A stretch of DNA of 64,000 nt, from positions 1,922,001 through 1,986,000 of the forward strand of contig NZ_MTJN01000002.1 in NCBI RefSeq assembly GCF_002017865.1. The letters run 5' to 3'. Within the stretch, counting starts at the first letter, position 1; every line of letters starts with the position of its first letter. Below the pieces are notes generated by a model. The model was not told where the DNA came from, did not search any database, and saw only the letters and a list, made by a program, of their open reading frames with translations. Positions 1 to 64,000 of this stretch are shown in pieces. Position numbers and translations under genes: made by a program. The stretch is from Rhodoferax fermentans (lineage in GTDB: Bacteria; Pseudomonadota; Gammaproteobacteria; Burkholderiales; Burkholderiaceae_C).

Positions 1-419
1 ACCAGCTCCAGGTCAAAAGCAAAATCCCACAGCGCGCGGGTGCTGGCGTCGTCGCTGATGCCCAGACGCAGCACCAGCTGGCCGCTAGCGTCCAACTCGG
101 CACCACGCACTTGCCAGACCATGGTGCGCACAAAACCATGCATGGGCTTGTCGGCCAACGGGCCAAACCAGGGCCAGCACAGTGGCACACCGCCACGCAC
201 GGGTTTGCCCAGTTCAAAAATCGCCGCTTTGGAGACCCAGATCACCGGCGCCTGCCCGGCGGGCTGCCAGCTCAGCACATGGGCGCCGTGCAACGCGACG
301 CTGGCGGTGGCCAGCGAGGTGCTGATTTCGGCCACCGGCAGGCCGGGGATGGCTTCGGTGAAACGCAGGGCATTGGGCACAGCGAAGTTGGTGTTCAGGG
401 TGTTGAGCGTTTGTGTCAT
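1..419 (-). CDS. D-hexose-6-phosphate mutarotase (YeaD-like), partial
   Basis: Reading leftward from an ATG at 417-419, the frame stays open to the window edge for about 139 residues, so the C-terminal half is missing. The translation carries the block RGGVPLCWPWFGP, typical of the YeaD branch of the aldose 1-epimerase superfamily, followed by HGFVR, which supplies a conserved histidine. Members interconvert the anomers of glucose-6-phosphate and related hexose phosphates in the cytosol. It lies 47 bp downstream of the alpha/beta hydrolase end, on the same strand. No signal peptide is visible. The family call is firm; the exact sugar substrate is inferred from the family. Confidence 0.82.
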   Translation of the reverse strand, partial: MTQTLNTLNTNFAVPNALRFTEAIPGLPVAEISTSLATASVALHGAHVLSWQPAGQAPVIWVSKAAIFELGKPVRGGVPLCWPWFGPLADKPMHGFVRTMVWQVRGAELDASGQLVLRLGISDDASTRALWDFAFDLEL

Positions 420-465
420 GGTAAAGACCTGGGTTGAGTAAATTTACAAAAAGAGAGCATCAAGC

Positions 466-1434
466 TCAATGGTTATAAGGGCCAGAGGCCGAAATGCTTT
501 GACAACGGGCCAGAATGGCCTGGGCCAACTGGGGCAGCAGCGCGGGCGAGAGGTCGTGCCCCATGCCCTCCACCACCAGCAATTTGGCACCGGGGATGTG
601 GTCCGCCGTGTCCTGGCCGCCGGGCAGGGGCACCAGCGGGTCGTCGCGGCCATGGATGACCAGGGTGGGTGCGGTGATGCGGCGCAGCAAGGGGCGGCGG
701 TCACCACTGGCGATGATGGCCATCACCTGGCGCGTCAGGCCAGCGGGTTCATAGGCGCGCCGGATGCCGCGACCAACCCGCTCGCGCAACGCTGCGTCAG
801 ACTCACGGAACACCGGGCTGCCGATGGTGCGCACGATGCGCACCTGGTTGTCGATCACCGATTCGATGTCCTTGGGCCGCGCCGGGCGGCTCACCACCAC
901 ACGGCGCACATGCAACGCGGGTTGTTGCAGGCGCGGGTGGCCACTGGTGGACATGATGGAGGTCAGGCTCAGCACCCGTTGCGGGTGCGCAGCGGCCAGC
1001 ACCTGGCCAATCATGCCGCCCATCGACACCCCAACGATGTGGGCCTGCTGGATCTGCAGCGCATCCATCACCCCCAATGTGTCCAACGCCATGTCGTGCA
1101 AGGTGTAGGGCGAAGGCACCGGCAGCTTGAGCACCGAGGCGGCAATGGTGCGCAGCAAGTCAAACCGCCCATGGGCCGGGGCACGGGCCGACAGGCCGCA
1201 GTCGCGGTTGTCAAAACGCACCACGCGGTAGCCGCCTGCCACCAGGGCCTGGCACAAGCTGTCGGGCCAGGCCACGAGCTGCAAGCCCAAACCCATGATC
1301 AGCACCATGGCCGGATGCGCCGGGTTGCCCAGCACCTCGTAATGGATGGGCCAGGCGCCGCTGGTGCGGCCTTCGACAGGCGCCAGCGGGGCCAAAGCGG
1401 CAGCACACGAGGGGTTGGGGTGGGGTGAGTTCAT
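466..1434 (-). CDS. alpha/beta-fold hydrolase
   Basis: A 322-residue alpha/beta hydrolase. The sequence shows the nucleophile elbow GVSMGG near residue 139, an acid in GRDDP and the catalytic histidine in GMGHD near the C terminus, so the Ser-Asp-His triad is complete. The early RFDNRDCGLS block is shared with carboxylesterase/haloalkane-dehalogenase-like enzymes and with the TAP/AclJ-like hydrolases. The substrate cannot be told from sequence. The gene follows a LysR gene on the same strand, separated by about 110 bp that hold a palindromic repeat. The last codons lie in what looks like half of the same repeat family, so the extreme C terminus may have been remodelled by it. Confidence 0.8.
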   Translation of the reverse strand: MNSPHPNPSCAAALAPLAPVEGRTSGAWPIHYEVLGNPAHPAMVLIMGLGLQLVAWPDSLCQALVAGGYRVVRFDNRDCGLSARAPAHGRFDLLRTIAASVLKLPVPSPYTLHDMALDTLGVMDALQIQQAHIVGVSMGGMIGQVLAAAHPQRVLSLTSIMSTSGHPRLQQPALHVRRVVVSRPARPKDIESVIDNQVRIVRTIGSPVFRESDAALRERVGRGIRRAYEPAGLTRQVMAIIASGDRRPLLRRITAPTLVIHGRDDPLVPLPGGQDTADHIPGAKLLVVEGMGHDLSPALLPQLAQAILARCQSISASGPYNH

Positions 1435-1502
1435 TTTCGAAACGTCGTTCCGGATTTTACGGCGTCGCCGTGGGGGTCAACAGGTCGCGTGATGCTACCC
1501 AC

Positions 1503-1545
1503 TCTATAGCTATGGGTCCTTTGAATATAAGGGCTAACAGCCATT
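1503..1545. repeat. palindromic repeat, CCTT...AAGG core (family A)
   Basis: An imperfect dyad with a CCTTTGAATATAAGG core and outer arms TAGCTATGG and AACAGCCA. It belongs to the family seen most clearly at 11648-11686. It lies between the 3' end of the LysR gene and the start of the hydrolase gene, so it could act as a transcript 3'-end stem-loop. Confidence 0.6.
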
Positions 1546-1546
1546 T

Positions 1547-2461
1547 TTACCCAAAATCTGCGGCGAGGCCAGCCACCACAAAGTCGATCCAGACACGCAA
1601 CTTGGGCGCCAGATAACGGTTAGGCGGGTACAGCAGCCAGGCCGTCCCGGCGTAGTCGGTGACATGGGTCCAGTCGTCCAGCACCGACACCAGTTGCCCA
1701 CTGGCCAGCGCCTGGCGTGTTGTGAAGTCGGGCAGGCTGGCCAGGCCCAGGTGCTGCAAGGCGCCGTCAAGCCGTACCTCGCTGTGGTTCGCGACATAAC
1801 GACCAGACACACGCACCGTCACCTCGTCGCCGCCCTGGCGAAAGCGCCAGTGGCGGTCGCGTTCGTCTTCGCCCAGGTACAGGCAGCTGTGCTGGGCCAG
1901 ATCACGCGGGTGCACCGGTGTGCCGTGGGTGCGCAGGTAGTTGGGGCTGGCGCACACCCGGTGATGCACCGGCATCAGCGGGCGCCCGGCCAGGCCGGGT
2001 GGTGGCGCGTCGGTGAGCCGGATCGCCAGGTCCACCGCCTCCTCAAACAAGTCCACCACCCGGTCGGTGATGATCAGTTGCACGTCCACCTCGGGGTAAC
2101 GCGCCAGAAAGACCGGCATCAGCGGGTGAATAACTTGGCGGCCAAAGGCCTTGGGCATGCTGATACGCACCAGCCCACGCGGTGTGGCGCTTTGGGTGTC
2201 GCTGAGCGCCATCACCTCGCGCGCGGCAGCCACCAGGGTTTGACAGCGGCTGTAGGCGGCGCTGCCAGCCTCGGTCAGGCGCAGCTTGCGGGTGCTGCGC
2301 TCGAGCAGGCGCACGTGCAAAGCGGCCTCCAGCCGGGCCACCTGGCGGCTCACCGCCGACGGTGTCACACCCAGATGCCGCGCCGCCGCCGAGAAGCTGC
2401 CCGCGTCCACCACACAGGCAAAGACGGCCATGTCGGTGAGGTTCTCAAGCGGGGTATTCAT
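1547..2461 (-). CDS. LysR-family transcriptional regulator
   Basis: A 304-residue LysR-type regulator. Residues about 8-65 form the winged helix-turn-helix (SFSAAARHLGVTPSAVSRQV), followed by the linker helix and a substrate-binding domain with the usual ISMPKAFG and VDLAIRL blocks. It is of the group that usually controls an adjacent divergent gene, and here an EamA-family transporter starts 100 bp away on the other strand. The intergenic region holds AT-rich sequence around 2490-2520 suitable for a divergent promoter. The inducer is unknown. Regulation of the transporter is inferred from the arrangement. Confidence 0.88.
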   Translation of the reverse strand: MNTPLENLTDMAVFACVVDAGSFSAAARHLGVTPSAVSRQVARLEAALHVRLLERSTRKLRLTEAGSAAYSRCQTLVAAAREVMALSDTQSATPRGLVRISMPKAFGRQVIHPLMPVFLARYPEVDVQLIITDRVVDLFEEAVDLAIRLTDAPPPGLAGRPLMPVHHRVCASPNYLRTHGTPVHPRDLAQHSCLYLGEDERDRHWRFRQGGDEVTVRVSGRYVANHSEVRLDGALQHLGLASLPDFTTRQALASGQLVSVLDDWTHVTDYAGTAWLLYPPNRYLAPKLRVWIDFVVAGLAADFG

Positions 2462-2561
2462 GCGTTTGAAGCACAGCTGATGTTCTGAATCACATGATTA
2501 TCACGATGTAAGAAGCAATCTAGCATCCCACCTCTGTTTCAACAACTGTCACAAGCCTTCC

Positions 2562-3452
2562 ATGACCACCCTGCCCCTCCAACAACCCGCGCACCTGCTG
2601 CGCCTGTCCGACCTGACCCTGCTGGTCGTGGCCATGGTCTGGGGCACCAGCTATGGCGTGGCCAAAGGAGCGCTGGCCTTTTACCCGGTGCTGGGTTTTC
2701 TGGCGCTGCGTTTTGGCCTGACCTTTGTGCTGCTGTTGTCCAGCTTGCTGCGCGCCAGCGCCCAACAGCGCCGCGACGCCTGGCGCAGCGGGCTACCACT
2801 GGGGGGCTGGTTGCTGGCGATTTTTCTGTGTGAGACCTTTGGTGTGGCGCACACCCAGGCCAGCAATGCGGCCTTGCTGATCAGCCTGTGTGTGGTGATG
2901 ACACCGTTTGCCCAGTGGTGGCTGCTGGGCCAGCGCCCGGCGCCCGCGCTGTTTGGCTTTGCTGCGGTCTCGCTGCTCGGGGCTGCGCTGCTCAGCGGCG
3001 GTTTGACCGGCGGCCTGGCCTGGGGTGATGGCCTGATGCTGGGCGCGGCGGTGTTGCGCGCCATTCTGGTCTGCCAGACCAGCCGGCTCACGCGCCAAAG
3101 CAGCGCCACCAGCCTGCAGCTCACCGCCGTGCAGTCCGGCGTGATCTGCCTTGGTTGCCTGCTGCTGGCGCTACTGACACGCGGCGGGTTGCCCGATTTG
3201 CCCAGCCAAATGGTCTTCTGGCAGGGCACGCTGTACTTGGTGCTGGGCTGCACCGTGTTTGCCTTTTTTGCGCAGAATTGGGCGCTCAAACACAGCGCGC
3301 CCAGCCGGGTGGCTTTGCTCACCAGCAGCGAACCTGCCTTTGGTGCGCTGTTTGCAGTGTGGTGGCTCGGAGAGTCGCTCAGCCCCCTGGGCTGGCTGGG
3401 GGCGGCATTGATTGTGCTGGCAGCGTTGTGGACCACGTGGCGGCGCCACTGA
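2562..3452 (+). CDS. EamA/DMT-superfamily transporter
   Basis: A 296-residue inner-membrane protein with ten hydrophobic segments arranged as two EamA repeats, the standard size and layout of drug/metabolite transporters. The first repeat begins with VVAMVWGTSYGVAKGA and the second half carries the family's conserved TSSEPAFGALFAVWWLGE block. Such proteins export or import small metabolites and amino acids; the substrate is not readable from sequence. It is divergently transcribed from the LysR gene, which probably regulates it. Confidence 0.85.
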   Translation: MTTLPLQQPAHLLRLSDLTLLVVAMVWGTSYGVAKGALAFYPVLGFLALRFGLTFVLLLSSLLRASAQQRRDAWRSGLPLGGWLLAIFLCETFGVAHTQASNAALLISLCVVMTPFAQWWLLGQRPAPALFGFAAVSLLGAALLSGGLTGGLAWGDGLMLGAAVLRAILVCQTSRLTRQSSATSLQLTAVQSGVICLGCLLLALLTRGGLPDLPSQMVFWQGTLYLVLGCTVFAFFAQNWALKHSAPSRVALLTSSEPAFGALFAVWWLGESLSPLGWLGAALIVLAALWTTWRRH

Positions 3453-3563
3453 TCACCCACAAGCGCCGGGCACAGATCAGGTGGGCCCATCTGGCACATA
3501 ATTTGCGCGGCACTCGGCCTTGGCATGGGGAGGCGTCCTCCCCTCAAACTTTCTGGAGCAACC

Positions 3564-5588
3564 ATGGGCTTGAAGACACACAAGAAACAATCGGTCGCTC
3601 GCCGCCTGGCGTTGCTGTCCTTGACCGGTCTGACCCTGGTTCTGATGCTGGTGGCCATGACCATCGGGGTCATTGAATGGCGCAGCGTGCATGGCCTGAT
3701 GCGCCAGTCGGTCGGTGAGAAGCTGCAGGGCATTGTGGCGGTGGCCGATGCCTCCGAGCACACCAACCGCGAGATGGCGGTGCGCAACTTCACCCGGTTT
3801 CGCAACGAGTTTGACCCGGCACTCACCTACAACAAAGACACCAGTGAACTGCTGAGTTTTGGCGTGCCGGTGAACGGTGACTTCAGCTCGGTGGACCGCT
3901 TCAACAAGGACACCGGCGGTGTGGCCACCGTGTTTTCACGCAAGGGGGATGACTTTGAGCGCGTCACCACCTCGCTGAAAAAGCAGGATGGTGAGCGGGC
4001 CATGGGCACCCTGCTGGACCGCAAACACCCGGCCTACGCCCTGGCCATGGCGGGCCAGACCTACACCGGCCCGGCGCTGCTGTTTGGCAAGCCCTACATG
4101 ACACATTACGAGCCGGTCAAAGACAGCAGCGGGCAGGTGATTGGCATCTTCTTCATCGGCCAGGACATCGGCCTGCAGCAGGCCGCGCTGGAGAAACAGA
4201 TCATCGAGACCCGTTTTTTTGACAGCGGTGGCGCCTACCTGATCGAGGTCAGCGGCCCTGCCGCCGAGGCACGTTTTGTGGTGCACCCCACCGCCAGCGG
4301 CAAAAAGCTGAGCGAGCTGTCCCCCCAGGCCGAGGGCTTTGTGACCGAACTCATGACAAGCCCAGACGGTTATCTGCCGCAAGCCCTGCCCCTGCTCAAC
4401 GGCGCCACCGATCAGCGCTGGGTGATGGTGCGCAAGCTGGAGCTGGGCAAACGCTGGCTGGTGGCCGAGGTCAGTGCGTCCGAGGCCATGGCCCAGTACT
4501 GGACCAACATGAGCCTGATATGGGCGCTGCTGGCCGCCACCGCGCTGCTGCTGGGCCTGGGGCTGTACCTGCTGGTGCGGCGCACGGTGAGCCAGCCACT
4601 GCACGAACTGGCCACGGCGGTGCTGGCGGTGGCGCAAGGGGATCTGACGCGCACCTTTGAGAGCAACCGGCGTGACGAGATTGGTGAACTGGTGACCGAA
4701 ACCGAAGGCATGCGACTGCGTTATTTGCAGGCGCTGCAACAGGTACGCCACGCGGCCGAGAACATTGGCACCGCCAGTTCCGAGATCGCCAGCGGCAACC
4801 AGGACCTGAGCCAGCGCACCGAACAGACCGCCAGCAACCTGCAACGCACCGCTTCCAGCATGACGCAGCTGACCGGGGCGGTGCAGCAGTCGGCCGCCGC
4901 AGCACACCAGGCCAACCAGCTGGCGGCGTCGGCCGCATCGGTGGCAGCACGCGGCGGGGTGGTGGTGGGTGAGGTGGTCAGCACCATGGACGAGATCAAC
5001 CAGAGCTCGCGCCGGATTGCCGACATCATCAGTGTGATCGACAGCATCGCGTTCCAGACCAACATCCTGGCACTCAACGCGGCGGTGGAAGCCGCCCGCG
5101 CCGGCGAACAGGGACGTGGGTTTGCGGTGGTGGCCACCGAAGTACGTAGCCTGGCCGGGCGCAGCGCGGAGGCCGCGCGTGAGATCAAGGCGCTGATCAC
5201 GGCCTCGGTCGACAAGGTCGAGTCAGGCTCGCGGCTGGTGCAAAACGCCGGTGACACCATGCGCGAGATCGTTGACTCGGTGCAGCGGGTGAGTGACATC
5301 ATTGGCGAGATCAGCGCCGCAGCGGCTGAGCAGTCACAAGGCATCAGCAGTGTCAATGTCGCAGTCGGTGAACTGGACCAGATGACGCAGCAGAATGCCG
5401 CCCTGGTCGAACAATCGGCCGCAGCGGCCGAGAGCCTGCGTGACCAGGCACAACGGCTGGAACAGGCGGTGTCGGTGTTTAAACTGGCGCACCTGGCCAC
5501 GCTGAGCCAAACCGCTCTGGCCGCGCAGGCGCCTGCGCCCCGTTTGGGCCAGCCACATTTTCAAGCCCTGGGTCATACTCGCGGCTGA
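3564..5588 (+). CDS. methyl-accepting chemotaxis protein with Cache sensor
   Basis: A transmembrane chemoreceptor of about 674 residues. Residues about 15-38 form the first membrane helix, followed by a long periplasmic region of the sCache_3/Cache_2 type ([27 protein letters not shown]), a second membrane helix near 315-335, a HAMP domain, and the cytoplasmic signalling hairpin with its conserved tip ([20 protein letters not shown]). It passes ligand binding to CheA/CheW and flagellar control. The ATG at 3564 is preferred over one 13 codons upstream because CTGGAG lies just before it. Overlapping MCP heptads are intact. The ligand is unknown; Cache_3 sensors often bind small carboxylates or purines. 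Confidence 0.9.
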
Positions 5589-5609
5589 TATTTCTGAGGA
5601 ACTTTGGAC

Positions 5610-7118
5610 ATGAATGCACCCGTCAGCACCACTCTTTTGAACACACCCCAGGCCTTGGACCAGGTCAGCCGCGCCTGGGACCAGGACATTGTCAAACAGC
5701 TCAGCGACTACATCGCGATCCCCGCCAAGTCACCGATGTTTGACCCTGACTGGGCGCAGCATGGGTTCATCGACACCGTGGTGCGCAACGCTTTTGAATG
5801 GGTGCAGGCGCAAAAGGTGCCCGGCTTGCAGATCGAGATCGTGCGCCTGCCCGGACGCACACCAGTGCTGTTTTTTGAATTGGCCGCATCGCAAGGCGCT
5901 ACACAATCACAAGCACCAAACCCTGATAACACCAGGGCTAGCGGCCAAACTGTCATGTTTTACGGGCATCTGGACAAACAGCCCGAGTTCACCGGCTGGC
6001 GTGCCGACCTGGGGCCGTGGACTCCCAAATACCTGGAAGGCAAGTTGTATGGCCGCGGTGGCGCCGACGACGGTTACGCCATCTACGCGGCGGTGGCAGC
6101 GATCCAGGCGCTGCAAAGCCAGCAGGTTGCCCACCCGCGCATCGTGGGCTTGGTAGAGACCTGCGAAGAGAGTGGCTCGCGTGACTTGCTGCCCTACATC
6201 GACGCGCTCAAACCCCGCCTGGGCGAGGTTGGCCTGGTGATCTGCCTGGACTCGGGCGCGGGCAATTACGACCAGCTCTGGCTCACCAACAGCCTGCGTG
6301 GCATGGCCAGTGGGGTGCTCAAGGTTGAGGTGCTGACCGAAGGCGTGCATTCGGGTGACGCCAGCGGCCTGGTGCCGTCGAGCTTTCGCATCCTGCGCCA
6401 CGTACTGGATCGGCTCGAAGACAGCGCCACCGGCCGCTTGTTGCCCGCGCAGTTCCACTGCGAGGTGCCAGCGGACCGGCTGGTCCAGGCGCAGGCTACG
6501 GCAAACATCCTGGGTGACGAGATCTACAAACGTTTCCCCTGGGCGCATGCCGACTGCGGTGGCGCCTCACAAAGCATGCTGCCCACCACCACCGACCCGC
6601 TGCAGGCGTTGCTGAACCGCACCTGGCTGCCGACCCTGAGCGTGACCGGTGTCGAGGGGATGCCCGACCTGCAAAACGCGGGCAATGTGCTGCGCCCCTA
6701 CACCGCCTTCAAACTGTCCTTGCGCCTGCCCCCTCTGGTGGACGCTGCCAGCGCGGTGGCCGACCTCAAAACCCTGCTCGAAGACAACGCGCCCTACCGG
6801 GCCAAGGTCACCTTTGACCACGCGGCCGGCGCCACCGGCTGGAACGCCCCGAGCACCGCACCGTGGTTCGAGCAGGCGCTCAACGCCGCCTCACAGAGCT
6901 GTTTTGGCGCACCCTGCGGCTACATCGGCCAGGGCGGCACCATACCGCTCATGAACATGTTGTCCATGGGTTTCCCGAAAGCCCAGATGATGGTCTGTGG
7001 TGTGCTCGGCCCCAAGAGCAACGCCCACGGGCCCAACGAGTTTTTGCATGTGCCCTATGCCAAAAAACTCACGGCGGCGGTGGCGCAGGTGATTGCGGCG
7101 GCGGCCTACGCGGCCTGA
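5610..7118 (+). CDS. M20-family metallopeptidase
   Basis: A 502-residue cytosolic peptidase of the M20/ArgE/DapE superfamily. The zinc-site motifs are present: YGHLDKQPE, GGADDGYA, ETCEESGS with the catalytic glutamate, and a late HGPNEF histidine. Similar proteins are dipeptidases or acyl-amino-acid hydrolases. The ATG at 5610 is chosen because GAGGA lies 9 bp upstream; an in-frame TTG six bases earlier is too close to it. A stretch of roughly 20 residues just before YGHLD is rich in Ala, Gln, Asn and Ser and is encoded by a copy of the genome's palindromic repeat, apparently an in-frame insertion in a surface loop. Confidence 0.85.
   Translation: MNAPVSTTLLNTPQALDQVSRAWDQDIVKQLSDYIAIPAKSPMFDPDWAQHGFIDTVVRNAFEWVQAQKVPGLQIEIVRLPGRTPVLFFELAASQGATQSQAPNPDNTRASGQTVMFYGHLDKQPEFTGWRADLGPWTPKYLEGKLYGRGGADDGYAIYAAVAAIQALQSQQVAHPRIVGLVETCEESGSRDLLPYIDALKPRLGEVGLVICLDSGAGNYDQLWLTNSLRGMASGVLKVEVLTEGVHSGDASGLVPSSFRILRHVLDRLEDSATGRLLPAQFHCEVPADRLVQAQATANILGDEIYKRFPWAHADCGGASQSMLPTTTDPLQALLNRTWLPTLSVTGVEGMPDLQNAGNVLRPYTAFKLSLRLPPLVDAASAVADLKTLLEDNAPYRAKVTFDHAAGATGWNAPSTAPWFEQALNAASQSCFGAPCGYIGQGGTIPLMNMLSMGFPKAQMMVCGVLGPKSNAHGPNEFLHVPYAKKLTAAVAQVIAAAAYAA
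5887..5946. repeat. palindromic repeat family A inside a coding sequence
   Basis: Within the M20 peptidase gene, the DNA reads as a dyad with a CCCTGATAACACCAGGG core, followed by CTAGCG and preceded by GCGCTA at a distance. This matches the layout of the intergenic repeats (for example 11648-11686). It remains open in frame and encodes an Ala/Gln/Asn-rich linker. Confidence 0.55.
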
Positions 7119-7130
7119 GGGAAGCCAAAC

Positions 7131-7155
7131 CAGCCTGGGGTACTTTCCCAGGCTG
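7131..7155. terminator. stem-loop between convergent genes
   Basis: A 9-bp perfect stem CAGCCTGGG / CCCAGGCTG with a 7-base loop lies just after the M20 peptidase stop. It has no T-tract, so it may be a weak or bidirectional terminator or an mRNA 3'-end stabiliser between the peptidase and the convergent cyclase gene. Confidence 0.45.
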
Positions 7156-7166
7156 AAGCATGTTTG

Positions 7167-7209
7167 ATGCCTCCAGCCCTTATGCCATAAGGGATAGCAG
7201 CTATCAAAC
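7167..7209. repeat. palindromic repeat family A
   Basis: The core is AGCCCTTATGCCATAAGGGAT, flanked by GCCTCC on one side and AGCAGCTATC on the other. It lies between the convergent ends of the M20 peptidase and diguanylate cyclase genes. Confidence 0.7.
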
Positions 7210-7232
7210 CAATAGGGTTTGATGGCACAGAC

Positions 7233-8360
7233 TCAGGCAACCTCGACGCGGTTGCGTCCGGCGCGTTTGGCGCGGTACAGCGCCTGATCAGCCGCTTGCA
7301 CCAGGCTGTAAAAATCCACGCCATGGTCGGCAAACGTGGCCACACCGATGGACAGCGTCGCCATGACCGGGCGGCCCGCCAGTGCCAGCGGACTCAGCTC
7401 GTAACGCTGGCGCAGCTCTTCGGCCACCGCCTTGGCCACCACGGCATCTGCGGCCACCAGCACCAGCAAAAACTCCTCGCCACCGTAACGGAACAACATG
7501 TCGCTGTCGCGCGTGCGCTCCAGCAGCAAGCGGGCGGTTTCACGCAACACATCGTCGCCCACCTGGTGCCCATAGCTGTCGTTGATGCGCTTGAAATAGT
7601 CAATATCAATCATCAGCAGGCTCAGTGGCTGCCCATCGCGGGCGCAGCGTGCCAGCTCCCGCTCCATGACGTCGCTCAGGTGGTGCCGGTTGAACAAGCC
7701 TGTCAACGCATCACGGCGTACCTGCTCGCGCAATTGGGTCTGCAGGCTCTGGATCTCGGCCAACTGTTGTTGCAAGGCCAGCTCTTTGGTTTGTAACTCC
7801 TGGCGGGTGTCACGCAGCCGCATCGAGCGTTTCTGGCTGTCCAGAGACACAAAAAACAGATACAGAGAGACCGAGACAATAGCCAGCGCCGTCACCCAGG
7901 GATCGGTCTGGGGCTGCAGTGTCCAGCCGGTGATCGACCCGGCCAACGCACAGCCCACGGCCAACAAACTCAGCGCCTCCAGCCAACCGCGTGTACCGCG
8001 GTACAGGGTGAGGTTCAGCAAACAGCCGATCACCATGACAAAGCTGATCCAAAGCGGGAAATGCAGCACCGCGATCCACGCGCCAAGACTCAGCGCATCC
8101 AGATACATGTGTCTGATTTCTGCCGCCATCGGGTCGGCGGCGCGCCGGGCAAGCCAGAAGGCCAGCTGGGGGTACACCGCAAAGTGCGCCACCAACACCA
8201 GCCAGAGCAGCGGGCTTCGGTCTTGCGGAGCCACGTGCAAACCAACCACCACCAGCAACATGGCATAACCCAGGCTGCGGTGGCGGTGGTTGACATGCAC
8301 TGCCCAGTGGGTCTTGCCCCTTGGCGCAGCGGTGGGCGTTATTTCTGGCAAGTGCAACAA
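7233..8360 (-). CDS. diguanylate cyclase, MASE2-GGDEF
   Basis: A 375-residue inner-membrane diguanylate cyclase that makes cyclic di-GMP from two GTP. Residues about 20-170 are a MASE2 membrane sensor (HRHRSLGY followed by several membrane helices), then a coiled coil of about 40 residues, then a GGDEF domain. The active-site loop reads GGEEF. Five residues before it is RDSD, a complete RxxD inhibitory site, so product feedback is expected. The C terminus (QALYRAKRAGRNRVE) is the normal family ending. The closest known architecture is enterobacterial AdrA/DgcC. The gene stands alone, convergent with the M20 peptidase gene. The signal sensed is unknown. Confidence 0.9.
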   Translation of the reverse strand: MLHLPEITPTAAPRGKTHWAVHVNHRHRSLGYAMLLVVVGLHVAPQDRSPLLWLVLVAHFAVYPQLAFWLARRAADPMAAEIRHMYLDALSLGAWIAVLHFPLWISFVMVIGCLLNLTLYRGTRGWLEALSLLAVGCALAGSITGWTLQPQTDPWVTALAIVSVSLYLFFVSLDSQKRSMRLRDTRQELQTKELALQQQLAEIQSLQTQLREQVRRDALTGLFNRHHLSDVMERELARCARDGQPLSLLMIDIDYFKRINDSYGHQVGDDVLRETARLLLERTRDSDMLFRYGGEEFLLVLVAADAVVAKAVAEELRQRYELSPLALAGRPVMATLSIGVATFADHGVDFYSLVQAADQALYRAKRAGRNRVEVA

Positions 8361-8426
8361 GGTATTTGGGGGGGGAAGGGGTGATTCTGTCAGGTGCCTG
8401 GGGCTGGCAGATCATGACCCAGAACC

Positions 8427-9755
8427 TCAGCGCAAGTCAAACAACTCGTCGTGAAAGTTTTTACCGGACAAGCCGCGTGTCGCAAAGTCGGTCTTGAGCG
8501 CCTGGCCAAATTTGGCGGGGCCACAAAACCAGATGTCACCCAGGCGCCAGTCGGGCACCAGCGCGCAGATGCTTTGCGCGGTGAGTCTGCCGTCCTGGGC
8601 CTCCACCAGCACATGCAGCGTCACCCGGGCTTCACGTGCGAGCAGCTTGAGTTTGTGGATGGCCAGGTGGTAGGGTGAGGCGGTGGCGTAGAACAGGTCG
8701 ATGGGTTTGGCCTGCGGTGCCAGCACCAGCTCTTCCAGCCGGGCGACAAAGGGCGTGATGCCAATGCCACCACCGACCCAGATCTGGCGTTCACAGTCGC
8801 TGTCAAAGTTGAACTGGCCGTAAGGCCCTTCGATGTGGACCGGGTCACCCAGCTTGAGGCGGCTGGGCAGCAGCGTGGTGTAGTCACCCAACCCCTTGAT
8901 CAGAAACACCATATGGCCGTCCCCCGTCCAGGCGGATGAGATGGTGAAGGGGTGTGCGCCCTCCACCTTATCAAAGCGGACAAACACAAACTGCCCGCTC
9001 TGATGGCCCGACCAGCGACCCTGGAGCTGCACGCCCACCTCCAGCACCCGCACGGGCTTGTGGGTATTGACCAGCGTCACCACACCCAGCACCCGTCGGC
9101 TCAGGCCAACCCGCCGCAACAGAATCACCACCGCAGCCAGGCTGCCACCCAGCATCAGCAACGCCATCACCGGGCCCATCAGTTGCCCCCAGTAACTGAA
9201 CTTCATCAACACCATGGCATGGACCACCAGAAACAGGTAAGCCACGGCCAGCCAGCGGTGGGTTTTGAAAAATAGGTGGTACGGAAACCACTTGACCAGC
9301 GCCAGCACCATCAGCAACACGGCGGCGTAAAAAGCCCACTCACCCACACCCTCGGCCAGGCCGCGCTGGCTTTGCAGGAATTTGAAAATCGGGTTTGCAG
9401 GCTCGGGCGCGCGCTCATGCGCGTGGCGCTCCAGATAACCCAGGTTGGTCAGCCAGCTAGGGCTTTGTTTACACAACCAGTGCAGCGTGACCCACACCAG
9501 GCCGCTGATACCCAGCCATTTGTGCAGGCGGTACATCTTGTCCAGGCCACCGAAAAACGGCTCCAGCATCAGTGGTCGTGCGGCCAGCATCAGCGCCACA
9601 CTCATCACGCCCATACCCATGATGCCGGTGAAGTTGATCAAGGCATTGCGCCAGCTGCCAAAACCCGATGGCATCTCCAAGCGCAGGTCAGCCAGCAACC
9701 ACAACACGGCCAGCCCAGCCAAAAAACCCCAGAAGCTCAGTTTGATGTGTTTCAC
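8427..9755 (-). CDS. ferric-reductase-like transmembrane flavoprotein
   Basis: A 442-residue membrane flavoprotein. The N-terminal half (about 1-205) has six hydrophobic helices of the ferric reductase/NADPH oxidase type, with histidines in HKWLG, LHWL and HRWLAV positioned to hold haems. The C-terminal half is a ferredoxin-NADP reductase-like module: an FAD-binding barrel (HPFTISSAW), a GPYGQF block and an NAD(P)-binding region (IWVGGGIGITPFVARLEEL). It probably moves electrons from NAD(P)H across the inner membrane to an oxidised metal or oxygen; the acceptor is unknown. It is monocistronic by layout. Confidence 0.85.
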   Translation of the reverse strand: MKHIKLSFWGFLAGLAVLWLLADLRLEMPSGFGSWRNALINFTGIMGMGVMSVALMLAARPLMLEPFFGGLDKMYRLHKWLGISGLVWVTLHWLCKQSPSWLTNLGYLERHAHERAPEPANPIFKFLQSQRGLAEGVGEWAFYAAVLLMVLALVKWFPYHLFFKTHRWLAVAYLFLVVHAMVLMKFSYWGQLMGPVMALLMLGGSLAAVVILLRRVGLSRRVLGVVTLVNTHKPVRVLEVGVQLQGRWSGHQSGQFVFVRFDKVEGAHPFTISSAWTGDGHMVFLIKGLGDYTTLLPSRLKLGDPVHIEGPYGQFNFDSDCERQIWVGGGIGITPFVARLEELVLAPQAKPIDLFYATASPYHLAIHKLKLLAREARVTLHVLVEAQDGRLTAQSICALVPDWRLGDIWFCGPAKFGQALKTDFATRGLSGKNFHDELFDLR

Positions 9756-9892
9756 ACAAGGCCCAGTCGCTGAGCACAGCCCATGTGTGCTAACCGGCTG
9801 ACCCGTTGATGCCAGCGCAGTCAGCTTGACCCCAAGCGCAGAATAGTTCGGTGTGTTGGCACCCCCTGGCGCTCACGCAGTCGCCAGAGAGA

Positions 9893-10396
9893 TCAGCGCG
9901 TCAGCGTCTGGATGAGCTGCTGGTGCTGCGGAAAGTTTGCGCTTAACGTAGCGCGATCCGCCAGACAGAAGTCGGCAAAATCAAAACCGGGCGCCACGGT
10001 GCAGCCCACCAGCGAGAAAGCGCCCCCATCAGCCACCCGGGACGCAAACCAGGTGTGGGCGGGCACCACATGCTGAAAAACCTCACCCTGGGCCACATCC
10101 GGCCCCAGGCGGGTGCAGCGCAAGTCTCCGGCCGGGTTGATCTCAAGCACCTCGAGCGCCTGCCCGGCATAAAAGTGCCACATCTCATCAGAGCGGATGC
10201 GGTGAAACGCGGAGAAGTTGCCCTGCTCCAGCAAGAAGTAGATGCCGGTGCTGGCATGTCTCTGAACCGCTGGGCCATTCTCAGCTTGGGTCACGTCCAT
10301 CCGCAGCGGGCTGCGGTAGGTTTCCCGGTAATAGCCGCCTTCTGGGTGGGGCTGCAACTGCAGGGCCTGGATGAAAGTCTGGGCGTGGGTGCTCAT
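9893..10396 (-). CDS. cupin-fold protein, DUF985 family
   Basis: A 167-residue protein of the DUF985 (cupin_5) family, related to yeast YML079w. The N-terminal LQPHPEGGYYRETYRS and the later DEMWHFYAG block are the family signatures, and the fold is a single beta-barrel that binds small ligands. The catalytic role is not established for the family. The gene begins 11 bp after the end of the LLM-class oxidoreductase gene on the same strand, so the two probably share a transcript. Confidence 0.82.
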   Translation of the reverse strand: MSTHAQTFIQALQLQPHPEGGYYRETYRSPLRMDVTQAENGPAVQRHASTGIYFLLEQGNFSAFHRIRSDEMWHFYAGQALEVLEINPAGDLRCTRLGPDVAQGEVFQHVVPAHTWFASRVADGGAFSLVGCTVAPGFDFADFCLADRATLSANFPQHQQLIQTLTR

Positions 10397-10407
10397 GGGT
10401 CCTGACT

Positions 10408-11430
10408 TTAGCGGCTGGTGTCGACCGGGCCAAGGCCACAGGCCTTCGCGGCAATCTCCAGCGAACGCAGGCGCCGCGCTGGCTCGAACACATCACACAC
10501 CAGCATCAGCTCATTGGCCTGGGTGGCCTCGGCCAGGGCCGCCAGGCCGCTGGCCACCTTGGCCGGGCCACCAATCACGGCGGCAGACAGGAAGTCGCCG
10601 ATGGCGGCGCGTTCCTGCGGCTGCAGTGTCTCCATGAAGCCGGGTGTGGGTGGCTGCAACCGCTGGCGGGCACCGGTCAAGATGCCCAGCACCCGTTGGT
10701 AGGTGCTGCTGGCCAGAAACTCGGCTTCTTCGTCACTGTCGGCCGCCATCAGGGGCACCCCCACCACCACATAGGGCTGGCTCAGTGTTTTGGACGGCTT
10801 GAACAGGCTGCGATACAAGGCCAGCGCCTGGTGCAAGAGGCGTGGTGCAAAGTGCGCCGCAAACGCATAAGGCAGGCCACGCTCAGCCGCCAGTTGGGCC
10901 GAGAACAGGCTCGAACCCAGCAGCCAGATCGGCACATTGGTATCGGCGCCCGGCATGGCAATGATGCCTTGCCCGGGCTGGACAGGCCCCAGCAGCCGCT
11001 GCAGTTCGGCCACATCACGCGGAAAGTCCTGCTCTGTCTCGGCGCGGTCACGCCGCAGGGCGCGCATGGTGAGCCGGTCGGTGCCGGGGGCACGCCCCAG
11101 ACCCAGGTCAATCCGGCCCGGGTACAGCTCGGCCAAGGTGCCAAAAGCCTCGGCCACCACCAGCGGCGCATGGTTGGGCAACATGATGCCACCGGAGCCG
11201 ACCCGGATGTGTTGGGTGCCACCGGCGATGTAGCCCACCAGCACCGCCGTGGCCGAGCTGGCAATACCGGCCATGTTGTGGTGTTCGGCCAGCCAGTAGC
11301 GGGTGAAGCCCAGCGACTCCGCGTGCTGCGCGGTCTGCAAGGCAAGGGCCAGCGCCTGCGCCACGGTGCCACCTTCTCGGATAGCGACCAGGTCGAGCAT
11401 GGAGAGTTGGAGGGATCGGGATGGGGTCAT
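10408..11430 (-). CDS. LLM-class flavin-dependent oxidoreductase (MsnO8/YhbW-like)
   Basis: A 340-residue luciferase-like TIM-barrel monooxygenase or reductase using reduced flavin. The sequence shows the group's early blocks [28 protein letters not shown] and [10 protein letters not shown], which mark the MsnO8/YhbW branch of single-component-looking proteins. The length is normal. The substrate is unknown. It is upstream of, and nearly abuts, a DUF985 cupin gene. The 288 bp between it and the mannonate dehydratase gene hold a clear palindromic repeat. Confidence 0.85.
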
Positions 11431-11647
11431 GGTGTTGAAATCTCAGAGGTGCAGGTCGGAAGGTGGAGAAACCCACCACATGCACATGGCGTGCACGATC
11501 CGTTGACACGCATTGTTGCCGCAGCCTGTAAAACCCCACACGACGCAGCCTTGATCGGCAACGTCTAGCGGCTTCGGTTGGGCTCGCTACTGAGCCCCCT
11601 GCCATCTCATATTTTGTATGGTCGTGGCGGCACATTCACATACAAAA

Positions 11648-11686
11648 ATAGCGTCTAGCCCTTATAAAACAAGGGCCAGACGCTAT
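11648..11686. repeat. palindromic repeat family A, best-preserved copy
   Basis: A near-perfect dyad: ATAGCGTCTAGCCCTT, a short AT-rich centre, then AAGGGCCAGACGCTAT. It sits between the stop of mannonate dehydratase and the upstream region of the LLM oxidoreductase. It is the reference copy for the repeat family listed elsewhere. The other bases of this 288-bp gap show no gene. Confidence 0.85.
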
Positions 11687-11718
11687 CAAACTTAGCCTGA
11701 ATGGATGGATGTGATCCG

Positions 11719-12771
11719 TCAAGCCTTCGCAGGCGCGTATTTGCTCACCGCTTCCCACAGCCCATTGAGGTACACCGCACCGAGTGCGCGGTCATACAGG
11801 CCATAACCGGGCTTGCCCGTCTCACCCCAGATCATGCGCCCATGGTCGGGACGCCAGTAACCCTCAAAACCCACGTCGTGGTAAGCCTTGACGATGGCCG
11901 CCATGTCCAGCGAGCCATCACAGGAGTTGTGGGTGGATTCAAAGAAGGTGCCATCGGGCTCGACCTTGACGTTGCGCAGGTGCCCAAAGTGGATACGGCC
12001 CTGGCCACCAAACTCTTTGACCAAGGACGGGATGTTGTTGCACAGGTCTGCACCCAGGGAGCCCGAGCACAGGGTCAGGCCGTTGGAGGTGGAGTCCACG
12101 ATGTTGACCAGGCGTGCCAGGTCATCGCGGTTCTTGACAATGCGTGGCAGACCAAAGATCGGGCGCGGTGGATCGTCCGGGTGCATGGCCATCTTGATGC
12201 CCACTTCTTCTGCCACCGGGATGATGGCTTTGAGGAAGTACTCCAGGTTGGCCCACAAGCTTTCTTCGTCGACGGACTTGTAGTCGGCCAGCAGGGCCTT
12301 GAGCTCTTCGGGTTTGTAGCTGGCATCCCAGCCCGGCAGGGAGATGCCCTTCTCCGGGTCGATCTTGGCCACCGCTTCGGCATCAAAGGCCAGGGTGAAG
12401 GAGCCGTCAGGCAGCTGTTTGGCCATTTCGGTGCGGGTCCAGTCAAACACCGGCATGAAGTTGTAGCAGATCACCTTCACACCCACGGCCGCGCAGTTGC
12501 GGATGTTTTGCTGGAAGTTGGCAATCAGGCGGTCCCGGCTGGGTTTGCCCAGTTTGATGTCTTCATGGGTGGGTACGCTCTCAACCACTTCGAATTTGAG
12601 GCCTGCGCCTTCGATGCGGTCACGCAGGGCTTGCAATTTGTCGATGGGCCAGACTTCACCGACGGGCACGTCGTAGATGGCCGACACGATGCCGTACATG
12701 CCGGGGATCTGGCGGATGTATTCGAGTTTGACCGGGTCGGATTCACCGTACCAGCGGAATGTCATTTTCAT
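11719..12771 (-). CDS. uxuA: mannonate dehydratase
   Basis: A 350-residue cytosolic enzyme that dehydrates D-mannonate to 2-keto-3-deoxygluconate in hexuronate breakdown. The sequence has the family start [14 protein letters not shown], the metal/substrate histidines in MHPDDPP and HFGHLRN, and the ending [11 protein letters not shown]. An AGGAGA ribosome-binding site lies eight bases before the ATG. It is 43 bp downstream of the fructuronate-reductase-like gene on the same strand, forming a two-gene operon. No keto-deoxygluconate kinase or aldolase gene is in the window. Confidence 0.95.
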
Positions 12772-12814
12772 AGGAGGTCTCCTGGTTGTAGGGGGCTATG
12801 GACTGTGGCTGTGC

Positions 12815-14278
12815 TTAGAACACGAGTTGGGTGGCCACGGCCACTTGCGGGTGTTTGGCCAGGCGCTCAAAGGCGGCCAGCAGTTCGGCTTTGAAGCCGG
12901 CATGGGCACGCAGGTCGGTGCCGAAGATTTTCTCAATCGACAGCAGGTTCTCCACCACGGTGGCGGGGTTGGTGCTGCTGCGGGCCTGGGCCAGGATGTC
13001 GGCTGACAGGGGGTCGTTGAGCACGGCGTCTGCGGTGTGAGCGGTTTTGACGGCAAAGTGCATCCAGGCGGCAATCGCGGTGGCGATCATCGGCGAAGTC
13101 AGGCCTTTGGCTTGGCGGTCACGCAAGGGCGCGAGCAGGCGCTGCGGCAGCTTTTGTGAGCCGTCGGAGGCAATCTGTGCGGTGCGGTGTTTGAGGGCGG
13201 GGTTGCGAAAGCGTTGTTTGAGGCTTTCCACGTACTCGGCCGGGTTGACACCTTTGGGGGCATGCAACACTTCACGGATCTCGACCCACAGCGGGTCCAG
13301 GATGTCGGTGATCAGGGGCAGTTGCATGGCATCGGCCACGGTTTCACGGCCGGTGAGTTGACCCAGGTAGGCCAGGGTGGAGTGCGCGCCGTTGAGGCAG
13401 CGCAGTTTCATGTTCTCCCAGCATTCGATCTCGTCGGAGAAGATGGCCCCACCGATGGTCCAGTCGGGGCGACCCATGGTGAATTGGTCTTCGATGACCC
13501 ATTGCACAAATTGTTCGGTGACCACGGGCCAGGCGTCTTGCATGCCGATGGCTTGGGTGATGTGGGCACGGTCTGCATCGGTGGTGGCCGGGGTGATGCG
13601 GTCAACCATGGTGCAGGGGAAGGTGACTTTGGCTTCGATCCAGGTGGCCAGGTCGGCATCGACTTCGCGGGCAAAGGCGAGCACGGCGGCTTTGGCCAGG
13701 ATGCCGTTGTTGGGCAGGTTGTCGCAAGACAGGACGGTGAAGGGCAGGATGCCTGCTGCGCGGCGGTTTTTGAGGGCCTGGACGATCAGGCCGAGCACGG
13801 TTTTGGGGCTGCTGGGGGTGTCCAGGTCAGCGGCAATGGCTGGGGCCTGGAGTTGCAGTTTGCCGCTGGCGGGGTCGAGGTAGTAGCCTTTTTCTGTGAC
13901 GGTGATGCTGACGATGCGGGTGCTGACGTCGCTCATCTTGGCCAGCAGTTTGTCGGCGTCTTCTGCACCACCGAGGACGTCGATGATGGAGCCGATGACT
14001 TTGATGTTTTCACCATCGGCGCCCATTTCGGCCAGGGTGTAGAGGCCGTCCTGGGGGACCAGGGCGTTTTTCATATCCGCGGAGATGACACCAGCGCCCA
14101 CAATGCCCCAGGCCAGGTCACCTGAGGCCAGTACGGCTTCGGTGAACATGGCTTGGTGCGCCCGGTGAAAGGCGCCTATGCCCAGGTGCACGATGGATCC
14201 AACCACTTGGCTGCGGTCGTAGGATGGCCGGGTGACCGTTGCGGGCAGGTGGGACAGGCTATTTTTATTCAGATGCAT
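12815..14278 (-). CDS. uxuB: fructuronate reductase / mannitol dehydrogenase family
   Basis: A polyol-specific long-chain dehydrogenase of about 487 residues. The start at 14278 gives MHLNKNSLSHL and the family's normal length; an upstream in-frame start at 14380 would add 34 unlikely residues. Motifs include VHLGIGAFHRAHQA (NAD-binding Rossmann segment) and the SCDNLPNNG and KLRCLNGAHS substrate blocks with the catalytic lysine. Next to uxuA it most likely reduces D-fructuronate to D-mannonate, though mannitol or arabinitol oxidation is the family alternative. The function is inferred from neighbourhood as well as sequence. Confidence 0.85.
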   Translation of the reverse strand: MHLNKNSLSHLPATVTRPSYDRSQVVGSIVHLGIGAFHRAHQAMFTEAVLASGDLAWGIVGAGVISADMKNALVPQDGLYTLAEMGADGENIKVIGSIIDVLGGAEDADKLLAKMSDVSTRIVSITVTEKGYYLDPASGKLQLQAPAIAADLDTPSSPKTVLGLIVQALKNRRAAGILPFTVLSCDNLPNNGILAKAAVLAFAREVDADLATWIEAKVTFPCTMVDRITPATTDADRAHITQAIGMQDAWPVVTEQFVQWVIEDQFTMGRPDWTIGGAIFSDEIECWENMKLRCLNGAHSTLAYLGQLTGRETVADAMQLPLITDILDPLWVEIREVLHAPKGVNPAEYVESLKQRFRNPALKHRTAQIASDGSQKLPQRLLAPLRDRQAKGLTSPMIATAIAAWMHFAVKTAHTADAVLNDPLSADILAQARSSTNPATVVENLLSIEKIFGTDLRAHAGFKAELLAAFERLAKHPQVAVATQLVF

Positions 14279-14534
14279 GGTGGCTGGCATGGGTTGGGAT
14301 GTAGACAGTTTGGAGACAGCGATACGGCCTCGATCAAACCATGCCACGGTCTGGCCTGGTCCTGTTTGAGGAAACGTCACTGTTGTTGCAAGGGCAATTC
14401 CATGACCCTTGTTCGAAAAAAATTGTAGGGTTCAGCCTTGGATGCGGTCCAATGTTATTGGGGCATAGGGCGATACCTCCACAGCATGGCAGGCCGATTT
14501 GGGTGGCAAGCTCGCCGCCTGGACATCCTGGCCG

Positions 14535-15446
14535 CTATGGACTGAGGGCGCCTGCCAGGCCGGCTGCATAGTGGTGACGGTAATCCCGGACGCAAGCCAG
14601 CAAACCCGCCAGCAAGGGTGATGACTCGTCCTTGCGGTAAATGCAGTGCAAACCAATCATCGACGCACTGTCTGCGGCCAAAGGCCGGAACACCACCTCG
14701 GGCAACTTCAGGTTAAGGACCGATTCCGGCACCAGGGCGCTGCCAAAGCCACCGGACACCATCACCACCGCCGACACCATGTCGGCCGCTTTGTGAACAA
14801 TGAGCGGGTTGATCTTCTGCAGCTGCGACAAGGCCGGACTGGCAAAAAAGATGCTCTGGTCCTGCTCACCAATCAGCGGCTCTTGCTCCAGGTCCGTCAG
14901 GCTGATGCTGGTTTTAAGCGCCAGCGGGTTTCTCTGGTTGAGCGCCACCCACAAAGGCTCTTCTCCCACCAGCTCCGACTGCAGCTCCGGCGACTCAGGG
15001 AAATAGCGGTCAAAGGCCACCATGATGCGGCCTTGCTGCAGGGCTTCCAGCTGCCGTTTTTTGGGCGCGTTGTGCAGCACCACATTGACCTTGGGGCGTG
15101 CGCGCGAAAACGCACCCAGTATGCGGGGAATGGCATTGAGCATGGGGGAGCCAAAAACGCCGATGTCGATGCGCCCCTCTTGGCCAGACGCAACACGCCG
15201 GATGTGTTCGGTGGCCAACTCGACGTGGGAACTGATGTTGTGGGCATGCCCCAGCAGCGCCTCTCCGGCCTGAGTCAGCTCAACCCCAGAACTGGTGCGG
15301 GTGAACAGCTGGACCCCCAACTCCTCTTCAAGCGCCTGGATGTGCCGGGTAAGCGGAGGTTGCGTCATGTGCAGCCGCTCTGCCGCGCGGCTGATGTTGC
15401 GCTCTTGCGCCGTCACGATGAAATATCTGAGTCCACGTATGTCCAT
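14535..15446 (-). CDS. LysR-family transcriptional regulator
   Basis: A 303-residue LysR regulator. The ATG at 15446 gives MDIRGLRYFI, the normal family start. The helix-turn-helix is RNISRAAERLHMTQPPLTRHIQALE, then comes a co-inducer domain with GRIDIGVFG and ALVPES blocks typical of the CatR/BenM-like group. It lies upstream of the mannonate/fructuronate genes on the same strand, with about 256 bp between, so it may control them. It is divergent from the RNase T2 gene. The spacer to the dehydrogenase holds no convincing gene. Confidence 0.87.
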   Translation of the reverse strand: MDIRGLRYFIVTAQERNISRAAERLHMTQPPLTRHIQALEEELGVQLFTRTSSGVELTQAGEALLGHAHNISSHVELATEHIRRVASGQEGRIDIGVFGSPMLNAIPRILGAFSRARPKVNVVLHNAPKKRQLEALQQGRIMVAFDRYFPESPELQSELVGEEPLWVALNQRNPLALKTSISLTDLEQEPLIGEQDQSIFFASPALSQLQKINPLIVHKAADMVSAVVMVSGGFGSALVPESVLNLKLPEVVFRPLAADSASMIGLHCIYRKDESSPLLAGLLACVRDYRHHYAAGLAGALSP

Positions 15447-15711
15447 GATGTTGTTTTCTATGCGGTGTTGCCGCGTTGTCACCTGGCGTGATCGTAGCGC
15501 CAGCACGGTCAGCCAACCACCGTTTCAACAAAACACCATGGCCACAAGACGCATGGCGCTGCCGCCCGGTTCTGAAACCATCTCACATCCCAACAAATGG
15601 GGATTGCATCGAGCGCCAGGCTTGGGTAAGCTGTTGCCGGATCAGAAGGCGCCCAACAAGCAGGCCACTGCAGATCGGGATGGGTGCCACTTCTCAGAAC
15701 GGGGGAAGAAC

Positions 15712-16755
15712 ATGCTCACATCACGCTCAAGCGCCCGGGTCCGGGCCATCACCCTGCTGCCTAGCCTGCCAACATTTGGCGCAGGTCTGGCCTGGGCTCT
15801 GATCATGCTGTTGGTACTGGCCATAACACCTGCTGCGGCCAGCGAAGCGGCCCATGGCCAGTTCCGACCGTCCCGCTCGTGTGAGGCCTATCTTTCCTTT
15901 GCCAAAGGCAGCAACCCGGGTCTGGTCAAAGTGGTGCCGGGAACAGATTACGACATCCGGGAGGTCAACACACGCGAGGCCCGCTGGCTGCGCATTCAGA
16001 TTCCCGAGCTCAACGAACCTCTGCGCTGGGTGGCCGCTGAATGCGGCGTGGTCAACGAGCTCACTTACGGCCGCCCACCAGCGGTTGCTGACAAGTCCTG
16101 CAGCCAGCCAGGCCTGCAAGACAGCTATGTGCTGGCCATCACCTGGCAGCCTGGGTTTTGTGAACACGTCAAATACAACGGGACCAAACCCGAATGCGAC
16201 AACATGGCCGATGGTCACCTGCTTGTCTCCAATCTGACACTACACGGGCTGTGGCCCAACCGCAAACAATGCGGCACACATTACGCAGACTGCGGCAACA
16301 CACCACTGTCCCTGTCCGAAGACACCGTGTCCTACATCGCACCATGGATGCCCAACTTTTTCTTCGAAAACACGTTCGGGAACTATGAATGGATGAAACA
16401 CGGCACCTGCCAAACAACGATGGACGCCAACACCTACTTCCGGCGTGCGGTGGATGCTGTGCGTACCGTCAACGATGCCACCGTGGGTCAGTACATCCGC
16501 GCCAACATCGGTGGCAGGATGTCTCGTACCGAGTTCTTGCGGCTCTTCGCGCAGGCAACGGGGCTTGCCAACCCACAGAACCAGGTGGGACTGGTCTGCG
16601 CGGGTGAGTACCTGCAGGAAATTCGCATCCGCCTGCCGCTGGACTTCAAAGAGGGTATCGGCCTGCGTGAGCTGACAGGGACGGCGCCCGGCACTCAGGC
16701 CATGGGGACTGCGTGCCCCGAAGACATCCGTATCGAGGCCAGTGGCAAGAACTGA
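15712..16755 (+). CDS. secreted ribonuclease T2 family protein
   Basis: A 347-residue exported protein with a signal peptide (about 1-45, ending AAASEA). Residues about 55-115 look like a small SH3-like domain, followed by the RNase T2 domain. Both active-site boxes are intact: LTLHGLWPN with His178, and NYEWMKHGTC with Glu226, Lys229 and His230. The enzyme should cleave RNA through a 2',3'-cyclic phosphate in the periplasm or outside. Cysteines are abundant, fitting disulfides. GGGGGAAG lies just before the ATG. A phospholipase-D-type gene follows after 67 bp, probably co-transcribed. The N-terminal domain before the T2 core is the unusual feature. Confidence 0.88.
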   Translation: MLTSRSSARVRAITLLPSLPTFGAGLAWALIMLLVLAITPAAASEAAHGQFRPSRSCEAYLSFAKGSNPGLVKVVPGTDYDIREVNTREARWLRIQIPELNEPLRWVAAECGVVNELTYGRPPAVADKSCSQPGLQDSYVLAITWQPGFCEHVKYNGTKPECDNMADGHLLVSNLTLHGLWPNRKQCGTHYADCGNTPLSLSEDTVSYIAPWMPNFFFENTFGNYEWMKHGTCQTTMDANTYFRRAVDAVRTVNDATVGQYIRANIGGRMSRTEFLRLFAQATGLANPQNQVGLVCAGEYLQEIRIRLPLDFKEGIGLRELTGTAPGTQAMGTACPEDIRIEASGKN

Positions 16756-16822
16756 AGCGGCCTGGCAAGCCGGTTGAGCTGGCGGGATAGCGCTGTGCCC
16801 TATGTTGAGAAAGGAGTCAACC

Positions 16823-18547
16823 ATGCCCGATGATCTCCAGATTGTTGCCAAGAGCGCCAATGCCCTTTTCAGCTTGAAACTGCACCGGGGTGATGGCATG
16901 GTTTTGCTCGCCATGAACTGGAAGTCAGCGCAGCCTCCGCGCGATTTTGTGGGTTTTGCACTCGAGTACAAAGAGCCTGACGGTGACCGCTTCTGGACGG
17001 TCAAAAACCGCATCAACTTCCCGAACCCGGACGGCAGTGTGAACCAGGTGCGCACCTCAAGCCGCCTTGCGCCCATCCAGAAATTCCGCTGGGTCCACTT
17101 CCCTGTGAACGCCGACAAAACAGGCACATTCATCTACCGGGTCACACCGGTGTTCATGCATGCTTCGGGCGAACTCAGTTACGGCGAGGCCCAGGAAGCA
17201 GGCATTGTCCTGGCGCGTGAAACCTATCCTGGGAAACTGAACGTGGCGTTCACACGGGGTTTTGTCTCGTCACAGGCCTTCGTGGACCGCTATGTCACCC
17301 AAACCGATAGCCTGGAGACGCTGATTCCCGCCAAGGCCGACGAGGGTCTCGGGTTCGTACCAAGCCATCCGAAAGCCGACGAAGCGCTGCAATGGATGGG
17401 CTTCGAGGCCCGAAAAGCGATTCTGGACACCCTGGACGCGGCCATCGCCGACACAAGCGCACTTGTGCGAGTGGTTTGTTACGACCTCAATGACCCTGCG
17501 ATTGTTTCCCGACTGGAGCAACTCAAGAAACGCCTGTACATCATCATCGACAACAGCGGTGAGCACAAGCCAGAAACCTCGGCCGAGTCGCAATCGGCCA
17601 AACGCCTTGCCACCAGCGCTGGCGCCGATCAGGTCAAGCGTCAGCACATGAGCAACCTCCAGCACAACAAGACGATGGTGGTTGATGGCAAAAAAGTGAA
17701 GGCCGCCATCTGCGGCTCCACCAACTTCACCTGGCGCGGCCAGTTCGTGCAGTCCAACAACGCCATCGTCGTGCACGGCAAGAAGGCCATTCAGCCGTTC
17801 ATCGATGCGTTTGAAAACTACTGGAAGAACGATTTCGCCAAAGGCTTTGGCCCCACACCATCCACAGACTGGCACAGCCTTGCGCTCACCGGCATCAACG
17901 CCCAAATCACTTTCTCGCCACACGCCAAGGAAAAAGGGGTGCTGCAAGCCATTGCCGATGACATCCTCAGCGCGAAAACTTCTGTCTTTTATTCATTGGC
18001 GTTCCTGAATCAGACGGGCGGCCCGGTCACCGACGCCATCAAGGCCGTCACCAAGAAGCAGGGAATCTTTGTTTATGGCATTTCCGACAAACGAACAGGT
18101 GGCCTGGATGTTCACCTGCCTGACGGCAAGGTGGCGCCGGTTTTTGCCGCCAACCTCAGCAAAAATCTTCCTGAGCCTTTCAAGAGTGAACCCACGGCGC
18201 TGAGCGCCAACGGCGGGGGTACCCGCATGCACCACAAGTTTGTTGTGATTGATTTCGACAAACCGAGCGCCCGCGTCTACACGGGCTCCTACAACTTCTC
18301 GAAACCTGCTGACAACGAAAACGGCGAGAACCTGCTCCTGATCAAAAACCGCCGCATCGCGGTCTCCTACATGATCCAGGCCCTGACCCTCTTCGATCAC
18401 TACCATTTCCGCGTCCTGCAGGCCAAAGCCGACGCGTCCAACAAGCCCATCCAGTTGAAGAAGGCCCCCAAAGTCGGCCAAAAACCGTGGTGGGATGAAG
18501 ACTACACCGACCCACGCAAAGTCCTTGATCGCGAATTGTTTGCCTAG
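16823..18547 (+). CDS. phospholipase D-like protein with two HKD motifs
   Basis: A protein of about 574 residues with two PLD catalytic motifs: HNKTMVVD (His281, Lys283, Asp288) followed by GSTNFT, and HHKFVVID (His470, Lys472, Asp477) followed by GSYNFS. Both halves are therefore active-site competent, and the protein should form a pseudo-dimer that hydrolyses a phosphodiester of lipid or nucleic acid. The first 150 residues form an unrecognised domain and no signal peptide is seen. AAGGAG precedes the ATG at 16823; a start seven codons earlier is possible. It directly follows the RNase T2 gene. The substrate is unknown. Confidence 0.85.
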   Translation: MPDDLQIVAKSANALFSLKLHRGDGMVLLAMNWKSAQPPRDFVGFALEYKEPDGDRFWTVKNRINFPNPDGSVNQVRTSSRLAPIQKFRWVHFPVNADKTGTFIYRVTPVFMHASGELSYGEAQEAGIVLARETYPGKLNVAFTRGFVSSQAFVDRYVTQTDSLETLIPAKADEGLGFVPSHPKADEALQWMGFEARKAILDTLDAAIADTSALVRVVCYDLNDPAIVSRLEQLKKRLYIIIDNSGEHKPETSAESQSAKRLATSAGADQVKRQHMSNLQHNKTMVVDGKKVKAAICGSTNFTWRGQFVQSNNAIVVHGKKAIQPFIDAFENYWKNDFAKGFGPTPSTDWHSLALTGINAQITFSPHAKEKGVLQAIADDILSAKTSVFYSLAFLNQTGGPVTDAIKAVTKKQGIFVYGISDKRTGGLDVHLPDGKVAPVFAANLSKNLPEPFKSEPTALSANGGGTRMHHKFVVIDFDKPSARVYTGSYNFSKPADNENGENLLLIKNRRIAVSYMIQALTLFDHYHFRVLQAKADASNKPIQLKKAPKVGQKPWWDEDYTDPRKVLDRELFA

Positions 18548-18722
18548 TGGCCCCAATAGCCCTGTGTGTCTTTGACCTGCAAGGGGCCATGTCTGTCCCC
18601 GCTTTGACGGCCATCAGGTGGTAGGCGTACTTGATGCGCCCGCAATCCGTCCCGCTGGCCCGCGCGAATCTCTTTTGTGGCGGCGTTCCAGGCGATCACC
18701 GGGGGGGGGCGGCGGAATCCAT

Positions 18723-19151
18723 TCAAAATGGTTTGAGTACAACCAGCACCGCAATCAGCGCCGTGGTCGCCATGGTGGCGCCAGCCGCAAACTGGAGGCC
18801 CGCCCAGGGCGGGCTGGTGACATCACCGGTCATTTGGCGCAGTTTGCCGGCCAACATGCCGTGCGACGCGGCAAGTGCCAATGCCAAAGTCAACTTGATT
18901 TGAAGCCATGGCATGGCCAGCCAGCCCGTTTGGAGCGCCATCACCAAGCCCAGTATCCAGGTCAGCACCATGGCTGGCGTCGTGATCGTTCTGTCCCAAC
19001 GACGCACCATGAACATGAGTCTGCGTTCCTGCGGCAGGCGTAACACCGGTGCGCGGGAGAGTGCGCCCAGCAGCAGGCACAGCATCAGCATGCCACCTAT
19101 CCACGTGACCATCGCCACGATGTGAAGTGCTTTGATCCAAAGGAAACTCAT
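18723..19151 (-). CDS. CopD/HemJ-superfamily membrane protein
   Basis: A 142-residue protein with four hydrophobic helices. It opens with SFLWIKALHIVAMVTWIGGM, where the histidine followed by TW(I)GGM resembles CopD-family and HemJ-type haem-binding membrane proteins. HemJ oxidises protoporphyrinogen, while CopD proteins act in copper handling; sequence alone does not decide. Its ATG overlaps the stop of the upstream DUF3817 gene by the ATGA motif, so translation is coupled. The 175 bp between its stop and the PLD-type gene hold a run of nine G but no gene. Confidence 0.7.
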   Translation of the reverse strand: MSFLWIKALHIVAMVTWIGGMLMLCLLLGALSRAPVLRLPQERRLMFMVRRWDRTITTPAMVLTWILGLVMALQTGWLAMPWLQIKLTLALALAASHGMLAGKLRQMTGDVTSPPWAGLQFAAGATMATTALIAVLVVLKPF

Positions 19152-19504
19152 GATGCGCTGCCTGCCGTGTTGCCCGGTTCCTGTGCCGTCAGCAGCGATA
19201 ACTTGCGGTTAAGCAAGGACACAGTGAACAACGCACCAAACGGAACCAACGCGCCACCCAACATACCTCCGATTTCCCGAACGGTCCACGACTGGTTGGA
19301 CACCGCGTTGAAAACCATCCAAAGGTAGCTCAGGAAGACCATGCCATGGATCGGCCCCACCACCGACACAGCCGACGGCAAGCCGACCAGGTGTTTCAGT
19401 GGCACCGCAATACCGACCAGCAGAAGAAGGGTTGTGCCTTCGACAAGTGCCGCAGTTCGCAGTCGCCGCAGGTGAAGAAGATCGATCTGTTTTTGATGTG
19501 CCAT
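19148..19504 (-). CDS. DUF3817 family membrane protein
   Basis: A protein of about 118 residues with three hydrophobic helices and the blocks LVEGTTLLLLVGIAVPLK and VVGPIHGMVF that mark the DUF3817 family (integral membrane, no known reaction). The start at 19504 is chosen for family length; an ATG 18 codons upstream is possible. It overlaps the following CopD/HemJ-like gene by four bases, and the two form a small membrane operon divergent from the AraC-type regulator. Confidence 0.75.
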   Translation of the reverse strand: MAHQKQIDLLHLRRLRTAALVEGTTLLLLVGIAVPLKHLVGLPSAVSVVGPIHGMVFLSYLWMVFNAVSNQSWTVREIGGMLGGALVPFGALFTVSLLNRKLSLLTAQEPGNTAGSAS

Positions 19505-19694
19505 GCTTTTGATCCTGTGAATGAACGGTATTTTTGCTGGCAGAAGTTTTTGCGACAAGTGGCTACAAAGTCAATGTTCAACAGGTTTCAGCCAATTGCT
19601 GCTTCATCAGATAAATACCTGCAAAAATATCGCAAAATGGATAAGAGCATCGCAAGGACATTGGCTTGAATATAAATAAAGTAATAATCCAGCC

Positions 19695-20645
19695 ATGCAC
19701 AAAATAGCCGTAATTGCCTTGCATGGTGTTGTTCCTTTTGACCTGTCCATCCCCTGTGATGTGTTCAGCCGGGTTCGCACGCCAGGCCTGCAAGACGCCT
19801 ACGAAGTGCGTGTCTGTGGTGAAGCCAGAGACGTCAAGGCGGGCCTCTTCGACATCCGCACGCAATGGGGGTTGTCGGATGTGGCAGATGCCGACACCGT
19901 CATCGTGCCGGGCATCAGCCACCCGATGATGCCCATTGCAGATGAGGTGCTGCAGGTGCTGCGCCATGCCAAGGGCAGAGGGGCGCGTATTGCGTCCATT
20001 TGCAGTGGTGCCTTTGTGTTGGCGGCGGCAGGTGTGCTTGACGGACTGCGAGCGACAACACACTGGCTTGCCGCGCCACAGTTGGCAAGCCGCTACCCCA
20101 AGGTATTGGTGGATGCCAATGTGCTGTTTGTTGACAACGGGCAGGTACTGACCTCAGCGGGCGCAGCGGCGGGCCTTGATCTCTGCCTGCACATGGTTCG
20201 CTCTGACTGCGGCGCCGCTGCGGCCCTCAACGCCGCAAGGTTAGCGGTCATGCCACTGGAGCGGGAGGGTGGGCAGGCTCAGTTCATCGTGAATGAGCCG
20301 CCGACCTCACCCGCGGCACTGCAACCCTTGTTGACCTGGCTTGTTGAAAACCTGCAGCAGCCCTTGGGTCTGGAGGACATCGCTCAACAGGCTGCGACCA
20401 GCACCCGCACGCTCAGTCGCCGGTTTCTTGAACAGGTTGGCACGACGCCGCTGCAATGGGTTCTGGCGCAACGGGTTCGGCGTGCGCAACAGCTGCTCGA
20501 AACAAGCGCGATGTCGATTGAGCAAGTCGCCACCGAAACCGGATTCCGCTCAGCCGCTGCCTTTCGTGAACGATTTTCAAAAGTTGTCGGGGCAAGCCCA
20601 CAAGCCTACCGACGGACATTCGGGCAAGGAGCAAGGGCGACGTAA
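19695..20645 (+). CDS. GlxA-type AraC-family regulator
   Basis: A 316-residue regulator. Residues 1-170 are a DJ-1/PfpI-like domain (IVPGIS, ASICSGAFVLAAAGVLDG with the nucleophile-elbow cysteine), and the C-terminal 100 residues carry two AraC helix-turn-helix motifs (LEDIAQQAATSTRTLSRRF and IEQVATETGFRSAAAFRERF). GlxA-type proteins respond to small metabolites, for example arginine or choline-related compounds. It is divergent from the DUF3817/CopD-like operon, a plausible target. It is the last chromosomal gene before the island. Confidence 0.9.
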   Translation: MHKIAVIALHGVVPFDLSIPCDVFSRVRTPGLQDAYEVRVCGEARDVKAGLFDIRTQWGLSDVADADTVIVPGISHPMMPIADEVLQVLRHAKGRGARIASICSGAFVLAAAGVLDGLRATTHWLAAPQLASRYPKVLVDANVLFVDNGQVLTSAGAAAGLDLCLHMVRSDCGAAAALNAARLAVMPLEREGGQAQFIVNEPPTSPAALQPLLTWLVENLQQPLGLEDIAQQAATSTRTLSRRFLEQVGTTPLQWVLAQRVRRAQQLLETSAMSIEQVATETGFRSAAAFRERFSKVVGASPQAYRRTFGQGARAT

Positions 20646-20737
20646 TCGTCGTCCCAAGGCTTGGAATTCAGCCTGCTTAACATGCAGGCGACAACAGACA
20701 CTGTCGATGATTTCCAAGGCTTACTTGCTGGTGGAGA

Positions 20738-20773
20738 GGATGAGGATCGAACTCACGACCTCTACATTGCGAA
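20738..20773. other. attachment site, distal copy of tRNA-Ala 3' half
   Basis: These 36 bases are identical to 33201-33236 and cover the anticodon loop through the T arm of tRNA-Ala on the minus strand. Just outside, 20730-20737 still encode an alternative acceptor 3' strand and a CCA. The original chromosomal tRNA end therefore appears to lie here, and the intact gene at 33192-33267 has an element-supplied 3' end. This is the classic product of tyrosine-recombinase integration into a tRNA gene. Confidence 0.85.
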
Positions 20774-20830
20774 TACTTCGGACAACGAAAAACTACCTGT
20801 ATTTACAACATCTTACAGTACGTTTCTCAA

Positions 20831-20852
20831 AGTAGTACGCTTGAGTAGTACG
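20831..20852. repeat. two direct copies of AGTAGTACG near the left island end
   Basis: AGTAGTACG occurs at 20831-20839 and again at 20844-20852, spaced 13 bp start to start. The same nonamer forms an inverted pair near the right end (33107-33115 and 33123-33131). Placement close to both attachment sites fits arm-type binding sites for the integrase or a directionality factor. The rest of 20774-20979 has no gene I can support. Confidence 0.6.
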
Positions 20853-20979
20853 CAACTTTGGGAGTTAAAAAATTGGCCTCACTTGCACTCACATCGAATT
20901 TCAGCAGCAAGTCTATATCGTCGTAACTCAAGTTGCTTTCAGCAACGCTGACCTGCCGATTCTGCGGTCCGTTAACGCG

Positions 20980-21171
20980 TTATGTGCTGGCGCTGGGACT
21001 GGCAGGCAACTGCAATTTTTGTTTGCGCTGCGCATCGCGTTGCACGCGTTGTCTGTCGCGTTCAGCCTGTAGCGTATCGCGTGTTTTTTCCACGCTCTGC
21101 TGCAGCCCTTTGATGCGTGCTTGCTCTGGTGTTGGTGGTTTGGGTGGTGTTTGTATTTCGTGTATTCGCAT
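20980..21171 (-). CDS. small charged coiled-coil protein, mobile-element type
   Basis: A 63-residue protein starting MRIHEIQ at 21171 (an upstream in-frame ATG at 21234 is less likely). After a proline-rich start it is a single charged helix rich in Gln, Arg and Lys, ending in a short tail. Similar small proteins beginning MRI(H/Q)E, with a PxTPEQAR segment, are common in plasmids and islands, but no function is known to me. It is the last gene of a leftward trio with the two upstream genes. A perfect dyad at 21201-21219 lies 30 bp before its start. Confidence 0.6.
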   Translation of the reverse strand: MRIHEIQTPPKPPTPEQARIKGLQQSVEKTRDTLQAERDRQRVQRDAQRKQKLQLPASPSAST

Positions 21172-21200
21172 CAAGTATTTAGCTTGAAACGAAAAGGCAA

Positions 21201-21219
21201 GCGTCGTGTTACACGACGC
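21201..21219. repeat. dyad GCGTCGTG-TTA-CACGACGC
   Basis: A perfect 8-bp inverted repeat with a 3-base centre, lying immediately after the stop of the 21224-21493 gene. Related dyads (TGTCGT...ACGACA) lie at 28630-28646 and 31495-31511, also at gene 3' ends, and looser ones at 29789-29805 and 30563-30579. Confidence 0.65.
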
Positions 21220-21223
21220 ACGA

Positions 21224-21493
21224 TCAGTATTCACTTGCCATTAGCAGCGTCGTTGCCGACCGATCCCATTCCGTAATCACATACAGCTTTTCACCCTGCA
21301 CCACATACGCACTCAGTATGCGTTCATCGTGCTGCACAGCATGGACGTTGGAAGCAACATCGGCGGCGCTTATGTCGCCCCAATCGCCGCCAATGTGCTT
21401 GCCAAGCAGCAGCAGCGGGTTAACTCTGTGTTGTTCGCAGTGTGCCAATGCACCAGGTGTTGCGGTCACCTGGCCAAGTTCAAATAGTGCCAT
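21224..21493 (-). CDS. conserved small protein of plasmids and islands (GDWGD family)
   Basis: An 89-residue protein with FELGQVTATPGAL near the start, then GGDWGD, ILSAY and ITEWDRSATT. I recognise this pattern from small proteins carried by many plasmids and integrative elements, sometimes labelled as restriction-enzyme subunits without basis; no activity is established. It looks like one compact alpha/beta domain with no signal peptide. Its start is 5 bp from the end of the upstream DUF6641 gene, so they are co-transcribed. Confidence 0.75.
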   Translation of the reverse strand: MALFELGQVTATPGALAHCEQHRVNPLLLLGKHIGGDWGDISAADVASNVHAVQHDERILSAYVVQGEKLYVITEWDRSATTLLMASEY

Positions 21494-21498
21494 TGCGC

Positions 21499-21951
21499 TT
21501 ACTTGCCAAAAGCCTTGCGCAGTTTGTCGCTGGCAGCAGTAATCACATCATCCAGTTCCCCAGCGCCAGCAGCAGCCTTCACCAACTCCAATGTTTTGAC
21601 AAGTTCGCTGGCGCTGGCAACTTCAATGGTTGGCCTATTTTTTCCACCACTTAAATCCAAAATTTTGCTGCCGTATTTGATGGTTAATGACACCTTGCCA
21701 TCAGCAGTGTTCCAAAACCAGGTTTTGACGCGCTTCGCCGTTTGAACGCTGCTTTTTTCACCGCTGTCCGCGTCCGTCACCACCTTCGTTTTGCTTGGTG
21801 CATAAATGCGACCTTCTGCAAGTGCCGTTGCCAGCGCGATTTGTTCATCAATGCGTTCCGCAAGTTTGTTGCGGCGAATATGAACGGGTGAAAGTTGAGT
21901 CGGTTTCTTAGCAGTTGTGAATTTCAGTGATGCAAGTGTATTAGTTGCCAT
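21499..21951 (-). CDS. DUF6641 family protein
   Basis: A 150-residue basic protein. The ATG at 21951 gives MATNTLASLKFTTAKKPTQL, the standard family opening, whereas a start 24 codons upstream would add an unrelated stretch. The middle has an AKRVKTW segment and an SLTIKYGSK strand, and the C terminus is an acidic helix. DUF6641 proteins occur on plasmids and islands beside the GDWGD-type gene found here downstream; a nucleic-acid role is a guess from the basic N-terminal half. First gene of a leftward operon; AT-rich sequence upstream (22025-22095) is the likely promoter region. Confidence 0.75.
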   Translation of the reverse strand: MATNTLASLKFTTAKKPTQLSPVHIRRNKLAERIDEQIALATALAEGRIYAPSKTKVVTDADSGEKSSVQTAKRVKTWFWNTADGKVSLTIKYGSKILDLSGGKNRPTIEVASASELVKTLELVKAAAGAGELDDVITAASDKLRKAFGK

Positions 21952-22118
21952 ATGCTTTTGCCTTTCAGTATTTGTTAAAGCAAATGCAACTATATTGTCG
22001 CCATTCAAAAGGTCAAATTTCAACCAACCTTTCTACCAGTATATTTAGCAATAATCGCAGTTCACCAAATAATTTATAAATTTATATTTGGTTATGTTTG
22101 GCGAAGATAAATAAATGC

Positions 22119-22706
22119 ATGAAAGCCAAAACCAAAGGTCAAAAACTCCAACAAGCATACAGACAGTTCATCGCACCTTATTCTCTATATCTGCAAGTTG
22201 CAGCAACATTTACGCTCAAGCAACGAGCAAAAATTAAAGTGAAGAGATTTGAGAATTACGGAAATGAGACATATGAATTTTGGCAGAATTTGAGCGAAGA
22301 CATCTTGCACAATCAAATTCATCATTTCACTGCTCGCCTCACCAGTTTGGTTTATGGCAACAAGAGAAAAAACAAGAAATATGCTCAAACTGCTAGACCA
22401 TTGGTGATTGTGAGCATTGAAGGAAGAAATGTTGCAAAACGAACACACCTGCACTTGGCAATTGGCAATATTCCGAATGAAAAAATGGAGAACATTGAAG
22501 AATTGATTATTAAAGCGTGGGAAGGTTGTGACTTTGCATACAAGAAGAATGAGACAAAGTTGCTCAATGGCCCATATGGCTGGCTTAGCTATATCACAAA
22601 GGAAGTGGGATACACAGACAACGATGCACTTGACATTGTTTCATCTACTATCCCCCAATTCATTCAACAAAGCATCAGTACCGACGGTAATTTGCTAACT
22701 GCGTGA
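22119..22706 (+). CDS. putative HUH-type endonuclease / replication initiator
   Basis: A 195-residue basic protein in strongly AT-rich DNA. It shows, in the right order, a hydrophobic strand ending ATFTL near residue 30 (like Rep motif 1), HLHLAIG with His110 and His112 (the HUH metal site), and WLSYITKEV with Tyr158 and Lys161 (like the catalytic tyrosine helix of single-Tyr Reps). That order is what rolling-circle Reps and mobilisation nickases have. A TTG start at 22098 would add seven residues. If correct, it would nick an origin on the excised island. No family name can be given, so this is motif-based inference. Confidence 0.5.
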   Translation: MKAKTKGQKLQQAYRQFIAPYSLYLQVAATFTLKQRAKIKVKRFENYGNETYEFWQNLSEDILHNQIHHFTARLTSLVYGNKRKNKKYAQTARPLVIVSIEGRNVAKRTHLHLAIGNIPNEKMENIEELIIKAWEGCDFAYKKNETKLLNGPYGWLSYITKEVGYTDNDALDIVSSTIPQFIQQSISTDGNLLTA

Positions 22707-23087
22707 ATTTTAAAAATTTGAAGGTTGCAGAGAAGTTCAAAGCACTTTATTAGATTTCTATTGGCTAATTATTTTAAGAGAAAGATTAAGAATGTCAGGT
22801 TTAGGCAACACTGATACAAAGAACGCTAGACAAACACAGAAGATGAATTGAACCACAGCGCAACAGAAAGACAAATGAAAATTGGCGACTGCAGTGAGAG
22901 ATTCGAGCATGGCGCACCGCTTTGCATTGCTTTTAAAAGTCAAAGTGCGGCCACCAATGAAAAGCATACTTTTATTTGGTATTGACTAAATAATTTATGC
23001 AGTATTCAATTCAAATCATAGGTTGTCCTTCACTACCAATGGATTTATCATTTGATACACGAAATTATTTAGTATAGGAAACCAAAA
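22707..23087. other. AT-rich gap without a gene
   Basis: About 380 bp with no supported coding frame. The end (23041-23085) is AT-rich and closes with AGGAAACC before the recombinase ATG, so it probably holds that gene's promoter and ribosome-binding site. An origin for the HUH-like protein could also lie here, but no clear nick-site hairpin was found. Confidence 0.4.
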
Positions 23088-23654
23088 ATGGCACAAGCAA
23101 AAACACTCACGCAAGTTGAAATTGAACAAGTGCTTGCATACATTGCTACGCGCAGATTTGCAATGCGCAATCGCGTCATGCTGCTAACGAGTTTTTGGAG
23201 CGGAATGCGTGTGGGTGAAATTGCCAGCTTGAAAGTTGGAGATGTGATGAACACGGATGGCACGGTGAAAAATGAAGTGCGTTTGGCTGCGGAGCAAACG
23301 AAAGGTCGTCAACCGCGCACCGTCTTTCTGCCGCAGCGACTGCAAACTGAAATGCAGCGCTATATGGATGTGCGGCGTGTGACTGATGCGACGCAGCCAC
23401 TGTTTGTGACCGCTGGCGCTAAGGCGTTTTCAGCCAATGTAATGGCACAGCATTTTTTCTGGCTCTATAAGAAGGCTGGCATTGCTGGCGCTAGTTCGCA
23501 CAGTGGTCGCCGTTCGTTCATCACTTCATTGGCCTGCAAAGGAATTTCAGTGCGAGTGCTAGCAAGTCTTGCTGGCCATCGCAGCATCGCTGTTACCCAA
23601 CGCTACATTGATGTGAACGACGATATGAAGCGAAATGCGGTGGAAATGATCTGA
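23088..23654 (+). CDS. minimal tyrosine recombinase (catalytic domain only)
   Basis: A 188-residue site-specific recombinase. All catalytic positions are present: Arg41 in GMRVGEI, Lys72, His138-Ser-Gly-Arg141, His164 in AGHRS and Tyr173 in QRYIDV. There is no N-terminal core-binding domain, so it is the size of FimB/FimE-type invertases rather than of phage integrases. It may invert or resolve a segment of the island, or move a sub-module. A decayed C-terminal remnant of a related recombinase lies 1.2 kb downstream. The island's main integrase at 31637-33043 is unrelated in length and motif detail. Confidence 0.85.
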   Translation: MAQAKTLTQVEIEQVLAYIATRRFAMRNRVMLLTSFWSGMRVGEIASLKVGDVMNTDGTVKNEVRLAAEQTKGRQPRTVFLPQRLQTEMQRYMDVRRVTDATQPLFVTAGAKAFSANVMAQHFFWLYKKAGIAGASSHSGRRSFITSLACKGISVRVLASLAGHRSIAVTQRYIDVNDDMKRNAVEMI

Positions 23655-24097
23655 CTTGTGCTTGATGTTGTATCGGCTAACGACGACCGTAGCCACTTGT
23701 ATTAAACGTAAATTTGAGTCAAACGCCATGTCTCATACATATCTAAAAGATTGACCACTATTGATAGTACTCCAAGTACGACGATCGACAAACAACACCC
23801 AATAGCTGGCTATGAGTTAAATTGATATCCTTACAGAAAGGAGAATAATCACACAATATTTCATTTAAAATCGTTTCTTTTTTTATATCCACGTCTACGA
23901 AAGTTAATTTTCAAATTTTAAAAAGCAATATCGTACTGATCAATTATTTTTAATGACGAAATATATAGGTAACAACTATGTAAATTCTGACCATTTTTAA
24001 ATAAAAGTTTGAAAATACATATCAGATTAAGCTATTTAAAATTAATTGCTTAATGTGAATGTACTTCGCTATTTGGGCGAAGGATTATTTAATATCA
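23655..24097. other. AT-rich gap without a gene
   Basis: About 440 bp, very AT-rich, with no frame I can support on either strand. It lies between the minimal recombinase and the convergent exported-protein gene. No clear hairpin terminator is seen. Confidence 0.5.
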
Positions 24098-24799
24098 TTA
24101 ATAATTAAACATATTGGAGCAATCTAACATTCTTTTCATTGGATCATTTTTCCGCATGTTTAAAACTTTTTCTTCAGCCTCAACCCAAAATTTGTCTTTG
24201 GGTGTATTTATTCGAGTGGCCATTAAATACATACAGTATGCGGTATCTAGCACACTATAGTCACCTTTCTCGCTTCCAATTTTCAGTACTTCATTGGTTT
24301 TATTAACGCAGGCTTCTCTATTTGTATTGCAAACAATAACAATCTCTTTGTTTATAGCCGCTCTTTTATCATTTACGACTTTTTGACTTTCCTTAGCCTT
24401 GTTTCTGACAATATCTTGCTCGCAAACTGATTTCCTTGTTATTGCAGATCGTACAGCTGTTAATATATCTGAATCCACTATCTGATTGCAACCATTAATT
24501 ACTACAGCACTGGGTCTTCCAAAGTTGTTCAAAATTGCATTGCAAACCGATTCGTTTAAATTTGGAGCCTCGTATTGACTACGAAATACTGCAAATTTGT
24601 CAGCATCCTCTTTTATCTGTTGTGTGTTTACACACGTGGTAAAAAGAGGAGCAATGTCTTTATTGATGGCCTCGTTCATAACCTTATGTACAATTGCAGC
24701 TAGATCATTTGTATTCTCTAGTGGATTAAAAGCAAATGCCATTTTTGATAAACAACAAACCAATAACGTAAATACTGGCAAAATCCTCAAAAAAAACAT
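24098..24799 (-). CDS. exported cysteine-containing protein, unknown
   Basis: A 233-residue protein with a clear signal peptide (about 1-23, hydrophobic core ILPVFTLLVCCLSKMAFA). The mature part is mainly helical and charged, with about nine cysteines spread through it (for example TTCVN, VCNAI, NGCNQ, VCEQD, VCNTN), suggesting disulfides in the periplasm. I do not recognise a family. The gene is strongly AT-rich, unlike the chromosome, so it arrived with the island. It is preceded on the other side by a recombinase remnant, so it may be a separately acquired cargo unit. Confidence 0.65.
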   Translation of the reverse strand: MFFLRILPVFTLLVCCLSKMAFAFNPLENTNDLAAIVHKVMNEAINKDIAPLFTTCVNTQQIKEDADKFAVFRSQYEAPNLNESVCNAILNNFGRPSAVVINGCNQIVDSDILTAVRSAITRKSVCEQDIVRNKAKESQKVVNDKRAAINKEIVIVCNTNREACVNKTNEVLKIGSEKGDYSVLDTAYCMYLMATRINTPKDKFWVEAEEKVLNMRKNDPMKRMLDCSNMFNY

Positions 24800-24826
24800 A
24801 ATATCTCCAGTTAATTAACAATAAAA

Positions 24827-24932
24827 TTTAGCGTATTTGAAGGCTTAACTGGTCATTACAACGTTGCTGTGACGCAGAAATACATTGATAGGAAGGACAA
24901 TATGAAGCGCAATGCGGTGGAATTGGTTTAAT
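24827..24932 (+). pseudogene. remnant of a tyrosine recombinase C terminus
   Basis: In one frame these bases read GLTGHYNVAVTQKYID followed by an MKRNAVELV-like end and a stop. This matches the end of the intact recombinase at 23088-23654 (LAGHRSIAVTQRYID, then DMKRNAVEMI). Upstream of it the frame has no recombinase body, only the start region of the divergent exported-protein gene. It is a 3'-terminal relic of a second recombinase copy, about two-thirds identical at DNA level over the best stretch by eye. Confidence 0.75.
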
Positions 24933-24939
24933 TCACAAA

Positions 24940-25557
24940 TCAATATCCACAAACCATACTCATTTGCATGTTCATAGTATGAGCTAAATATTTACCATGT
25001 GATTCAACAACTCGTCCGACAATACAATCCTGCGGTCCATTAGGTGTATCTACGCTAATGCGACATCCGCCATCTTTTCGATTATATGCACCTATAAATC
25101 CGATATTTCTCATCGAAGTTTGCCAATTCGTTGCCGACAGAGATACTAAGCCTTGCGTCATCCCACTAATTTTGCTGCAGACTTGCTCAATATCTTTAAG
25201 GGAATCAATCAATATTGGCTCATCAGACCTGGACTCAACTTCGACAGGCGGCGTTGTTGGCTTGGATTCGATAATATTTTTGGTTTTCAATTTTTCACTG
25301 ATAATCCTCGCCTCTGCTGCTTTTGATTCGGCAGCTTCTCTTTCGACCGTTAATCTCCTTTCTTCAGCATCCTTAGCGATTTGTGGGTTATCTTCATAAT
25401 ATTTCTGCTGTGTATGCCAACCCTTCGCTTGAACCTCTTTCATTTCAGGTACGCTAGAAAATCCAAGCTTCTGTGCTTCATCAGCCTCACCGCTGCAGCC
25501 TAAAAGTACGAGCGCAGTTATTACTGCCAGTGTTTTGTTTAACCATGTAAATGGCAT
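24940..25557 (-). CDS. lipoprotein with GFSSxxEM motif
   Basis: A 205-residue predicted lipoprotein. The signal sequence ends in LLGCSG, a lipobox with Cys21. Directly after is LGFSSVPEMKEVQAKGWHTQQKYYE, a motif shared with the lipoprotein encoded just upstream. Then comes a charged coiled coil (about 60-100) and a C-terminal domain with paired cysteines (QVCSKISG, GGCRISV, DCIVG, VCGY). The function is unknown. It is separated by about 40 bp from the upstream lipoprotein gene on the same strand, so they are probably co-expressed. Confidence 0.7.
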   Translation of the reverse strand: MPFTWLNKTLAVITALVLLGCSGEADEAQKLGFSSVPEMKEVQAKGWHTQQKYYEDNPQIAKDAEERRLTVEREAAESKAAEARIISEKLKTKNIIESKPTTPPVEVESRSDEPILIDSLKDIEQVCSKISGMTQGLVSLSATNWQTSMRNIGFIGAYNRKDGGCRISVDTPNGPQDCIVGRVVESHGKYLAHTMNMQMSMVCGY

Positions 25558-25596
25558 GATGCAATTCCTTTTAAATTTATAGGTTATTAGTGACGA

Positions 25597-26484
25597 TTAG
25601 AAACTCGGCTTTTTGCTTTCTAATACCCATGCCTTTGCATTCACATACATCATCTTCATTCCGTCATCCGTCTCTTCAGCAATCCTCTTATCGAGCAATG
25701 CCAACATCCTTTCTTTATCCTCTGAAAATTGCCAAGCTATCCACATTGCTTCCAATGCCTCATTTGGTTTGCCTTGCTTTTGCTTAGCGATCGCTATAGG
25801 TAGCCAAATATTTGCTCGTTTCGGGTTTAGCAAGAGACCGTTGTAAGCTAACTGTTCGGCTTTGCTAACATTCCCATCTTCGTTATAGGCGAAGATAAGG
25901 TTGGACAGAATTTCCTCGTCTGCGGGGTCCGCCTCAAGCGCCTGAGTAAGTGTGGCTGCCGCGTCGGGCAGTTTGCGCTGCTTCAATGATTCCAAGCCTT
26001 CACTGTTCAGCTTGCGCGCCAACTTGCGGTCCCCGCGCTGGGGCTTAGGCATTGCGCCAATGCGACGCGCGGCTTCCATCGCACTGGCAACAGACTCAAT
26101 CTTTGCCGCACCCAACATAGCTTCTGCACAAGCTCTAACACTGTCACAAGCTGATGCAGCAGCTAATACAGCAGCACTATTGGTTTCTTGCGCTGGTGAC
26201 GGTGGAGTTGCAGCTACTTGGGAAACTACAGGCTCAACTTGGGATGCGGCAACGACGGGAGAAGATTCAACTACAGCAGGAGTTTGTGGTGCTGTTGCAG
26301 CAACTGGTGCTGGCTTGGTCATCTCATCAAGTTTTTGTTTTGTTTGATACCCCTTGTCAAACGCTGCTTGCATTTCATTATTGCTGGAAAAACCGAGTGC
26401 CTTATAGTCATATTCAACTTTAGAACAGCCAGCCAATAGAAAAGAAGCTAGTCCAATTGTTACTATTTTCGCTGCTATATTCAT
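25597..26484 (-). CDS. TPR-containing lipoprotein with GFSSxxEM motif
   Basis: A 295-residue predicted lipoprotein. The lipobox is LLAGC, then LGFSSNNEMQAAFDKGYQTKQKL, the same motif as in the next gene. Residues about 60-120 are a low-complexity Ala/Pro/Val/Thr linker, and the C-terminal half (about 150-265) contains tetratricopeptide-like helices (LNSEGLESLKQRKLPDAAATLTQALEADP and two more). It likely anchors at a membrane and presents a protein-binding solenoid in the periplasm. GC content is higher here than in its AT-rich neighbours. The partner is unknown; the adjacent lipoprotein is an obvious candidate. Confidence 0.75.
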   Translation of the reverse strand: MNIAAKIVTIGLASFLLAGCSKVEYDYKALGFSSNNEMQAAFDKGYQTKQKLDEMTKPAPVAATAPQTPAVVESSPVVAASQVEPVVSQVAATPPSPAQETNSAAVLAAASACDSVRACAEAMLGAAKIESVASAMEAARRIGAMPKPQRGDRKLARKLNSEGLESLKQRKLPDAAATLTQALEADPADEEILSNLIFAYNEDGNVSKAEQLAYNGLLLNPKRANIWLPIAIAKQKQGKPNEALEAMWIAWQFSEDKERMLALLDKRIAEETDDGMKMMYVNAKAWVLESKKPSF

Positions 26485-26589
26485 TGCAAAATTTTCCTAT
26501 GTGTTTTAATAACTGCCGAACATCACGCTGACAAAGGTTGGAGTTTTTTAATGCCAAGTTATAAAAAGATCAAATTAAATATCAAATCT

Positions 26590-26961
26590 TTAATTGGTTT
26601 TGGCATACTGTAATGCCATATTGCACTGGGCAAAAAACATCGGTGCGATCCCTGCCATTGGGATTGATGGATGTATCTCTTTCGCTTTTTGATACGGCTT
26701 CCAGCACATATCTTCAGTCGAGCCTCCGATTCGGTTGGCTCTGACTTCTTGCCATGCAGCCCCAAGCGTGTCAATTACTTTTGCTCTGTCACTGCAATCA
26801 ACGACGATGGCTCTGTTTGCGCTTGTAGGTGCTGACCCCTTGCAGACTAACTCGTAGCCCGCTGTCGCAGGAAGAGCTGTTGCAGCAGCCCCAACAGCGA
26901 ATATCGTTGCAACTACAGATGAGCGCCCCAATTTTTCCAGCTTGTTCAGCTTCGTTCTCAT
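26590..26961 (-). CDS. small exported protein, unknown
   Basis: A protein of about 123 residues. The ATG at 26961 is preferred because AAAGGAAG lies just upstream; a more distal ATG at 27027 is possible. The N terminus is basic (MRTKLNKLEKLGRSS) and followed by a hydrophobic stretch ending LPATAGY, a signal peptide. The mature domain has three or four cysteines (LVCKG, VDCSD, MCWKP, QCNMA) and no family I recognise. It is the first gene of the exported-protein block, about 105 bp upstream of the TPR lipoprotein gene. Confidence 0.6.
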   Translation of the reverse strand: MRTKLNKLEKLGRSSVVATIFAVGAAATALPATAGYELVCKGSAPTSANRAIVVDCSDRAKVIDTLGAAWQEVRANRIGGSTEDMCWKPYQKAKEIHPSIPMAGIAPMFFAQCNMALQYAKTN

Positions 26962-27347
26962 CCGCTTCCTTTGTTGTTGACTCAACACTTCATTTAGCAA
27001 AATCGATGCAACTAGTGGCAGCATCATTTATGAGAATCTATCCGGTAATCACCTGCTTTACGTTTCATTGTTAGCCAATATGGCATTCTTCTCTGTGATC
27101 GCCGCAGGTTGTGTGAAAGTGTGCAACGCACTGGTCTACGGCTAGTGGCGCACCTATCTTCACACGTAGTCCACTCATAAGACGTTTTTTTATCTCTCGT
27201 CAAGCCATAGATGATCGCCAATTTGGCGAGCAATAGTATAGCTTGAACAAAGGCTCTATTTTTTTGTCAACAGGCTCGAGCAATGCCCGCAACCACCGCA
27301 TTGCTTTGGCTGGTCAACGGCGTGCATGGTCGATATGATCTGCATCT
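26962..27347. other. divergent intergenic region
   Basis: About 386 bp between the leftward exported-protein block and the rightward winged-helix gene. No credible gene is present. The arrangement suggests that it holds divergent promoters, and the winged-helix protein could act on them. Confidence 0.4.
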
Positions 27348-27704
27348 GTGCCGTCCCAACCTACCTTCTCTCAAACCTATCTCCGGTTTTTAAACTTGGT
27401 TCAAGCAATCCGCCAAAAGGATCGTTTGTTTGCGCTCGATCCCGTAGATGAGCGCCTGCTTAACTGTTTTGCGGTGGTGTGGGTGACGGGACGCTATTTA
27501 ACAGCCTCTGAAGCATCCGTTAGCGTTGCGGATGTTGCCCCGCGCACCGTGCAGCGTCGAGTGGTGTCGTTGGTGGAAAAAGGGCTGCTACGCGTGGAAA
27601 GCGACGAGAAAGACAACCGAGTCAAATATCTGTTTGCAACAGACAAGACGGCTCAGTATTTTGAAGAACTGAACAAGTGTTTAGAGCAAGCGAAACGCAG
27701 GTAG
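27348..27704 (+). CDS. MarR-like winged-helix regulator
   Basis: A 118-residue protein starting at a GTG. The middle is a winged helix: LTASEASVSVADVAPRTVQRRVVSLVEKGLLRVESDEKDNRVKYLFAT, with the recognition helix RTVQRRVVSLVEKGL and a wing carrying DNRVKY, as in MarR-family and phage-type regulators. The flanking helices would dimerise. It is divergent from the exported-protein genes and convergent with the MASE1-like gene, and it is the only clear transcription factor on the island, so it is the probable switch for island or cargo genes. Confidence 0.75.
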   Translation: MPSQPTFSQTYLRFLNLVQAIRQKDRLFALDPVDERLLNCFAVVWVTGRYLTASEASVSVADVAPRTVQRRVVSLVEKGLLRVESDEKDNRVKYLFATDKTAQYFEELNKCLEQAKRR

Positions 27705-27763
27705 CGTAAGCAGGTTACACAGCGTGCATCAGGTTTTTCTTCATACCCGCTAATTACAAAGCA

Positions 27764-28339
27764 CTATGCGCTGTGCGCTTGTTGCTTAAATGCATTGGTG
27801 GCAAAGTGGAAAAGCATAACGACAATAAAGCAGCCAGTGAAATCGCCAAGCGCCATTGCTGCGCCTTTTGACAGCAACTCGCTGCCCGTCGTCACATGTT
27901 GCGAGTAGTAAGCGAGATTGAGTATGAACCCATTCAGAATACTACCCAGCGTGGATAAAAATACTATATGCAAGTAGTTCAAATTGCTTAAATCCGAGCT
28001 AATTTTGAAAAACTTAGTCACACACATAACTGCAGTGTAGTAGGTTGATACACTAACAATCGCAAGCGAGAATGTAGATAAGAACGACGAATTGTCACCC
28101 CATAACCCAACACTAATATAGGCACTCGCTGCAAGAACACCAACGATTGCAGGTAAGCCACCTACAAGTATGCACAGCAGCTTGACTCCCGCAGGCACAA
28201 AAACAAGACTGGAGCCTGGTGCATACAGCATGTAAGGGTCTAAAAATTCGTTTAGCGCGAAGGAGCCGAGCAGCAAAAAACATGAAACTACAGAGATGGC
28301 AAGGTTGGCAACACTGTCGTTTTCAAGTATATGTTTCAT
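27764..28339 (-). CDS. MASE1-like integral membrane protein
   Basis: A 191-residue protein made almost entirely of six or so hydrophobic helices. The segment SSLVFVPAGVKLLCILVGGLPAIVG resembles the conserved early part of MASE1 membrane sensor domains. Normally MASE1 is fused to GGDEF, EAL or kinase output, but here there is no output domain, so it is either an orphan sensor that works with another protein or a transporter-like relative. It is alone on its strand. The 300 bp upstream (28340-28629) contain no supported gene. Confidence 0.6.
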   Translation of the reverse strand: MKHILENDSVANLAISVVSCFLLLGSFALNEFLDPYMLYAPGSSLVFVPAGVKLLCILVGGLPAIVGVLAASAYISVGLWGDNSSFLSTFSLAIVSVSTYYTAVMCVTKFFKISSDLSNLNYLHIVFLSTLGSILNGFILNLAYYSQHVTTGSELLSKGAAMALGDFTGCFIVVMLFHFATNAFKQQAHSA

Positions 28340-28629
28340 CGTCTATATCACAATTACTGAGCTATCGTTTGTGGAGATGCTGTGCTGCACCAATCTGCAC
28401 CAGCGTTCTTTTCTTAACAGTCAAATTATTCTCTGTTACTTCATCTTACACGGCCAGTGGAATACATAAGGTGTAGACGCTGACATTGCGATGCAACGGG
28501 TATTTGTCGGCTACTGCTGCATTGCTGGCGCTGGTTGTTGCGACACGCTACCAATTACTTCAAGTACTTTCATCGTCAGTCTCCCTTGTCGTCTTGTATT
28601 TATTGCGGGTGATGGCGCTGCACTGATGC

Positions 28630-28646
28630 TGTCGTGTTGCACGACA
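28630..28646. repeat. dyad TGTCGTG-TTG-CACGACA
   Basis: A perfect 7-bp inverted repeat with a 3-base centre that ends one base before the stop codon of the 28648-29622 gene (minus strand). It is the same dyad type as 21201-21219 and 31495-31511. Confidence 0.65.
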
Positions 28647-28647
28647 C

Positions 28648-29622
28648 CTAAGAGAGCAAGTCGCTCTCACCAGAGATGAATGCAGCCATGCGCAGACGAG
28701 TCTTGCCGTCAGGCATTTTCATCTTATGCTCCACATGTTGCCTGCATACGATTTCAAATTTCAAACCCGCTGCGAATTCCCTATCCAGCCACTGCGCCCA
28801 CACTGATTTGGTGCCATCTTTGCCATCTTGCGTTGCTGCGCGATAGTCAGTTTGATGTTTTAGCCCAAAAGGCTGATGCCTTGCGCTCAGCTCAATGGCA
28901 TCTGTATTGGGAAAGCTGCCGCGCTCAGCATGCAACAACGAATACCGCCCTTTATATAGATAGCGACCAGTCAGTGAGTTGAGCGCATGTTTGGAGGAAT
29001 TCAGTATGCTGCCATCACCGTCGCGTACTCGATGCTGGGGCGCGACTTGCAGTCGGTCGCCAATTCGCCAAACTTCAATATTGGGGTACAGCAAGCGATA
29101 CAGCATCACCCAGTATTCCGCTTCGATAGTGTGCAATCGATAGCGCTTGGTATGAAGTTTGAATTCTGCCTGACTGTGAGCGGCAAGATCAAGTCCGCGT
29201 CCCGCGTGGACATCACTTAATAGCGCTTTAAATTGCTTAACGATGGTTTGCTGGCGAATGCTCAGCGGCACCTCTAAATAGAGCTTGTTGGGGTCAAACG
29301 GGTGTTCGTGCAATTGATCCAGCGCCAGCAATTGGACACTCGCTGGGCGCTTGGACTCAGCAAATATCACACGGCCAGTTGACCGCCACCATGTGTCGAA
29401 ATATCTGGTGCGCAGGTCACCAAAGGATTCGGCTACTTTGGCAATTTGTGGATCAGTGGGCTTGATGCCTGTTTCTTGTGCAAACCACAGAACGGGACTC
29501 AAGCGCAAGAACGACCACCACCAGTAATAGATGCTTCGTCCTGCCTCATCCACCTCAAGTTCATCGGAAGCAGCGACAAACTTTGGAAATCCCTTAAAAA
29601 ACGGCCTTCTATTTAAGTTCAT
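28648..29622 (-). CDS. island protein of unknown function (WWWSFLRLSP)
   Basis: A protein of about 324 residues. The ATG at 29622 gives MNLNRRPFFKGFPKF; a longer frame reaches 29718. It is soluble-looking, rich in Arg, Trp and Tyr, with the striking block YYWWWSFLRLSPVLWFAQETG and later HTIEAEYWVMLYRLLYPNIEVWRIGDRL. No catalytic signature or domain is recognised. It is divergent from the coiled-coil/AAA+ gene pair, with about 128 bp between starts, so they probably share a control region. A perfect dyad follows its stop. A replication or maintenance role is only a guess from position. Confidence 0.6.
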   Translation of the reverse strand: MNLNRRPFFKGFPKFVAASDELEVDEAGRSIYYWWWSFLRLSPVLWFAQETGIKPTDPQIAKVAESFGDLRTRYFDTWWRSTGRVIFAESKRPASVQLLALDQLHEHPFDPNKLYLEVPLSIRQQTIVKQFKALLSDVHAGRGLDLAAHSQAEFKLHTKRYRLHTIEAEYWVMLYRLLYPNIEVWRIGDRLQVAPQHRVRDGDGSILNSSKHALNSLTGRYLYKGRYSLLHAERGSFPNTDAIELSARHQPFGLKHQTDYRAATQDGKDGTKSVWAQWLDREFAAGLKFEIVCRQHVEHKMKMPDGKTRLRMAAFISGESDLLS

Positions 29623-29750
29623 GACTCTTAGTGTAGCAATCAATTTCACAAACGGCACATTGTTGCTATGAACCAGACAATTCACACATCGAGACAGCAA
29701 ACGGAAGCAAATCTGCAAACCACTGTTGAGAGTTTTGAAAAGGAACTGAA

Positions 29751-30716
29751 ATGAAGATCAAAAATGAAGCTGTTACTACTCCTGCTGCTGTCGTGCAAAG
29801 CGACATGGCTGGCGCGACTGTGAAGGTCAACGCAAAGCTTGCACCAAATGCTGAAATTGATTTGGCGGCGATCAGTGCTGAACTGACCGCAAAGAACAAG
29901 GCAGACGCTGCTGACGCAGCGGAAAAGGCATTGAAGAAAGCGGCGAGTGCAATGAAAAAGGCAGACAAAAAGAGCGAAGCCGATGACAAGATTGCGGCTG
30001 CTAAGAAGGCGGTTGTGTTTTTTAAGCAGCTGGTCACTGAACGAGAGGGTTGGGAGCAGAACGCATACAAGACCAGCAACGATCAGCTCTATGCCTTGCT
30101 GCAAAAGTGCTACGGTTTTTATAACGATATGGCGGGCAGCACTGCGGCTGCTGCAGGAAAGCGCGACGGACTGAATCGCTATATCGAGCAAAAGGGCTAT
30201 AACTTTGCCAGCGCAACGCATACGCTGACGAAGATTGTCAAGTGTGTGTTTGGTGTTGATCGTCGTCGTGTCAGTGCTTATGGCATCGCACTGCGCTTTG
30301 CACTGGACAGTAAGGTTGCTGTGCAGGACCTGCCTGCATTCATCTACGACAACGGCGGCGTTGAGCAGATGCGGTTGGCTAAGTCTACGACTGCTATGAC
30401 TGTGAAGCAGAAGGCAGAAGTTGCACAGGAGGCTGTGAGTGCAAATACGCTGGCTGTTGTGACAAGTGCTGATTTTGCGAACACGTTTGACGCGGGCAAG
30501 ATTGGCAAGCATGTGGTGCTGATTGGGACTTGGCAGCAAGACGGAAGCGTGATTGCACGAGCTGTCGTGCAAAACGACGGTGTGGTGAACGCAGCACTGG
30601 CGAGTTACTACAGCGCGAATAAGGAAGCTGTTAAGGGCAAAAAAGTTGAGATGACGGCAGCGAATGACGACCGTGCAGCGCAGGAAGCACTTGAGCTGGC
30701 TGTGCTGGAAGCCTGA
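29751..30716 (+). CDS. coiled-coil protein upstream of AAA+ ATPase, unknown
   Basis: A 321-residue protein. Residues about 40-95 form a long Ala/Lys/Glu-rich coiled coil (AADAAEKALKKAASAMKKADKK), followed by a helical domain with aromatic residues (AYKTSNDQLYALLQKCYGFYNDMAG) and a basic segment (GVDRRRVSAYGIALRFALDSK) that could contact DNA. The C-terminal part alternates beta and alpha. No family is recognised. AAAAGGAACTGAA precedes the ATG. It lies 86 bp upstream of the AAA+ gene on the same strand and is likely its partner. Two copies of a TGTCGT...ACGAC dyad lie inside the gene. Confidence 0.65.
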   Translation: MKIKNEAVTTPAAVVQSDMAGATVKVNAKLAPNAEIDLAAISAELTAKNKADAADAAEKALKKAASAMKKADKKSEADDKIAAAKKAVVFFKQLVTEREGWEQNAYKTSNDQLYALLQKCYGFYNDMAGSTAAAAGKRDGLNRYIEQKGYNFASATHTLTKIVKCVFGVDRRRVSAYGIALRFALDSKVAVQDLPAFIYDNGGVEQMRLAKSTTAMTVKQKAEVAQEAVSANTLAVVTSADFANTFDAGKIGKHVVLIGTWQQDGSVIARAVVQNDGVVNAALASYYSANKEAVKGKKVEMTAANDDRAAQEALELAVLEA

Positions 30717-30802
30717 CTACACATGGCAGTGAGTTGGCAACGAAAACACACGCTGCTGACTACTGCACACAAAGCACACATTAATTTATATAGGGAACAA
30801 AA

Positions 30803-31504
30803 ATGGACATCCAAACTATCGTGCAGCGCGCTGCACCCAAATCAGTTGACGACATTGTTTTTGCCAGTGATGATGACAAGGGGTTGGTGACTGACATTGT
30901 GAGCGGCACTATGCCGTTCCCTGCATTTGGCAAGAATGGCGTCTTGCTTTATGGCATCAACGGCACTGGCAAGAGTGAATTGGCAAAACTGTTGCCAGAC
31001 GCGATGGAAGCGGTAAAAACGGGCGGACAGGCATTTGCGCGCTTTGAGCGTATACAAAATGGCAACAACGGGGGCGCTTTGATTGAGCGGCTGCAAGGCC
31101 AAGCGCAGCTGGTCCCATTTGCCAGTCATAACTATTTTGTGTTGGACGAGGTGGACAATTTGACTACTTTGTCGATGCCGTCGCTGAAGTCACTGATGAA
31201 TATGCCGCAGTCAATTTTTGTAATGACCACCAATCATTTCAGCAAGATTGAACTTGGGGTGCGCAATCGCTGCTACTGCATCGCTTTCAATGCGGCGCCA
31301 GCAGAGAATTGGCTGCCGCTGGCGCGGCGTATGCTGACAGATGCTGGCATTTTGACTGTCAGTGACGCAACGTTGCTGGGTGTCATTGCTACTGGCAAAG
31401 GTTCTGCACGGGATATTTTGAACGCCATCGTGCAGCTCATTTTGGCCGTGCGGCGCAAGCGGGCTTGTGAAGTCAAAGCCGCCCCCGCGCCATGTGTCGT
31501 TTAA
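30803..31504 (+). CDS. AAA+ ATPase, clamp-loader type
   Basis: A 233-residue single-domain AAA+ ATPase. Walker A is GINGTGKS (51-58), Walker B is FVLDEVD (112-118), sensor 1 is MTTN (141-144) and possible arginine fingers are Arg154/Arg156 in GVRNRC. The order and the LDEVDNLT block are closest to clamp-loader small subunits (RFC, phage gp44, DnaX), though it is short. On an island with a candidate Rep it could load a helicase or clamp, or act as a target-selection ATPase. A good hairpin terminator follows at 31521-31550, and the stop codon is inside a TGTCGTTT/AAACGACA dyad. Confidence 0.75.
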   Translation: MDIQTIVQRAAPKSVDDIVFASDDDKGLVTDIVSGTMPFPAFGKNGVLLYGINGTGKSELAKLLPDAMEAVKTGGQAFARFERIQNGNNGGALIERLQGQAQLVPFASHNYFVLDEVDNLTTLSMPSLKSLMNMPQSIFVMTTNHFSKIELGVRNRCYCIAFNAAPAENWLPLARRMLTDAGILTVSDATLLGVIATGKGSARDILNAIVQLILAVRRKRACEVKAAPAPCVV

Positions 31505-31511
31505 AACGACA
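31495..31511. repeat. dyad TGTCGTTT-A-AAACGACA over the AAA+ stop codon
   Basis: A perfect 8-bp inverted repeat with one central base. It spans the last codons and stop of the AAA+ gene, ten bases before the terminator hairpin. It is related to the dyads at 21201-21219 and 28630-28646. Confidence 0.6.
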
Positions 31512-31520
31512 TTGCATAAC

Positions 31521-31550
31521 AAGCCCACCCGTCAAACGGTGGGCTTTTTT
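31521..31550 (+). terminator. rho-independent terminator after the AAA+ gene
   Basis: AAGCCCACCCG and CGGTGGGCTT pair into a GC-rich stem with one bulged C and a TCAAA loop, followed by a run of six T. It ends the coiled-coil/AAA+ transcript. It faces the integrase gene, which is transcribed from the other direction and ends at 31637. Confidence 0.85.
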
Positions 31551-31636
31551 GCGTGCACGATTTGCCGCTGCGTATGCTTGCATGCGACAGCCAGCATCAA
31601 CGCAACTGGCAGCAGATTTGACGCATTGGCGGGTGC

Positions 31637-33043
31637 TTACGCTAAAGCGACCTTTTCTAAAGACTCCCGCCGCTGCAGAATCTCAAAATCTCCGTCGTAA
31701 ATGTTGCGATGGCGTCGGCGTGATTGCAGCATCGCAATGTTCATCTCGCCGCTCAACGGCTTCGCATAAAACCTGTCAATCATTTCCACACTTGTTCTTG
31801 CGTTACGCGCCAGCGCCAGCGTGTTGATGCCTTCGCCAAACAGCAGCCGATACATGATGGCCGTGTGACGCAGTGAATACAGCGTTCTGTCTTCGCCCGC
31901 TGCACTGGTTCCCAGCTTGGTGTCCCACATCAGTATTTCAAACTGGCGCTGCAACTGCTTGAGCGCATAGTCCCTGTTCGTTTTGTACTGCGGCAGAAAA
32001 ACGTAGTCATCGTCACAGCTCTTGCCGTCAATCAAGCCATGTTCAACATGGTACTTTTTCAGCGTCTCATAACTGTCCACCGCCTTTTCCATCGTCGTAA
32101 TGGGGTCGCTGTGATCTTTGGTTGGTGGCAGTCGCAGTCGCAAAAATGTGTATTCACCGCGCACAATGTCCACATGCTTGTGCTTCATAAACTTGATATC
32201 CGTCGGACGGATATAGCTGTTGCACATGAACACGATCAAGCGCCGCATGTCTTCCGTCATGTCCACGTTGCGCATCACCGTGCCAAGCTTGCCGCTTTTG
32301 GCGTTGGTGTTGATGAACTGCGTTTGGGTGTCGCCTTTTGCATCCTTGTACTTGCGAACTTCCATTCGCTGCCCAGCGTAGCGTTTTGCCGCACTCCATA
32401 GTCGCCTGTATTCCCGTGTCGTAAACCAGCCCCGCGCTTTGTCCTTCTTTGTGACAGTTGGGAACTCAGGCACAGATGCAATGAGTTTGCGTTTGGCGGC
32501 ATAAGACAAGACTTTGGCGATCAAGCCCATGTACGCACTGATAGTGGACGCGGTGAGCTTTTGTTCGCTCAGCGTATTTAAGAAGCGCTCAAGTGCGAAG
32601 TAGTCAATCTCCCGCACTTCCACATTTCTAAAGTGCGGCGTGATAAATTTGTCATAGCGGTACACGAAGTTGTCGTAAGTGCCCTTCGCAATTTCGCCTC
32701 TTTTCAACCTGGCCTTTTCCGCTTTCAGCAGCTCTTTCAAACAACTTTCAAAACCAGTTGCTGATGCGGTGGCAGCGATGCCGTGCCGCTGGTTGTACGT
32801 GATGATGTCGTAAAACTCTTTGGCGAACGCGATGGCCTTCTGTTTGCTATCAGTTTTGGTGGATTTGCGAACGGCATTGCGCCCGACAAAGTACCGCGCC
32901 CACCAATATCGGCTGGCTTGCAGCTTGTAGATGTACAGCTTGGTTGGATAGCCTGGTATGTAGTGCTTTTCAGTAGCACCAGTCCTGTGTTTAGGCTGCG
33001 CAATCGTTGCTTTTGCGCCAGTAGTTTTCTGCACTTCAGTCAC
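31637..33043 (-). CDS. tyrosine integrase of the island
   Basis: A 468-residue site-specific integrase. It has an N-terminal arm-binding region, a SAM-like core-binding segment (about 100-190), and a catalytic domain with Arg in SYIRPTDIKF, YSLRHT (YxxR instead of HxxR), LARNARTS (Asn where many have His) and the nucleophile Tyr in DRFYAKP. Replacement of both histidines is normal for the common LARNxGTS branch of proteobacterial integrases. The start is a GTG at 33043 with GGAAG before it. It lies 149 bp from tRNA-Ala, whose 3' half is the attachment core, and it should catalyse excision and integration of the island. Confidence 0.9.
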   Translation of the reverse strand: MTEVQKTTGAKATIAQPKHRTGATEKHYIPGYPTKLYIYKLQASRYWWARYFVGRNAVRKSTKTDSKQKAIAFAKEFYDIITYNQRHGIAATASATGFESCLKELLKAEKARLKRGEIAKGTYDNFVYRYDKFITPHFRNVEVREIDYFALERFLNTLSEQKLTASTISAYMGLIAKVLSYAAKRKLIASVPEFPTVTKKDKARGWFTTREYRRLWSAAKRYAGQRMEVRKYKDAKGDTQTQFINTNAKSGKLGTVMRNVDMTEDMRRLIVFMCNSYIRPTDIKFMKHKHVDIVRGEYTFLRLRLPPTKDHSDPITTMEKAVDSYETLKKYHVEHGLIDGKSCDDDYVFLPQYKTNRDYALKQLQRQFEILMWDTKLGTSAAGEDRTLYSLRHTAIMYRLLFGEGINTLALARNARTSVEMIDRFYAKPLSGEMNIAMLQSRRRHRNIYDGDFEILQRRESLEKVALA

Positions 33044-33103
33044 GCTTCCATCCCAAAAGCGTAATACTACGCGCCTTCACACAAAAAGGCTAGGCCGAAG
33101 AGG

Positions 33104-33134
33104 AAAAGTAGTACGGGTGTTTCGTACTACTTTT
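33104..33134. repeat. perfect 12-bp inverted repeat containing AGTAGTACG
   Basis: AAAAGTAGTACG and CGTACTACTTTT flank a 7-base centre. The nonamer AGTAGTACG also occurs twice at the left end of the island. Lying between the integrase start and the tRNA attachment core, it is a plausible integrase/excisionase arm site or an operator controlling the integrase promoter. Confidence 0.7.
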
Positions 33135-33191
33135 GACTTACTTTTTGAAGCGACAAAAAACATTAAGTCCTTGTCGTCATTGAATAAAAGG

Positions 33192-33267
33192 TGGTGGAAG
33201 GGATGAGGATCGAACTCACGACCTCTACATTGCGAACGTAGCGCTCTCCCAACTGAGCTACCCCCCA
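33192..33267 (-). tRNA. tRNA-Ala(CGC)
   Basis: A 76-base cloverleaf on the minus strand with encoded CCA. The anticodon stem-loop CTACG-TTCGCAA-TGTAG gives anticodon CGC (decodes GCG), and the D arm GCTC...GAGC and T arm with TTCGATC are normal. The G3-U70 alanine identity pair is present. Oddity: the acceptor has only six G, so base 1 is U opposite C72, a mismatch; a seventh G would restore pairing. The 3' half (33192-33236) is part of the island attachment repeat. Confidence 0.93.
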
Positions 33268-33464
33268 AGCGGTTTGAAGTCTATCAACAACGGGCGCAAT
33301 TTCAAGCCATCCCAGCGGCCTGTGGGTCTCTGCGTTGCATTCATGACGGGGTGGCGCGACTTTTTGAGACTTGGTTGACCTACGTCATTGGCCGGCATGT
33401 GGTGCTTGGGTACCCTCGGCGGCTCGACTTTACCGGCGCTGGCTCCAGCGCTGCACCTCAGCCT

Positions 33465-34523
33465 ATGAATGCCGCCATTGACTCTTCCCTGAATCTGAAG
33501 CCGGGGGCACCTGCCCAGAACCGGATGGAGCTGTTGTGCCCTGCTGGCAGCCTGCCTGCGCTGAAAGCGGCCATCGACAACGGTGCCGACAGTGTTTACT
33601 TGGGTTTTCGTGATGCCACCAATGCCCGCAATTTTGCCGGCCTGAACTTTGACGCCGCGGCCATCACCGCCGGCATTCATTACGCCCATGAGCGGGGTCG
33701 CAAGGTGCTGGTCGCGCTCAACACCTACCCGCAGACGGCCAAGGCAGACCTCTGGCGCAGCGCGATTGACCGGGCTGCCGACAATGGTGTGGATGCCGTT
33801 TTGCTGGCTGACCCGGGATTGATGGCCTACGCCGCCAAACACCAGCCGCAGTTGCCGCTGCATCTGTCGGTGCAAGGTTCGGCCACCAATTACGAGGCGG
33901 TGGATTTTTACTACCAGCATTTCGGCATCGCGCGTGCCGTGCTGCCGCGCGTGTTGTCTTTGGCACAGGTCGAACAGCTGATGGAGCGGGTGCCGATTGA
34001 GATCGAGGTCTTTGGTTTTGGCAGTTTGTGCGTGATGGTCGAAGGCCGATGTGCCTTGTCCAGCTACGTCACCGGCGAGGCGCCCAATACCAACGGCGTC
34101 TGTTCACCACCCAAAGCGGTGCGCTGGGTGGAAACACCCCAGGGCCGGGAGTCACGCTTGAACGGTGTGTTGATTGACCGTTACGCCCCGGGTGAAAACG
34201 CCGGTTACCCCACGCTGTGCAAAGGCCGTTTTGATGTGGGTGATGACCACAACTACTACGCCATCGAAGAGCCCACCAGCCTCAACACCCTGAGTTTGTT
34301 GCCCCAAATGATGAAAATGGGGGTGCGCGCCCTCAAGATCGAGGGCCGCCAACGCAGCCCGGCTTATGTGGCGCAGGTCACCAAGGTCTGGCGCCAGGCG
34401 ATTGACAGCTGTTATGAGAATCCGCACCGCTACAGCGCCAAACCAGCCTGGATCAGCGATCTGGACAAGGTGGCAGAAGGCCAGCAGCACACACTGGGCG
34501 CCTACCACCGCCCCTGGAAGTGA
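33465..34523 (+). CDS. ubiU: UbiU, O2-independent ubiquinone hydroxylation protein (U32 family)
   Basis: A protein of about 352 residues. The core begins MELLCPAGSLPALKAAIDNGADSVYLG (possible start at 33522, as in E. coli UbiU); the ATG at 33465 adds 19 residues. The 4Fe-4S cysteines of the U32 group are visible in GSLCVMVEGRCALS, NGVCSPP and TLCKGRFD. With UbiV it forms a complex that hydroxylates the ubiquinone ring without oxygen. ubiV and ubiT follow on the same strand, so the assignment is well supported. A long hairpin repeat lies in the gap before ubiV. Confidence 0.93.
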   Translation: MNAAIDSSLNLKPGAPAQNRMELLCPAGSLPALKAAIDNGADSVYLGFRDATNARNFAGLNFDAAAITAGIHYAHERGRKVLVALNTYPQTAKADLWRSAIDRAADNGVDAVLLADPGLMAYAAKHQPQLPLHLSVQGSATNYEAVDFYYQHFGIARAVLPRVLSLAQVEQLMERVPIEIEVFGFGSLCVMVEGRCALSSYVTGEAPNTNGVCSPPKAVRWVETPQGRESRLNGVLIDRYAPGENAGYPTLCKGRFDVGDDHNYYAIEEPTSLNTLSLLPQMMKMGVRALKIEGRQRSPAYVAQVTKVWRQAIDSCYENPHRYSAKPAWISDLDKVAEGQQHTLGAYHRPWK

Positions 34524-34540
34524 AGGAAGAAAACGCACGC

Positions 34541-34621
34541 AAAACCGCCCTGGCGTCGTTGCGCCGCCTTGTCGTACAAACGCGTACTGCCTGCGGCGGC
34601 GCGCCTAGCCAGGACGGCTTT
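34541..34621. repeat. long imperfect palindrome between ubiU and ubiV (family C)
   Basis: AAAACCGCCCTGGC at the left pairs with GCCAGGACGGCTTT at the right, and GCGCCGCC pairs with GGCGGCGC further in, giving an 80-base hairpin. It looks like a dispersed repeat of the Comamonadaceae type, different from families A and B. In an operon it could attenuate or stabilise the transcript. Only one copy was found in this window. Confidence 0.7.
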
Positions 34622-34653
34622 GCGAGCGTCCGCTACTACTTGAAATGTTGTCT

Positions 34654-35559
34654 ATGAAACTGTCTTTAGGTCCCCTGCTTTATTACTGGCCACGCGCACA
34701 GGTGCTGGCGTTTTACGAATCGGTTGCCACCAGCCCAGTGGACATTGTTTACCTGGGCGAAGCCGTGTGTTCGCGCCGCCATGAGTTGCGTTTGGCGGAC
34801 TGGCTCGATATCGCCAAAAAACTGCGTGATGCAGGCAAAGAAGTGGTGTTGTCGACCCAGGTGCTGATCGAATCGGGCGCAGATGTCACCGTGTTGCACA
34901 AGATTGCCGACAACGGTGAGTTCATGGTCGAAGCCAACGACATGGGCGCCGTGCATTGTGTGGAAGGCAAGCTGCCATTTGTGGGGGGCCCCCACCTCAA
35001 CATCTACAACCTGCCCACCCTGGAGTGGATGACACCCCTGGGCATGAAGCGCTGGGTACCGCCGCTGGAGATGGGGCGTGATGACTTGGCACTGATCCAG
35101 CAAGGCCGCCCGGCGGGTTTACAAACCGAGGTGTTTGCCTATGGCCGTATGCCGCTGGCCTTCTCGGCGCGTTGTTTCACCGCGCGCCACGCCAACCTGC
35201 CCAAGGACGACTGCCAGTTCAAATGTATGGAGCACCCCGACGGCCTGCTGATGCGCACCCGCGAGAGTGAAGAATTCCTGGTGCTCAACGGCATCCAGAC
35301 CCAGTCGGCCCGTGTGTACAACCTGCTGCCTGAAGTGAATGCCCTGCGTGCCATCGGTGTGGATGTGATTCGCATCAGCCCACAAGCGCAACACACGCTG
35401 CGTATCATCGAGCTGTTTGCTGCGGTGATGGCTGGCCAGAAAACAGCGCAAGACGCAGACGCCGAACTGCACACCCTGATGCCCGAGAAATCCTGCAACG
35501 GCTACTGGTACGGCAAGCCCGGGCTGGAACAGGTGACGCCTGCGCTGGTTAGCGCCTGA
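34654..35559 (+). CDS. ubiV: UbiV, O2-independent ubiquinone hydroxylation protein
   Basis: A 301-residue U32-family protein starting [12 protein letters not shown] (an ATG three codons earlier is possible). It has the UbiV blocks [36 protein letters not shown] and SCNGYW, which carry the four cysteines for its 4Fe-4S cluster. It pairs with UbiU in anaerobic ring hydroxylation. It is followed by ubiT after 30 bp. Confidence 0.94.
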
Positions 35560-35589
35560 CCCCTTTTTTGACACTTCCAAGGACTCACC

Positions 35590-36084
35590 ATGCAAACATC
35601 GCCTTTTGTGTTGCCCAAACCGGTCGGCCAAGCCTTGGGACGCCTGCCCGCCTTGCCGGGTTCGATGTTGTTTGTCACCGGCCTGAATCTGGCATTGGCC
35701 AAACAATTGGCTCCCGATGTGACCGAGATGCTGGTTGGCAAAAAGTTGCGCCTGTGTGTCACCGACGCGCAGTGGGCGTTTGACTTTGTCTGGAAGAACG
35801 GTCGTTTTGCCGCCACCAAAAACACCGGCCCGGCCGACCTGACCATCAGCGCCAGCGCCTATGACTTTGTGCTGCTGGCCCGCCGCCAGGAAGACCCCGA
35901 CACCCTGTTTTTCAGCCGCCGACTGGCGATGGAGGGTGACACCGAGTTGGGCCTGCTGGTCAAGAACACCATCGACGCGATTGAGTTGCCGGTGTTCAAC
36001 GCAGCCAAACTCCACCCGCGCCATGTGATGGCGCAAGCGCGTGAACACTTGATGGCCCGTCTGGCGGCACTGCGGCCGCGTTGA
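35590..36084 (+). CDS. ubiT: UbiT, SCP2-domain accessory factor
   Basis: A 164-residue protein with an SCP2 sterol-carrier-like fold (FAATKNTGPADLTISASAYDFVLLARRQEDPDTLFFSRRLAMEGDTELGLLVKN). UbiT is the O2-independent counterpart of UbiJ and is thought to hold the hydrophobic quinone intermediates. Its place after ubiU and ubiV makes the assignment secure. The next gene, ubiX, starts 5 bp after its stop, so the two are translated from one mRNA. Confidence 0.92.
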   Translation: MQTSPFVLPKPVGQALGRLPALPGSMLFVTGLNLALAKQLAPDVTEMLVGKKLRLCVTDAQWAFDFVWKNGRFAATKNTGPADLTISASAYDFVLLARRQEDPDTLFFSRRLAMEGDTELGLLVKNTIDAIELPVFNAAKLHPRHVMAQAREHLMARLAALRPR

Positions 36085-36088
36085 GCCG

Positions 36089-36676
36089 ATGACCGAAGCC
36101 GTGAGCCCGGCGCCCAAGCGCATTGTGGTGGCCATTTCCGGCGCCAGCGGTGCCGTCTATGGTGTGCGCCTGCTGCAGCTGCTGCGCGAGCTGGGTGGTG
36201 TAAAAACCCATCTGGTGGTGTCCGACGCAGGCTGGCTCAATCTGCAGCAAGAGCTGGACTTGCCCCGCGAGCAGGTGGAAGCCTTGGCCGATGTGGTTTA
36301 CCCGGTGCGCAATATCGGTGCGGCATTGGCCAGCGGCTCGTTCCAGTGTGAGGGTATGGTCATCGCGCCGTGTTCGATGCGCACCTTGGCGGCGGTGGCG
36401 CATGGCCTGTCCGACAACCTGATCACCCGCGCCGCCGATGTGATGCTCAAGGAGCGCCGCCGCCTGGTCCTGATGGTGCGCGAGACCCCCTTGAATCTGG
36501 CCCACTTGCGCAACATGACCAGTGTGACCGAGATGGGTGGCATCGTCTTTCCGCCGGTACCGGCCTTCTACAACAAGCCCCAGAGCATCGCCGAGCTGGT
36601 GGACCACACAGTCAGCCGGGTGATTGATCTGCTGGGCCTGCCGCAACCCAATAGCCCACGCTGGAGCGGGCTGTAA
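36089..36676 (+). CDS. ubiX: UbiX, flavin prenyltransferase
   Basis: A 195-residue enzyme that prenylates FMN to make the cofactor of UbiD. Motifs are [15 protein letters not shown] (FMN binding), [25 protein letters not shown] and [16 protein letters not shown], all intact. It overlaps no neighbour and starts 5 bp after ubiT; ubiD follows after 52 bp. The cytosolic UbiX-UbiD pair performs the decarboxylation step of ubiquinone synthesis. Confidence 0.96.
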
Positions 36677-36728
36677 ACCCCGGGCAGCATCTGTCTGCCC
36701 TCTGACGTTTTTAACCTTCCCAGACACC

Positions 36729-38213
36729 ATGGCTTACCACGACCTCCGAGACTTCATCACCCAGCTCGAACAGATGGGCGAGCTCAAACGTGTGGCGGTG
36801 CCCGTGTCTCCCCACCTGGAAATGACGGCAGTGTGTGACCGTACCCTGCAGGCTGGGGGGCCAGCCTTGTTGTTCGAGAACCCCACCGGCCACACCATCC
36901 CGGTGCTGGGCAACCTGTTTGGCACCACGCGCCGCGTCGCTTTAGGCATGGGCGTCAAAGACATGGCTGAACTGCGCCAGTTTGGCCATGTGCTGGCCAC
37001 CCTCAAGGAACCCGAAGCACCCAAAGGCTTCAAGGAGCTGATGGGCATGGGCAACCTGGTCAAGACCCTGTGGAGCATGGCGCCCAAGGAGCAACGCAGC
37101 GCACCGTGTCAGGACGTGGTGTGGGAAGGTAAAGATGTGGACCTGGCCAAGCTGCCAGTGCAGCACTGCTGGCCCGGTGACGTCGCCCCCCTGATCACCT
37201 GGGGCCTGGTCATCACCCGTGGCCCGCACAAAACCCGGCAAAACCTGGGTGTCTACCGCCAGCAGGTGATTGCCCCCAACAAAGTCATCATGCGCTGGCT
37301 GGCCCATCGCGGTGGCGCGCTCGATTTTCGTGACCACGCCCAACAAAACCCGGGGCAGCCTTACCCGGTGTGTGTGGCGCTGGGCACCGACCCGGCCACC
37401 ATCCTCGGCGCGGTCACACCGGTGCCAGATTCCTTGAGTGAATACCAGTTTGCCGGGCTGTTACGCGGCAGCCGCACCGAACTGGTCAAGGCGCTGGGTA
37501 GCGACCTGCGCGTGCCAGCCTCGGCCGAGATCGTGTTGGAGGGCCACATCTACCCCGACGCCAGCCACAAAAGTGGTTTCGAGCACGCGCTGGAAGGCCC
37601 GTTTGGTGACCACACCGGGTATTACAACGAGCAGGACTACTTTCCGGTGTTCACCATTGACCGCATCACCCTGCGCCGCGACCCGATCTACCACTCCACC
37701 TACACCGGCAAACCACCGGACGAGCCCGCCATGCTGGCGCTGGCCTTGAACGAGGTGTTTGTGCCACTGCTGCAGCGCCAGTACCCCGAGATCACCGACT
37801 TCTACCTGCCACCCGAAGGCTGCAGCTACCGCATGGCGGTGGTGCAGATCAAGAAGGCTTACCCTGGTCACGCGCGCCGGGTGATGTTTGGCATCTGGAG
37901 CTTTTTGCGCCAGTTCATGTACACCAAGTTCATCGTGGTGGTGGACGAAGACGTGAACCCGCGCGCCTGGACCGACGTGATCTGGGCCATCACCACCCGC
38001 GTCGACCCCACCCGCGACACCATGCTGGTGGACAACACACCCATCGACTACCTGGACTTTGCCTCACCCGTGAGCGGCCTGGGCAGCAAGATGGGCATCG
38101 ACGCCACCAACAAATGGCCCGGCGAAACCCAGCGCGAATGGGGCCAGCCCCTGACCATGAGCCCGGAGGTCACAGCCAAGGTCGACCAGATCTGGCAGAC
38201 GCTGGGGTTGTGA
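36729..38213 (+). CDS. ubiD: UbiD, 4-hydroxy-3-polyprenylbenzoate decarboxylase
   Basis: A 494-residue prenyl-FMN-dependent decarboxylase. The start [22 protein letters not shown] is the family norm. The [39 protein letters not shown] and [11 protein letters not shown] blocks hold the catalytic Glu-Arg-Glu set. It completes a ubiU-V-T-X-D cluster. Its final 63 bp are repeated downstream of the restriction-modification gene with only synonymous changes, so the 3' end of this gene has been a recombination site. Confidence 0.96.
38151..38213 (+). repeat. 63-bp ubiD 3'-end repeat, first copy
   Basis: The last 21 codons of ubiD including the stop. The second copy is at 42136-42198. The two differ at six bases, all third-codon or stop-codon changes (ACA/ACG, GTC/GTG, GAC/GAT, GGG/GGC, TTG/TTA, TGA/TAA), so both encode the same peptide. 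Confidence 0.9.
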
Positions 38214-38217
38214 GTCA

Positions 38218-38262
38218 AATCGGTCTTTAACCCTTTCAAATAAAGGAAAGAACGCTACTGAT
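38218..38262. repeat. degenerate palindromic repeat family A after ubiD
   Basis: AACCCTTTCAAATAAAGGA with weak outer arms, placed five bases after the ubiD stop. A better copy (42205-42250) follows the second ubiD tail in the same position, so the duplicated unit includes this 3' stem-loop. Confidence 0.5.
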
Positions 38263-38286
38263 TCAGGATTAAATAGTCTACCCATT

Positions 38287-38331
38287 GGCAAGACCGCAGA
38301 GGTGCATATCCTGATGAAACCCGGTCTTGCC
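38287..38331. promoter_or_regulatory. inverted repeat upstream of the restriction-modification gene
   Basis: GGCAAGACCG (38287-38296) and CGGTCTTGCC (38322-38331) are exact inverted arms 25 bp apart, about 90 bp before the proposed ATG. It may be an operator for control of the enzyme or a stem-loop in its leader. No separate controller gene is present. Confidence 0.45.
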
Positions 38332-38422
38332 ATTTGCCAATGCACAGTTAAATGGCAGAGGGGAAGTTCAGCCAACAGTTACCATCACGACCCAATTCAA
38401 ACTGAAAAGAGCAGAGCGATAC

Positions 38423-41400
38423 ATGAACGAATGGGGTTTCACCGGTGAAGTCAAGAGCTGGATCGATCAGATCGCCAAGCTCAACTCCAATCTTCCGTTT
38501 GCTGGTGCAAGGGTCGAAGATGTCGGCAAAGGCTCAAAAAAACGTCGAGACCTGACCCTGATTGACCGTGATGGTGAAGCCATCATGACCGGAGAGGTCA
38601 AGCTTCCCGACGCCCCCGACGGTGGCAGTCCTTACCGGGCTGAAGTGGTCAAAGACGCACAACAAAAAGCGCTTCGCGCGGGCGTCAAGTTCTTTTTTAC
38701 TTGGAACGTCAATGAATGCGTTCTCTGGGAAACAGCAACCGCTGGTGCCGGACTGAAAGATCGCGCGTACGAACGCTGGTCCGTCATTGCACTGACCAAC
38801 CGCGCGCAGCTCGAAGCCACCCCCAACCAGGCAAAGATTTATGAATGGTTGGTCACATTCCTCCATGAAGCTGCGCGCATACTGAAGTCAGGAAAGGTCG
38901 GCGGCGGACGAACGCCCGACGTCAAGTTCGTTGAGGCACTGGAAGCCGCGCTCACCGTTCCCATTCGACACACCCACGATGCCTTGGCCAAGCGCTACGT
39001 CAGCAACCACAGCTTCAAACGCGACCTGGATCAGTGGATGGTGTCGCTCGGCTGGACGGTGGTAAGTGACACGGAGGGTCTGCATGACTTGCTGGAGCGC
39101 GCCGCCAAGTTTGGCTGTTACCTCTTCGTCAACAAGCTGGTTTTCCATGAAGCGTTGCTGAAGAAATACGGCAAAACCATGGCGCCGCTGAACGCGCCGC
39201 CTGAAATCACCACAGGTGACGACCTGCAAATGCGTTTGCAGTACTTCTTTGCCGAAGCCAAAGAAGTCACCGGTGACTATGAAACCATCTTTGGTGATGA
39301 CCCCAAGGACATGGGACGCCGTATCCCGTTTTACGCTGATGCCGCTGTGCAAGGCTGGCGCGGCCTAATCGACCAGATTCACGAATTCGATTTTTCCAAG
39401 CTCGATTACGAAGTTGTTGGCAGCATCTTTGAACGCCTGATCGGTCCTGAAGAACGTCACAAGTACGGGCAGTTCTACACCCGAGTCGAGGTAGTAGACC
39501 TGATCAACAGCTTCTGTATCCGCACTGGCGACGCCAAAGTGCTTGATCCAGCCTGCGGTGGCGGTACTTTTCTGGTGCGGGCCTATGCCCGCAAGAAGGT
39601 GTTGGCGGAGAACCGCAATCACCGGGATTTACTGACCGACGTCTACGGCACGGACATCTCCCAGTTCGCCGCGCACTTGACGACCATGAATCTGGCTACC
39701 CGCGACTTGGTGGAGGACGAAAACTACCCGCGTGTGGGTCGCTCAGACTTCTTCAACGTGCTGCCAGACTCACCCTTCGTCAAGCTACCGCAAAAGCTCA
39801 AGTCTGAAGGACTGGGTACCAAATATCAGAACATCTCAATCCCGCCTCTGGATGCCGTGATTGCCAACCCGCCCTATGTGCGGCAAGAAGATATTCCACG
39901 GGCAAAAATCAAACCAAAAGATGGTGGCCCTGAGGCTGGCACCAAAGAGTTCTACAGTCGACGCGTTGTGCAAATGGCCAATGCCAAGTTCTCGGGCCGC
40001 TCAGACCTGCATTGCTACTTCTGGCCGCACGCAACCACCTTTCTGAAACCAGACGGCATGCTCGGGTTCATCACATCCAGCCAATGGCTGGATGTGGAGT
40101 ATGGCTTTCATCTGCAACGCTGGTTGTTGCAAAATTTTGAAGTTCTGGCGGTTCTGGAAAGCCCGGTGGAACCTTGGTTTGTGGGCGCCAGGGTTGGTAC
40201 AGCAGTGACAATTGCTAGGCGCTGTGAAGACACAGCACGACGCGCAGCCAACACCGTGCGATTCGTGCAACTGAGAAAACCCCTCAATGAGCTGATCCAG
40301 AACGACGGGACCACGCTAGGCGCTGTGCTGGCTGCCGACGGATTGCGGGACGAGATCATGCACATCGCCGAGGACGTAAGCCACGCCCGCTACCGCGCCA
40401 GACTTGTGAACCAAGCAGACCTTTGGCGCGAAGGTGTAGAACTGGGTCGCATCATGCGGGGCGAAGACGCTGAAGATGCTGAAGGCACCAATCAGGAAGG
40501 TTCAGAGATCACTGACGAAAATCGGTCTAAGGACGACTACTTTGGCGGCAAATGGGGCATCTATTTGCGTGCGCCCGATCTGTGGTTTGAGCTGCAATCA
40601 AAATTCGGAGACAAGTTTGTTCCTTTAGGTCAGTTGGCACATATTCGGCGAGGAGTCACAAGTGGAAAAGACGGATACTTTTTCCCTATCGATGTCACGG
40701 CCAAATGCTTGAGCGAACTCACCAACCCAGAGACGTTTGAGCATGAGTTCGGCGTTCCACGCAAACCGGTGGAAACCGGTGAGATTAGGCTGGTCATGGC
40801 CGGTGAAAAGCGCGGTCAGTTGCACGCCATCGAAAGTGAATATCTAGAGCCCGAAGTTCACAGTTTGATGGACGTGGACTCATTTGTGGTCGATTCCTCG
40901 CAGTGTTCAAAGTTGATCTTCCTTGCACCATCAGCCGCTCCACTCAAACCGTACGCGAAAGCCTATGTCAAGTGGGGGGAGACGATGAAATATCACAACA
41001 ACCCTACTTGTGAATCACGAGAAACCAGCGACTCCCATTGGTACGACCTCAGCCGCCTGCCTCGCCCGAACGTGATCCTGCCAAAAATCCAACAGTACCG
41101 GCTCATCGCATTCCTCAACCCAGAGAACTTGTACCAAAACTCATCCCTGCTAGGGCTTTATGGCTTATCAAGTGACGAAGCAGACTACTTTGCTGGGCTG
41201 TTAAACAGCACTTTTGGCGTACTACCTCGCTTGCTGTACTCACGTAGTTTAGGCAATGAGGGTAACTCCCAACTTGATGTGTACAGCGCGAAGATGCTGC
41301 CGGTTGTGGCATCGCAATCGACGCAAGGAAAGAAAAGGGTCGGTGTCGCTTTCAAAGCTATGGCGGCGCGTAAAGCAATGTCGTTCGTCCCCGAACGCCG

Positions 41401-42130
41401 TATGCGGCAGGCTGCATTTGAACGACAGGGTAAACATGCTGAACTCGAGTATCTGAGTGGTCTTTGCGAACTTGACATGCCAGATCGGCGCGCACTTGAC
41501 CACGCTGTTCTTGAGTTGCTCGGCGTCAAAGCCAAGAAGGAACGGGAGGAGTGGATCAACCGTCTGTATGACGACTTGCGCCAGCATTTTGAGAAGGCCC
41601 GCTCCAAGGAAGAACAGGCCATCGTCAACAAAAACGCAACCAAGCGCAAAGGTGCCGTTAGTCCACAAGATTTGGCAACACAGTTGGCCGCTGAACTAAA
41701 TACCCAAGAGCCCGGTCTGTTCCGCACGTACAAAGATTTCTTCAACGAGTCCAGTGTCGGTGACAGCTGGATCGCACGAGAAATTCCCGCAGATGGCACA
41801 CCTGAAATGCACTCCGACCTGCATGACGTGGGTGTGCGCTTCATGCGTGGCAAAAAGCAGATCGAATTTGTCGGCTTGCCATCTGAGGCCCATGCAGCTC
41901 TGGCTGTGGTGGCAATTCAGGAGATGCGCCGGGAGACTGTTCGGCTGCCTCGTGCTGAAATGCCCTGCGCCACTTTGCTCCGTGACTACCAGGCCTTCTT
42001 GAACAAACGAAACCAGCGCTTGCGTGACACCATTGCCGAGCGGGTCGCAGACGAGGATGTCCAAGCCGTCGTTTTCGGTTTGCTCGTCGATCAGGTACGA
42101 CGAGGTGCGAAAGCACCAACGGTTAGATGA
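38423..42130 (+). CDS. single-chain type IIG-like restriction-modification enzyme
   Basis: A protein of about 1235 residues. The N-terminal part has a PD-(D/E)xK-like nuclease signature (Asp43 in RRDLTLID, Glu58-Val-Lys60). The middle is an N6-adenine methylase: HKYGQFYTR, motif I DPACGGG (375-381) and motif IV NPPY (482-485). The C-terminal 600 residues include TaqI/Eco57I-like specificity regions. One chain therefore cuts, methylates and recognises DNA. No separate specificity, helicase, BREX or DISARM gene is adjacent. The start is uncertain: an in-frame TTG at 38327 would add 32 residues. It appears inserted at the ubiD 3' end. Confidence 0.85.
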   Translation: MNEWGFTGEVKSWIDQIAKLNSNLPFAGARVEDVGKGSKKRRDLTLIDRDGEAIMTGEVKLPDAPDGGSPYRAEVVKDAQQKALRAGVKFFFTWNVNECVLWETATAGAGLKDRAYERWSVIALTNRAQLEATPNQAKIYEWLVTFLHEAARILKSGKVGGGRTPDVKFVEALEAALTVPIRHTHDALAKRYVSNHSFKRDLDQWMVSLGWTVVSDTEGLHDLLERAAKFGCYLFVNKLVFHEALLKKYGKTMAPLNAPPEITTGDDLQMRLQYFFAEAKEVTGDYETIFGDDPKDMGRRIPFYADAAVQGWRGLIDQIHEFDFSKLDYEVVGSIFERLIGPEERHKYGQFYTRVEVVDLINSFCIRTGDAKVLDPACGGGTFLVRAYARKKVLAENRNHRDLLTDVYGTDISQFAAHLTTMNLATRDLVEDENYPRVGRSDFFNVLPDSPFVKLPQKLKSEGLGTKYQNISIPPLDAVIANPPYVRQEDIPRAKIKPKDGGPEAGTKEFYSRRVVQMANAKFSGRSDLHCYFWPHATTFLKPDGMLGFITSSQWLDVEYGFHLQRWLLQNFEVLAVLESPVEPWFVGARVGTAVTIARRCEDTARRAANTVRFVQLRKPLNELIQNDGTTLGAVLAADGLRDEIMHIAEDVSHARYRARLVNQADLWREGVELGRIMRGEDAEDAEGTNQEGSEITDENRSKDDYFGGKWGIYLRAPDLWFELQSKFGDKFVPLGQLAHIRRGVTSGKDGYFFPIDVTAKCLSELTNPETFEHEFGVPRKPVETGEIRLVMAGEKRGQLHAIESEYLEPEVHSLMDVDSFVVDSSQCSKLIFLAPSAAPLKPYAKAYVKWGETMKYHNNPTCESRETSDSHWYDLSRLPRPNVILPKIQQYRLIAFLNPENLYQNSSLLGLYGLSSDEADYFAGLLNSTFGVLPRLLYSRSLGNEGNSQLDVYSAKMLPVVASQSTQGKKRVGVAFKAMAARKAMSFVPERRMRQAAFERQGKHAELEYLSGLCELDMPDRRALDHAVLELLGVKAKKEREEWINRLYDDLRQHFEKARSKEEQAIVNKNATKRKGAVSPQDLATQLAAELNTQEPGLFRTYKDFFNESSVGDSWIAREIPADGTPEMHSDLHDVGVRFMRGKKQIEFVGLPSEAHAALAVVAIQEMRRETVRLPRAEMPCATLLRDYQAFLNKRNQRLRDTIAERVADEDVQAVVFGLLVDQVRRGAKAPTVR

Positions 42131-42135
42131 TATTG

Positions 42136-42198
42136 CTGACCATGAGCCCGGAGGTCACGGCCAAGGTGGATCAGATCTGGCAGACGCTGGGCTTATAA
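42136..42198 (+). repeat. 63-bp ubiD 3'-end repeat, second copy
   Basis: A silent variant of the ubiD tail (see 38151-38213), beginning CTGACCATGAGCCCGGAGG and ending in TAA, with no upstream ubiD body. It marks the right edge of the 3.9-kb block that carries the restriction-modification gene. Confidence 0.9.
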
Positions 42199-42204
42199 GG
42201 AAAA

Positions 42205-42250
42205 TTGACCTCCAGCCCTTTTGAAATAAGGGCCGATAGATATTATTTTT
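42205..42250. repeat. palindromic repeat family A
   Basis: Core AGCCCTTTTGAAATAAGGGCC with flanking CCTCC and GATAGATATT. It follows the second ubiD tail at the same distance as the degenerate copy follows the first. Confidence 0.7.
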
Positions 42251-42319
42251 ATAGTTCTTTAGGCTCTCGACGGTCATCAGGCAAGCCACCACGAAGAGGG
42301 GGCAAGCGCTTCACAGCAG

Positions 42320-42364
42320 CCAGAGTCACGCGTGGACTCTGGTGTACTGACCCCCATGGGGGTC
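42320..42364. terminator. two adjacent hairpins near the end of an exported-protein gene
   Basis: CCAGAGTC...GACTCTGG (42320-42342, 7-base loop) and GACCCCCATGGGGGTC (42349-42364, a perfect 16-bp palindrome). They lie downstream of the minus-strand gene that ends at 42403 and of the restriction-modification cassette. They could terminate from either side; there is no T-tract. Confidence 0.4.
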
Positions 42365-42402
42365 CCCATATAGGACACCCCGGCCTGCACCACGGTGACA
42401 GA

Positions 42403-42840
42403 TCAGTTGACAGCAGCGCGCGCCGCCTCAGCGCGGTGCTTGGCTGCGTCGGCCTGGCGTTGCAATTCATGGGCCTCTTTTTCTGCGGCCAGTGCCTGAG
42501 CTTCTTTGGCTTGGCGGACTTCATCGGACGACTTGCCACCCGCCAAGGCAGTGCCAGCCATGGTGCCTGCGGCGGCGCCCACCGCCACAGCCCCCACCGT
42601 GCCCAGTACGCCAGGGCTGCGTTTGGCTGGTGCCACGGTCGTTGTCGGAGCCTGGGTCGCAGCCGGTGCCACAGGTGCGGCTGGTGGCGTCGGGGCTTTG
42701 GTGACGCTGTTGCGCGGCACGGGTTTCACACCGCCGAACAGACGTTTGGCCTGCGCCACCGAGGGCATGGCCAACGAAGCGATGGTCAACACCAGCATGG
42801 CGGTCGCTGGGCGCCAAGACATGTCAAAAGCAGTGGGCAT
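42403..42840 (-). CDS. exported Ala/Pro-rich protein, unknown
   Basis: A 145-residue protein with AGGAG 7 bases before the ATG at 42840. It has a signal peptide (cleavage near PSVAQAKR), a Pro/Ala/Thr/Val-rich stretch (about 40-75), a small glycine-rich hydrophobic segment (GVLGTVGAVAVGAAAGTMAGTALAGG) and a charged Ala/Glu/Arg helix at the end. The KRLFGGVKP start of the mature part slightly resembles Tim44-domain proteins, but there is no such domain. Function unknown; it is convergent with the restriction-modification gene. Confidence 0.65.
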   Translation of the reverse strand: MPTAFDMSWRPATAMLVLTIASLAMPSVAQAKRLFGGVKPVPRNSVTKAPTPPAAPVAPAATQAPTTTVAPAKRSPGVLGTVGAVAVGAAAGTMAGTALAGGKSSDEVRQAKEAQALAAEKEAHELQRQADAAKHRAEAARAAVN

Positions 42841-43041
42841 GGCAACTCCTGGTTTGAAAAAAGAAACATTTGGACGCAGCGCCAAGGCCGATTCCACAAT
42901 GGCCAGACCATGTTAGCGACCGAAGAAAAGACGCAATGAATCTAGGAATTGGGCGGCGCCCGGGTGTGTCGCACCGCACCGACAGCCACTGCGCTGCCGC
43001 GTATCGTCAGTCCGATTCATCCACTGAACGAAAGCCTGACC

Positions 43042-43440
43042 ATGACCTTCACGTTTGTTTCCTGGCGTCGCCATGCCTTCGCCGTATTCACAACGCTGGC
43101 CTGCACCTCTGCAGCGCTGGCGGCCCAGCCCAATGCTTTGGCACAGGCGCAAGAGCGTTACCAGCAGGACATGGCCGCGTGCGCCAGTGGCCAGTCCTAC
43201 CAGGACCCGGCCACCTGCCGCCGCGAAGCAGGTGCCGCCCTGGCACAAGCCAGGCGCGGGGACCTGGGCAACAACCCTGGGGCTTACGCCAAAAACGCGC
43301 TGCAACGCTGTGCGGCCCACAAAAACAGTGATGACCGCGTGGCCTGCGAGGCACGTATCCAAGGCCAGGGTGACATCAGCAAAGAATCCCAGGCTGGCGG
43401 CCTGCTGCGCCAGAGCACCACGGTGAGCCCGACACCCTAA
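43042..43440 (+). CDS. small exported protein, unknown
   Basis: A 132-residue protein. The ATG at 43042 gives a signal peptide ending TSAALAAQ. The mature domain has four cysteines in a regular layout (MAACASGQ, ATCRRE, LQRCAAH, VACEAR), with QDPATCRREAGAALAQARRG in the middle; proteins of this pattern are common and uncharacterised in Comamonadaceae. It is convergent with the single-helix membrane protein gene that ends at 43444. Confidence 0.7.
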   Translation: MTFTFVSWRRHAFAVFTTLACTSAALAAQPNALAQAQERYQQDMAACASGQSYQDPATCRREAGAALAQARRGDLGNNPGAYAKNALQRCAAHKNSDDRVACEARIQGQGDISKESQAGGLLRQSTTVSPTP

Positions 43441-43443
43441 ACG

Positions 43444-43773
43444 CTAGGTCCCGCTGACCAGCGGCGCAGCCAGCTCGCGCAAGCAGGCCTGACGCGCCGA
43501 CACGACCGACAGCTGTTTGCACCGCCAGAGCGCCTGGGCCTGTGCGGAGCGTGCCTTTTGCTGCAGCACACTCTGGTTCACCGCCTGGGTGACCACCGTG
43601 TGGTACACCAGCAGCAGACCAGCCGCCACCAGCACCGCCACACCTGGCAGCACCGCCGGGTGGCGAATCAGCGACCTCAGAGTTCGCCCGCCCGGACCGG
43701 GCACCGCAGGCAGTCGGCCCGGATGGCTGGACAGCGGGTTCAAAAATGTAAGTTGGTGTGGCTGATGTTTCAT
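43444..43773 (-). CDS. single-pass membrane protein, unknown
   Basis: A 109-residue protein with a proline-rich N terminus, one membrane helix (about 41-62, VLPGVAVLVAAGLLLVYHTVV) and a helical periplasmic tail with two cysteines. The frame is clean and closes four bases from the end of the convergent exported-protein gene, which supports it as real. No family is recognised. The 265 bp between its start and the bactofilin ATG contain no gene. Confidence 0.5.
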   Translation of the reverse strand: MKHQPHQLTFLNPLSSHPGRLPAVPGPGGRTLRSLIRHPAVLPGVAVLVAAGLLLVYHTVVTQAVNQSVLQQKARSAQAQALWRCKQLSVVSARQACLRELAAPLVSGT

Positions 43774-44038
43774 GGTTTTGATCGGGTGGCTGCCAACAAG
43801 CAGGCTGACAGATGCCAGCTGACTCTAGGGCCAGCCCAACTGGCTGGCTGTGCGTTGCCCCACACAGCCAGGGATATGTTTGAGCCATACCCACACGCTG
43901 ATATTTGCGCGCATCAAAGTCGGGCAAAAGGACGCGTTTGGCAGCGCGGCTTGCTCGCCCATCCTGTTACAACACTTGCAAAACGGGTGGCGACTTCTGT
44001 GGCAGGCGGCTTTAAGCTGGGGTTTTCAAGGAGCTCTT

Positions 44039-44653
44039 ATGGCCATAACACCCCACTTTTTCAACAAACGCGAGTCCGAAGCCACTACCGACCGGCATGT
44101 GGTGCCGCTGCCACAGGTGGCCAGCAAAAGCCCCACGGCCAGCACACAGGTCAGCCCGGACGCTGGCCGCAGCAACAGCAGCAACAGCAGCCACATCAGC
44201 CAGCGCGGCGCCGTCACCCCACCTGCGGGCGACACCGGTGCCGCCCCAGGCAGCATCGGCAGCAAACTCACGGTGGGGCCCAACATCAAGCTCAAAGGCG
44301 TGGAGATCACCGACTGCGACACCTTGTTTGTCGAGGGCCTGGTCGAGGCCACGATGGACTCGCGGCTGATGGAGATTGCCGAGCAGGGTGCGTTCAAGGG
44401 CTCAGCCGAGATCGACCTGGCCGAGATCCATGGCCAGTTTGATGGCGACTTGACGGTGCGGCAAAAGCTGGTGATCTACGCCACCGGTCGTGTCACCGGC
44501 AAGATCCGCTACGGCATGCTGGTGGTGGAAGAAGGCGGCCAACTCTCAGGGGACATCCAGTTTGGCACCGCCTCTGCGGCCAAACACAGCAGCGCAGACA
44601 AACCCCTGCTGGCGGTGGCCAACAAAGGGTCAAATATGCCTCTAGCCCAATAA
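44039..44653 (+). CDS. bactofilin
   Basis: A 204-residue cytoskeletal protein. The ATG at 44039 has AAGGAG upstream. Residues about 1-75 are a disordered Ser/Asn/Ala-rich head, followed by the bactofilin beta-helix (LTVGPNIKLKGVEITDCDTLFVEGLVEATMDS, then HGQFDGDLTVRQKLVIYATGRVTGKIRYGMLVVEEGGQLSGDI). It should polymerise without nucleotide and organise shape or envelope proteins. The last codons (NMPLAQ) lie inside a copy of the family A repeat, which has altered the C-terminal tail. Confidence 0.92.
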   Translation: MAITPHFFNKRESEATTDRHVVPLPQVASKSPTASTQVSPDAGRSNSSNSSHISQRGAVTPPAGDTGAAPGSIGSKLTVGPNIKLKGVEITDCDTLFVEGLVEATMDSRLMEIAEQGAFKGSAEIDLAEIHGQFDGDLTVRQKLVIYATGRVTGKIRYGMLVVEEGGQLSGDIQFGTASAAKHSSADKPLLAVANKGSNMPLAQ

Positions 44654-44676
44654 ATACAAGGGCCAATAGCTATATA
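44634..44676. repeat. palindromic repeat family A at the bactofilin 3' end
   Basis: TCTAGCCCAATAAATACAAGGGCCAATAGCTAT; the left arm supplies the last four codons and stop of the bactofilin. The rest lies in the short gap to the convergent ABC1-kinase gene. Confidence 0.65.
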
Positions 44677-44686
44677 AATAGGATCA

Positions 44687-46027
44687 TCAAGCGGCGCTGG
44701 TGGACAGGTACTTTTCCATCAGCGCACGCACGTTCACACGCGCCTTGAGACGGCTGGCCAGCATGTAGACACCGCCAAACTTGCGCTGCAAAAACAGCGT
44801 GTCCATCGGCGGGATGTGCCAGAAATCGCGCTGCTCACCAATCGCCATGCCGGCATCGCGCAGGCGCAGCGCCACGTCGGTGTTGCCAAAGTCGTAGTCG
44901 CCGGTTTGGAGCAGCGGCTCCAGCGACAGCTCGAAGATGTTGATCACCGCGTCCTGATGGCGCTGCAACGCGTGCTCGTCAAAAAAGCCGATGTTGATCA
45001 TGGCCTGGCGCGCGCCAGCGCGGTCACCGGCCAGGCCAGCTTGCATCAGTTGGCGGTAGGCCGGCGCCATCTCTGGCGGAAAGACGCGGGTGGCGCCAAA
45101 GTCGAGCAGGATCAGTTGCCGGGTAGAGGTGTTGTAGCGGTAGTTGGCAAAGTTGGGGTCGGTCTGCATCAGCGCAAACTCGAACAACTCGCGAAACAGC
45201 AGGCCAATCAGCAGCGTCATGAGGCGGTCACGCTCTTCCTGCGGCGCGTCCACCAGCGACTCGATGGGCACACCGTCCACAAAGTCCATCGCCAGCACAC
45301 TCTGGGTGGTGAAGTCGGCGTGTAACTTGGGCACCAGGAACTCGGGCGAGTCGGCCAGCAGCTCGGCAAAACGCTGCAGGTACTGGCCTTCGCGTTGGTA
45401 ATCGGCCTCCTGATGCAGCTGGCGCTTGGCCTCCGCCAACATCGGCGCGATGTTGAGCGTCTTGGGCAACACACCTGAGAGGCGCATCAGCGAGGCCACG
45501 TTGTCCACGTCGCTGTCGATGCTGCGGCGCACGCCGGGGTACTGGATCTTGATCGCCAGCTCGCGCCCGTCTTTGGTGGTGGCACGGTGCACCTGGCCGA
45601 TGGACGCAGCAGCGATGGGTTGGAATAAAAAAGTTTCAAAACGTTGTTGCCAGCCGCTGCCCCAGTGGGCGTTGAGTGCGGCGTTGAGCTGGCTTTGTGG
45701 CATGTGGTGCCCCTCGGAGCGCAGGCGCCCCAGAATCTCGGCCAGCTCAGGCGGCAGCATGTCACCTGCGTCCATCGACAGCAGTTGCCCGACCTTCATC
45801 GCCGCACCACGCAACTGGGCCAGCTGGTGGGTGACCTTGATCGCGTTGGCCGGGGTCAGCAGCAGATCACTCACCGAGGGGCGTTTGCCCTGGGCCAGCT
45901 GGCGGGCGCCGTCGAGCAACATGCCCCCGGCAATGTTGGACGCCATGCCGCCAAAACGGGCCAGGCGTGACAGGCGGCCGCTGGGAACGGCCAGCGCTTT
46001 CGATTCAAACTTGCTGTGTGGCATCAA
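44687..46027 (-). CDS. ABC1/ADCK-family atypical kinase
   Basis: A 446-residue UbiB/COQ8-like protein. KVGQ (78-81) is the family's KxGQ inhibitory motif. Then come an Ala-rich nucleotide loop in AAASIGQVHRA, the lysine in AIKIQYPGV, QTDPNFANY in place of HxDxxxxN, and LLDFGATRVF. These proteins bind ATP and are tied to lipid or isoprenoid metabolism, especially quinone synthesis, but this is not the canonical ubiB context. Its start overlaps the end of the acyl-reductase-like gene by 23 bp, so the two are translationally linked, suggesting a role with that enzyme. Confidence 0.87.
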   Translation of the reverse strand: MMPHSKFESKALAVPSGRLSRLARFGGMASNIAGGMLLDGARQLAQGKRPSVSDLLLTPANAIKVTHQLAQLRGAAMKVGQLLSMDAGDMLPPELAEILGRLRSEGHHMPQSQLNAALNAHWGSGWQQRFETFLFQPIAAASIGQVHRATTKDGRELAIKIQYPGVRRSIDSDVDNVASLMRLSGVLPKTLNIAPMLAEAKRQLHQEADYQREGQYLQRFAELLADSPEFLVPKLHADFTTQSVLAMDFVDGVPIESLVDAPQEERDRLMTLLIGLLFRELFEFALMQTDPNFANYRYNTSTRQLILLDFGATRVFPPEMAPAYRQLMQAGLAGDRAGARQAMINIGFFDEHALQRHQDAVINIFELSLEPLLQTGDYDFGNTDVALRLRDAGMAIGEQRDFWHIPPMDTLFLQRKFGGVYMLASRLKARVNVRALMEKYLSTSAA

Positions 46028-48140
46028 CGGTCAACCTTCTGGGTGCGCGGGGGCGTTTCCTGATCTCTGTCGGAGCGACTTTGGGCAATTTGGTTCGACT
46101 GACTTGGCCTTTTTTGCGAGCCGCCAGCGCCAGCTTGCGCACCTGGGCAATGTCTTCGTCGCTGAACGGCCCGTTGACACCGCTGATGGCGGCCAACTTC
46201 ATGCCGTGTTTGAGGCCGAGCTTGTAGATCTCACGCACCTTCTCCCACTCGATGGCGCGACCGACGGTGAAGTTCTCAAAGCGGCCCTCCAACGCCAGCA
46301 CAATCGTCTCGGCCAGGCACGCGTAGGCCACACCTTTGGGCAGGCCGATGTTTTTCATGCGGATGTGCTCACCGGGCAGCTGGATCTCACCGGATTCGAT
46401 CACCAGCACATCGGGGCGTTTGGCCACCTCGCTGGCGGGCAGGTCCAGCGGGCGCGCCACGTCGGTGATGACGCAGCCCGGTTTCACCTGCATGATGTCG
46501 AGCACCTTTTTGCCAGCCCCCGAGGTGGCGGTGACGATCATGTCCATCTCGGCGATGTCCTTGTCGGCCTTGGCGGACAGAAACAGCTGCGCGTCAGGCG
46601 TTTCACGCAGGATGGATTCTTTCAGCGCCAGCAGCTTGGCGGTCTCGGGGGACACCAGATACACCTCTTGCGCCACCTTGGCGATCAGGCGTGCGCACAC
46701 CGAGCCAATGGCGCCGGTGGCACCGACCACCATGGCCTTGAATGGGATACGTTCTTTGCCACGCGGCTTGGGCAAGAGGTTCAGGCGCATCAGTGCGTCA
46801 TGCGCGGCCCACAAGGCGCCGGAAGCGCTGTAGCTGTTGCCGGTGGTGATGGGCAGTGGCGAGCGTTTGGCCACCGTCACCCCGGCATCCCCCACCACCT
46901 TGGTGAAGGCACCCAGCCCCATGATCTGCGCACCCAGCCGCTGCGCGGTGGCGGCGGCATCGAGCAGCCGGCGGTAGGTGAACTCCGGGCTGTGGCGCAT
47001 GATTTCCCTGGGCGTGCCGCCCACCGAGATCAGCCAGCCCTCGGCCTCGACCCCGGTGGGTGACTGGATGCCGCTCACATGGGAATAGACAAACGGCGGC
47101 GCATAGGCCATGATTCTTTCCAGCGAGTTCATCATCACCGGTGGCGAAACCTGCGACAGCAGGTCAATTGGCTTGACCTTCTTGAAATACTCTTGAGAGA
47201 GCGGGTGGATCACAAAGGCAAAACGGTTCACCCGCTTGAAGCCATTGGGGTAGAGGATGCGTGGCTCCAGCTGCAGGCCGGTGATGATCTCCAGGTAATC
47301 GTCTTCCAGAATGTCTTCGGGCGCCTTGCCGCTGGCGGCACAGATCATGGCGTCGAGCAGGTCCGGCCCCAGGCTGTGGCCGTGCAACACCGGTGCACCG
47401 TCGATCACCAGGTGCACGCCCTTGGCGGCAAAACTTGCCAGGCGCTCGTCGCTCACGGTGGAGGTAATGATGGTTTTGCCCGCCAGCTCTTCCAGACCAA
47501 ATTCGTCGAGTTCATGAACCGGCGCGACGATGACACTGGCCTTTTGCATGGCCTTGCGCAGCAAAAAGCGCGTCCACTCTTTGACGGGTCCACTGTTCAA
47601 AGCCGATGGCAGCGACCAGTCCTTGACGTAATGCGCACCACTGGCATACAGCTGTAACGCCTGCAAGCTGGTCAACAACTTGGGCACCGCCAGCTGGGTC
47701 AGCGGGTCGGCAAACTGCAGGTTGCTGGTGTACTCGGCCATCGACATCGCGAGTTTGTAGTTTTTTAAACCCGAGAAAAACAGCACCCGCGCGTTGTTGA
47801 AATAGTGGCCCAGCGCCACCTGGGTGTGGCGCAATGCCCACTCCTGCAGGATGTCACCCAGCGGTCCGCCCATGGTGACTGGCGCTTTGTGCGCCACCGA
47901 TTTGAGTTTGGCGCTGTCTTTGTCAACAAAGCGGTGGCTGCCCGCTTTGTAGCTGTCCTTGAGCACCCCCAGGCCAATGGCATCGGCACGTTTGTCCCAG
48001 GTTTTCACCAGCTTGCTGGCCTTGGCCAGGCTGCCGTCGGTGCCCAGGCGCTGGACATGCAAGGACTCACCCAGAAAACGGGTGTTGAACTCGAAGTTTC
48101 GGGCGCTGGACCCAAGGCTGATACCAATCACTGTTTTCAT
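46005..48140 (-). CDS. two-domain protein with a fatty acyl-ACP reductase-like C-terminal half
   Basis: A 711-residue protein. Residues 1 to about 305 are an unrecognised alpha/beta domain. The rest aligns with cyanobacterial acyl-ACP reductase (AAR): GLGAFTKVVGDAG (about 408), TTGNSYSA, the NADPH site GATGAIGS (473-480), and YACLAETIVLALEG with Cys608 at the place of the AAR catalytic cysteine. AAR reduces fatty acyl-ACP or acyl-CoA to the aldehyde. With the divergent Fe-alcohol dehydrogenase it suggests fatty aldehyde/alcohol formation. Alternatively it may be a dehydrogenase on another long acyl substrate. The N-terminal fusion is the unusual point. Confidence 0.75.
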   Translation of the reverse strand: MKTVIGISLGSSARNFEFNTRFLGESLHVQRLGTDGSLAKASKLVKTWDKRADAIGLGVLKDSYKAGSHRFVDKDSAKLKSVAHKAPVTMGGPLGDILQEWALRHTQVALGHYFNNARVLFFSGLKNYKLAMSMAEYTSNLQFADPLTQLAVPKLLTSLQALQLYASGAHYVKDWSLPSALNSGPVKEWTRFLLRKAMQKASVIVAPVHELDEFGLEELAGKTIITSTVSDERLASFAAKGVHLVIDGAPVLHGHSLGPDLLDAMICAASGKAPEDILEDDYLEIITGLQLEPRILYPNGFKRVNRFAFVIHPLSQEYFKKVKPIDLLSQVSPPVMMNSLERIMAYAPPFVYSHVSGIQSPTGVEAEGWLISVGGTPREIMRHSPEFTYRRLLDAAATAQRLGAQIMGLGAFTKVVGDAGVTVAKRSPLPITTGNSYSASGALWAAHDALMRLNLLPKPRGKERIPFKAMVVGATGAIGSVCARLIAKVAQEVYLVSPETAKLLALKESILRETPDAQLFLSAKADKDIAEMDMIVTATSGAGKKVLDIMQVKPGCVITDVARPLDLPASEVAKRPDVLVIESGEIQLPGEHIRMKNIGLPKGVAYACLAETIVLALEGRFENFTVGRAIEWEKVREIYKLGLKHGMKLAAISGVNGPFSDEDIAQVRKLALAARKKGQVSRTKLPKVAPTEIRKRPRAPRRLTVDATQQV

Positions 48141-48262
48141 AGAAGAACATCACTCAATGCTGGTTTGGAGAGCCACAACTACACGGACGATGGCACGCAG
48201 TGCATCATGCCGCCTGTGATGGCGCGGGTGGGTGTTTCATTCTATGAAGAAGGGTAAGCGCA

Positions 48263-49543
<1,281 letters not shown>

Positions 49544-49583
49544 CCCAGACTGCCCGACAACCCAGCCCCCTGCGGGACGGGCC

Positions 49584-51302
49584 TCAGGCAACGGCAGCTG
49601 GGGCAGCGTTGAATTGCTGCAGGATGTGTGCACTCATGCCGCGTGCCAGCTCCTGCTCACCCAGAAACACCGTGCCCAGGCTGTCCTGGCGCAGCAGGCT
49701 GGCCTCTTCCTCGTTGTGGCTGCGCAGCACCACTGCGATGCCGGGGTTGAGGGTGGTAGCGATCTCGACCATCTTGCGCGCCTGCACCGAGTCCGGGATG
49801 GCGATGACCAGCATCGCGGCCTCGGCCACATGGGCCTGGATCAGCACATCAGGTGCCAAGGCATCACCGCTGACGGCATGAACCCCGTCAGCGCGCAAGC
49901 TGTCCACCAGGTCTCGGTTTTGCTCGGCCACCACAAACGGCACCTGGTGCGCCCGCAGGTCCTCCGCAATGCGCCGACCGACACGGCCATAACCCACCAG
50001 TACCACTTGCCCGGTCAACACCGCTCTGGGGGTGGCCACGGGCAGCTCGGCCAACGGATCTTCGCGCTGCTCCATGCGACGGGCCAACTCTGAGCGCTGC
50101 AGAATCCAGGCGCGCACGGGTTCGATGACCGCAAACACCGCCGAGTTGGCGGCAATCGAGATCAGTGCACCCGCCAGCACCAGGCTTTGGCCCTCCGTGG
50201 GCAACAGGCCCAGCGTCACGCCGAGCCCGGCCAGGATGAACGAGAACTCACCAATCTGCGCCAGGCTGGCGCCCACCGTCAAGGCGGTATTGAGTGGGTA
50301 TCGGAACAGCAACGCCAGGCCGACGGCGGCCACGGTTTTCCCGACCATGATGATGGCCACCACCACCAGCAGTTTGAACGGTTGGCCCAGGATCACACTC
50401 GGGTCAAACAACATGCCGACCGAGACAAAAAACAGCACCGCAAACGCGTCGCGCAGCGGCAACGATTCTTGTGCCGCGCGGTGGCTGAACTCCGACTCGC
50501 GCATCATCATGCCGGCAAAAAACGCCCCCAAGGCAAACGACACATCAAACAGCTTGGCCGCACCAAAAGCCACACCCACGGCGATGGCCACCACACACAA
50601 GGTGAACAATTCCTGGGATCCGGTCTTGGCCACGGCCCACAACAGCTTGGGCAACACGCGACGCCCGACCACCAGCATCAACACCACAAAGCTGCTGACC
50701 TTGGCCAGGGTGATGCCCACGGTGGTCCAGATGGCCCCCGAGGAAGTCCCAACGGCTGCGGCATCGCCCGGTTCGGCCAACAGACCAGCCAGTGCGGGCA
50801 GCAGCACCAGGACCAGCACCATCACCAGGTCTTCCACCACCAGCCAGCCCACGGCAATCTGCCCGTTGATCGATTTCAGGATGCCCCGGGCCTCCAGTGC
50901 ACGCAGCAGCACCACCGTGCTGGCCACCGACAGGCACAGGCCAAACACCACCGAGGCACCCAGGCCCCAGCCCCACAGGGACGCGGTGGCCATGCCCAGC
51001 AGGGTGGCCACGGCAATCTGAACGATGGCACCGGGCACCGCGATGCGTTTCACCGCCATCAGATCATCCAGCGAAAAGTGCAGGCCGACCCCAAACATCA
51101 GCAGCATGACGCCGATTTCGGCCAGCTGCCCGGCCAGGCCCACATCGGCCACAAAACCCGGTGTGGCCGGCCCGACCATGATGCCCGCCAGCAGGTAACC
51201 CACCAGCGGTGGCATTTTTAAACGCGCCGCGACCAGACCAAATAACAGCGCCAGCCCAAAAGCGGCGGCAATGGTGGCGATCAGGCTGACGTCATGTGGC
51301 AT
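49584..51302 (-). CDS. Kef/YbaL-type monovalent cation:proton antiporter
   Basis: A 572-residue membrane protein. Residues about 1-390 form 12-13 membrane helices of the CPA2 family (PPLVGYLLAGIMVGP, FGLCLSVASTVVLLRALE with the conserved polar centre). After a short linker comes a cytoplasmic RCK/TrkA-N Rossmann domain (VVLVGYGRVGRRIAEDL) ending near the C terminus. YbaL-like proteins exchange potassium (or sodium) for protons. The start at 51302 (MPHDVSLIAT) fits family length. It is downstream of rsmE by about 185 bp on the same strand. Confidence 0.92.
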   Translation of the reverse strand: MPHDVSLIATIAAAFGLALLFGLVAARLKMPPLVGYLLAGIMVGPATPGFVADVGLAGQLAEIGVMLLMFGVGLHFSLDDLMAVKRIAVPGAIVQIAVATLLGMATASLWGWGLGASVVFGLCLSVASTVVLLRALEARGILKSINGQIAVGWLVVEDLVMVLVLVLLPALAGLLAEPGDAAAVGTSSGAIWTTVGITLAKVSSFVVLMLVVGRRVLPKLLWAVAKTGSQELFTLCVVAIAVGVAFGAAKLFDVSFALGAFFAGMMMRESEFSHRAAQESLPLRDAFAVLFFVSVGMLFDPSVILGQPFKLLVVVAIIMVGKTVAAVGLALLFRYPLNTALTVGASLAQIGEFSFILAGLGVTLGLLPTEGQSLVLAGALISIAANSAVFAVIEPVRAWILQRSELARRMEQREDPLAELPVATPRAVLTGQVVLVGYGRVGRRIAEDLRAHQVPFVVAEQNRDLVDSLRADGVHAVSGDALAPDVLIQAHVAEAAMLVIAIPDSVQARKMVEIATTLNPGIAVVLRSHNEEEASLLRQDSLGTVFLGEQELARGMSAHILQQFNAAPAAVA

Positions 51303-51486
51303 GGGTACAAAATTCCTCGTGATGGGTGGCAAAGGGTGGTGCGGCAGAGCCGCTGTTGCAACTTACCACACTCTTTTCCCGGCGTCGCCGGATTGGGCGG
51401 ACTTTTGCAGCGCCACTCAAAGGTTTTTCACCAGCACAGCTGCTGCTGAAAACACAGGCCTTGGCGCACCACCGCCAAAACACCGT

Positions 51487-52248
51487 CTACACCAGCAAGG
51501 CGCTCAATGCGGCCAGTGCGGCGGTTTCGGCGCGTAACACCCGCGGACCCAGGGTCACCGGGTTCAGACCTGCCTGCAAAGCGGCGGCCTCTTCGGCCGG
51601 GCTCAAGCCACCCTCGGGGCCAGACAGAAAGTGGATGTCGGGTGAGTTGGCGCTCTGGGTCAGGCGTGGGACCACGGCCTCACGCACCGCCCGCGCACCC
51701 GCAGCCAAGGACAACAACAGCCCAAGCGGCTGGCCAGCAGCGGGGGCGGCGGCAACACGCTCGGTATGGCTTGGGAGCCACTGCGCCAGCGTTGCCACCG
51801 GGTGGATCACCGGCACCCGGTTGCCACCACATTGCTCACAGGCGGCCACCGCCACGCTGTGCCAGTGCGCCACCTTTTTGTCGGCACGCTCACCACTCAG
51901 GCGCAGCACGCTGCGTTCGGTCATCAGCGGCTGGATGCTGGCCACACCGAGTTCGGTGGCTTTTTCCACGAGCCAGTCCATGCGTTCGTTGGCGGGCATG
52001 CCCACCACCAGATGCACCCGCAGGGCGGGCTCGCGTTGGGTGGCCAGATAGTCGCCCACCTGCACCTGCACATGGCTGCGGCCCATCTGGGTCACGCTGG
52101 CGCTGTATTCACCCGAGCTGTCACCGGTGAATAGCGTGATGCCGTCCCCCGGCTGCAGCCGCAACACCTGCACATGGCGCGCCGCGCCCGCAGGCAGCTC
52201 CAACAAAGCGCCAGGGTGGAGGGGAGTCGGGCAGTAAAAACGCGGCAT
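51487..52248 (-). CDS. rsmE: 16S rRNA m3U1498 methyltransferase
   Basis: A 253-residue SPOUT-class enzyme that methylates U1498 of 16S rRNA with S-adenosylmethionine. It has a PUA-like N-terminal domain (RFYCPTPLHPG) and the knotted C-terminal domain with FLSGPEGGLSPAEEAAALQAG and the LGPRVLRAETAALAAL end, which form the cofactor pocket. It is a standalone housekeeping gene; amgK lies just upstream on the same strand with a palindromic repeat between. Confidence 0.95.
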   Translation of the reverse strand: MPRFYCPTPLHPGALLELPAGAARHVQVLRLQPGDGITLFTGDSSGEYSASVTQMGRSHVQVQVGDYLATQREPALRVHLVVGMPANERMDWLVEKATELGVASIQPLMTERSVLRLSGERADKKVAHWHSVAVAACEQCGGNRVPVIHPVATLAQWLPSHTERVAAAPAAGQPLGLLLSLAAGARAVREAVVPRLTQSANSPDIHFLSGPEGGLSPAEEAAALQAGLNPVTLGPRVLRAETAALAALSALLV

Positions 52249-52272
52249 GGATGACTTTAATAACTATCAATT

Positions 52273-52314
52273 AAATAGCTGTTAGCCCTTTTTATAAAAG
52301 GGCCAGAGCCTGAT
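52273..52314. repeat. palindromic repeat family A
   Basis: AAATAGCTGTTAGCCCTTTTTATAAAAGGGCCAGAGCC, between the amgK stop and the rsmE start. A clear copy with strong inner stem. Confidence 0.8.
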
Positions 52315-52315
52315 T

Positions 52316-53488
52316 TTATGCTTGACGCCCAAAACCAAAAACATCAGGCTCCACAAAACCTTCGACTTTGTCGATCAGCCGAAGCAGCGGTTTGAGTTCA
52401 CGGTAACGGGCGCAGGTGCTGCGGATGTAATGGATAAAACGCGGTGTGTCGGCCAGGTACTGCGGCTTGCCGTCGCGCAGCGTGAGGCGGGCAAAGATGC
52501 CGGCCACTTTGAGGTGGCGCTGCAGGCCCATCCACTCCACACCGCGGTAAAACTCACCAAAGTCGTCGCCCACCGGCAAGCCCGCCTTGCGTGCTTTTTC
52601 CCAATAACGCACCGTCACGTCCAGACAAAAGTCCTCTTCCCAGCTCAGGAAGGCATCCCGCATCAGACTGGCAATGTCGTAAGTGATTGGGCCGTAGACC
52701 GCGTCCTGGAAGTCCAGCACACCTAACTGAGCGCCAGGGCTGGCAGGGGCCATCAGAGGTTTCGCCGCCGGGCCGCCCCAAGGCGAAACGGCCCCCTCGG
52801 GGGGCAGCGCAGTACGCGCAGCGACAAGCGTGGGGGCCATCAGATTTCTGGGCATGAAATCCCGGTGCACAAACACACTGGGCTGTGCCAGATTGGTGGC
52901 AATGATCTGTTTGAACGTGTTGTCCAGCGTGAAACGCATGCCCTGGTCGATGGCCACACCCTTGTGCTGCACCAGGTACCAGTCTGGGAACAGTTCCAGC
53001 TCGCGGCGCAGCAGCGCTTCGTCGTAGGGTGGTAGCACGCCGGGTTTGGAAGCCAGCTGCCAGGTGATCAACGCGTCCACCGCCTGCAGGTACAGCGGCA
53101 AATTGGCCTGTGGTTGGGTTTGATCAATGACCTGCATCATGGTCTGGCCACCCAGATCACTCAGCAACATGAAGCCCAGAGACTCGTCCCAGGCCAGCAC
53201 TTCGGGCGCGTGTAGTCCCGCGTCGTGCATGAGCTGCGCCACTTTGACAAAGGGCTGACAGTTTTCGCGCTCGGGCGGGGCATCCATGATGATGCGGCTG
53301 CCAGAGGGGCTGTTGATGCGGAAATAACGCCTGAAGCTGGCATCAGCGCTGGCCAGACGCAAGCTGTCCGGTTGCAGACCGTGTTCTGCGGCGGTTGTAC
53401 TCAACCATCGCTCAAACTGCGTGGCGCGCTGCGCGTCGGTCCAAACGATGGGGCTAGGAATCAGTGGGGTGGGGTTGGCTTGGCTCAT
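52316..53488 (-). CDS. amgK: AmgK-like sugar kinase with an in-frame repeat insertion
   Basis: A 390-residue aminoglycoside-phosphotransferase-fold kinase. In the cell-wall recycling bypass AmgK phosphorylates N-acetylmuramate or N-acetylglucosamine at the anomeric carbon. The catalytic loop HRDFMPRN (208-215) and the metal Asp in GVLDFQDA (about 259) are intact. Position next to lptD-surA supports the name; murU is not adjacent. Between these motifs, residues about 219-244 are an extra 29-residue Ala/Pro/Gly-rich segment encoded by a repeat flanked by 11-bp direct repeats. Whether the kinase is still active with that insert is not known. Confidence 0.87.
   Translation of the reverse strand: MSQANPTPLIPSPIVWTDAQRATQFERWLSTTAAEHGLQPDSLRLASADASFRRYFRINSPSGSRIIMDAPPERENCQPFVKVAQLMHDAGLHAPEVLAWDESLGFMLLSDLGGQTMMQVIDQTQPQANLPLYLQAVDALITWQLASKPGVLPPYDEALLRRELELFPDWYLVQHKGVAIDQGMRFTLDNTFKQIIATNLAQPSVFVHRDFMPRNLMAPTLVAARTALPPEGAVSPWGGPAAKPLMAPASPGAQLGVLDFQDAVYGPITYDIASLMRDAFLSWEEDFCLDVTVRYWEKARKAGLPVGDDFGEFYRGVEWMGLQRHLKVAGIFARLTLRDGKPQYLADTPRFIHYIRSTCARYRELKPLLRLIDKVEGFVEPDVFGFGRQA
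52746..52843. repeat. GC-rich repeat inserted in amgK, with 11-bp direct repeats (family B)
   Basis: GGGGCCATCAG occurs at 52746-52756 and again at 52833-52843. The DNA between is GC-rich with palindromic halves GGCCGCCCCAAGGCG and GGCCCCCTCGGGGGGC. The insertion is 87 bp, a multiple of three, and keeps the reading frame. I know the motif as a dispersed repeat of Comamonadaceae from its pattern only. The direct repeat looks like a target-site duplication. Confidence 0.8.
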
Positions 53489-53545
53489 GGATAATCCATT
53501 CTACTGACCGCCTTTTTGTCCCTCTTTAATCCAACATGGCCTCTG

Positions 53546-55987
53546 ATGCCTCGCCCGATGTTCTTTCTGATGCTTGACCCCTTCTTTCGGGCAGATGGTG
53601 GCCGTTGGCGCGAGCTGGGCCTGTGTGTGGTCGGTGGCCTGCTGGCACCGACGCTGGTGCTGGCGCAGGAGCAGGAGGGGGTCCCCATCGAACTGCTGCA
53701 ACTCAGGAACAGTGCCAAGCTGGAGGAATCGATCAGCCCACTCACGCGCAGCCTGTTGCCCAGTTTTGTCTCTGGCGACACCATCTCCGGTCGCACCGAT
53801 CTGGAAACCGTGGTGGAGGGCCATGCCATGTTTCGCAAGGCCGACATGGTGATCAAGGCCGACAGGCTGGAATACAACCAGCCCACCGATCTGGCGCGTG
53901 CGATCGGTCATGTGCGCATCAACCGCGCAGGCAATATTTTCGAGGGGCCGCTACTGGAGTTGCGGGTGGATGCGTTTGAAGGCTTTTTCAACACCCCCAA
54001 TTACCATTTCCTCAAGAATGACGGCCACGGCCAGGCTGACCGGGTGAACTTTCTCGATGACCAGCGGGCCGTCATCCACAACGCCACCTTCACGACCTGC
54101 AAACGTGACGGTGGCCCGGACTGGTTGCCCGCCTGGATCCTGAAGGCCAGCCGGATCGGCATCGACAACGCCGAAGACGTCGGCACCGCCGAGGGGGCGG
54201 TACTGAGCTTCAAAGGCTTGCCCGTGCTGCCGATCCCGTACGTCACCTTTCCGCTGAGTGACCAGCGCAAGTCGGGCTTGTTGCCACCCACCATCGGCCT
54301 GGGCAACGTCAACGGTTTTGAGTTGGCACAACCCTATTACTGGAACATCGCGCCGAACCGGGATGCCACCATCACCCCCACACTGATGACCAAGCGCGGG
54401 CTCAACCTCGGCACCGAATTCCGCTACCTGGAGCCGGATTACACAGGCACGGCCAAAATGGACTGGATGGGCAGCGACGATTTGCGCGATCGCAGCCGCT
54501 GGAGTTTGAATGCCAACCACCAAGCCAAGATCAACAGCGACTGGGCCGACAACGGCTTCAACCTGAACCTGAACCTGAACCGCGTCAGTGACGACAACTA
54601 CTGGAAAGACTTCTCCCGCGCCACGGTGACCACCGGCCAGCTGTCGGTCAACGACGCGGCGCTGGTGGCCGCCAACACCCAGCGTTTGCTGGCCAACGAT
54701 GCCCAGTTGTCCTGGGCCAACGGCCCGTTCACCAGCATGGTGCGGGTGCTCAAGTGGCAAACCCTGCAAGATCTGGAAAACAGCGCAGCCAATATCGTGC
54801 CACCGTACAACCGGATGCCGCAGCTCACCACGCATTACGCGAGCGAGACCGAATCGGGCCTGAACCTGGCGCTGGATATGGACTACACACGCTTCGAATC
54901 CGATAACAAAGTATCCAACCAAAACAACGGACAGCGCCTGTTTTCTTTGATGCAGGTCAGCCGCTCCTGGCGCGCCCCGGAGGGGTTCATCACCCCCAAG
55001 CTTCAATTTCATGCCACGCAATACGAATTTGACGCTCCCTTGAGCACGGGTCAGAAGCAGGCCAGCCGGGTGTTGCCCACCTTCAGCCTGGACAGTGGCC
55101 TGGTGTTTGAACGCGACACCGAATTCTTCGGCCGCAAACTGAACCAGACACTAGAGCCGCGGGCTTTTTATGTCCACACCCCTTACCGTGACCAGAGTTT
55201 TCTGCCCAATTACGACTCGGGCGCCAACGACTTCAATTTGTCGACCATCTACACGGAAAATGCGTTTGTTGGCAATGACCGCATTTCTGACAGCCATCAG
55301 ATGACCCTGGGTGTCACCAGCCGCCTGCTCGACCCTGATACCGGTGCCGAGGCAGCCCGTTTTGGTGTGGCACAGCGGATTTTGTTTGATGATCAAAAAG
55401 TGACCTTGCCAGGTGGCACTGCGCTGACCGACCGCGTCAGTGATTTGCTGCTCAGCGGCTCGGTCAACTGGGACCCACGCTGGAACTTTGGCGGCACCGT
55501 GCAATACAACCCGGACATCGAACGCACCTCGCGCTCCACCTTGAACGCCACTTACCGTCCCGGCAGTTACCGCATCTTGAACGCCGCCTACCGCTTTCAG
55601 CGTGCCAGCAGTGAACAGATCGACCTGAGCTGGCAGTGGCCACTGGCCGACCTGTGGGGCAGCAGCAAGCAGGCCATGACCATGGGTGACAGTGCAGGCC
55701 GCTGGTACAGCGTCGGGCGCCTGAACTACGGCGTCAACGAAGGCCAGATGGTCAATGCGGTGCTGGGTTTTGAGTACGATGCGAGTTGTTGGCTGGGGCG
55801 TGTGGTGTTTGAGCGGCTGCAGACCGGTACCAGCCGTGCAAGCCAGAGCATCATGTTCCAGTTGGTGTTTGTCGGGTTCACCGGTTTGGGTGTCAACCCG
55901 CTGCAGGCCCTCAAAAACAATATCCCCGGTTATCAGAGCCTGAGCCAACCGGCGGGCTCACCCAGCCGTTTCAGCAATTACGATTGA
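53546..55987 (+). CDS. lptD: LPS-assembly protein LptD
   Basis: An outer-membrane protein of about 813 residues, with a signal peptide ending LVLAQEQ. After an OstA-like N-terminal domain (about 60-190, with EGHAMFRKADMVIKADRLEYN and GHVRINRAGNIFEGP) comes a long beta-barrel domain ending in the family's Trp/Phe-rich strands (FEYDASCWLGRVVFERLQ). It inserts lipopolysaccharide into the outer leaflet with LptE. The exact start is uncertain: several ATG and a TTG precede it. surA follows after 11 bp, the usual envelope-biogenesis operon. Confidence 0.93.
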   Translation: MPRPMFFLMLDPFFRADGGRWRELGLCVVGGLLAPTLVLAQEQEGVPIELLQLRNSAKLEESISPLTRSLLPSFVSGDTISGRTDLETVVEGHAMFRKADMVIKADRLEYNQPTDLARAIGHVRINRAGNIFEGPLLELRVDAFEGFFNTPNYHFLKNDGHGQADRVNFLDDQRAVIHNATFTTCKRDGGPDWLPAWILKASRIGIDNAEDVGTAEGAVLSFKGLPVLPIPYVTFPLSDQRKSGLLPPTIGLGNVNGFELAQPYYWNIAPNRDATITPTLMTKRGLNLGTEFRYLEPDYTGTAKMDWMGSDDLRDRSRWSLNANHQAKINSDWADNGFNLNLNLNRVSDDNYWKDFSRATVTTGQLSVNDAALVAANTQRLLANDAQLSWANGPFTSMVRVLKWQTLQDLENSAANIVPPYNRMPQLTTHYASETESGLNLALDMDYTRFESDNKVSNQNNGQRLFSLMQVSRSWRAPEGFITPKLQFHATQYEFDAPLSTGQKQASRVLPTFSLDSGLVFERDTEFFGRKLNQTLEPRAFYVHTPYRDQSFLPNYDSGANDFNLSTIYTENAFVGNDRISDSHQMTLGVTSRLLDPDTGAEAARFGVAQRILFDDQKVTLPGGTALTDRVSDLLLSGSVNWDPRWNFGGTVQYNPDIERTSRSTLNATYRPGSYRILNAAYRFQRASSEQIDLSWQWPLADLWGSSKQAMTMGDSAGRWYSVGRLNYGVNEGQMVNAVLGFEYDASCWLGRVVFERLQTGTSRASQSIMFQLVFVGFTGLGVNPLQALKNNIPGYQSLSQPAGSPSRFSNYD

Positions 55988-55997
55988 ACCAACCACC

Positions 55998-57359
55998 ATG
56001 ACCCACCGTCTCAAGACCCTTTCCATGGCCATGCTGGCACTTGGTGTGCTAAGCCAGGCACAAGCCCAAGGCCTGCGCGTGCCGGATGCCACACCTGCGC
56101 CATCGCCGGTAGTTGGCAAGTCGGCCTTGGCCCAAGCGGACTTCATCGTCGCGGTGGTGAACTCGGAGCCCATCACCAACACCGAGGTCATGCGCGAGGC
56201 ACAACGTGAGTACCAGCAACTGGAGCAACAGCGGCGTGCACCGCCCGATATCGGGCTGCTCTTGCCAGAGGTCCTGGAGGCACTGATCAACCGCAAGGCG
56301 CAGTTACAAACTGCGCGTGACACCGGGCTGCGCGTGGAAGAGTCGGCCATCGACCAAGCCGAACAGGCGATTGCGGCGCAAAATCAGCTGGATGTGGCCG
56401 AACTGCGCCGCCGTGTGGTGCGCGAGGGCCAGTCGGTGAGCCAGTTTCGCAGCCAGCTGTCGGATCAGATCCTGTTGCAGCGCCTGCGCGAACGCGATGT
56501 GGAGTCACGCATTCGCGTGAGTGAGCAAGACATCGACCAGTTCCTGCGTGACCAGACCAGTGCCGCCCCCACCGGCGACACCCAAATCAATATCGCGCAG
56601 ATTCTGGTGGCCGTGCCTGAATCCGCCACCCCCCAGCAAGTGGATGCCTTGAAACTGCGGGCGCAACGTGCCCAAGAGCGTGCCCGCAAGGGTGACGACT
56701 TTGCTGCCCTGGTGCGGGAGTTCTCAGACGCGGTCGACCAGGCCAACGGTGGCCAACTGGGTCTGCGCAGCACCAACCGCTACCCGGACTTGTTCGTTCA
56801 AGCCACAGCGGCTTTGTCGGTGGGTGACGTGGCGGACCTGGTGCGCTCGCCCGCCGGTTTTCATATTCTCAAAGTGGTGGAAAAAGTCCGCCCCGGCGCG
56901 CCCACCATGGCAGTCACACAAAGCCATGCACGCCACATCTTGCTGATACCCAGCGCCCGCCTGAGTGAGGCCGATGCGCGCCGCAAACTCAGCGATTTCA
57001 AAAAGCTGGTGGTGACCCAGCAGGCGGATTTTGCGACCCTGGCGCGTGACAACTCACAGGATGGCAGTGCCGCACAAGGAGGTGACCTAGGTTGGGCCAG
57101 CCCGGGCATGTTTGTGCCGGAGTTTGAAGCAGCCATGAACCGCTTGGCTCCTGGTGAGGTCAGCGACCCGCTGCTGTCGCGTTTTGGTCTGCACCTGATC
57201 CAGTTGCTGGAACGCCGCAAAGTCAGCCTGACGGCAGAGCAGCAGCGCGAGGCCACCCGCGCCATGCTGCGCGAGAAGAAGCTCGACGAAACCTATCTGA
57301 GCTGGGCCCAAGAAGTGCGCGCCCGGGCCTATGTGGAAATGCGCGAGCAGCCGCAATAA
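55998..57359 (+). CDS. surA: SurA, periplasmic peptidyl-prolyl isomerase and chaperone
   Basis: A 453-residue periplasmic chaperone for outer-membrane proteins such as LptD. Signal peptide about 1-24 (ending QAQAQ). The N-terminal SurA domain (AQADFIVAVVNSEPITNTEV) is followed by two parvulin PPIC domains (from about 195 to 295 and 310 to 410; second with ARHILLIPSARLSEADARRKL and GGDLGWASPGMFVPEFE). It sits between lptD and rsmA, in the conserved order. Confidence 0.96.
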   Translation: MTHRLKTLSMAMLALGVLSQAQAQGLRVPDATPAPSPVVGKSALAQADFIVAVVNSEPITNTEVMREAQREYQQLEQQRRAPPDIGLLLPEVLEALINRKAQLQTARDTGLRVEESAIDQAEQAIAAQNQLDVAELRRRVVREGQSVSQFRSQLSDQILLQRLRERDVESRIRVSEQDIDQFLRDQTSAAPTGDTQINIAQILVAVPESATPQQVDALKLRAQRAQERARKGDDFAALVREFSDAVDQANGGQLGLRSTNRYPDLFVQATAALSVGDVADLVRSPAGFHILKVVEKVRPGAPTMAVTQSHARHILLIPSARLSEADARRKLSDFKKLVVTQQADFATLARDNSQDGSAAQGGDLGWASPGMFVPEFEAAMNRLAPGEVSDPLLSRFGLHLIQLLERRKVSLTAEQQREATRAMLREKKLDETYLSWAQEVRARAYVEMREQPQ

Positions 57360-57398
57360 AACGCCCGACCTGCACGCCCCTTTCTCCACCCCTCCCAC

Positions 57399-58166
57399 AT
57401 GAAACACATCGCGCGCAAGCGTTTCGGACAGCACTTTTTGACCGACGGCGGCATCATCGATGCCATCGTCGACGCCATTGATCCCAAGCCCGGCCAGGCC
57501 ATGGTCGAGATTGGGCCGGGTCTGGCTGCGCTGACGCAACCTCTGGTGGAGCGTCTCGGTATCCTCACTGTGATTGAGCTGGACCGCGATCTGGCGCTGC
57601 GCCTGCGCGCTCACGGGCAGCTGCGGGTGATTGAATCTGATGTATTAAAAGTCGACTTTACCCTTATAAATAAAGAGCCAGATGCTCTTAAATTAAGAGT
57701 GGTCGGCAACCTGCCTTACAACATCTCGACACCGATCCTGTTCCATCTGCTGCAGTATGTGGACCTGATTGAAGACCAGCATTTCATGCTGCAAAAGGAA
57801 GTGATCGACCGCATGGTGGCGCGCCCTGCCACGGCCGCGTACGGGCGCCTGAGTGTCATGCTGCAGTGGCGTTACGCCATGGACAACGTGCTGCTGGTGC
57901 CGCCAGAGAGCTTCGAACCGCCACCCCGTGTCGACAGTGCCGTGGTGCGCATGGTGCCGCGTGACAATCCGGCCGCCGTGGACGTGGCCTTGCTCAGCGA
58001 GCTGGTACAGGTGGCCTTCAGCCAGCGCCGCAAGCTGCTGCGCCACACCCTGGGTCAGTGGCTGCAGGCCAGGAACTTTGCGGGCGAGTTTGATGTCCAG
58101 CGCCGCGCCGAAGAGGTGCCCGTGGACGATTACATCGCGCTGGCGCTGGCCGTGGCCCGAGCATAA
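57399..58166 (+). CDS. rsmA: 16S rRNA dimethyltransferase RsmA (KsgA)
   Basis: A 255-residue enzyme that dimethylates A1518 and A1519 of 16S rRNA. It has the SAM site [12 protein letters not shown] and the catalytic NLPYN(I) motif. Between VIESDVLK and RVVGNLPYN lies a Thr/Ile/Asn/Lys-rich stretch encoded by a copy of the family A repeat. The loop has about the usual length compared with E. coli KsgA, so it replaces or has grown from native sequence rather than adding to it. It closes the lptD-surA-rsmA operon; a terminator follows. Confidence 0.94.
57641..57698. repeat. family A repeat inside rsmA
   Basis: TTTACCCTTATAAATAAAGAGCCAGATGCTCTT within the rsmA frame: the CCCTTATAA half and an AAAGAGCCAG half resemble the intergenic copies. 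The AT-richness of this stretch contrasts with the GC-rich gene around it. Confidence 0.55.
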
Positions 58167-58192
58167 AAAAAGCCTGACAAGTCAGGCTTTTT
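58166..58192 (+). terminator. rho-independent terminator after rsmA
   Basis: AAAAAGCCTGAC and GTCAGGCTTTTT form a perfect 12-bp stem with a two-base loop and a T-run. It ends the lptD-surA-rsmA transcript and can also act on the opposite strand. Confidence 0.92.
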
Positions 58193-58403
58193 GAAGTGCC
58201 GGTTACTGCTTAACTGGCTGTCCAGTACCCCGCATTAAAGGGGCTGCTCATGCGCAGTGCTTGGGGCGAAATGTCCAATAACTTGTCGGTTGGCATTTTC
58301 TCGCCGTTGTCAGCTAACACTTCGTCCGCTTGGCCACTGTCCGTGGTCACGCCGTTGTTTGCCTCGTTCGCCCGTTCTGCTTGGCTGGTGTGTGCAGAAC
58401 GGG
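58193..58403. other. stretch downstream of the barstar-like gene, no supported gene
   Basis: About 210 bp. A 71-residue leftward frame (58210-58425) ends SPFNAGYWTAS and overlaps the barstar end by about 20 bp; its composition is not clearly coding. It may be a decayed C-terminal relic. Confidence 0.4.
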
Positions 58404-58853
58404 CTACAGAAAAGAATAGAAACACCTGAAGGGTATTTTTCTGTCCCCCCAGTAATCAGCGGTGTCGCGGAAGATGTCGAGCAACTGCTCACGCGCTTCC
58501 TTGTCAAACTTGGCATTGGCCGGAATGTGTTCCAGCACCGCGATGAAACCAGGCTGCGGGCCCGACTTGTGGACCGGGTCGGTCATGCTGTCGTACAGGG
58601 AGTCGAAGTTCTTGCCGACTTGCACAGTCAACATGAACTGCTGGCTGATCAGATCCAGCACATCCTGCTTGCTCTGGGCATTGGCCAGGTTGGCATACAA
58701 AAAGTGATGCCCCAAACCTTGCGCTGCGGCCTGCAGATCCGGCACTCGGAATGCCCGGATAGACTGAACAATATTGGGCCGCACACCGCGCAAAGGCACG
58801 TCGGCCAATGTGGCCGGCGGCTTGAGGGTTGCCTGGTCAAGTAACATATTCAT
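58404..58853 (-). CDS. barstar-family RNase inhibitor
   Basis: A 149-residue protein. The middle and C terminus match barstar: TVQVGKNFDSLYDSMTD, then GFIAVLEHIPANAKFDKEAREQLLDIFRDTADYW. Barstar proteins bind barnase-type guanyl RNases and block them in the cytosol. It has an extra N-terminal region of about 50 residues compared with Bacillus barstar. ATG 58853 has a GAAGAGAG ribosome site; one six codons earlier is possible. The secreted RNase gene lies 33 bp upstream on the same strand, which makes the enzyme-inhibitor pairing convincing. Confidence 0.87.
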   Translation of the reverse strand: MNMLLDQATLKPPATLADVPLRGVRPNIVQSIRAFRVPDLQAAAQGLGHHFLYANLANAQSKQDVLDLISQQFMLTVQVGKNFDSLYDSMTDPVHKSGPQPGFIAVLEHIPANAKFDKEAREQLLDIFRDTADYWGDRKIPFRCFYSFL

Positions 58854-58886
58854 CTTCTCTCTTCTGTTCAAAGTAACAATTCAAAT

Positions 58887-59279
58887 TCAGGGCACGATCT
58901 TGCGAAAACTCGCATAGTGATCGGCGGTGTAGTAACAGATGTCAGGTATTTTTGGTGGCCCACCACACACAATCCGCCTGGCTCCCCGATGACTCACCCC
59001 AGGAGTCGCTACGGTGTACTCCCGGTAGTAACCCCGTTTAAAAGGTGGCAACAACCTCTCCCGATTGCCAAACACAGAGCCATCTTTCTCGCTGGCAAAC
59101 GGCCCGCCTTGATGAATCAACGCCAACATCTGCTCGCCCTGTTTGGGCAACTCCGTCACACGAATGGTGGCTTGGATGTTTGTCGGCGCGTTTGTTTTGG
59201 CCTGGATCGCGCCCGGTGTCAACATTGCGATCAAACATAAGCCAGTGATCACCAACTTAAATTTTTCAAACCGCAACAT
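58887..59279 (-). CDS. secreted guanyl-specific RNase (barnase/RNase Sa family)
   Basis: A 130-residue exported ribonuclease. Signal peptide about 1-27 (ending AIQAK). The mature domain has GGPFASEKDGSVFGNRE, YREYTV with the catalytic Glu, RGARRI with the catalytic Arg, and DHYASF with the catalytic His, as in RNase Sa and barnase. It cleaves single-stranded RNA after guanine, secreted perhaps for nutrient capture or competition. The adjacent barstar-like gene protects the producer. AAGGA precedes the ATG. Confidence 0.88.
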   Translation of the reverse strand: MLRFEKFKLVITGLCLIAMLTPGAIQAKTNAPTNIQATIRVTELPKQGEQMLALIHQGGPFASEKDGSVFGNRERLLPPFKRGYYREYTVATPGVSHRGARRIVCGGPPKIPDICYYTADHYASFRKIVP

Positions 59280-59442
59280 GGACCAGCGTTCCTTAATTAC
59301 TCAGGGTAAACCCGTACTTCCAAGGGCGTAAGTGTCGTTGATTTGCCAAATAAATGCAAGCCATTGCTCAAACAATGAGCAATGGCTGTGTGGGAATACA
59401 GCCCCGTGGACCTGTTCCCTCGATTTTTGTGCTGGTGGTTTT

Positions 59443-61746
59443 TTATCGGCTGACGTTGGCGTCGGCGACCGTCAAGGCGGTCATGTTGACGATGCGACGC
59501 ACCGTGGTACTGGCGGTCAGGATGTGCACGGGTTTGGCCGCACCCAGCAGCACCGGGCCAATGGCGATGTTGCCACCCGCGGCGGTTTTCAGCAGGTTGT
59601 AGGAGATATTGGCGGCGTCCAGATTGGGCAACACCAGCAGGTTGGCATCACCTGTTAATGTGCTGTTGGGCATCAGGGACGCACGCGACTTGCCGTCCAG
59701 GGCCAGATCACCATGCATTTCACCGTCCACATCGAGCCACGGGGTGTTGGCGCGCAGCAAATCCAGTGTGTCACGCATTTTGACGGCTGTGGGCTGGTTG
59801 CTGCTCCCAAAATTAGAGTGCGACAACAAGGCTGCTTTAGGGGTGATGCCAAAACGCTTCATTTCCTCGGCGGCCATGGTGGTGATTTCAGCCAACTGGG
59901 CGGCGCTCGGGTCGTAGTTGATGTGGGTGTCGACCAGAAAAATCTGGCGATCCGGCAGCAACAAGCCATTCATGCAGGCGTAGGTGGTCACACCAGCGCG
60001 TTTGCCCACCACCTGATCCACGTAATTCAGATGCAGCGCCAGGCTGCCCCAGGTGCCACAAATCATGCCATCCACATCACCTTTGTGTAACAGCATGGAG
60101 GCAATCAGGCTCAAGCGACGGCGCATGTCGATCTTGGCCATCTGCTCGGTGACGCCCTTGCGTTCGGTCATGCGGTGGTAGGTTTGCCAAAAATCGCGGT
60201 AGCGGTGGTCCTTCTCAACATTGACCACCGCGTAATCGTCCCCCTCGCGCAGGCGCAGGCCAAATTTCTCGATGCGCTCGGCAATCACCGCCGGGCGGCC
60301 GATCAGGGTTGGCAGCGCCAGACCTTCGTCCACCACAATCTGGCAGGCCCGCAGCACGCGCTCATCCTCACCCTCGGAATACACCACACGCTTTTTGAGA
60401 CCTTTTTTGGCGGCGCTGAAAATGGGTTTCATCACCGTACCAGACGCATACACAAAACTTTGCAGCTGCTGGCGGTAGGCAGCCATGTCCTGGATCGGGC
60501 GTGTGGCCACACCGCTGTCAAACGCCGCCTGGGCCACTGCCGGGGCGATCTTCATCATCAGCCGATGGTCAAACGGTTTCGGGATCAGATATTCCGGGCC
60601 AAACACGAGTTTTTCACCCGCATAAGCAGCCGCCACCACTTCACTCTGCTCTGCTTGCGCCAGCTCGGCAATGGCGTGCACAGCCGCAATCTCCATCTCG
60701 ATGGTGATGGTGGAGGCGCCTGCATCCAGCGTGCCGCGAAAGATGTACGGAAAACACAGGACGTTATTGACCTGATTGGGGTAGTCCGAGCGACCAGTGG
60801 CGATGATGGCGTCGTCACGCACAGCTTTCACCTCTTCGGGCAGGATCTCGGGCGTGGGGTTGGCCAGCGCAAACACCAGCGGTCGCGCGGCCATCTTGCG
60901 CACCATGTCGGGCTTGAGCACCCCACCGGCGGACAGGCCGAGAAACACATCGGCGCCTTCAATGACCTCACCCAAGGTGCGCGCCGTCGTTTTCTGCGCA
61001 AAGAAGGCCTTGTCGTCGTCCATCAACTCGGTGCGGCCTTCATAAACCACCCCCGCCAGGTCGGTGACATAGATGTTTTCACGCGCGAAACCCAGCTTGA
61101 CCAGCAAGCTCAGGCAGGCCAGCGCTGCCGCACCGGCACCCGAGGTGACCAGCTTGACCTGCGACGGGTCTTTACCCGCCACCTTGAGCCCGTTCAGGAT
61201 GGCGGCTCCAACGCAGATCGCGGTGCCGTGTTGGTCGTCATGAAATACCGGGATCTTCATGCGTTCGCGCAGCTTGCGCTCGACATAGAAGCAGTCGGGG
61301 GCTTTGATGTCTTCCAGATTGATGCCGCCAAAGGTTGGTTCAAGCGAGGCAATGATGTCGACCAGCTTGTCCAAGTCGTGTTTTTCGTTGATCTCGATGT
61401 CAAACACATCGATACCGGCGAACTTCTTGAACAGCACGCCCTTGCCTTCCATCACCGGCTTGGCCGCCAACGGGCCGATGTCACCCAGCCCCAGCACCGC
61501 CGTGCCATTGGTGATCACCGCCACCAGGTTGCCACGGCTGGTGTATTTAAAAACGTTGTTGGGGTCCTTGACAATTTCTTCACAGGGCGCGGCCACGCCG
61601 GGTGAATAGGCCAGCGCCAGATCGTGCTGATTGGTCAGTTGTTTGGTCGCGGCGATGGCGATCTTGCCCGGTGTGGGCATCTGGTGGTAATCCAGTGCCG
61701 CGCGGCGCAATTGGGCACGCTTGTCGTCAGGGTTGTTATGGGGCAT
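59443..61746 (-). CDS. maeB: NADP-dependent malic enzyme, MaeB type
   Basis: A 767-residue enzyme converting malate to pyruvate and CO2 with NADPH. The start [13 protein letters not shown] is at 61746. Residues about 1-430 hold malic-enzyme motifs ([39 protein letters not shown]). The C-terminal 330 residues are the phosphotransacetylase-like domain typical of MaeB, a regulatory fold that usually does not do the Pta reaction. It provides NADPH or pyruvate in C4-acid growth. The 262 bp to the divergent peptidase gene contain no gene. Confidence 0.94.
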
Positions 61747-62008
61747 GCGGGTCTCCGGCGGCCAGGAGCGTGGCGCTTGGCCACACTGTATGAGGGTAAA
61801 GGGCGCAAATTGTAGGCCCGAGCTTGGAGCCAGCCCGTGGGTGAAAACGCTTAGGACAAAGACGGCCAATCACTCGCACACACACAGCTGTCCATGTCGT
61901 GCGTTGTAACAAAGCTGTTTCACTTTTTGAGCAGATTCCCCGACAATAGGGCACTGCGTTGATATGTTTCGTTCCACTTCGTTTTTCACACCATCCCACT
62001 GACCCAAC

Positions 62009-62989
62009 GTGCGCGACAACAAAATTGACACCTACGCCGTCACCGATTTGTTTCCACCCGTGAAACCTTATCGCAGCGGCAAACTTCCGGTTGATAACTT
62101 GCACACGCTGTATTGGGAAGAGAGTGGCAACCCGGAGGGTGTGCCGGTGCTGTTTTTGCACGGCGGCCCAGGCGCAGGCACCGCGCCCAGCCATCGGCAG
62201 TTTTTTGACCCGGCGTATTACCGCATTGTGCTGTTTGACCAACGCGGCTCGGGGCAGTCCACCCCGCTTGGCGAACCGCGCCAGAACACCACCCAGCTGC
62301 TGGTCGACGACATCGAACAACTGCGTGAGATGCTGGCCATCGAGGACTGGCTGATTTTCGGCGGCTCCTGGGGTTCCACACTGGCGCTGGCCTATGGGCA
62401 GGCGCACCCCCAGCGTTGCACCGGCTTTATCCTTCGCGGCATTTTCCTTGGCACACAGGCCGAAATCGACTGGTTTTTGCAGGGTATGCCCCTGTTTTTC
62501 CCAGACGAACACGCCCAGTTTGTGAAGCAGATCCCCGAGGACGAGCGTGATGACCTGCTGGCGGCTTATGTGAAACGCCTGTTCAGTGACAGCCCCACAG
62601 AGAACCTGCGGGCGGCCCAGGCCTGGAGCCGCTACGAGGCCAATTGTCTGCACCTGGTGCCTCGCCCTGAAGTGGCGCGCATGTTCAGCGCTGCCAGTGT
62701 GGCGCTGGGTGTCGGGCGCCTGGGCGCGCACTATTTTTGCAACAAGATGTTTTTGTCTGAAGGGCAGCTGATTGCCCAGATGGACCGGATCAGGCATCTG
62801 CCTGCCGTCATCATCCAGGGCCGGTATGACGTGGTCTGCCCGCCACGCACTGCCTGGCAACTGCGCCAGGCCTGGCCGCTGGCCACGTTCGAGGTGGTGG
62901 ATGATGCTGGCCATGCGGCCTCCGAGCCGGGGATTGCCAGCGCGCTGGTGGCCGCCACCGAACGCTTCAAGCTGACCGGCAGCTTGTAA
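62009..62989 (+). CDS. pip: proline iminopeptidase
   Basis: A 326-residue cytosolic S33 peptidase that removes N-terminal proline from peptides. It starts at GTG. HGGPGAG, DQRGSGQS, and the nucleophile GGSWGS are family-typical, followed by the Asp in GRYDVVCP and the His near DDAGHAASEPG. Neighbours give no clear partner; it is divergent from maeB and convergent with a small exported protein. Confidence 0.95.
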   Translation: MRDNKIDTYAVTDLFPPVKPYRSGKLPVDNLHTLYWEESGNPEGVPVLFLHGGPGAGTAPSHRQFFDPAYYRIVLFDQRGSGQSTPLGEPRQNTTQLLVDDIEQLREMLAIEDWLIFGGSWGSTLALAYGQAHPQRCTGFILRGIFLGTQAEIDWFLQGMPLFFPDEHAQFVKQIPEDERDDLLAAYVKRLFSDSPTENLRAAQAWSRYEANCLHLVPRPEVARMFSAASVALGVGRLGAHYFCNKMFLSEGQLIAQMDRIRHLPAVIIQGRYDVVCPPRTAWQLRQAWPLATFEVVDDAGHAASEPGIASALVAATERFKLTGSL

Positions 62990-63022
62990 GCCGCACCGCC
63001 TGTCGGCGGCGCCTTGATCTGA

Positions 63023-63466
63023 TCAATCGTTGTAGCGCCACGCATCCCTGGGACCGTGGCGGCCATGGTCAAACCGTCCATCCCGACGCGGGTCGCGATC
63101 TTCATAACGCCGTGGTGGTTCTCTGTGGTGGCGCGGTGCATACACCTCCCGGTACCAGCGGTCCTGCACAAAATACACCGGCTGGCCACAGGCGTTGTAA
63201 CGGCGGCAATGTGTGTCCCAGTGCCGTTCGTGCCCCGGTGGCACACGCAGGTAGATCGGCTCGCGCCACACCGGCCCACGGTGTTCAATGACCACCGGCT
63301 GCGGGTAAATCACCACCGGTTGCGGCACCCGGCCAAGGTCGATACGGCCATAAAACCCGGGCTGGGAGATGTTGACCGAGACCCCCACATCCGCAGCGAA
63401 AACCGCGCTGGACAACGAGAAAGCACACAGGCAAGCGGCCAAGGAAAAGATTGGTTTGTTCATCAA
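63023..63466 (-). CDS. exported Arg/His/Pro-rich protein, unknown
   Basis: A 147-residue protein with a signal peptide ending AVFAAD. The mature part has repeated Pro/Val strand-like segments (VPQPVVIYPQPVVIEHRGPVW), two cysteines (DTHCRRYNACGQPVYFV) and a highly charged tail rich in Arg, His, Asp and Pro. Related exported proteins with the YxxCxQPVYFVQ-type block are common in Comamonadaceae and have no known role. It is probably periplasmic or surface-attached. Confidence 0.65.
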   Translation of the reverse strand: MMNKPIFSLAACLCAFSLSSAVFAADVGVSVNISQPGFYGRIDLGRVPQPVVIYPQPVVIEHRGPVWREPIYLRVPPGHERHWDTHCRRYNACGQPVYFVQDRWYREVYAPRHHREPPRRYEDRDPRRDGRFDHGRHGPRDAWRYND

Positions 63467-63543
63467 ACCATTCTAGGAACGACTTTGAACCGGCCTGTAA
63501 GCAGACGTAAGTGCCTGGGCCAGGCACCCACTCGCTTGAGGAC

Positions 63544-64000
63544 TCAGACCTGGGGCAGCAAATACCGCCGCTCCCAGGCGCTGACCTCACTCTGGTAGTG
63601 GGCGTGTTCCAGCGCCTTGACCGCGCAATATCCCGTTACAAAATCATCCCCAAACGCTTGTCTGGCAAGGGCACTGTGCTGCATTTTTTGCAGCGCCTCA
63701 TCGAGGCTACGCGGCAGGCCGTGGGCCTCGTCATAACCGTTGCTGGCCAATGGCGCGGAGGCTTGTAACTGTTGCTGCAAGCCCGCGAGGCCAGCTGCCA
63801 GCGTGGCGGCAATGGCCAGGTAGGGGTTGGCATCGGCACCGGCCACACGGTTTTCCACACGCCGCGCCACCGGGGCACTCGCTGGAATACGCAGCCCGGT
63901 GGTGCGGTTATCAAAGCCCCAGGCCATGTTGGTCGGTGCCTGGCTACCTGCCACATAACGCCGGTAGGAGTTCACGTTGGGGGCGAACATCAGCATCAGC
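63544..64000 (-). CDS. glutamine synthetase family protein, C-terminal part
   Basis: The frame runs off the right edge of the window; about 152 residues of the C terminus remain. NSYRRYV, NRTTGLRIP, and RVENRVAGADANPYLAIAATLAAGL are the glutamine-synthetase catalytic-domain ending, with the ammonium/glutamate-site arginines. The YLLPQV end resembles gamma-glutamylputrescine synthetase (PuuA-like) rather than GlnA, so polyamine use is likely but unproven from this fragment. Confidence 0.85.
   Translation of the reverse strand, partial: LMLMFAPNVNSYRRYVAGSQAPTNMAWGFDNRTTGLRIPASAPVARRVENRVAGADANPYLAIAATLAAGLAGLQQQLQASAPLASNGYDEAHGLPRSLDEALQKMQHSALARQAFGDDFVTGYCAVKALEHAHYQSEVSAWERRYLLPQV

Follow-up and report, generated by a model that had tools for sequence, protein, structure and literature searches.

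Several described systems come close to the island analysed here. The Islander-class tRNA/tmRNA islands I23, I44 and I55 share with it, in the available text of their description (PMC12595487), a tyrosine integrase, attachment (att) repeats at the 3' end of a tRNA or tmRNA gene, and defence-type cargo without transfer genes. Phage satellites of the PICI, P4-like and PICMI types are likewise small integrative elements with an integrase and no structural genes, and the accessible portion of the source defines PICMI by int, alpA and primase (PMC10803314). Tycheposons, including the Methylophilaceae tRNA-Met fGI-3, are similar in their tRNA border and tyrosine recombinase, and are given as 4-200 kb in size, with a xerD, in the part of the report at hand (PMC10872708). 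Two loci related to the island, L038 and L041, are Methylophilaceae MAGs, a host group overlapping that of the tycheposons. At the protein level, T4-type and archaeal/eukaryotic clamp-loader small subunits share the AAA+ core, with the ATPase motifs intact. KorB/ParB-type iterated operators, which are dispersed palindromes of ~17 bp on a small replicon, resemble the sites found in the island.

The best explanation overall, to which we assign a probability of about 0.5, is that the island represents an apparently undescribed integrative family with a module of an AAA+ ATPase and a coiled-coil (CC) protein acting on palindromic sites. Throughout, the window is the whole 64 kb stretch of DNA that was analysed.

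Boundaries of the island

Exact copies of a 36-nt repeat, GGATGAGGATCGAACTCACGACCTCTACATTGCGAA, were found at 20738-20773 and 33201-33236, flanking 12,463 bp, and a search of the 4.47 Mb genome with up to 2 mismatches placed this sequence at two positions only. The repeat is nested in a 45-nt repeat of 96% identity (20729-20773 and 33192-33236), the right copy of which lies in a tRNA-Ala(CGC) gene (33192-33267, minus strand) that agrees with the Rfam tRNA model, and the start of a large tyrosine integrase (31637-33043, minus strand) is ~150 nt from this tRNA. Both features by which we recognised an island were present, namely att direct repeats with one completing a tRNA gene, and an integrase beside the tRNA. 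The earlier note had reported both 36-bp att copies and the integrase as visible, and repeat, tRNA-Ala(CGC) and integrase were all verified. In two genomes of the same genus (G005 and G024) the intact tRNA end is 100% identical to the attL copy of the 45-nt repeat, which makes 20729-20773 the probable displaced end of the host tRNA. In a 95-96% identical relative (G004) from which window positions 18631-33260 are absent, most of the tRNA is lacking as well, and no clean empty site was found.

Table 1. Features of the island, with coordinates in the window and the evidence for each.
Feature	Position	Strand	Evidence
attL, probable displaced tRNA-Ala 3' end	20729..20773		45-nt repeat, 36 nt exact; same as G005/G024 intact tRNA end
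s84, small conserved gene that probably starts closer to 21170	20980..21234	-	homologs in 41/71 loci
Palindromic site GTCGTGTTACACGAC	21203..21217		palindrome search of window
89-aa ORF	21224..21493	-	no Pfam match; relatives in 0 of 26 loci
DUF6641 protein	21499..21951	-	Pfam PF20346 E=7e-13; 58/71 loci
Small HUH-like endonuclease candidate	22098..22706	+	motifs HLHLAIG and YITK
YR2, 188-aa tyrosine recombinase	23088..23654	+	Pfam Phage_integrase 6.9e-26
Exported protein, cargo	24098..24799	-	signal-like N-terminus by reading; no Pfam
Remnant of second YR2 3' end	24849..24925	+	77% nt identity to YR2, repeat family D1
Lipoprotein-like cargo gene	24940..25557	-	lipobox-like start by reading; no Pfam
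TPR lipoprotein-like cargo gene	25597..26484	-	TPR_19 8.9e-6
Exported protein, cargo	26590..27027	-	nothing above curated Pfam cut-off
Winged-helix, MarR-like regulator	27348..27704	+	weak Pfam and NCBIfam matches
MASE1-like membrane protein	27764..28339	-	PF05231 1.5e-4, under curated cut-off
Palindromic site GTCGTGTTGCACGAC, 3' end of 28648 gene	28631..28645		palindrome search
'Rep', all-alpha protein, start uncertain	28648..29625	-	223 homologs; AF2 pLDDT 91.5
CC protein, coiled coil and conserved helical domain	29751..30716	+	68/71 loci; AF2 pLDDT 82.4
Palindromic site, one mismatch, in CC 5' coding region (TGTCGTGCAAAGCGACA)	29789..29805		sequence and site scoring
Palindromic site GTCGTGCAAAACGAC, in CC 3' part	30564..30578		palindrome search
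Putative AAA+ ATPase, clamp-loader-like, without collar domain	30803..31504	+	Pfam AAA; PHROG clamp loader 1.1e-14
Palindromic site GTCGTTTAAAACGAC at AAA+ stop codon	31496..31510		palindrome search
Tyrosine integrase	31637..33043	-	Phage_int_SAM_5 4e-6; PHROG integrase 6.3e-20
tRNA-Ala(CGC), attR at 3' end (33201-33236 exact)	33192..33267	-	tRNA call, repeat, Rfam

A recurrent family of elements

The island is almost certainly a member of a recurrent mobile element family. In 71 loci, which were selected for having CC or AAA+, the core genes were found as follows: CC in 68, AAA+ in 67, YR2 in 66, the large integrase in 62, 'Rep' in 59 and DUF6641 in 58. Duplicates (L120, L121, L124, L127 and L128) were removed before counting, and the loci are partly non-independent, with an overlap of 7.5 kb between L154 and L156, one of 1.1 kb between L143 and L145, and 7.6 kb common to L135 and L136 at 98.8%. 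The core block was also recovered in an earlier set of relatives (27 loci searched), and among 15 loci searched L064-L073 carry core genes and L074-L078 none. The matches in L074-L078 were rejected as family members: they are parts of long chromosomal proteins of family f85, with a distant CC-like domain and no core genes nearby. Pfam assigns no family to the long protein of L076, and its reading as a PAS-domain protein was dropped.

As the sequences show, the family combines this common gene set (large integrase, YR2, all-alpha 'Rep', CC, AAA+ and DUF6641) with variable cargo, and its members are integrated at the 3' ends of tRNA genes and bounded by paired att repeats. Such a tRNA att pair was found in 23 elements, and 16 of the 23 spans measure 8.8-11.6 kb, a range biased by the search, which was confined to repeats separated by 6-19 kb in stretches no longer than ~20 kb. 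The spans of L145, L146 and L147 (15.8-16.9 kb) may come from elements in tandem or from repeats of unrelated origin. As targets, tRNA-Thr (L131) and tRNA-Arg (L145) are represented by a single element each, with unusually long repeats.

CC was detected in 70 of the 186 species genomes of a genus (G090) read as Polynucleobacter, 57 of them at E<1e-30 and the remaining 13 at E-values of 1e-8 to 1e-21 only. In the window's own genus the distribution is sporadic, with a clear AAA+ homolog in one of 59 relatives. The earlier note had found the content unlike a prophage, ICE or known defence island and of a kind it could not name, and no name for such an element was found in the models scanned or in the paper listings consulted; the relatives it had asked for, sharing integrase, Rep and AAA+ as a block, exist in that the integrase, the 28648 gene and AAA+ co-occur. 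The family is integrative, often ~10 kb, found in Betaproteobacteria that are mostly from freshwater, and apparently undescribed. An element present in about a third (57 to 70 of 186, by cut-off) of the species genomes searched in a well-known freshwater genus seems to be without a name.

Core proteins and recombinases

The 233-aa product of the gene at 30803 matched Pfam AAA (E=3.5e-6) and the PHROG clamp loader (1.1e-14), and its best PDB relative is an archaeal RFC small subunit (5.6e-12), a match that stops at the AAA+ core, indicating that there is no collar domain. Walker A/B, sensor and arginine-finger residues, as we named the invariant columns, are invariant in 42 and in 67 sequences, and the protein is best described as a clamp-loader-like AAA+ of putative activity. 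Together with CC at 29751 it corresponds to the clamp-loader-like ATPase with a coiled-coil partner that had been described previously. CC has at least 694 homologs. The CC domain need not bind DNA, since a distant CC-like domain sits in the long chromosomal proteins noted above.

The 'Rep' protein at 28648 had been taken for a candidate HUH Rep in the conserved block, a reading that we rejected: the AF2 model (pLDDT 91.5) is nearly all helix, without sheet, none of the invariant columns is a histidine, and neither an HUH motif nor an HUH fold was found. Comparison of CC and 'Rep' with solved proteins gave no significant sequence or fold match, and fold searches of both returned no match giving a function.

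The earlier observation of two recombinase types was borne out by the large integrase and YR2, the small tyrosine recombinase. YR2 residues R41, K72, H138, R141, H164 and Y173 are conserved in all of 65-66 sequences, and the protein may be a resolvase, which is somewhat less likely than not. YR2 and integrase modules vary in order and strand between elements.

The HUH-like gene at 22098 is non-core, having been found in only five of the 71 loci. It is shared with L024, L070, L043, L123 and, weakly, L041. The island might be an integrated small plasmid in which this gene is a rolling-circle initiator and YR2 a resolvase, the large integrase having been acquired later. The window gene has the HUH-like motif and YxxK (HLHLAIG...YITK), with a like pair in L024, and YR2-like recombinases occur on 985 plasmid records, 984 of them at <60% identity. 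However, the rarity of the HUH-like gene and the H-x-N in place of H-x-H in L070 and L043 speak against this reading; no plasmid record matched AAA+, CC or the HUH-like gene, and the plasmid matches to 'Rep' were three Bradyrhizobium plasmids only (28% over 61%). We consider a small-plasmid origin very unlikely. The HUH-like gene had no significant Pfam, PHROG or NCBIfam match and matched no relaxase model.

Palindromic sites

An iterated palindrome, (T)GTCGT-N5-ACGAC(A), which was overlooked in the earlier note, has four perfect copies in the window, each of them within the island, and 0 in 100 shuffles, the pattern having been picked after relatives had been seen. In the genome of the host, TGTCGTN5ACGACA occurs at three places, two of them in the island, and a reversed-pattern control gave 2 per strand, which makes this count weak alone. 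A separate terminator-like hairpin can be read in the sequence after the site at 31496.

Related elements carry the palindrome, or variants specific to an element, where genes end and within or close to the 5' part of CC. There were 117 exact matches in 27 of 36 loci, 101 with a spacer of 5. The core span contains at least one site in 51 of the 71 loci and at least two in 43, whereas 20 have no GTCGT/GTCGG site there; inside core spans 152 palindromes were counted, versus 7, 1, 6, 22 and 4 for five control palindrome pairs. A site score of at least 16, a cut-off chosen after seeing the list and before the controls, was reached in 38 of 69 CC 5' regions versus 7 of 207 shuffled and 31 of 207 random same-locus windows, and the full score in 21 of 69 versus 0 of 207 and 16 of 207. 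Lineage variants include spacers of 6 and 7, TGTCGG (nine copies in L042), GTCCTT and AGCGTC. Site sequence and spacing differ between element lineages, and the sites recur where genes end and within or close to the CC 5' end.

The palindromes very probably function at the DNA level. The encoded CC peptide varies (VVQND, ESFTND, VVSNTT, VLLKD) with the palindrome kept, and where the arms mismatch on the CC sense strand, 3 pairs are G-T and 4 are A-C, without an RNA-type bias. This missing G-U bias, the sites within the CC coding sequence or upstream of CC, and the separate hairpin after the 31496 site all oppose the view that the palindromes act as terminators of transcription or as RNA hairpins and have no bearing on replication, which we consider highly improbable even though many lie at convergent gene ends.

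Which protein may read the sites

Site classes were assigned by eye for 39 loci, 36 of which had all four proteins and were used; loci without a clear class were set aside, among them L066 and L146, in which GTCGT matches number four to eight. Elements that have naturally exchanged their site class give a hint as to which protein may be the reader. In L045, whose sites are of the GTCCTT type, the closest AAA+ and 'Rep' proteins belong to GTCGT-type elements and the closest CC proteins to the GTCCTT-type L137 and L138, by the small margin of 68% and 66% versus 64% to a GTCGT-type element; the L045 integrase tracks the site class as well as CC (informative columns 8:0 versus 4:1). When site class was predicted from identity in the 36 elements, the AUC for AAA+ (0.72) was slightly above that for CC (0.66), and the nearest neighbour was of the same class for CC in 26 of 36, for AAA+ in 25 and for YR2 in 25. 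We lowered our estimate for CC slightly because these neighbour counts hardly separate it from YR2 and AAA+, and that CC reads the palindromes is possible, falling somewhat short of probable.

Another reading is that YR2 itself recognises the palindromes and shuffles modules as in a shufflon or integron, with the gene-end sites as cassette boundaries. Many sites are, by eye, 3-30 nt from gene stops, the YR2 active site is complete, the recombinase modules switch order and strand, blocks of ~100 nt are repeated beside sites in L025 and L064, and a YR2 3'-end remnant lies within the window cargo. Yet a site within the CC coding sequence is no cassette boundary, YR2 had the lowest AUC of six proteins (0.44), and L045 YR2 is 92% identical to GTCGT-type elements and 90-91% to L137/L138, so that we find such shuffling quite improbable. 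The proposal that 'Rep' reads the sites was withdrawn: a first, narrower look found no iterated palindromes in six of six Rep-less elements, but Rep-less L067, L135, L136 and L153 have GTCGG-type sites beside core genes. With the wider pattern, Rep-less L159 has one GTCGG-type site, far from the core, and L152 none.

Cargo and a phage-satellite alternative

Of the island proteins, 16 were scanned with Pfam and 10 with PHROGs, taking ORFs of 69 aa or more, and 101 cargo ORFs of 19 elements gave 45 Pfam families. Exported cargo had been claimed for the island, and the lipoprotein-like and exported genes, two of the former, are indeed there; they were not found in the relatives compared, each window cargo gene standing alone in its own cluster (26 loci compared). 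Relaxase and T4SS families were found neither in the island proteins scanned (Pfam, NCBIfam) nor among the 25 families listed of the 45 in relatives' cargo.

A new phage-satellite family is a rather unlikely reading: a helper phage would induce the element, AAA+ and CC would replicate it, the helper would package it, and restriction-modification cargo would protect the host. It accords with the tRNA integrase, the att-pair spans given above, the 101 cargo ORFs, which include three cytosine methylases and two restriction enzymes of the HpaII type, and published satellites, which in the available text of PMC13376191 measure 7-20 kb, carry genes for integrase, regulation and replication, and lack structural genes. 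Other results speak against it. No AlpA, primase or terminase family was found in the island proteins (16 Pfam, 10 PHROG), nor any PHROG structural match for capsid, portal or terminase (10 proteins). No AAA+/CC relative was confirmed in IMG/VR by scans with short peptide patterns, and the palindrome occurred there once each in 13 stretches, none with core genes in the sequence available. CC had no relative in 50,697 phage records, and AAA+ matches there were distant, with clamp-loader genes in most of the matches listed; one AAA+ match (MT836377) was dropped, as the contig reads as a bacterial chromosome with a DnaX gene.

Proposed life cycle

We read the element as a helper-dependent or plasmid-like integrative element that would have its own post-excision replication or maintenance module. 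The integrase may excise it as a circle, and an element-encoded protein, most likely CC, would bind the palindromes in double-stranded DNA, acting as a dimer. A complex of CC and AAA+ on the circle could then support replication or maintenance of the element, a role to which we give slightly less than even odds, and might regulate the CC-AAA+ operon, and YR2 would resolve multimers. As no gene for transfer or for virions was recognised, transfer may depend on a helper, be it a phage, a conjugative element or uptake. Terminal overlaps as a sign of circles were found in 0 of 9 contigs tested, and neither an excised circle nor a copy number or an origin of replication was observed. This common element seems to be without a known means of replication, and the conserved palindromes and the three-gene AAA+/CC/alpha-'Rep' block are open to direct bench tests.

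Comparison with known systems

The Islander-class islands I23, I44 and I55 differ from this island in carrying AlpA at the far end, and the available text of PMC12595487, a comparison by description, mentions neither an AAA+/clamp-loader gene nor element-specific palindromes. Unlike PICMI, the island has no recognised AlpA or primase in the proteins scanned. Tycheposons are set apart by description as well, the AAA+/CC/'Rep' core being unmentioned in the accessible portion of PMC10872708. Clamp-loader small subunits differ from the 233-aa island protein, which is without a collar domain and is encoded next to CC in an element that has no recognised viral genes. As regards KorB/ParB-type operators, CC and 'Rep' resemble no solved protein significantly in sequence or fold. 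It is unlikely, on present evidence, that the family amounts to a separate class of mobile element, in which excised circles would be kept and copied by AAA+ and a DNA-binding CC that together recognise 'self' through lineage-specific palindromes spread over the element, a scheme that would be unlike the known modules of plasmids, ICEs and satellites.

Boundaries and insertion site

A 45-nt repeat, 36 nt of it exact, upheld the view in the earlier note that this part of the window (1,922,001-1,986,000 of a 4.45-Mb contig) is a tRNA-Ala island bounded by attachment repeats. A whole-genome search allowing up to two mismatches found the 36-mer in these two places and no others. The left copy (attL), and not the copy in the tRNA, was a 100% match to the intact tRNA end of two genomes of the same genus, G005 and G024, as expected if the island supplied its own tRNA end, and in G024 about 90 nt resembling the island's integrase-side end adjoin the tRNA. 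In G004, which is 95-96% identical on both sides, window positions 18631-33260 are missing at the corresponding place, but most of the tRNA is gone as well, so this locus is no clean empty site; the single match there to the island's AAA+ protein is weak and lies within a 452-aa frame.

Coordinates of features in the window and in loci from other genomes (L-numbers); single numbers are gene labels
Feature	Sequence	Position	Strand
attL repeat copy	window	20729-20773	
s84, small conserved gene	window	20980-21234	
DUF6641 gene	window	21499	
HUH-like gene	window	22098	
YR2, 188-aa tyrosine recombinase	window	23088	
Cargo	window	23,660-28,640	
77% copy of YR2 3' end	window	24849-24925	
Two lipoprotein-like genes	window	24940-26484	
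"Rep" gene	window	28648	
CC, coiled-coil protein	window	29751	
AAA+, clamp-loader-like ATPase	window	30803	
Int, large tyrosine integrase	window	31637-33043	
tRNA repeat copy	window	33192-33236	
tRNA-Ala(CGC)	window	33192-33267	(-)
Element bounds	L042	1530-1790, 11150-11202	
Two adjacent core gene sets	L038	3510-17126	
Second core gene set	L038	13092-17126	
Distant "Rep" relative	L160	6001-6664	
~100-nt repeats	L025	1112-1215, 1815-1918, 15716-15819, 17117-17220	
~100-nt repeats	L064	11667-11760, 15725-15820, 17831-17910	

Distribution, gene set and cargo

A shared gene block, of the kind the earlier note asked to be sought in relatives, was recovered in other genomes by tblastn, with DUF6641, YR2, "Rep", CC and an integrase recurring beside AAA+, although some loci lack the full set. 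AAA+ homologs numbered 1,087 at E<=0.001, metagenome sources dominating among the 120 listed, and a profile run against 84,980 species genomes picked out 25 loci from Limnohabitans, Polynucleobacter, Methylophilaceae, Rhodoferax and further records, mostly betaproteobacterial, along with MAG contigs labelled Rhizobiales and Akkermansia, labels that could reflect misbinning. Of 59 relatives belonging to the same genus as the window, one (G030) has a clear AAA+ homolog. CC turned up in seven genomes, that of the window among them, out of 399 sampled at order level, and in 15 of 398 genomes of a phylum-level draw. Ten of these 15 matches are weak: nine have E values between 1.7e-11 and 9.9e-5 and fall in open frames 426-661 aa long, and the tenth, in G577, is broken. 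In the genus of G090, identified as Polynucleobacter, CC occurred in 70 of 186 genomes and 63 of 144 good ones, with matches below 1e-30 in 57 of the 70 and weaker matches only in 13.

Adding 15 and 40 further stretches and removing five duplicates of earlier loci gave a set of 71, chosen by CC or AAA+, in which some contigs are truncated and three locus pairs overlap or are partly near-identical; gene counts in this set were CC 68, AAA+ 67, YR2 66, Int 62, "Rep" 59, DUF6641 58, s84 41 and HUH-like 5. Attachment pairs on a tRNA were present in 23 elements and span 8.8-16.9 kb (median 10.8 kb), 16 being shorter than 11.6 kb in a search limited to pairs 6-19 kb apart. The targets were tRNAs for Met, Phe, Pro, Cys, Lys and Ala, with Thr and Arg on one element each. 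Attachment sites, sporadic distribution and varied targets support the view that these elements are mobile. In L042 the element's boundaries are not at a tRNA but are formed by a 41-nt repeat lying where two related genes, of 365 and 417 aa, have their 3' ends. Two adjacent core sets in L038, the second comprising "Rep", CC, AAA+ and DUF6641 and having no GTCGT sites (see below), form a tandem accretion.

Cargo was scanned as 101 non-core ORFs of at least about 100 aa from 19 delimited elements (18 tRNA att-pair elements and L033). Among the 25 of 45 families listed were integrases (5), cytosine methylases (3), HpaII-type restriction enzymes (2), outer-membrane proteins, autotransporter proteins and acetyltransferases, and a defence-library scan gave methyltransferase models among the 25 of 141 matches listed. 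The window's cargo separates YR2 from "Rep", unlike L024 and L027, where these genes stand directly tail to tail, and the partial duplicate of YR2's 3' end that it contains points to recombination with a second element. The two lipoprotein-like genes have the motif LGFSSxxEM...KGxxT in common at the N termini of their products and resemble paralogs.

Core proteins

The best profile match of AAA+ was the archaeal RFC small subunit (5.6e-12), and it also matched phage clamp loaders; its ATPase motifs are conserved and the match stops short of the collar domain. The candidate HUH Rep of the earlier note was not borne out, as the predicted model of this product is helical, with sheet absent (pLDDT 91.5), and searches of Pfam, PHROG, NCBIfam, PDB and viral folds gave no significant match. 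A distant relative adjoins a DUF3024 gene on Bradyrhizobium plasmids. CC is predicted to combine a long coiled coil, a helical domain and a small beta hairpin (pLDDT 82.4, pTM 0.59), and fold searches returned no usable match for it. A domain like its C terminus occurs within long chromosomal proteins from several genera of another family (L074-L078), and the one scanned had no Pfam match. YR2 has a complete active site, a likeness to XerC/D-type recombinases and relatives on many plasmids. The HUH-like gene carries HxH and YxxK motifs in the window and L024, with HxN instead in L070 and L043.

Iterated palindromes

Short intra-element repeats met during the search for attachment repeats were palindromes of the form GTCGT-N5-ACGAC, usually with T and A flanks. 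With the pattern fixed from relatives before the window was counted, four exact copies were found, all within the island, against none in 100 shuffles. Exact palindromes numbered 117 in 27 of 36 loci searched, with spacers of 5 (101), 6 (10) or 7 nt (6), the last two mainly in L036, L037 and L048. Variant arms were TGTCGG (L042), GTCCTT (L045, L137), AGCGTC (L070) and CTAGTT (L046). Three of the nine TGTCGG copies in L042 are in tandem at 43-nt spacing just within the element's left end, possibly as an origin or arm-site cluster. A second palindrome, AACTTT-N5-AAAGTT, is iterated four and five times in L025 and L026.

GTCGT/GTCGG palindromes fell in the core span of 51 of the 71 loci (at least two in 43, none in 20), with 152 sites per 489 kb inside core spans against 103 per 802 kb outside, where cargo and adjacent elements are also counted. 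Counts inside core spans for five palindrome pairs used as controls were 1-22, against 152, and the pair giving 22 overlaps the motif itself.

The palindromes lie at 3' gene ends, at the YR2-"Rep" junction and downstream of AAA+; at CC they lie either within the 5' coding part or upstream. Site score was reached in 38 of 69 CC regions, compared with 7 of 207 windows after shuffling and 31 of 207 picked at random from the same, themselves site-bearing, loci. The CC peptide encoded across the site varies with site class (the arm sequence) while the palindrome is kept, indicating that selection acts on the DNA; mismatches between the arms, read on the sense strand of CC, had no G-U bias. In L025 and L064, blocks of ~100 nt recur alongside palindromes that neighbour cargo genes; they are promoter- or attC-like.

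Which protein reads the sites?

Over 36 elements, site class was compared with protein identity, giving AUCs of 0.72 (AAA+), 0.66 (CC), 0.56 (Int), 0.51 ("Rep" and DUF6641) and 0.44 (YR2), and the nearest neighbour had the same class in 26/36 (CC), 25/36 (AAA+, YR2), 22/36 ("Rep"), 20/32 (DUF6641) and 20/30 (Int). In the GTCCTT element L045, identity to GTCGT-type elements is 92% for YR2, 85% for AAA+ and 77% for "Rep", and its CC is closest to those of L137 and L138 (68% and 66%, versus 64% to a GTCGT-type element). Its informative columns, GTCCTT-type to GTCGT-type, were 4:1 for CC, 8:0 for Int, 0:4 for AAA+, 1:3 for YR2 and 0:0 for "Rep" and DUF6641; these few columns favour CC or Int as the reader and count against YR2 and AAA+. 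We infer that CC is the preferred candidate, since its gene contains or is preceded by a site and CC is present in nearly all loci. Replication, the site reader and the transfer route of the elements are hypotheses.

Relation to described elements

Literature searches gave no match to the palindrome string and no mention of DUF6641. The family was unnamed in the titles and abstract openings surveyed, and an earlier description is possible in the subscription literature, most of which lay outside the search. The island is a member of a widespread and apparently unnamed family of integrative elements.
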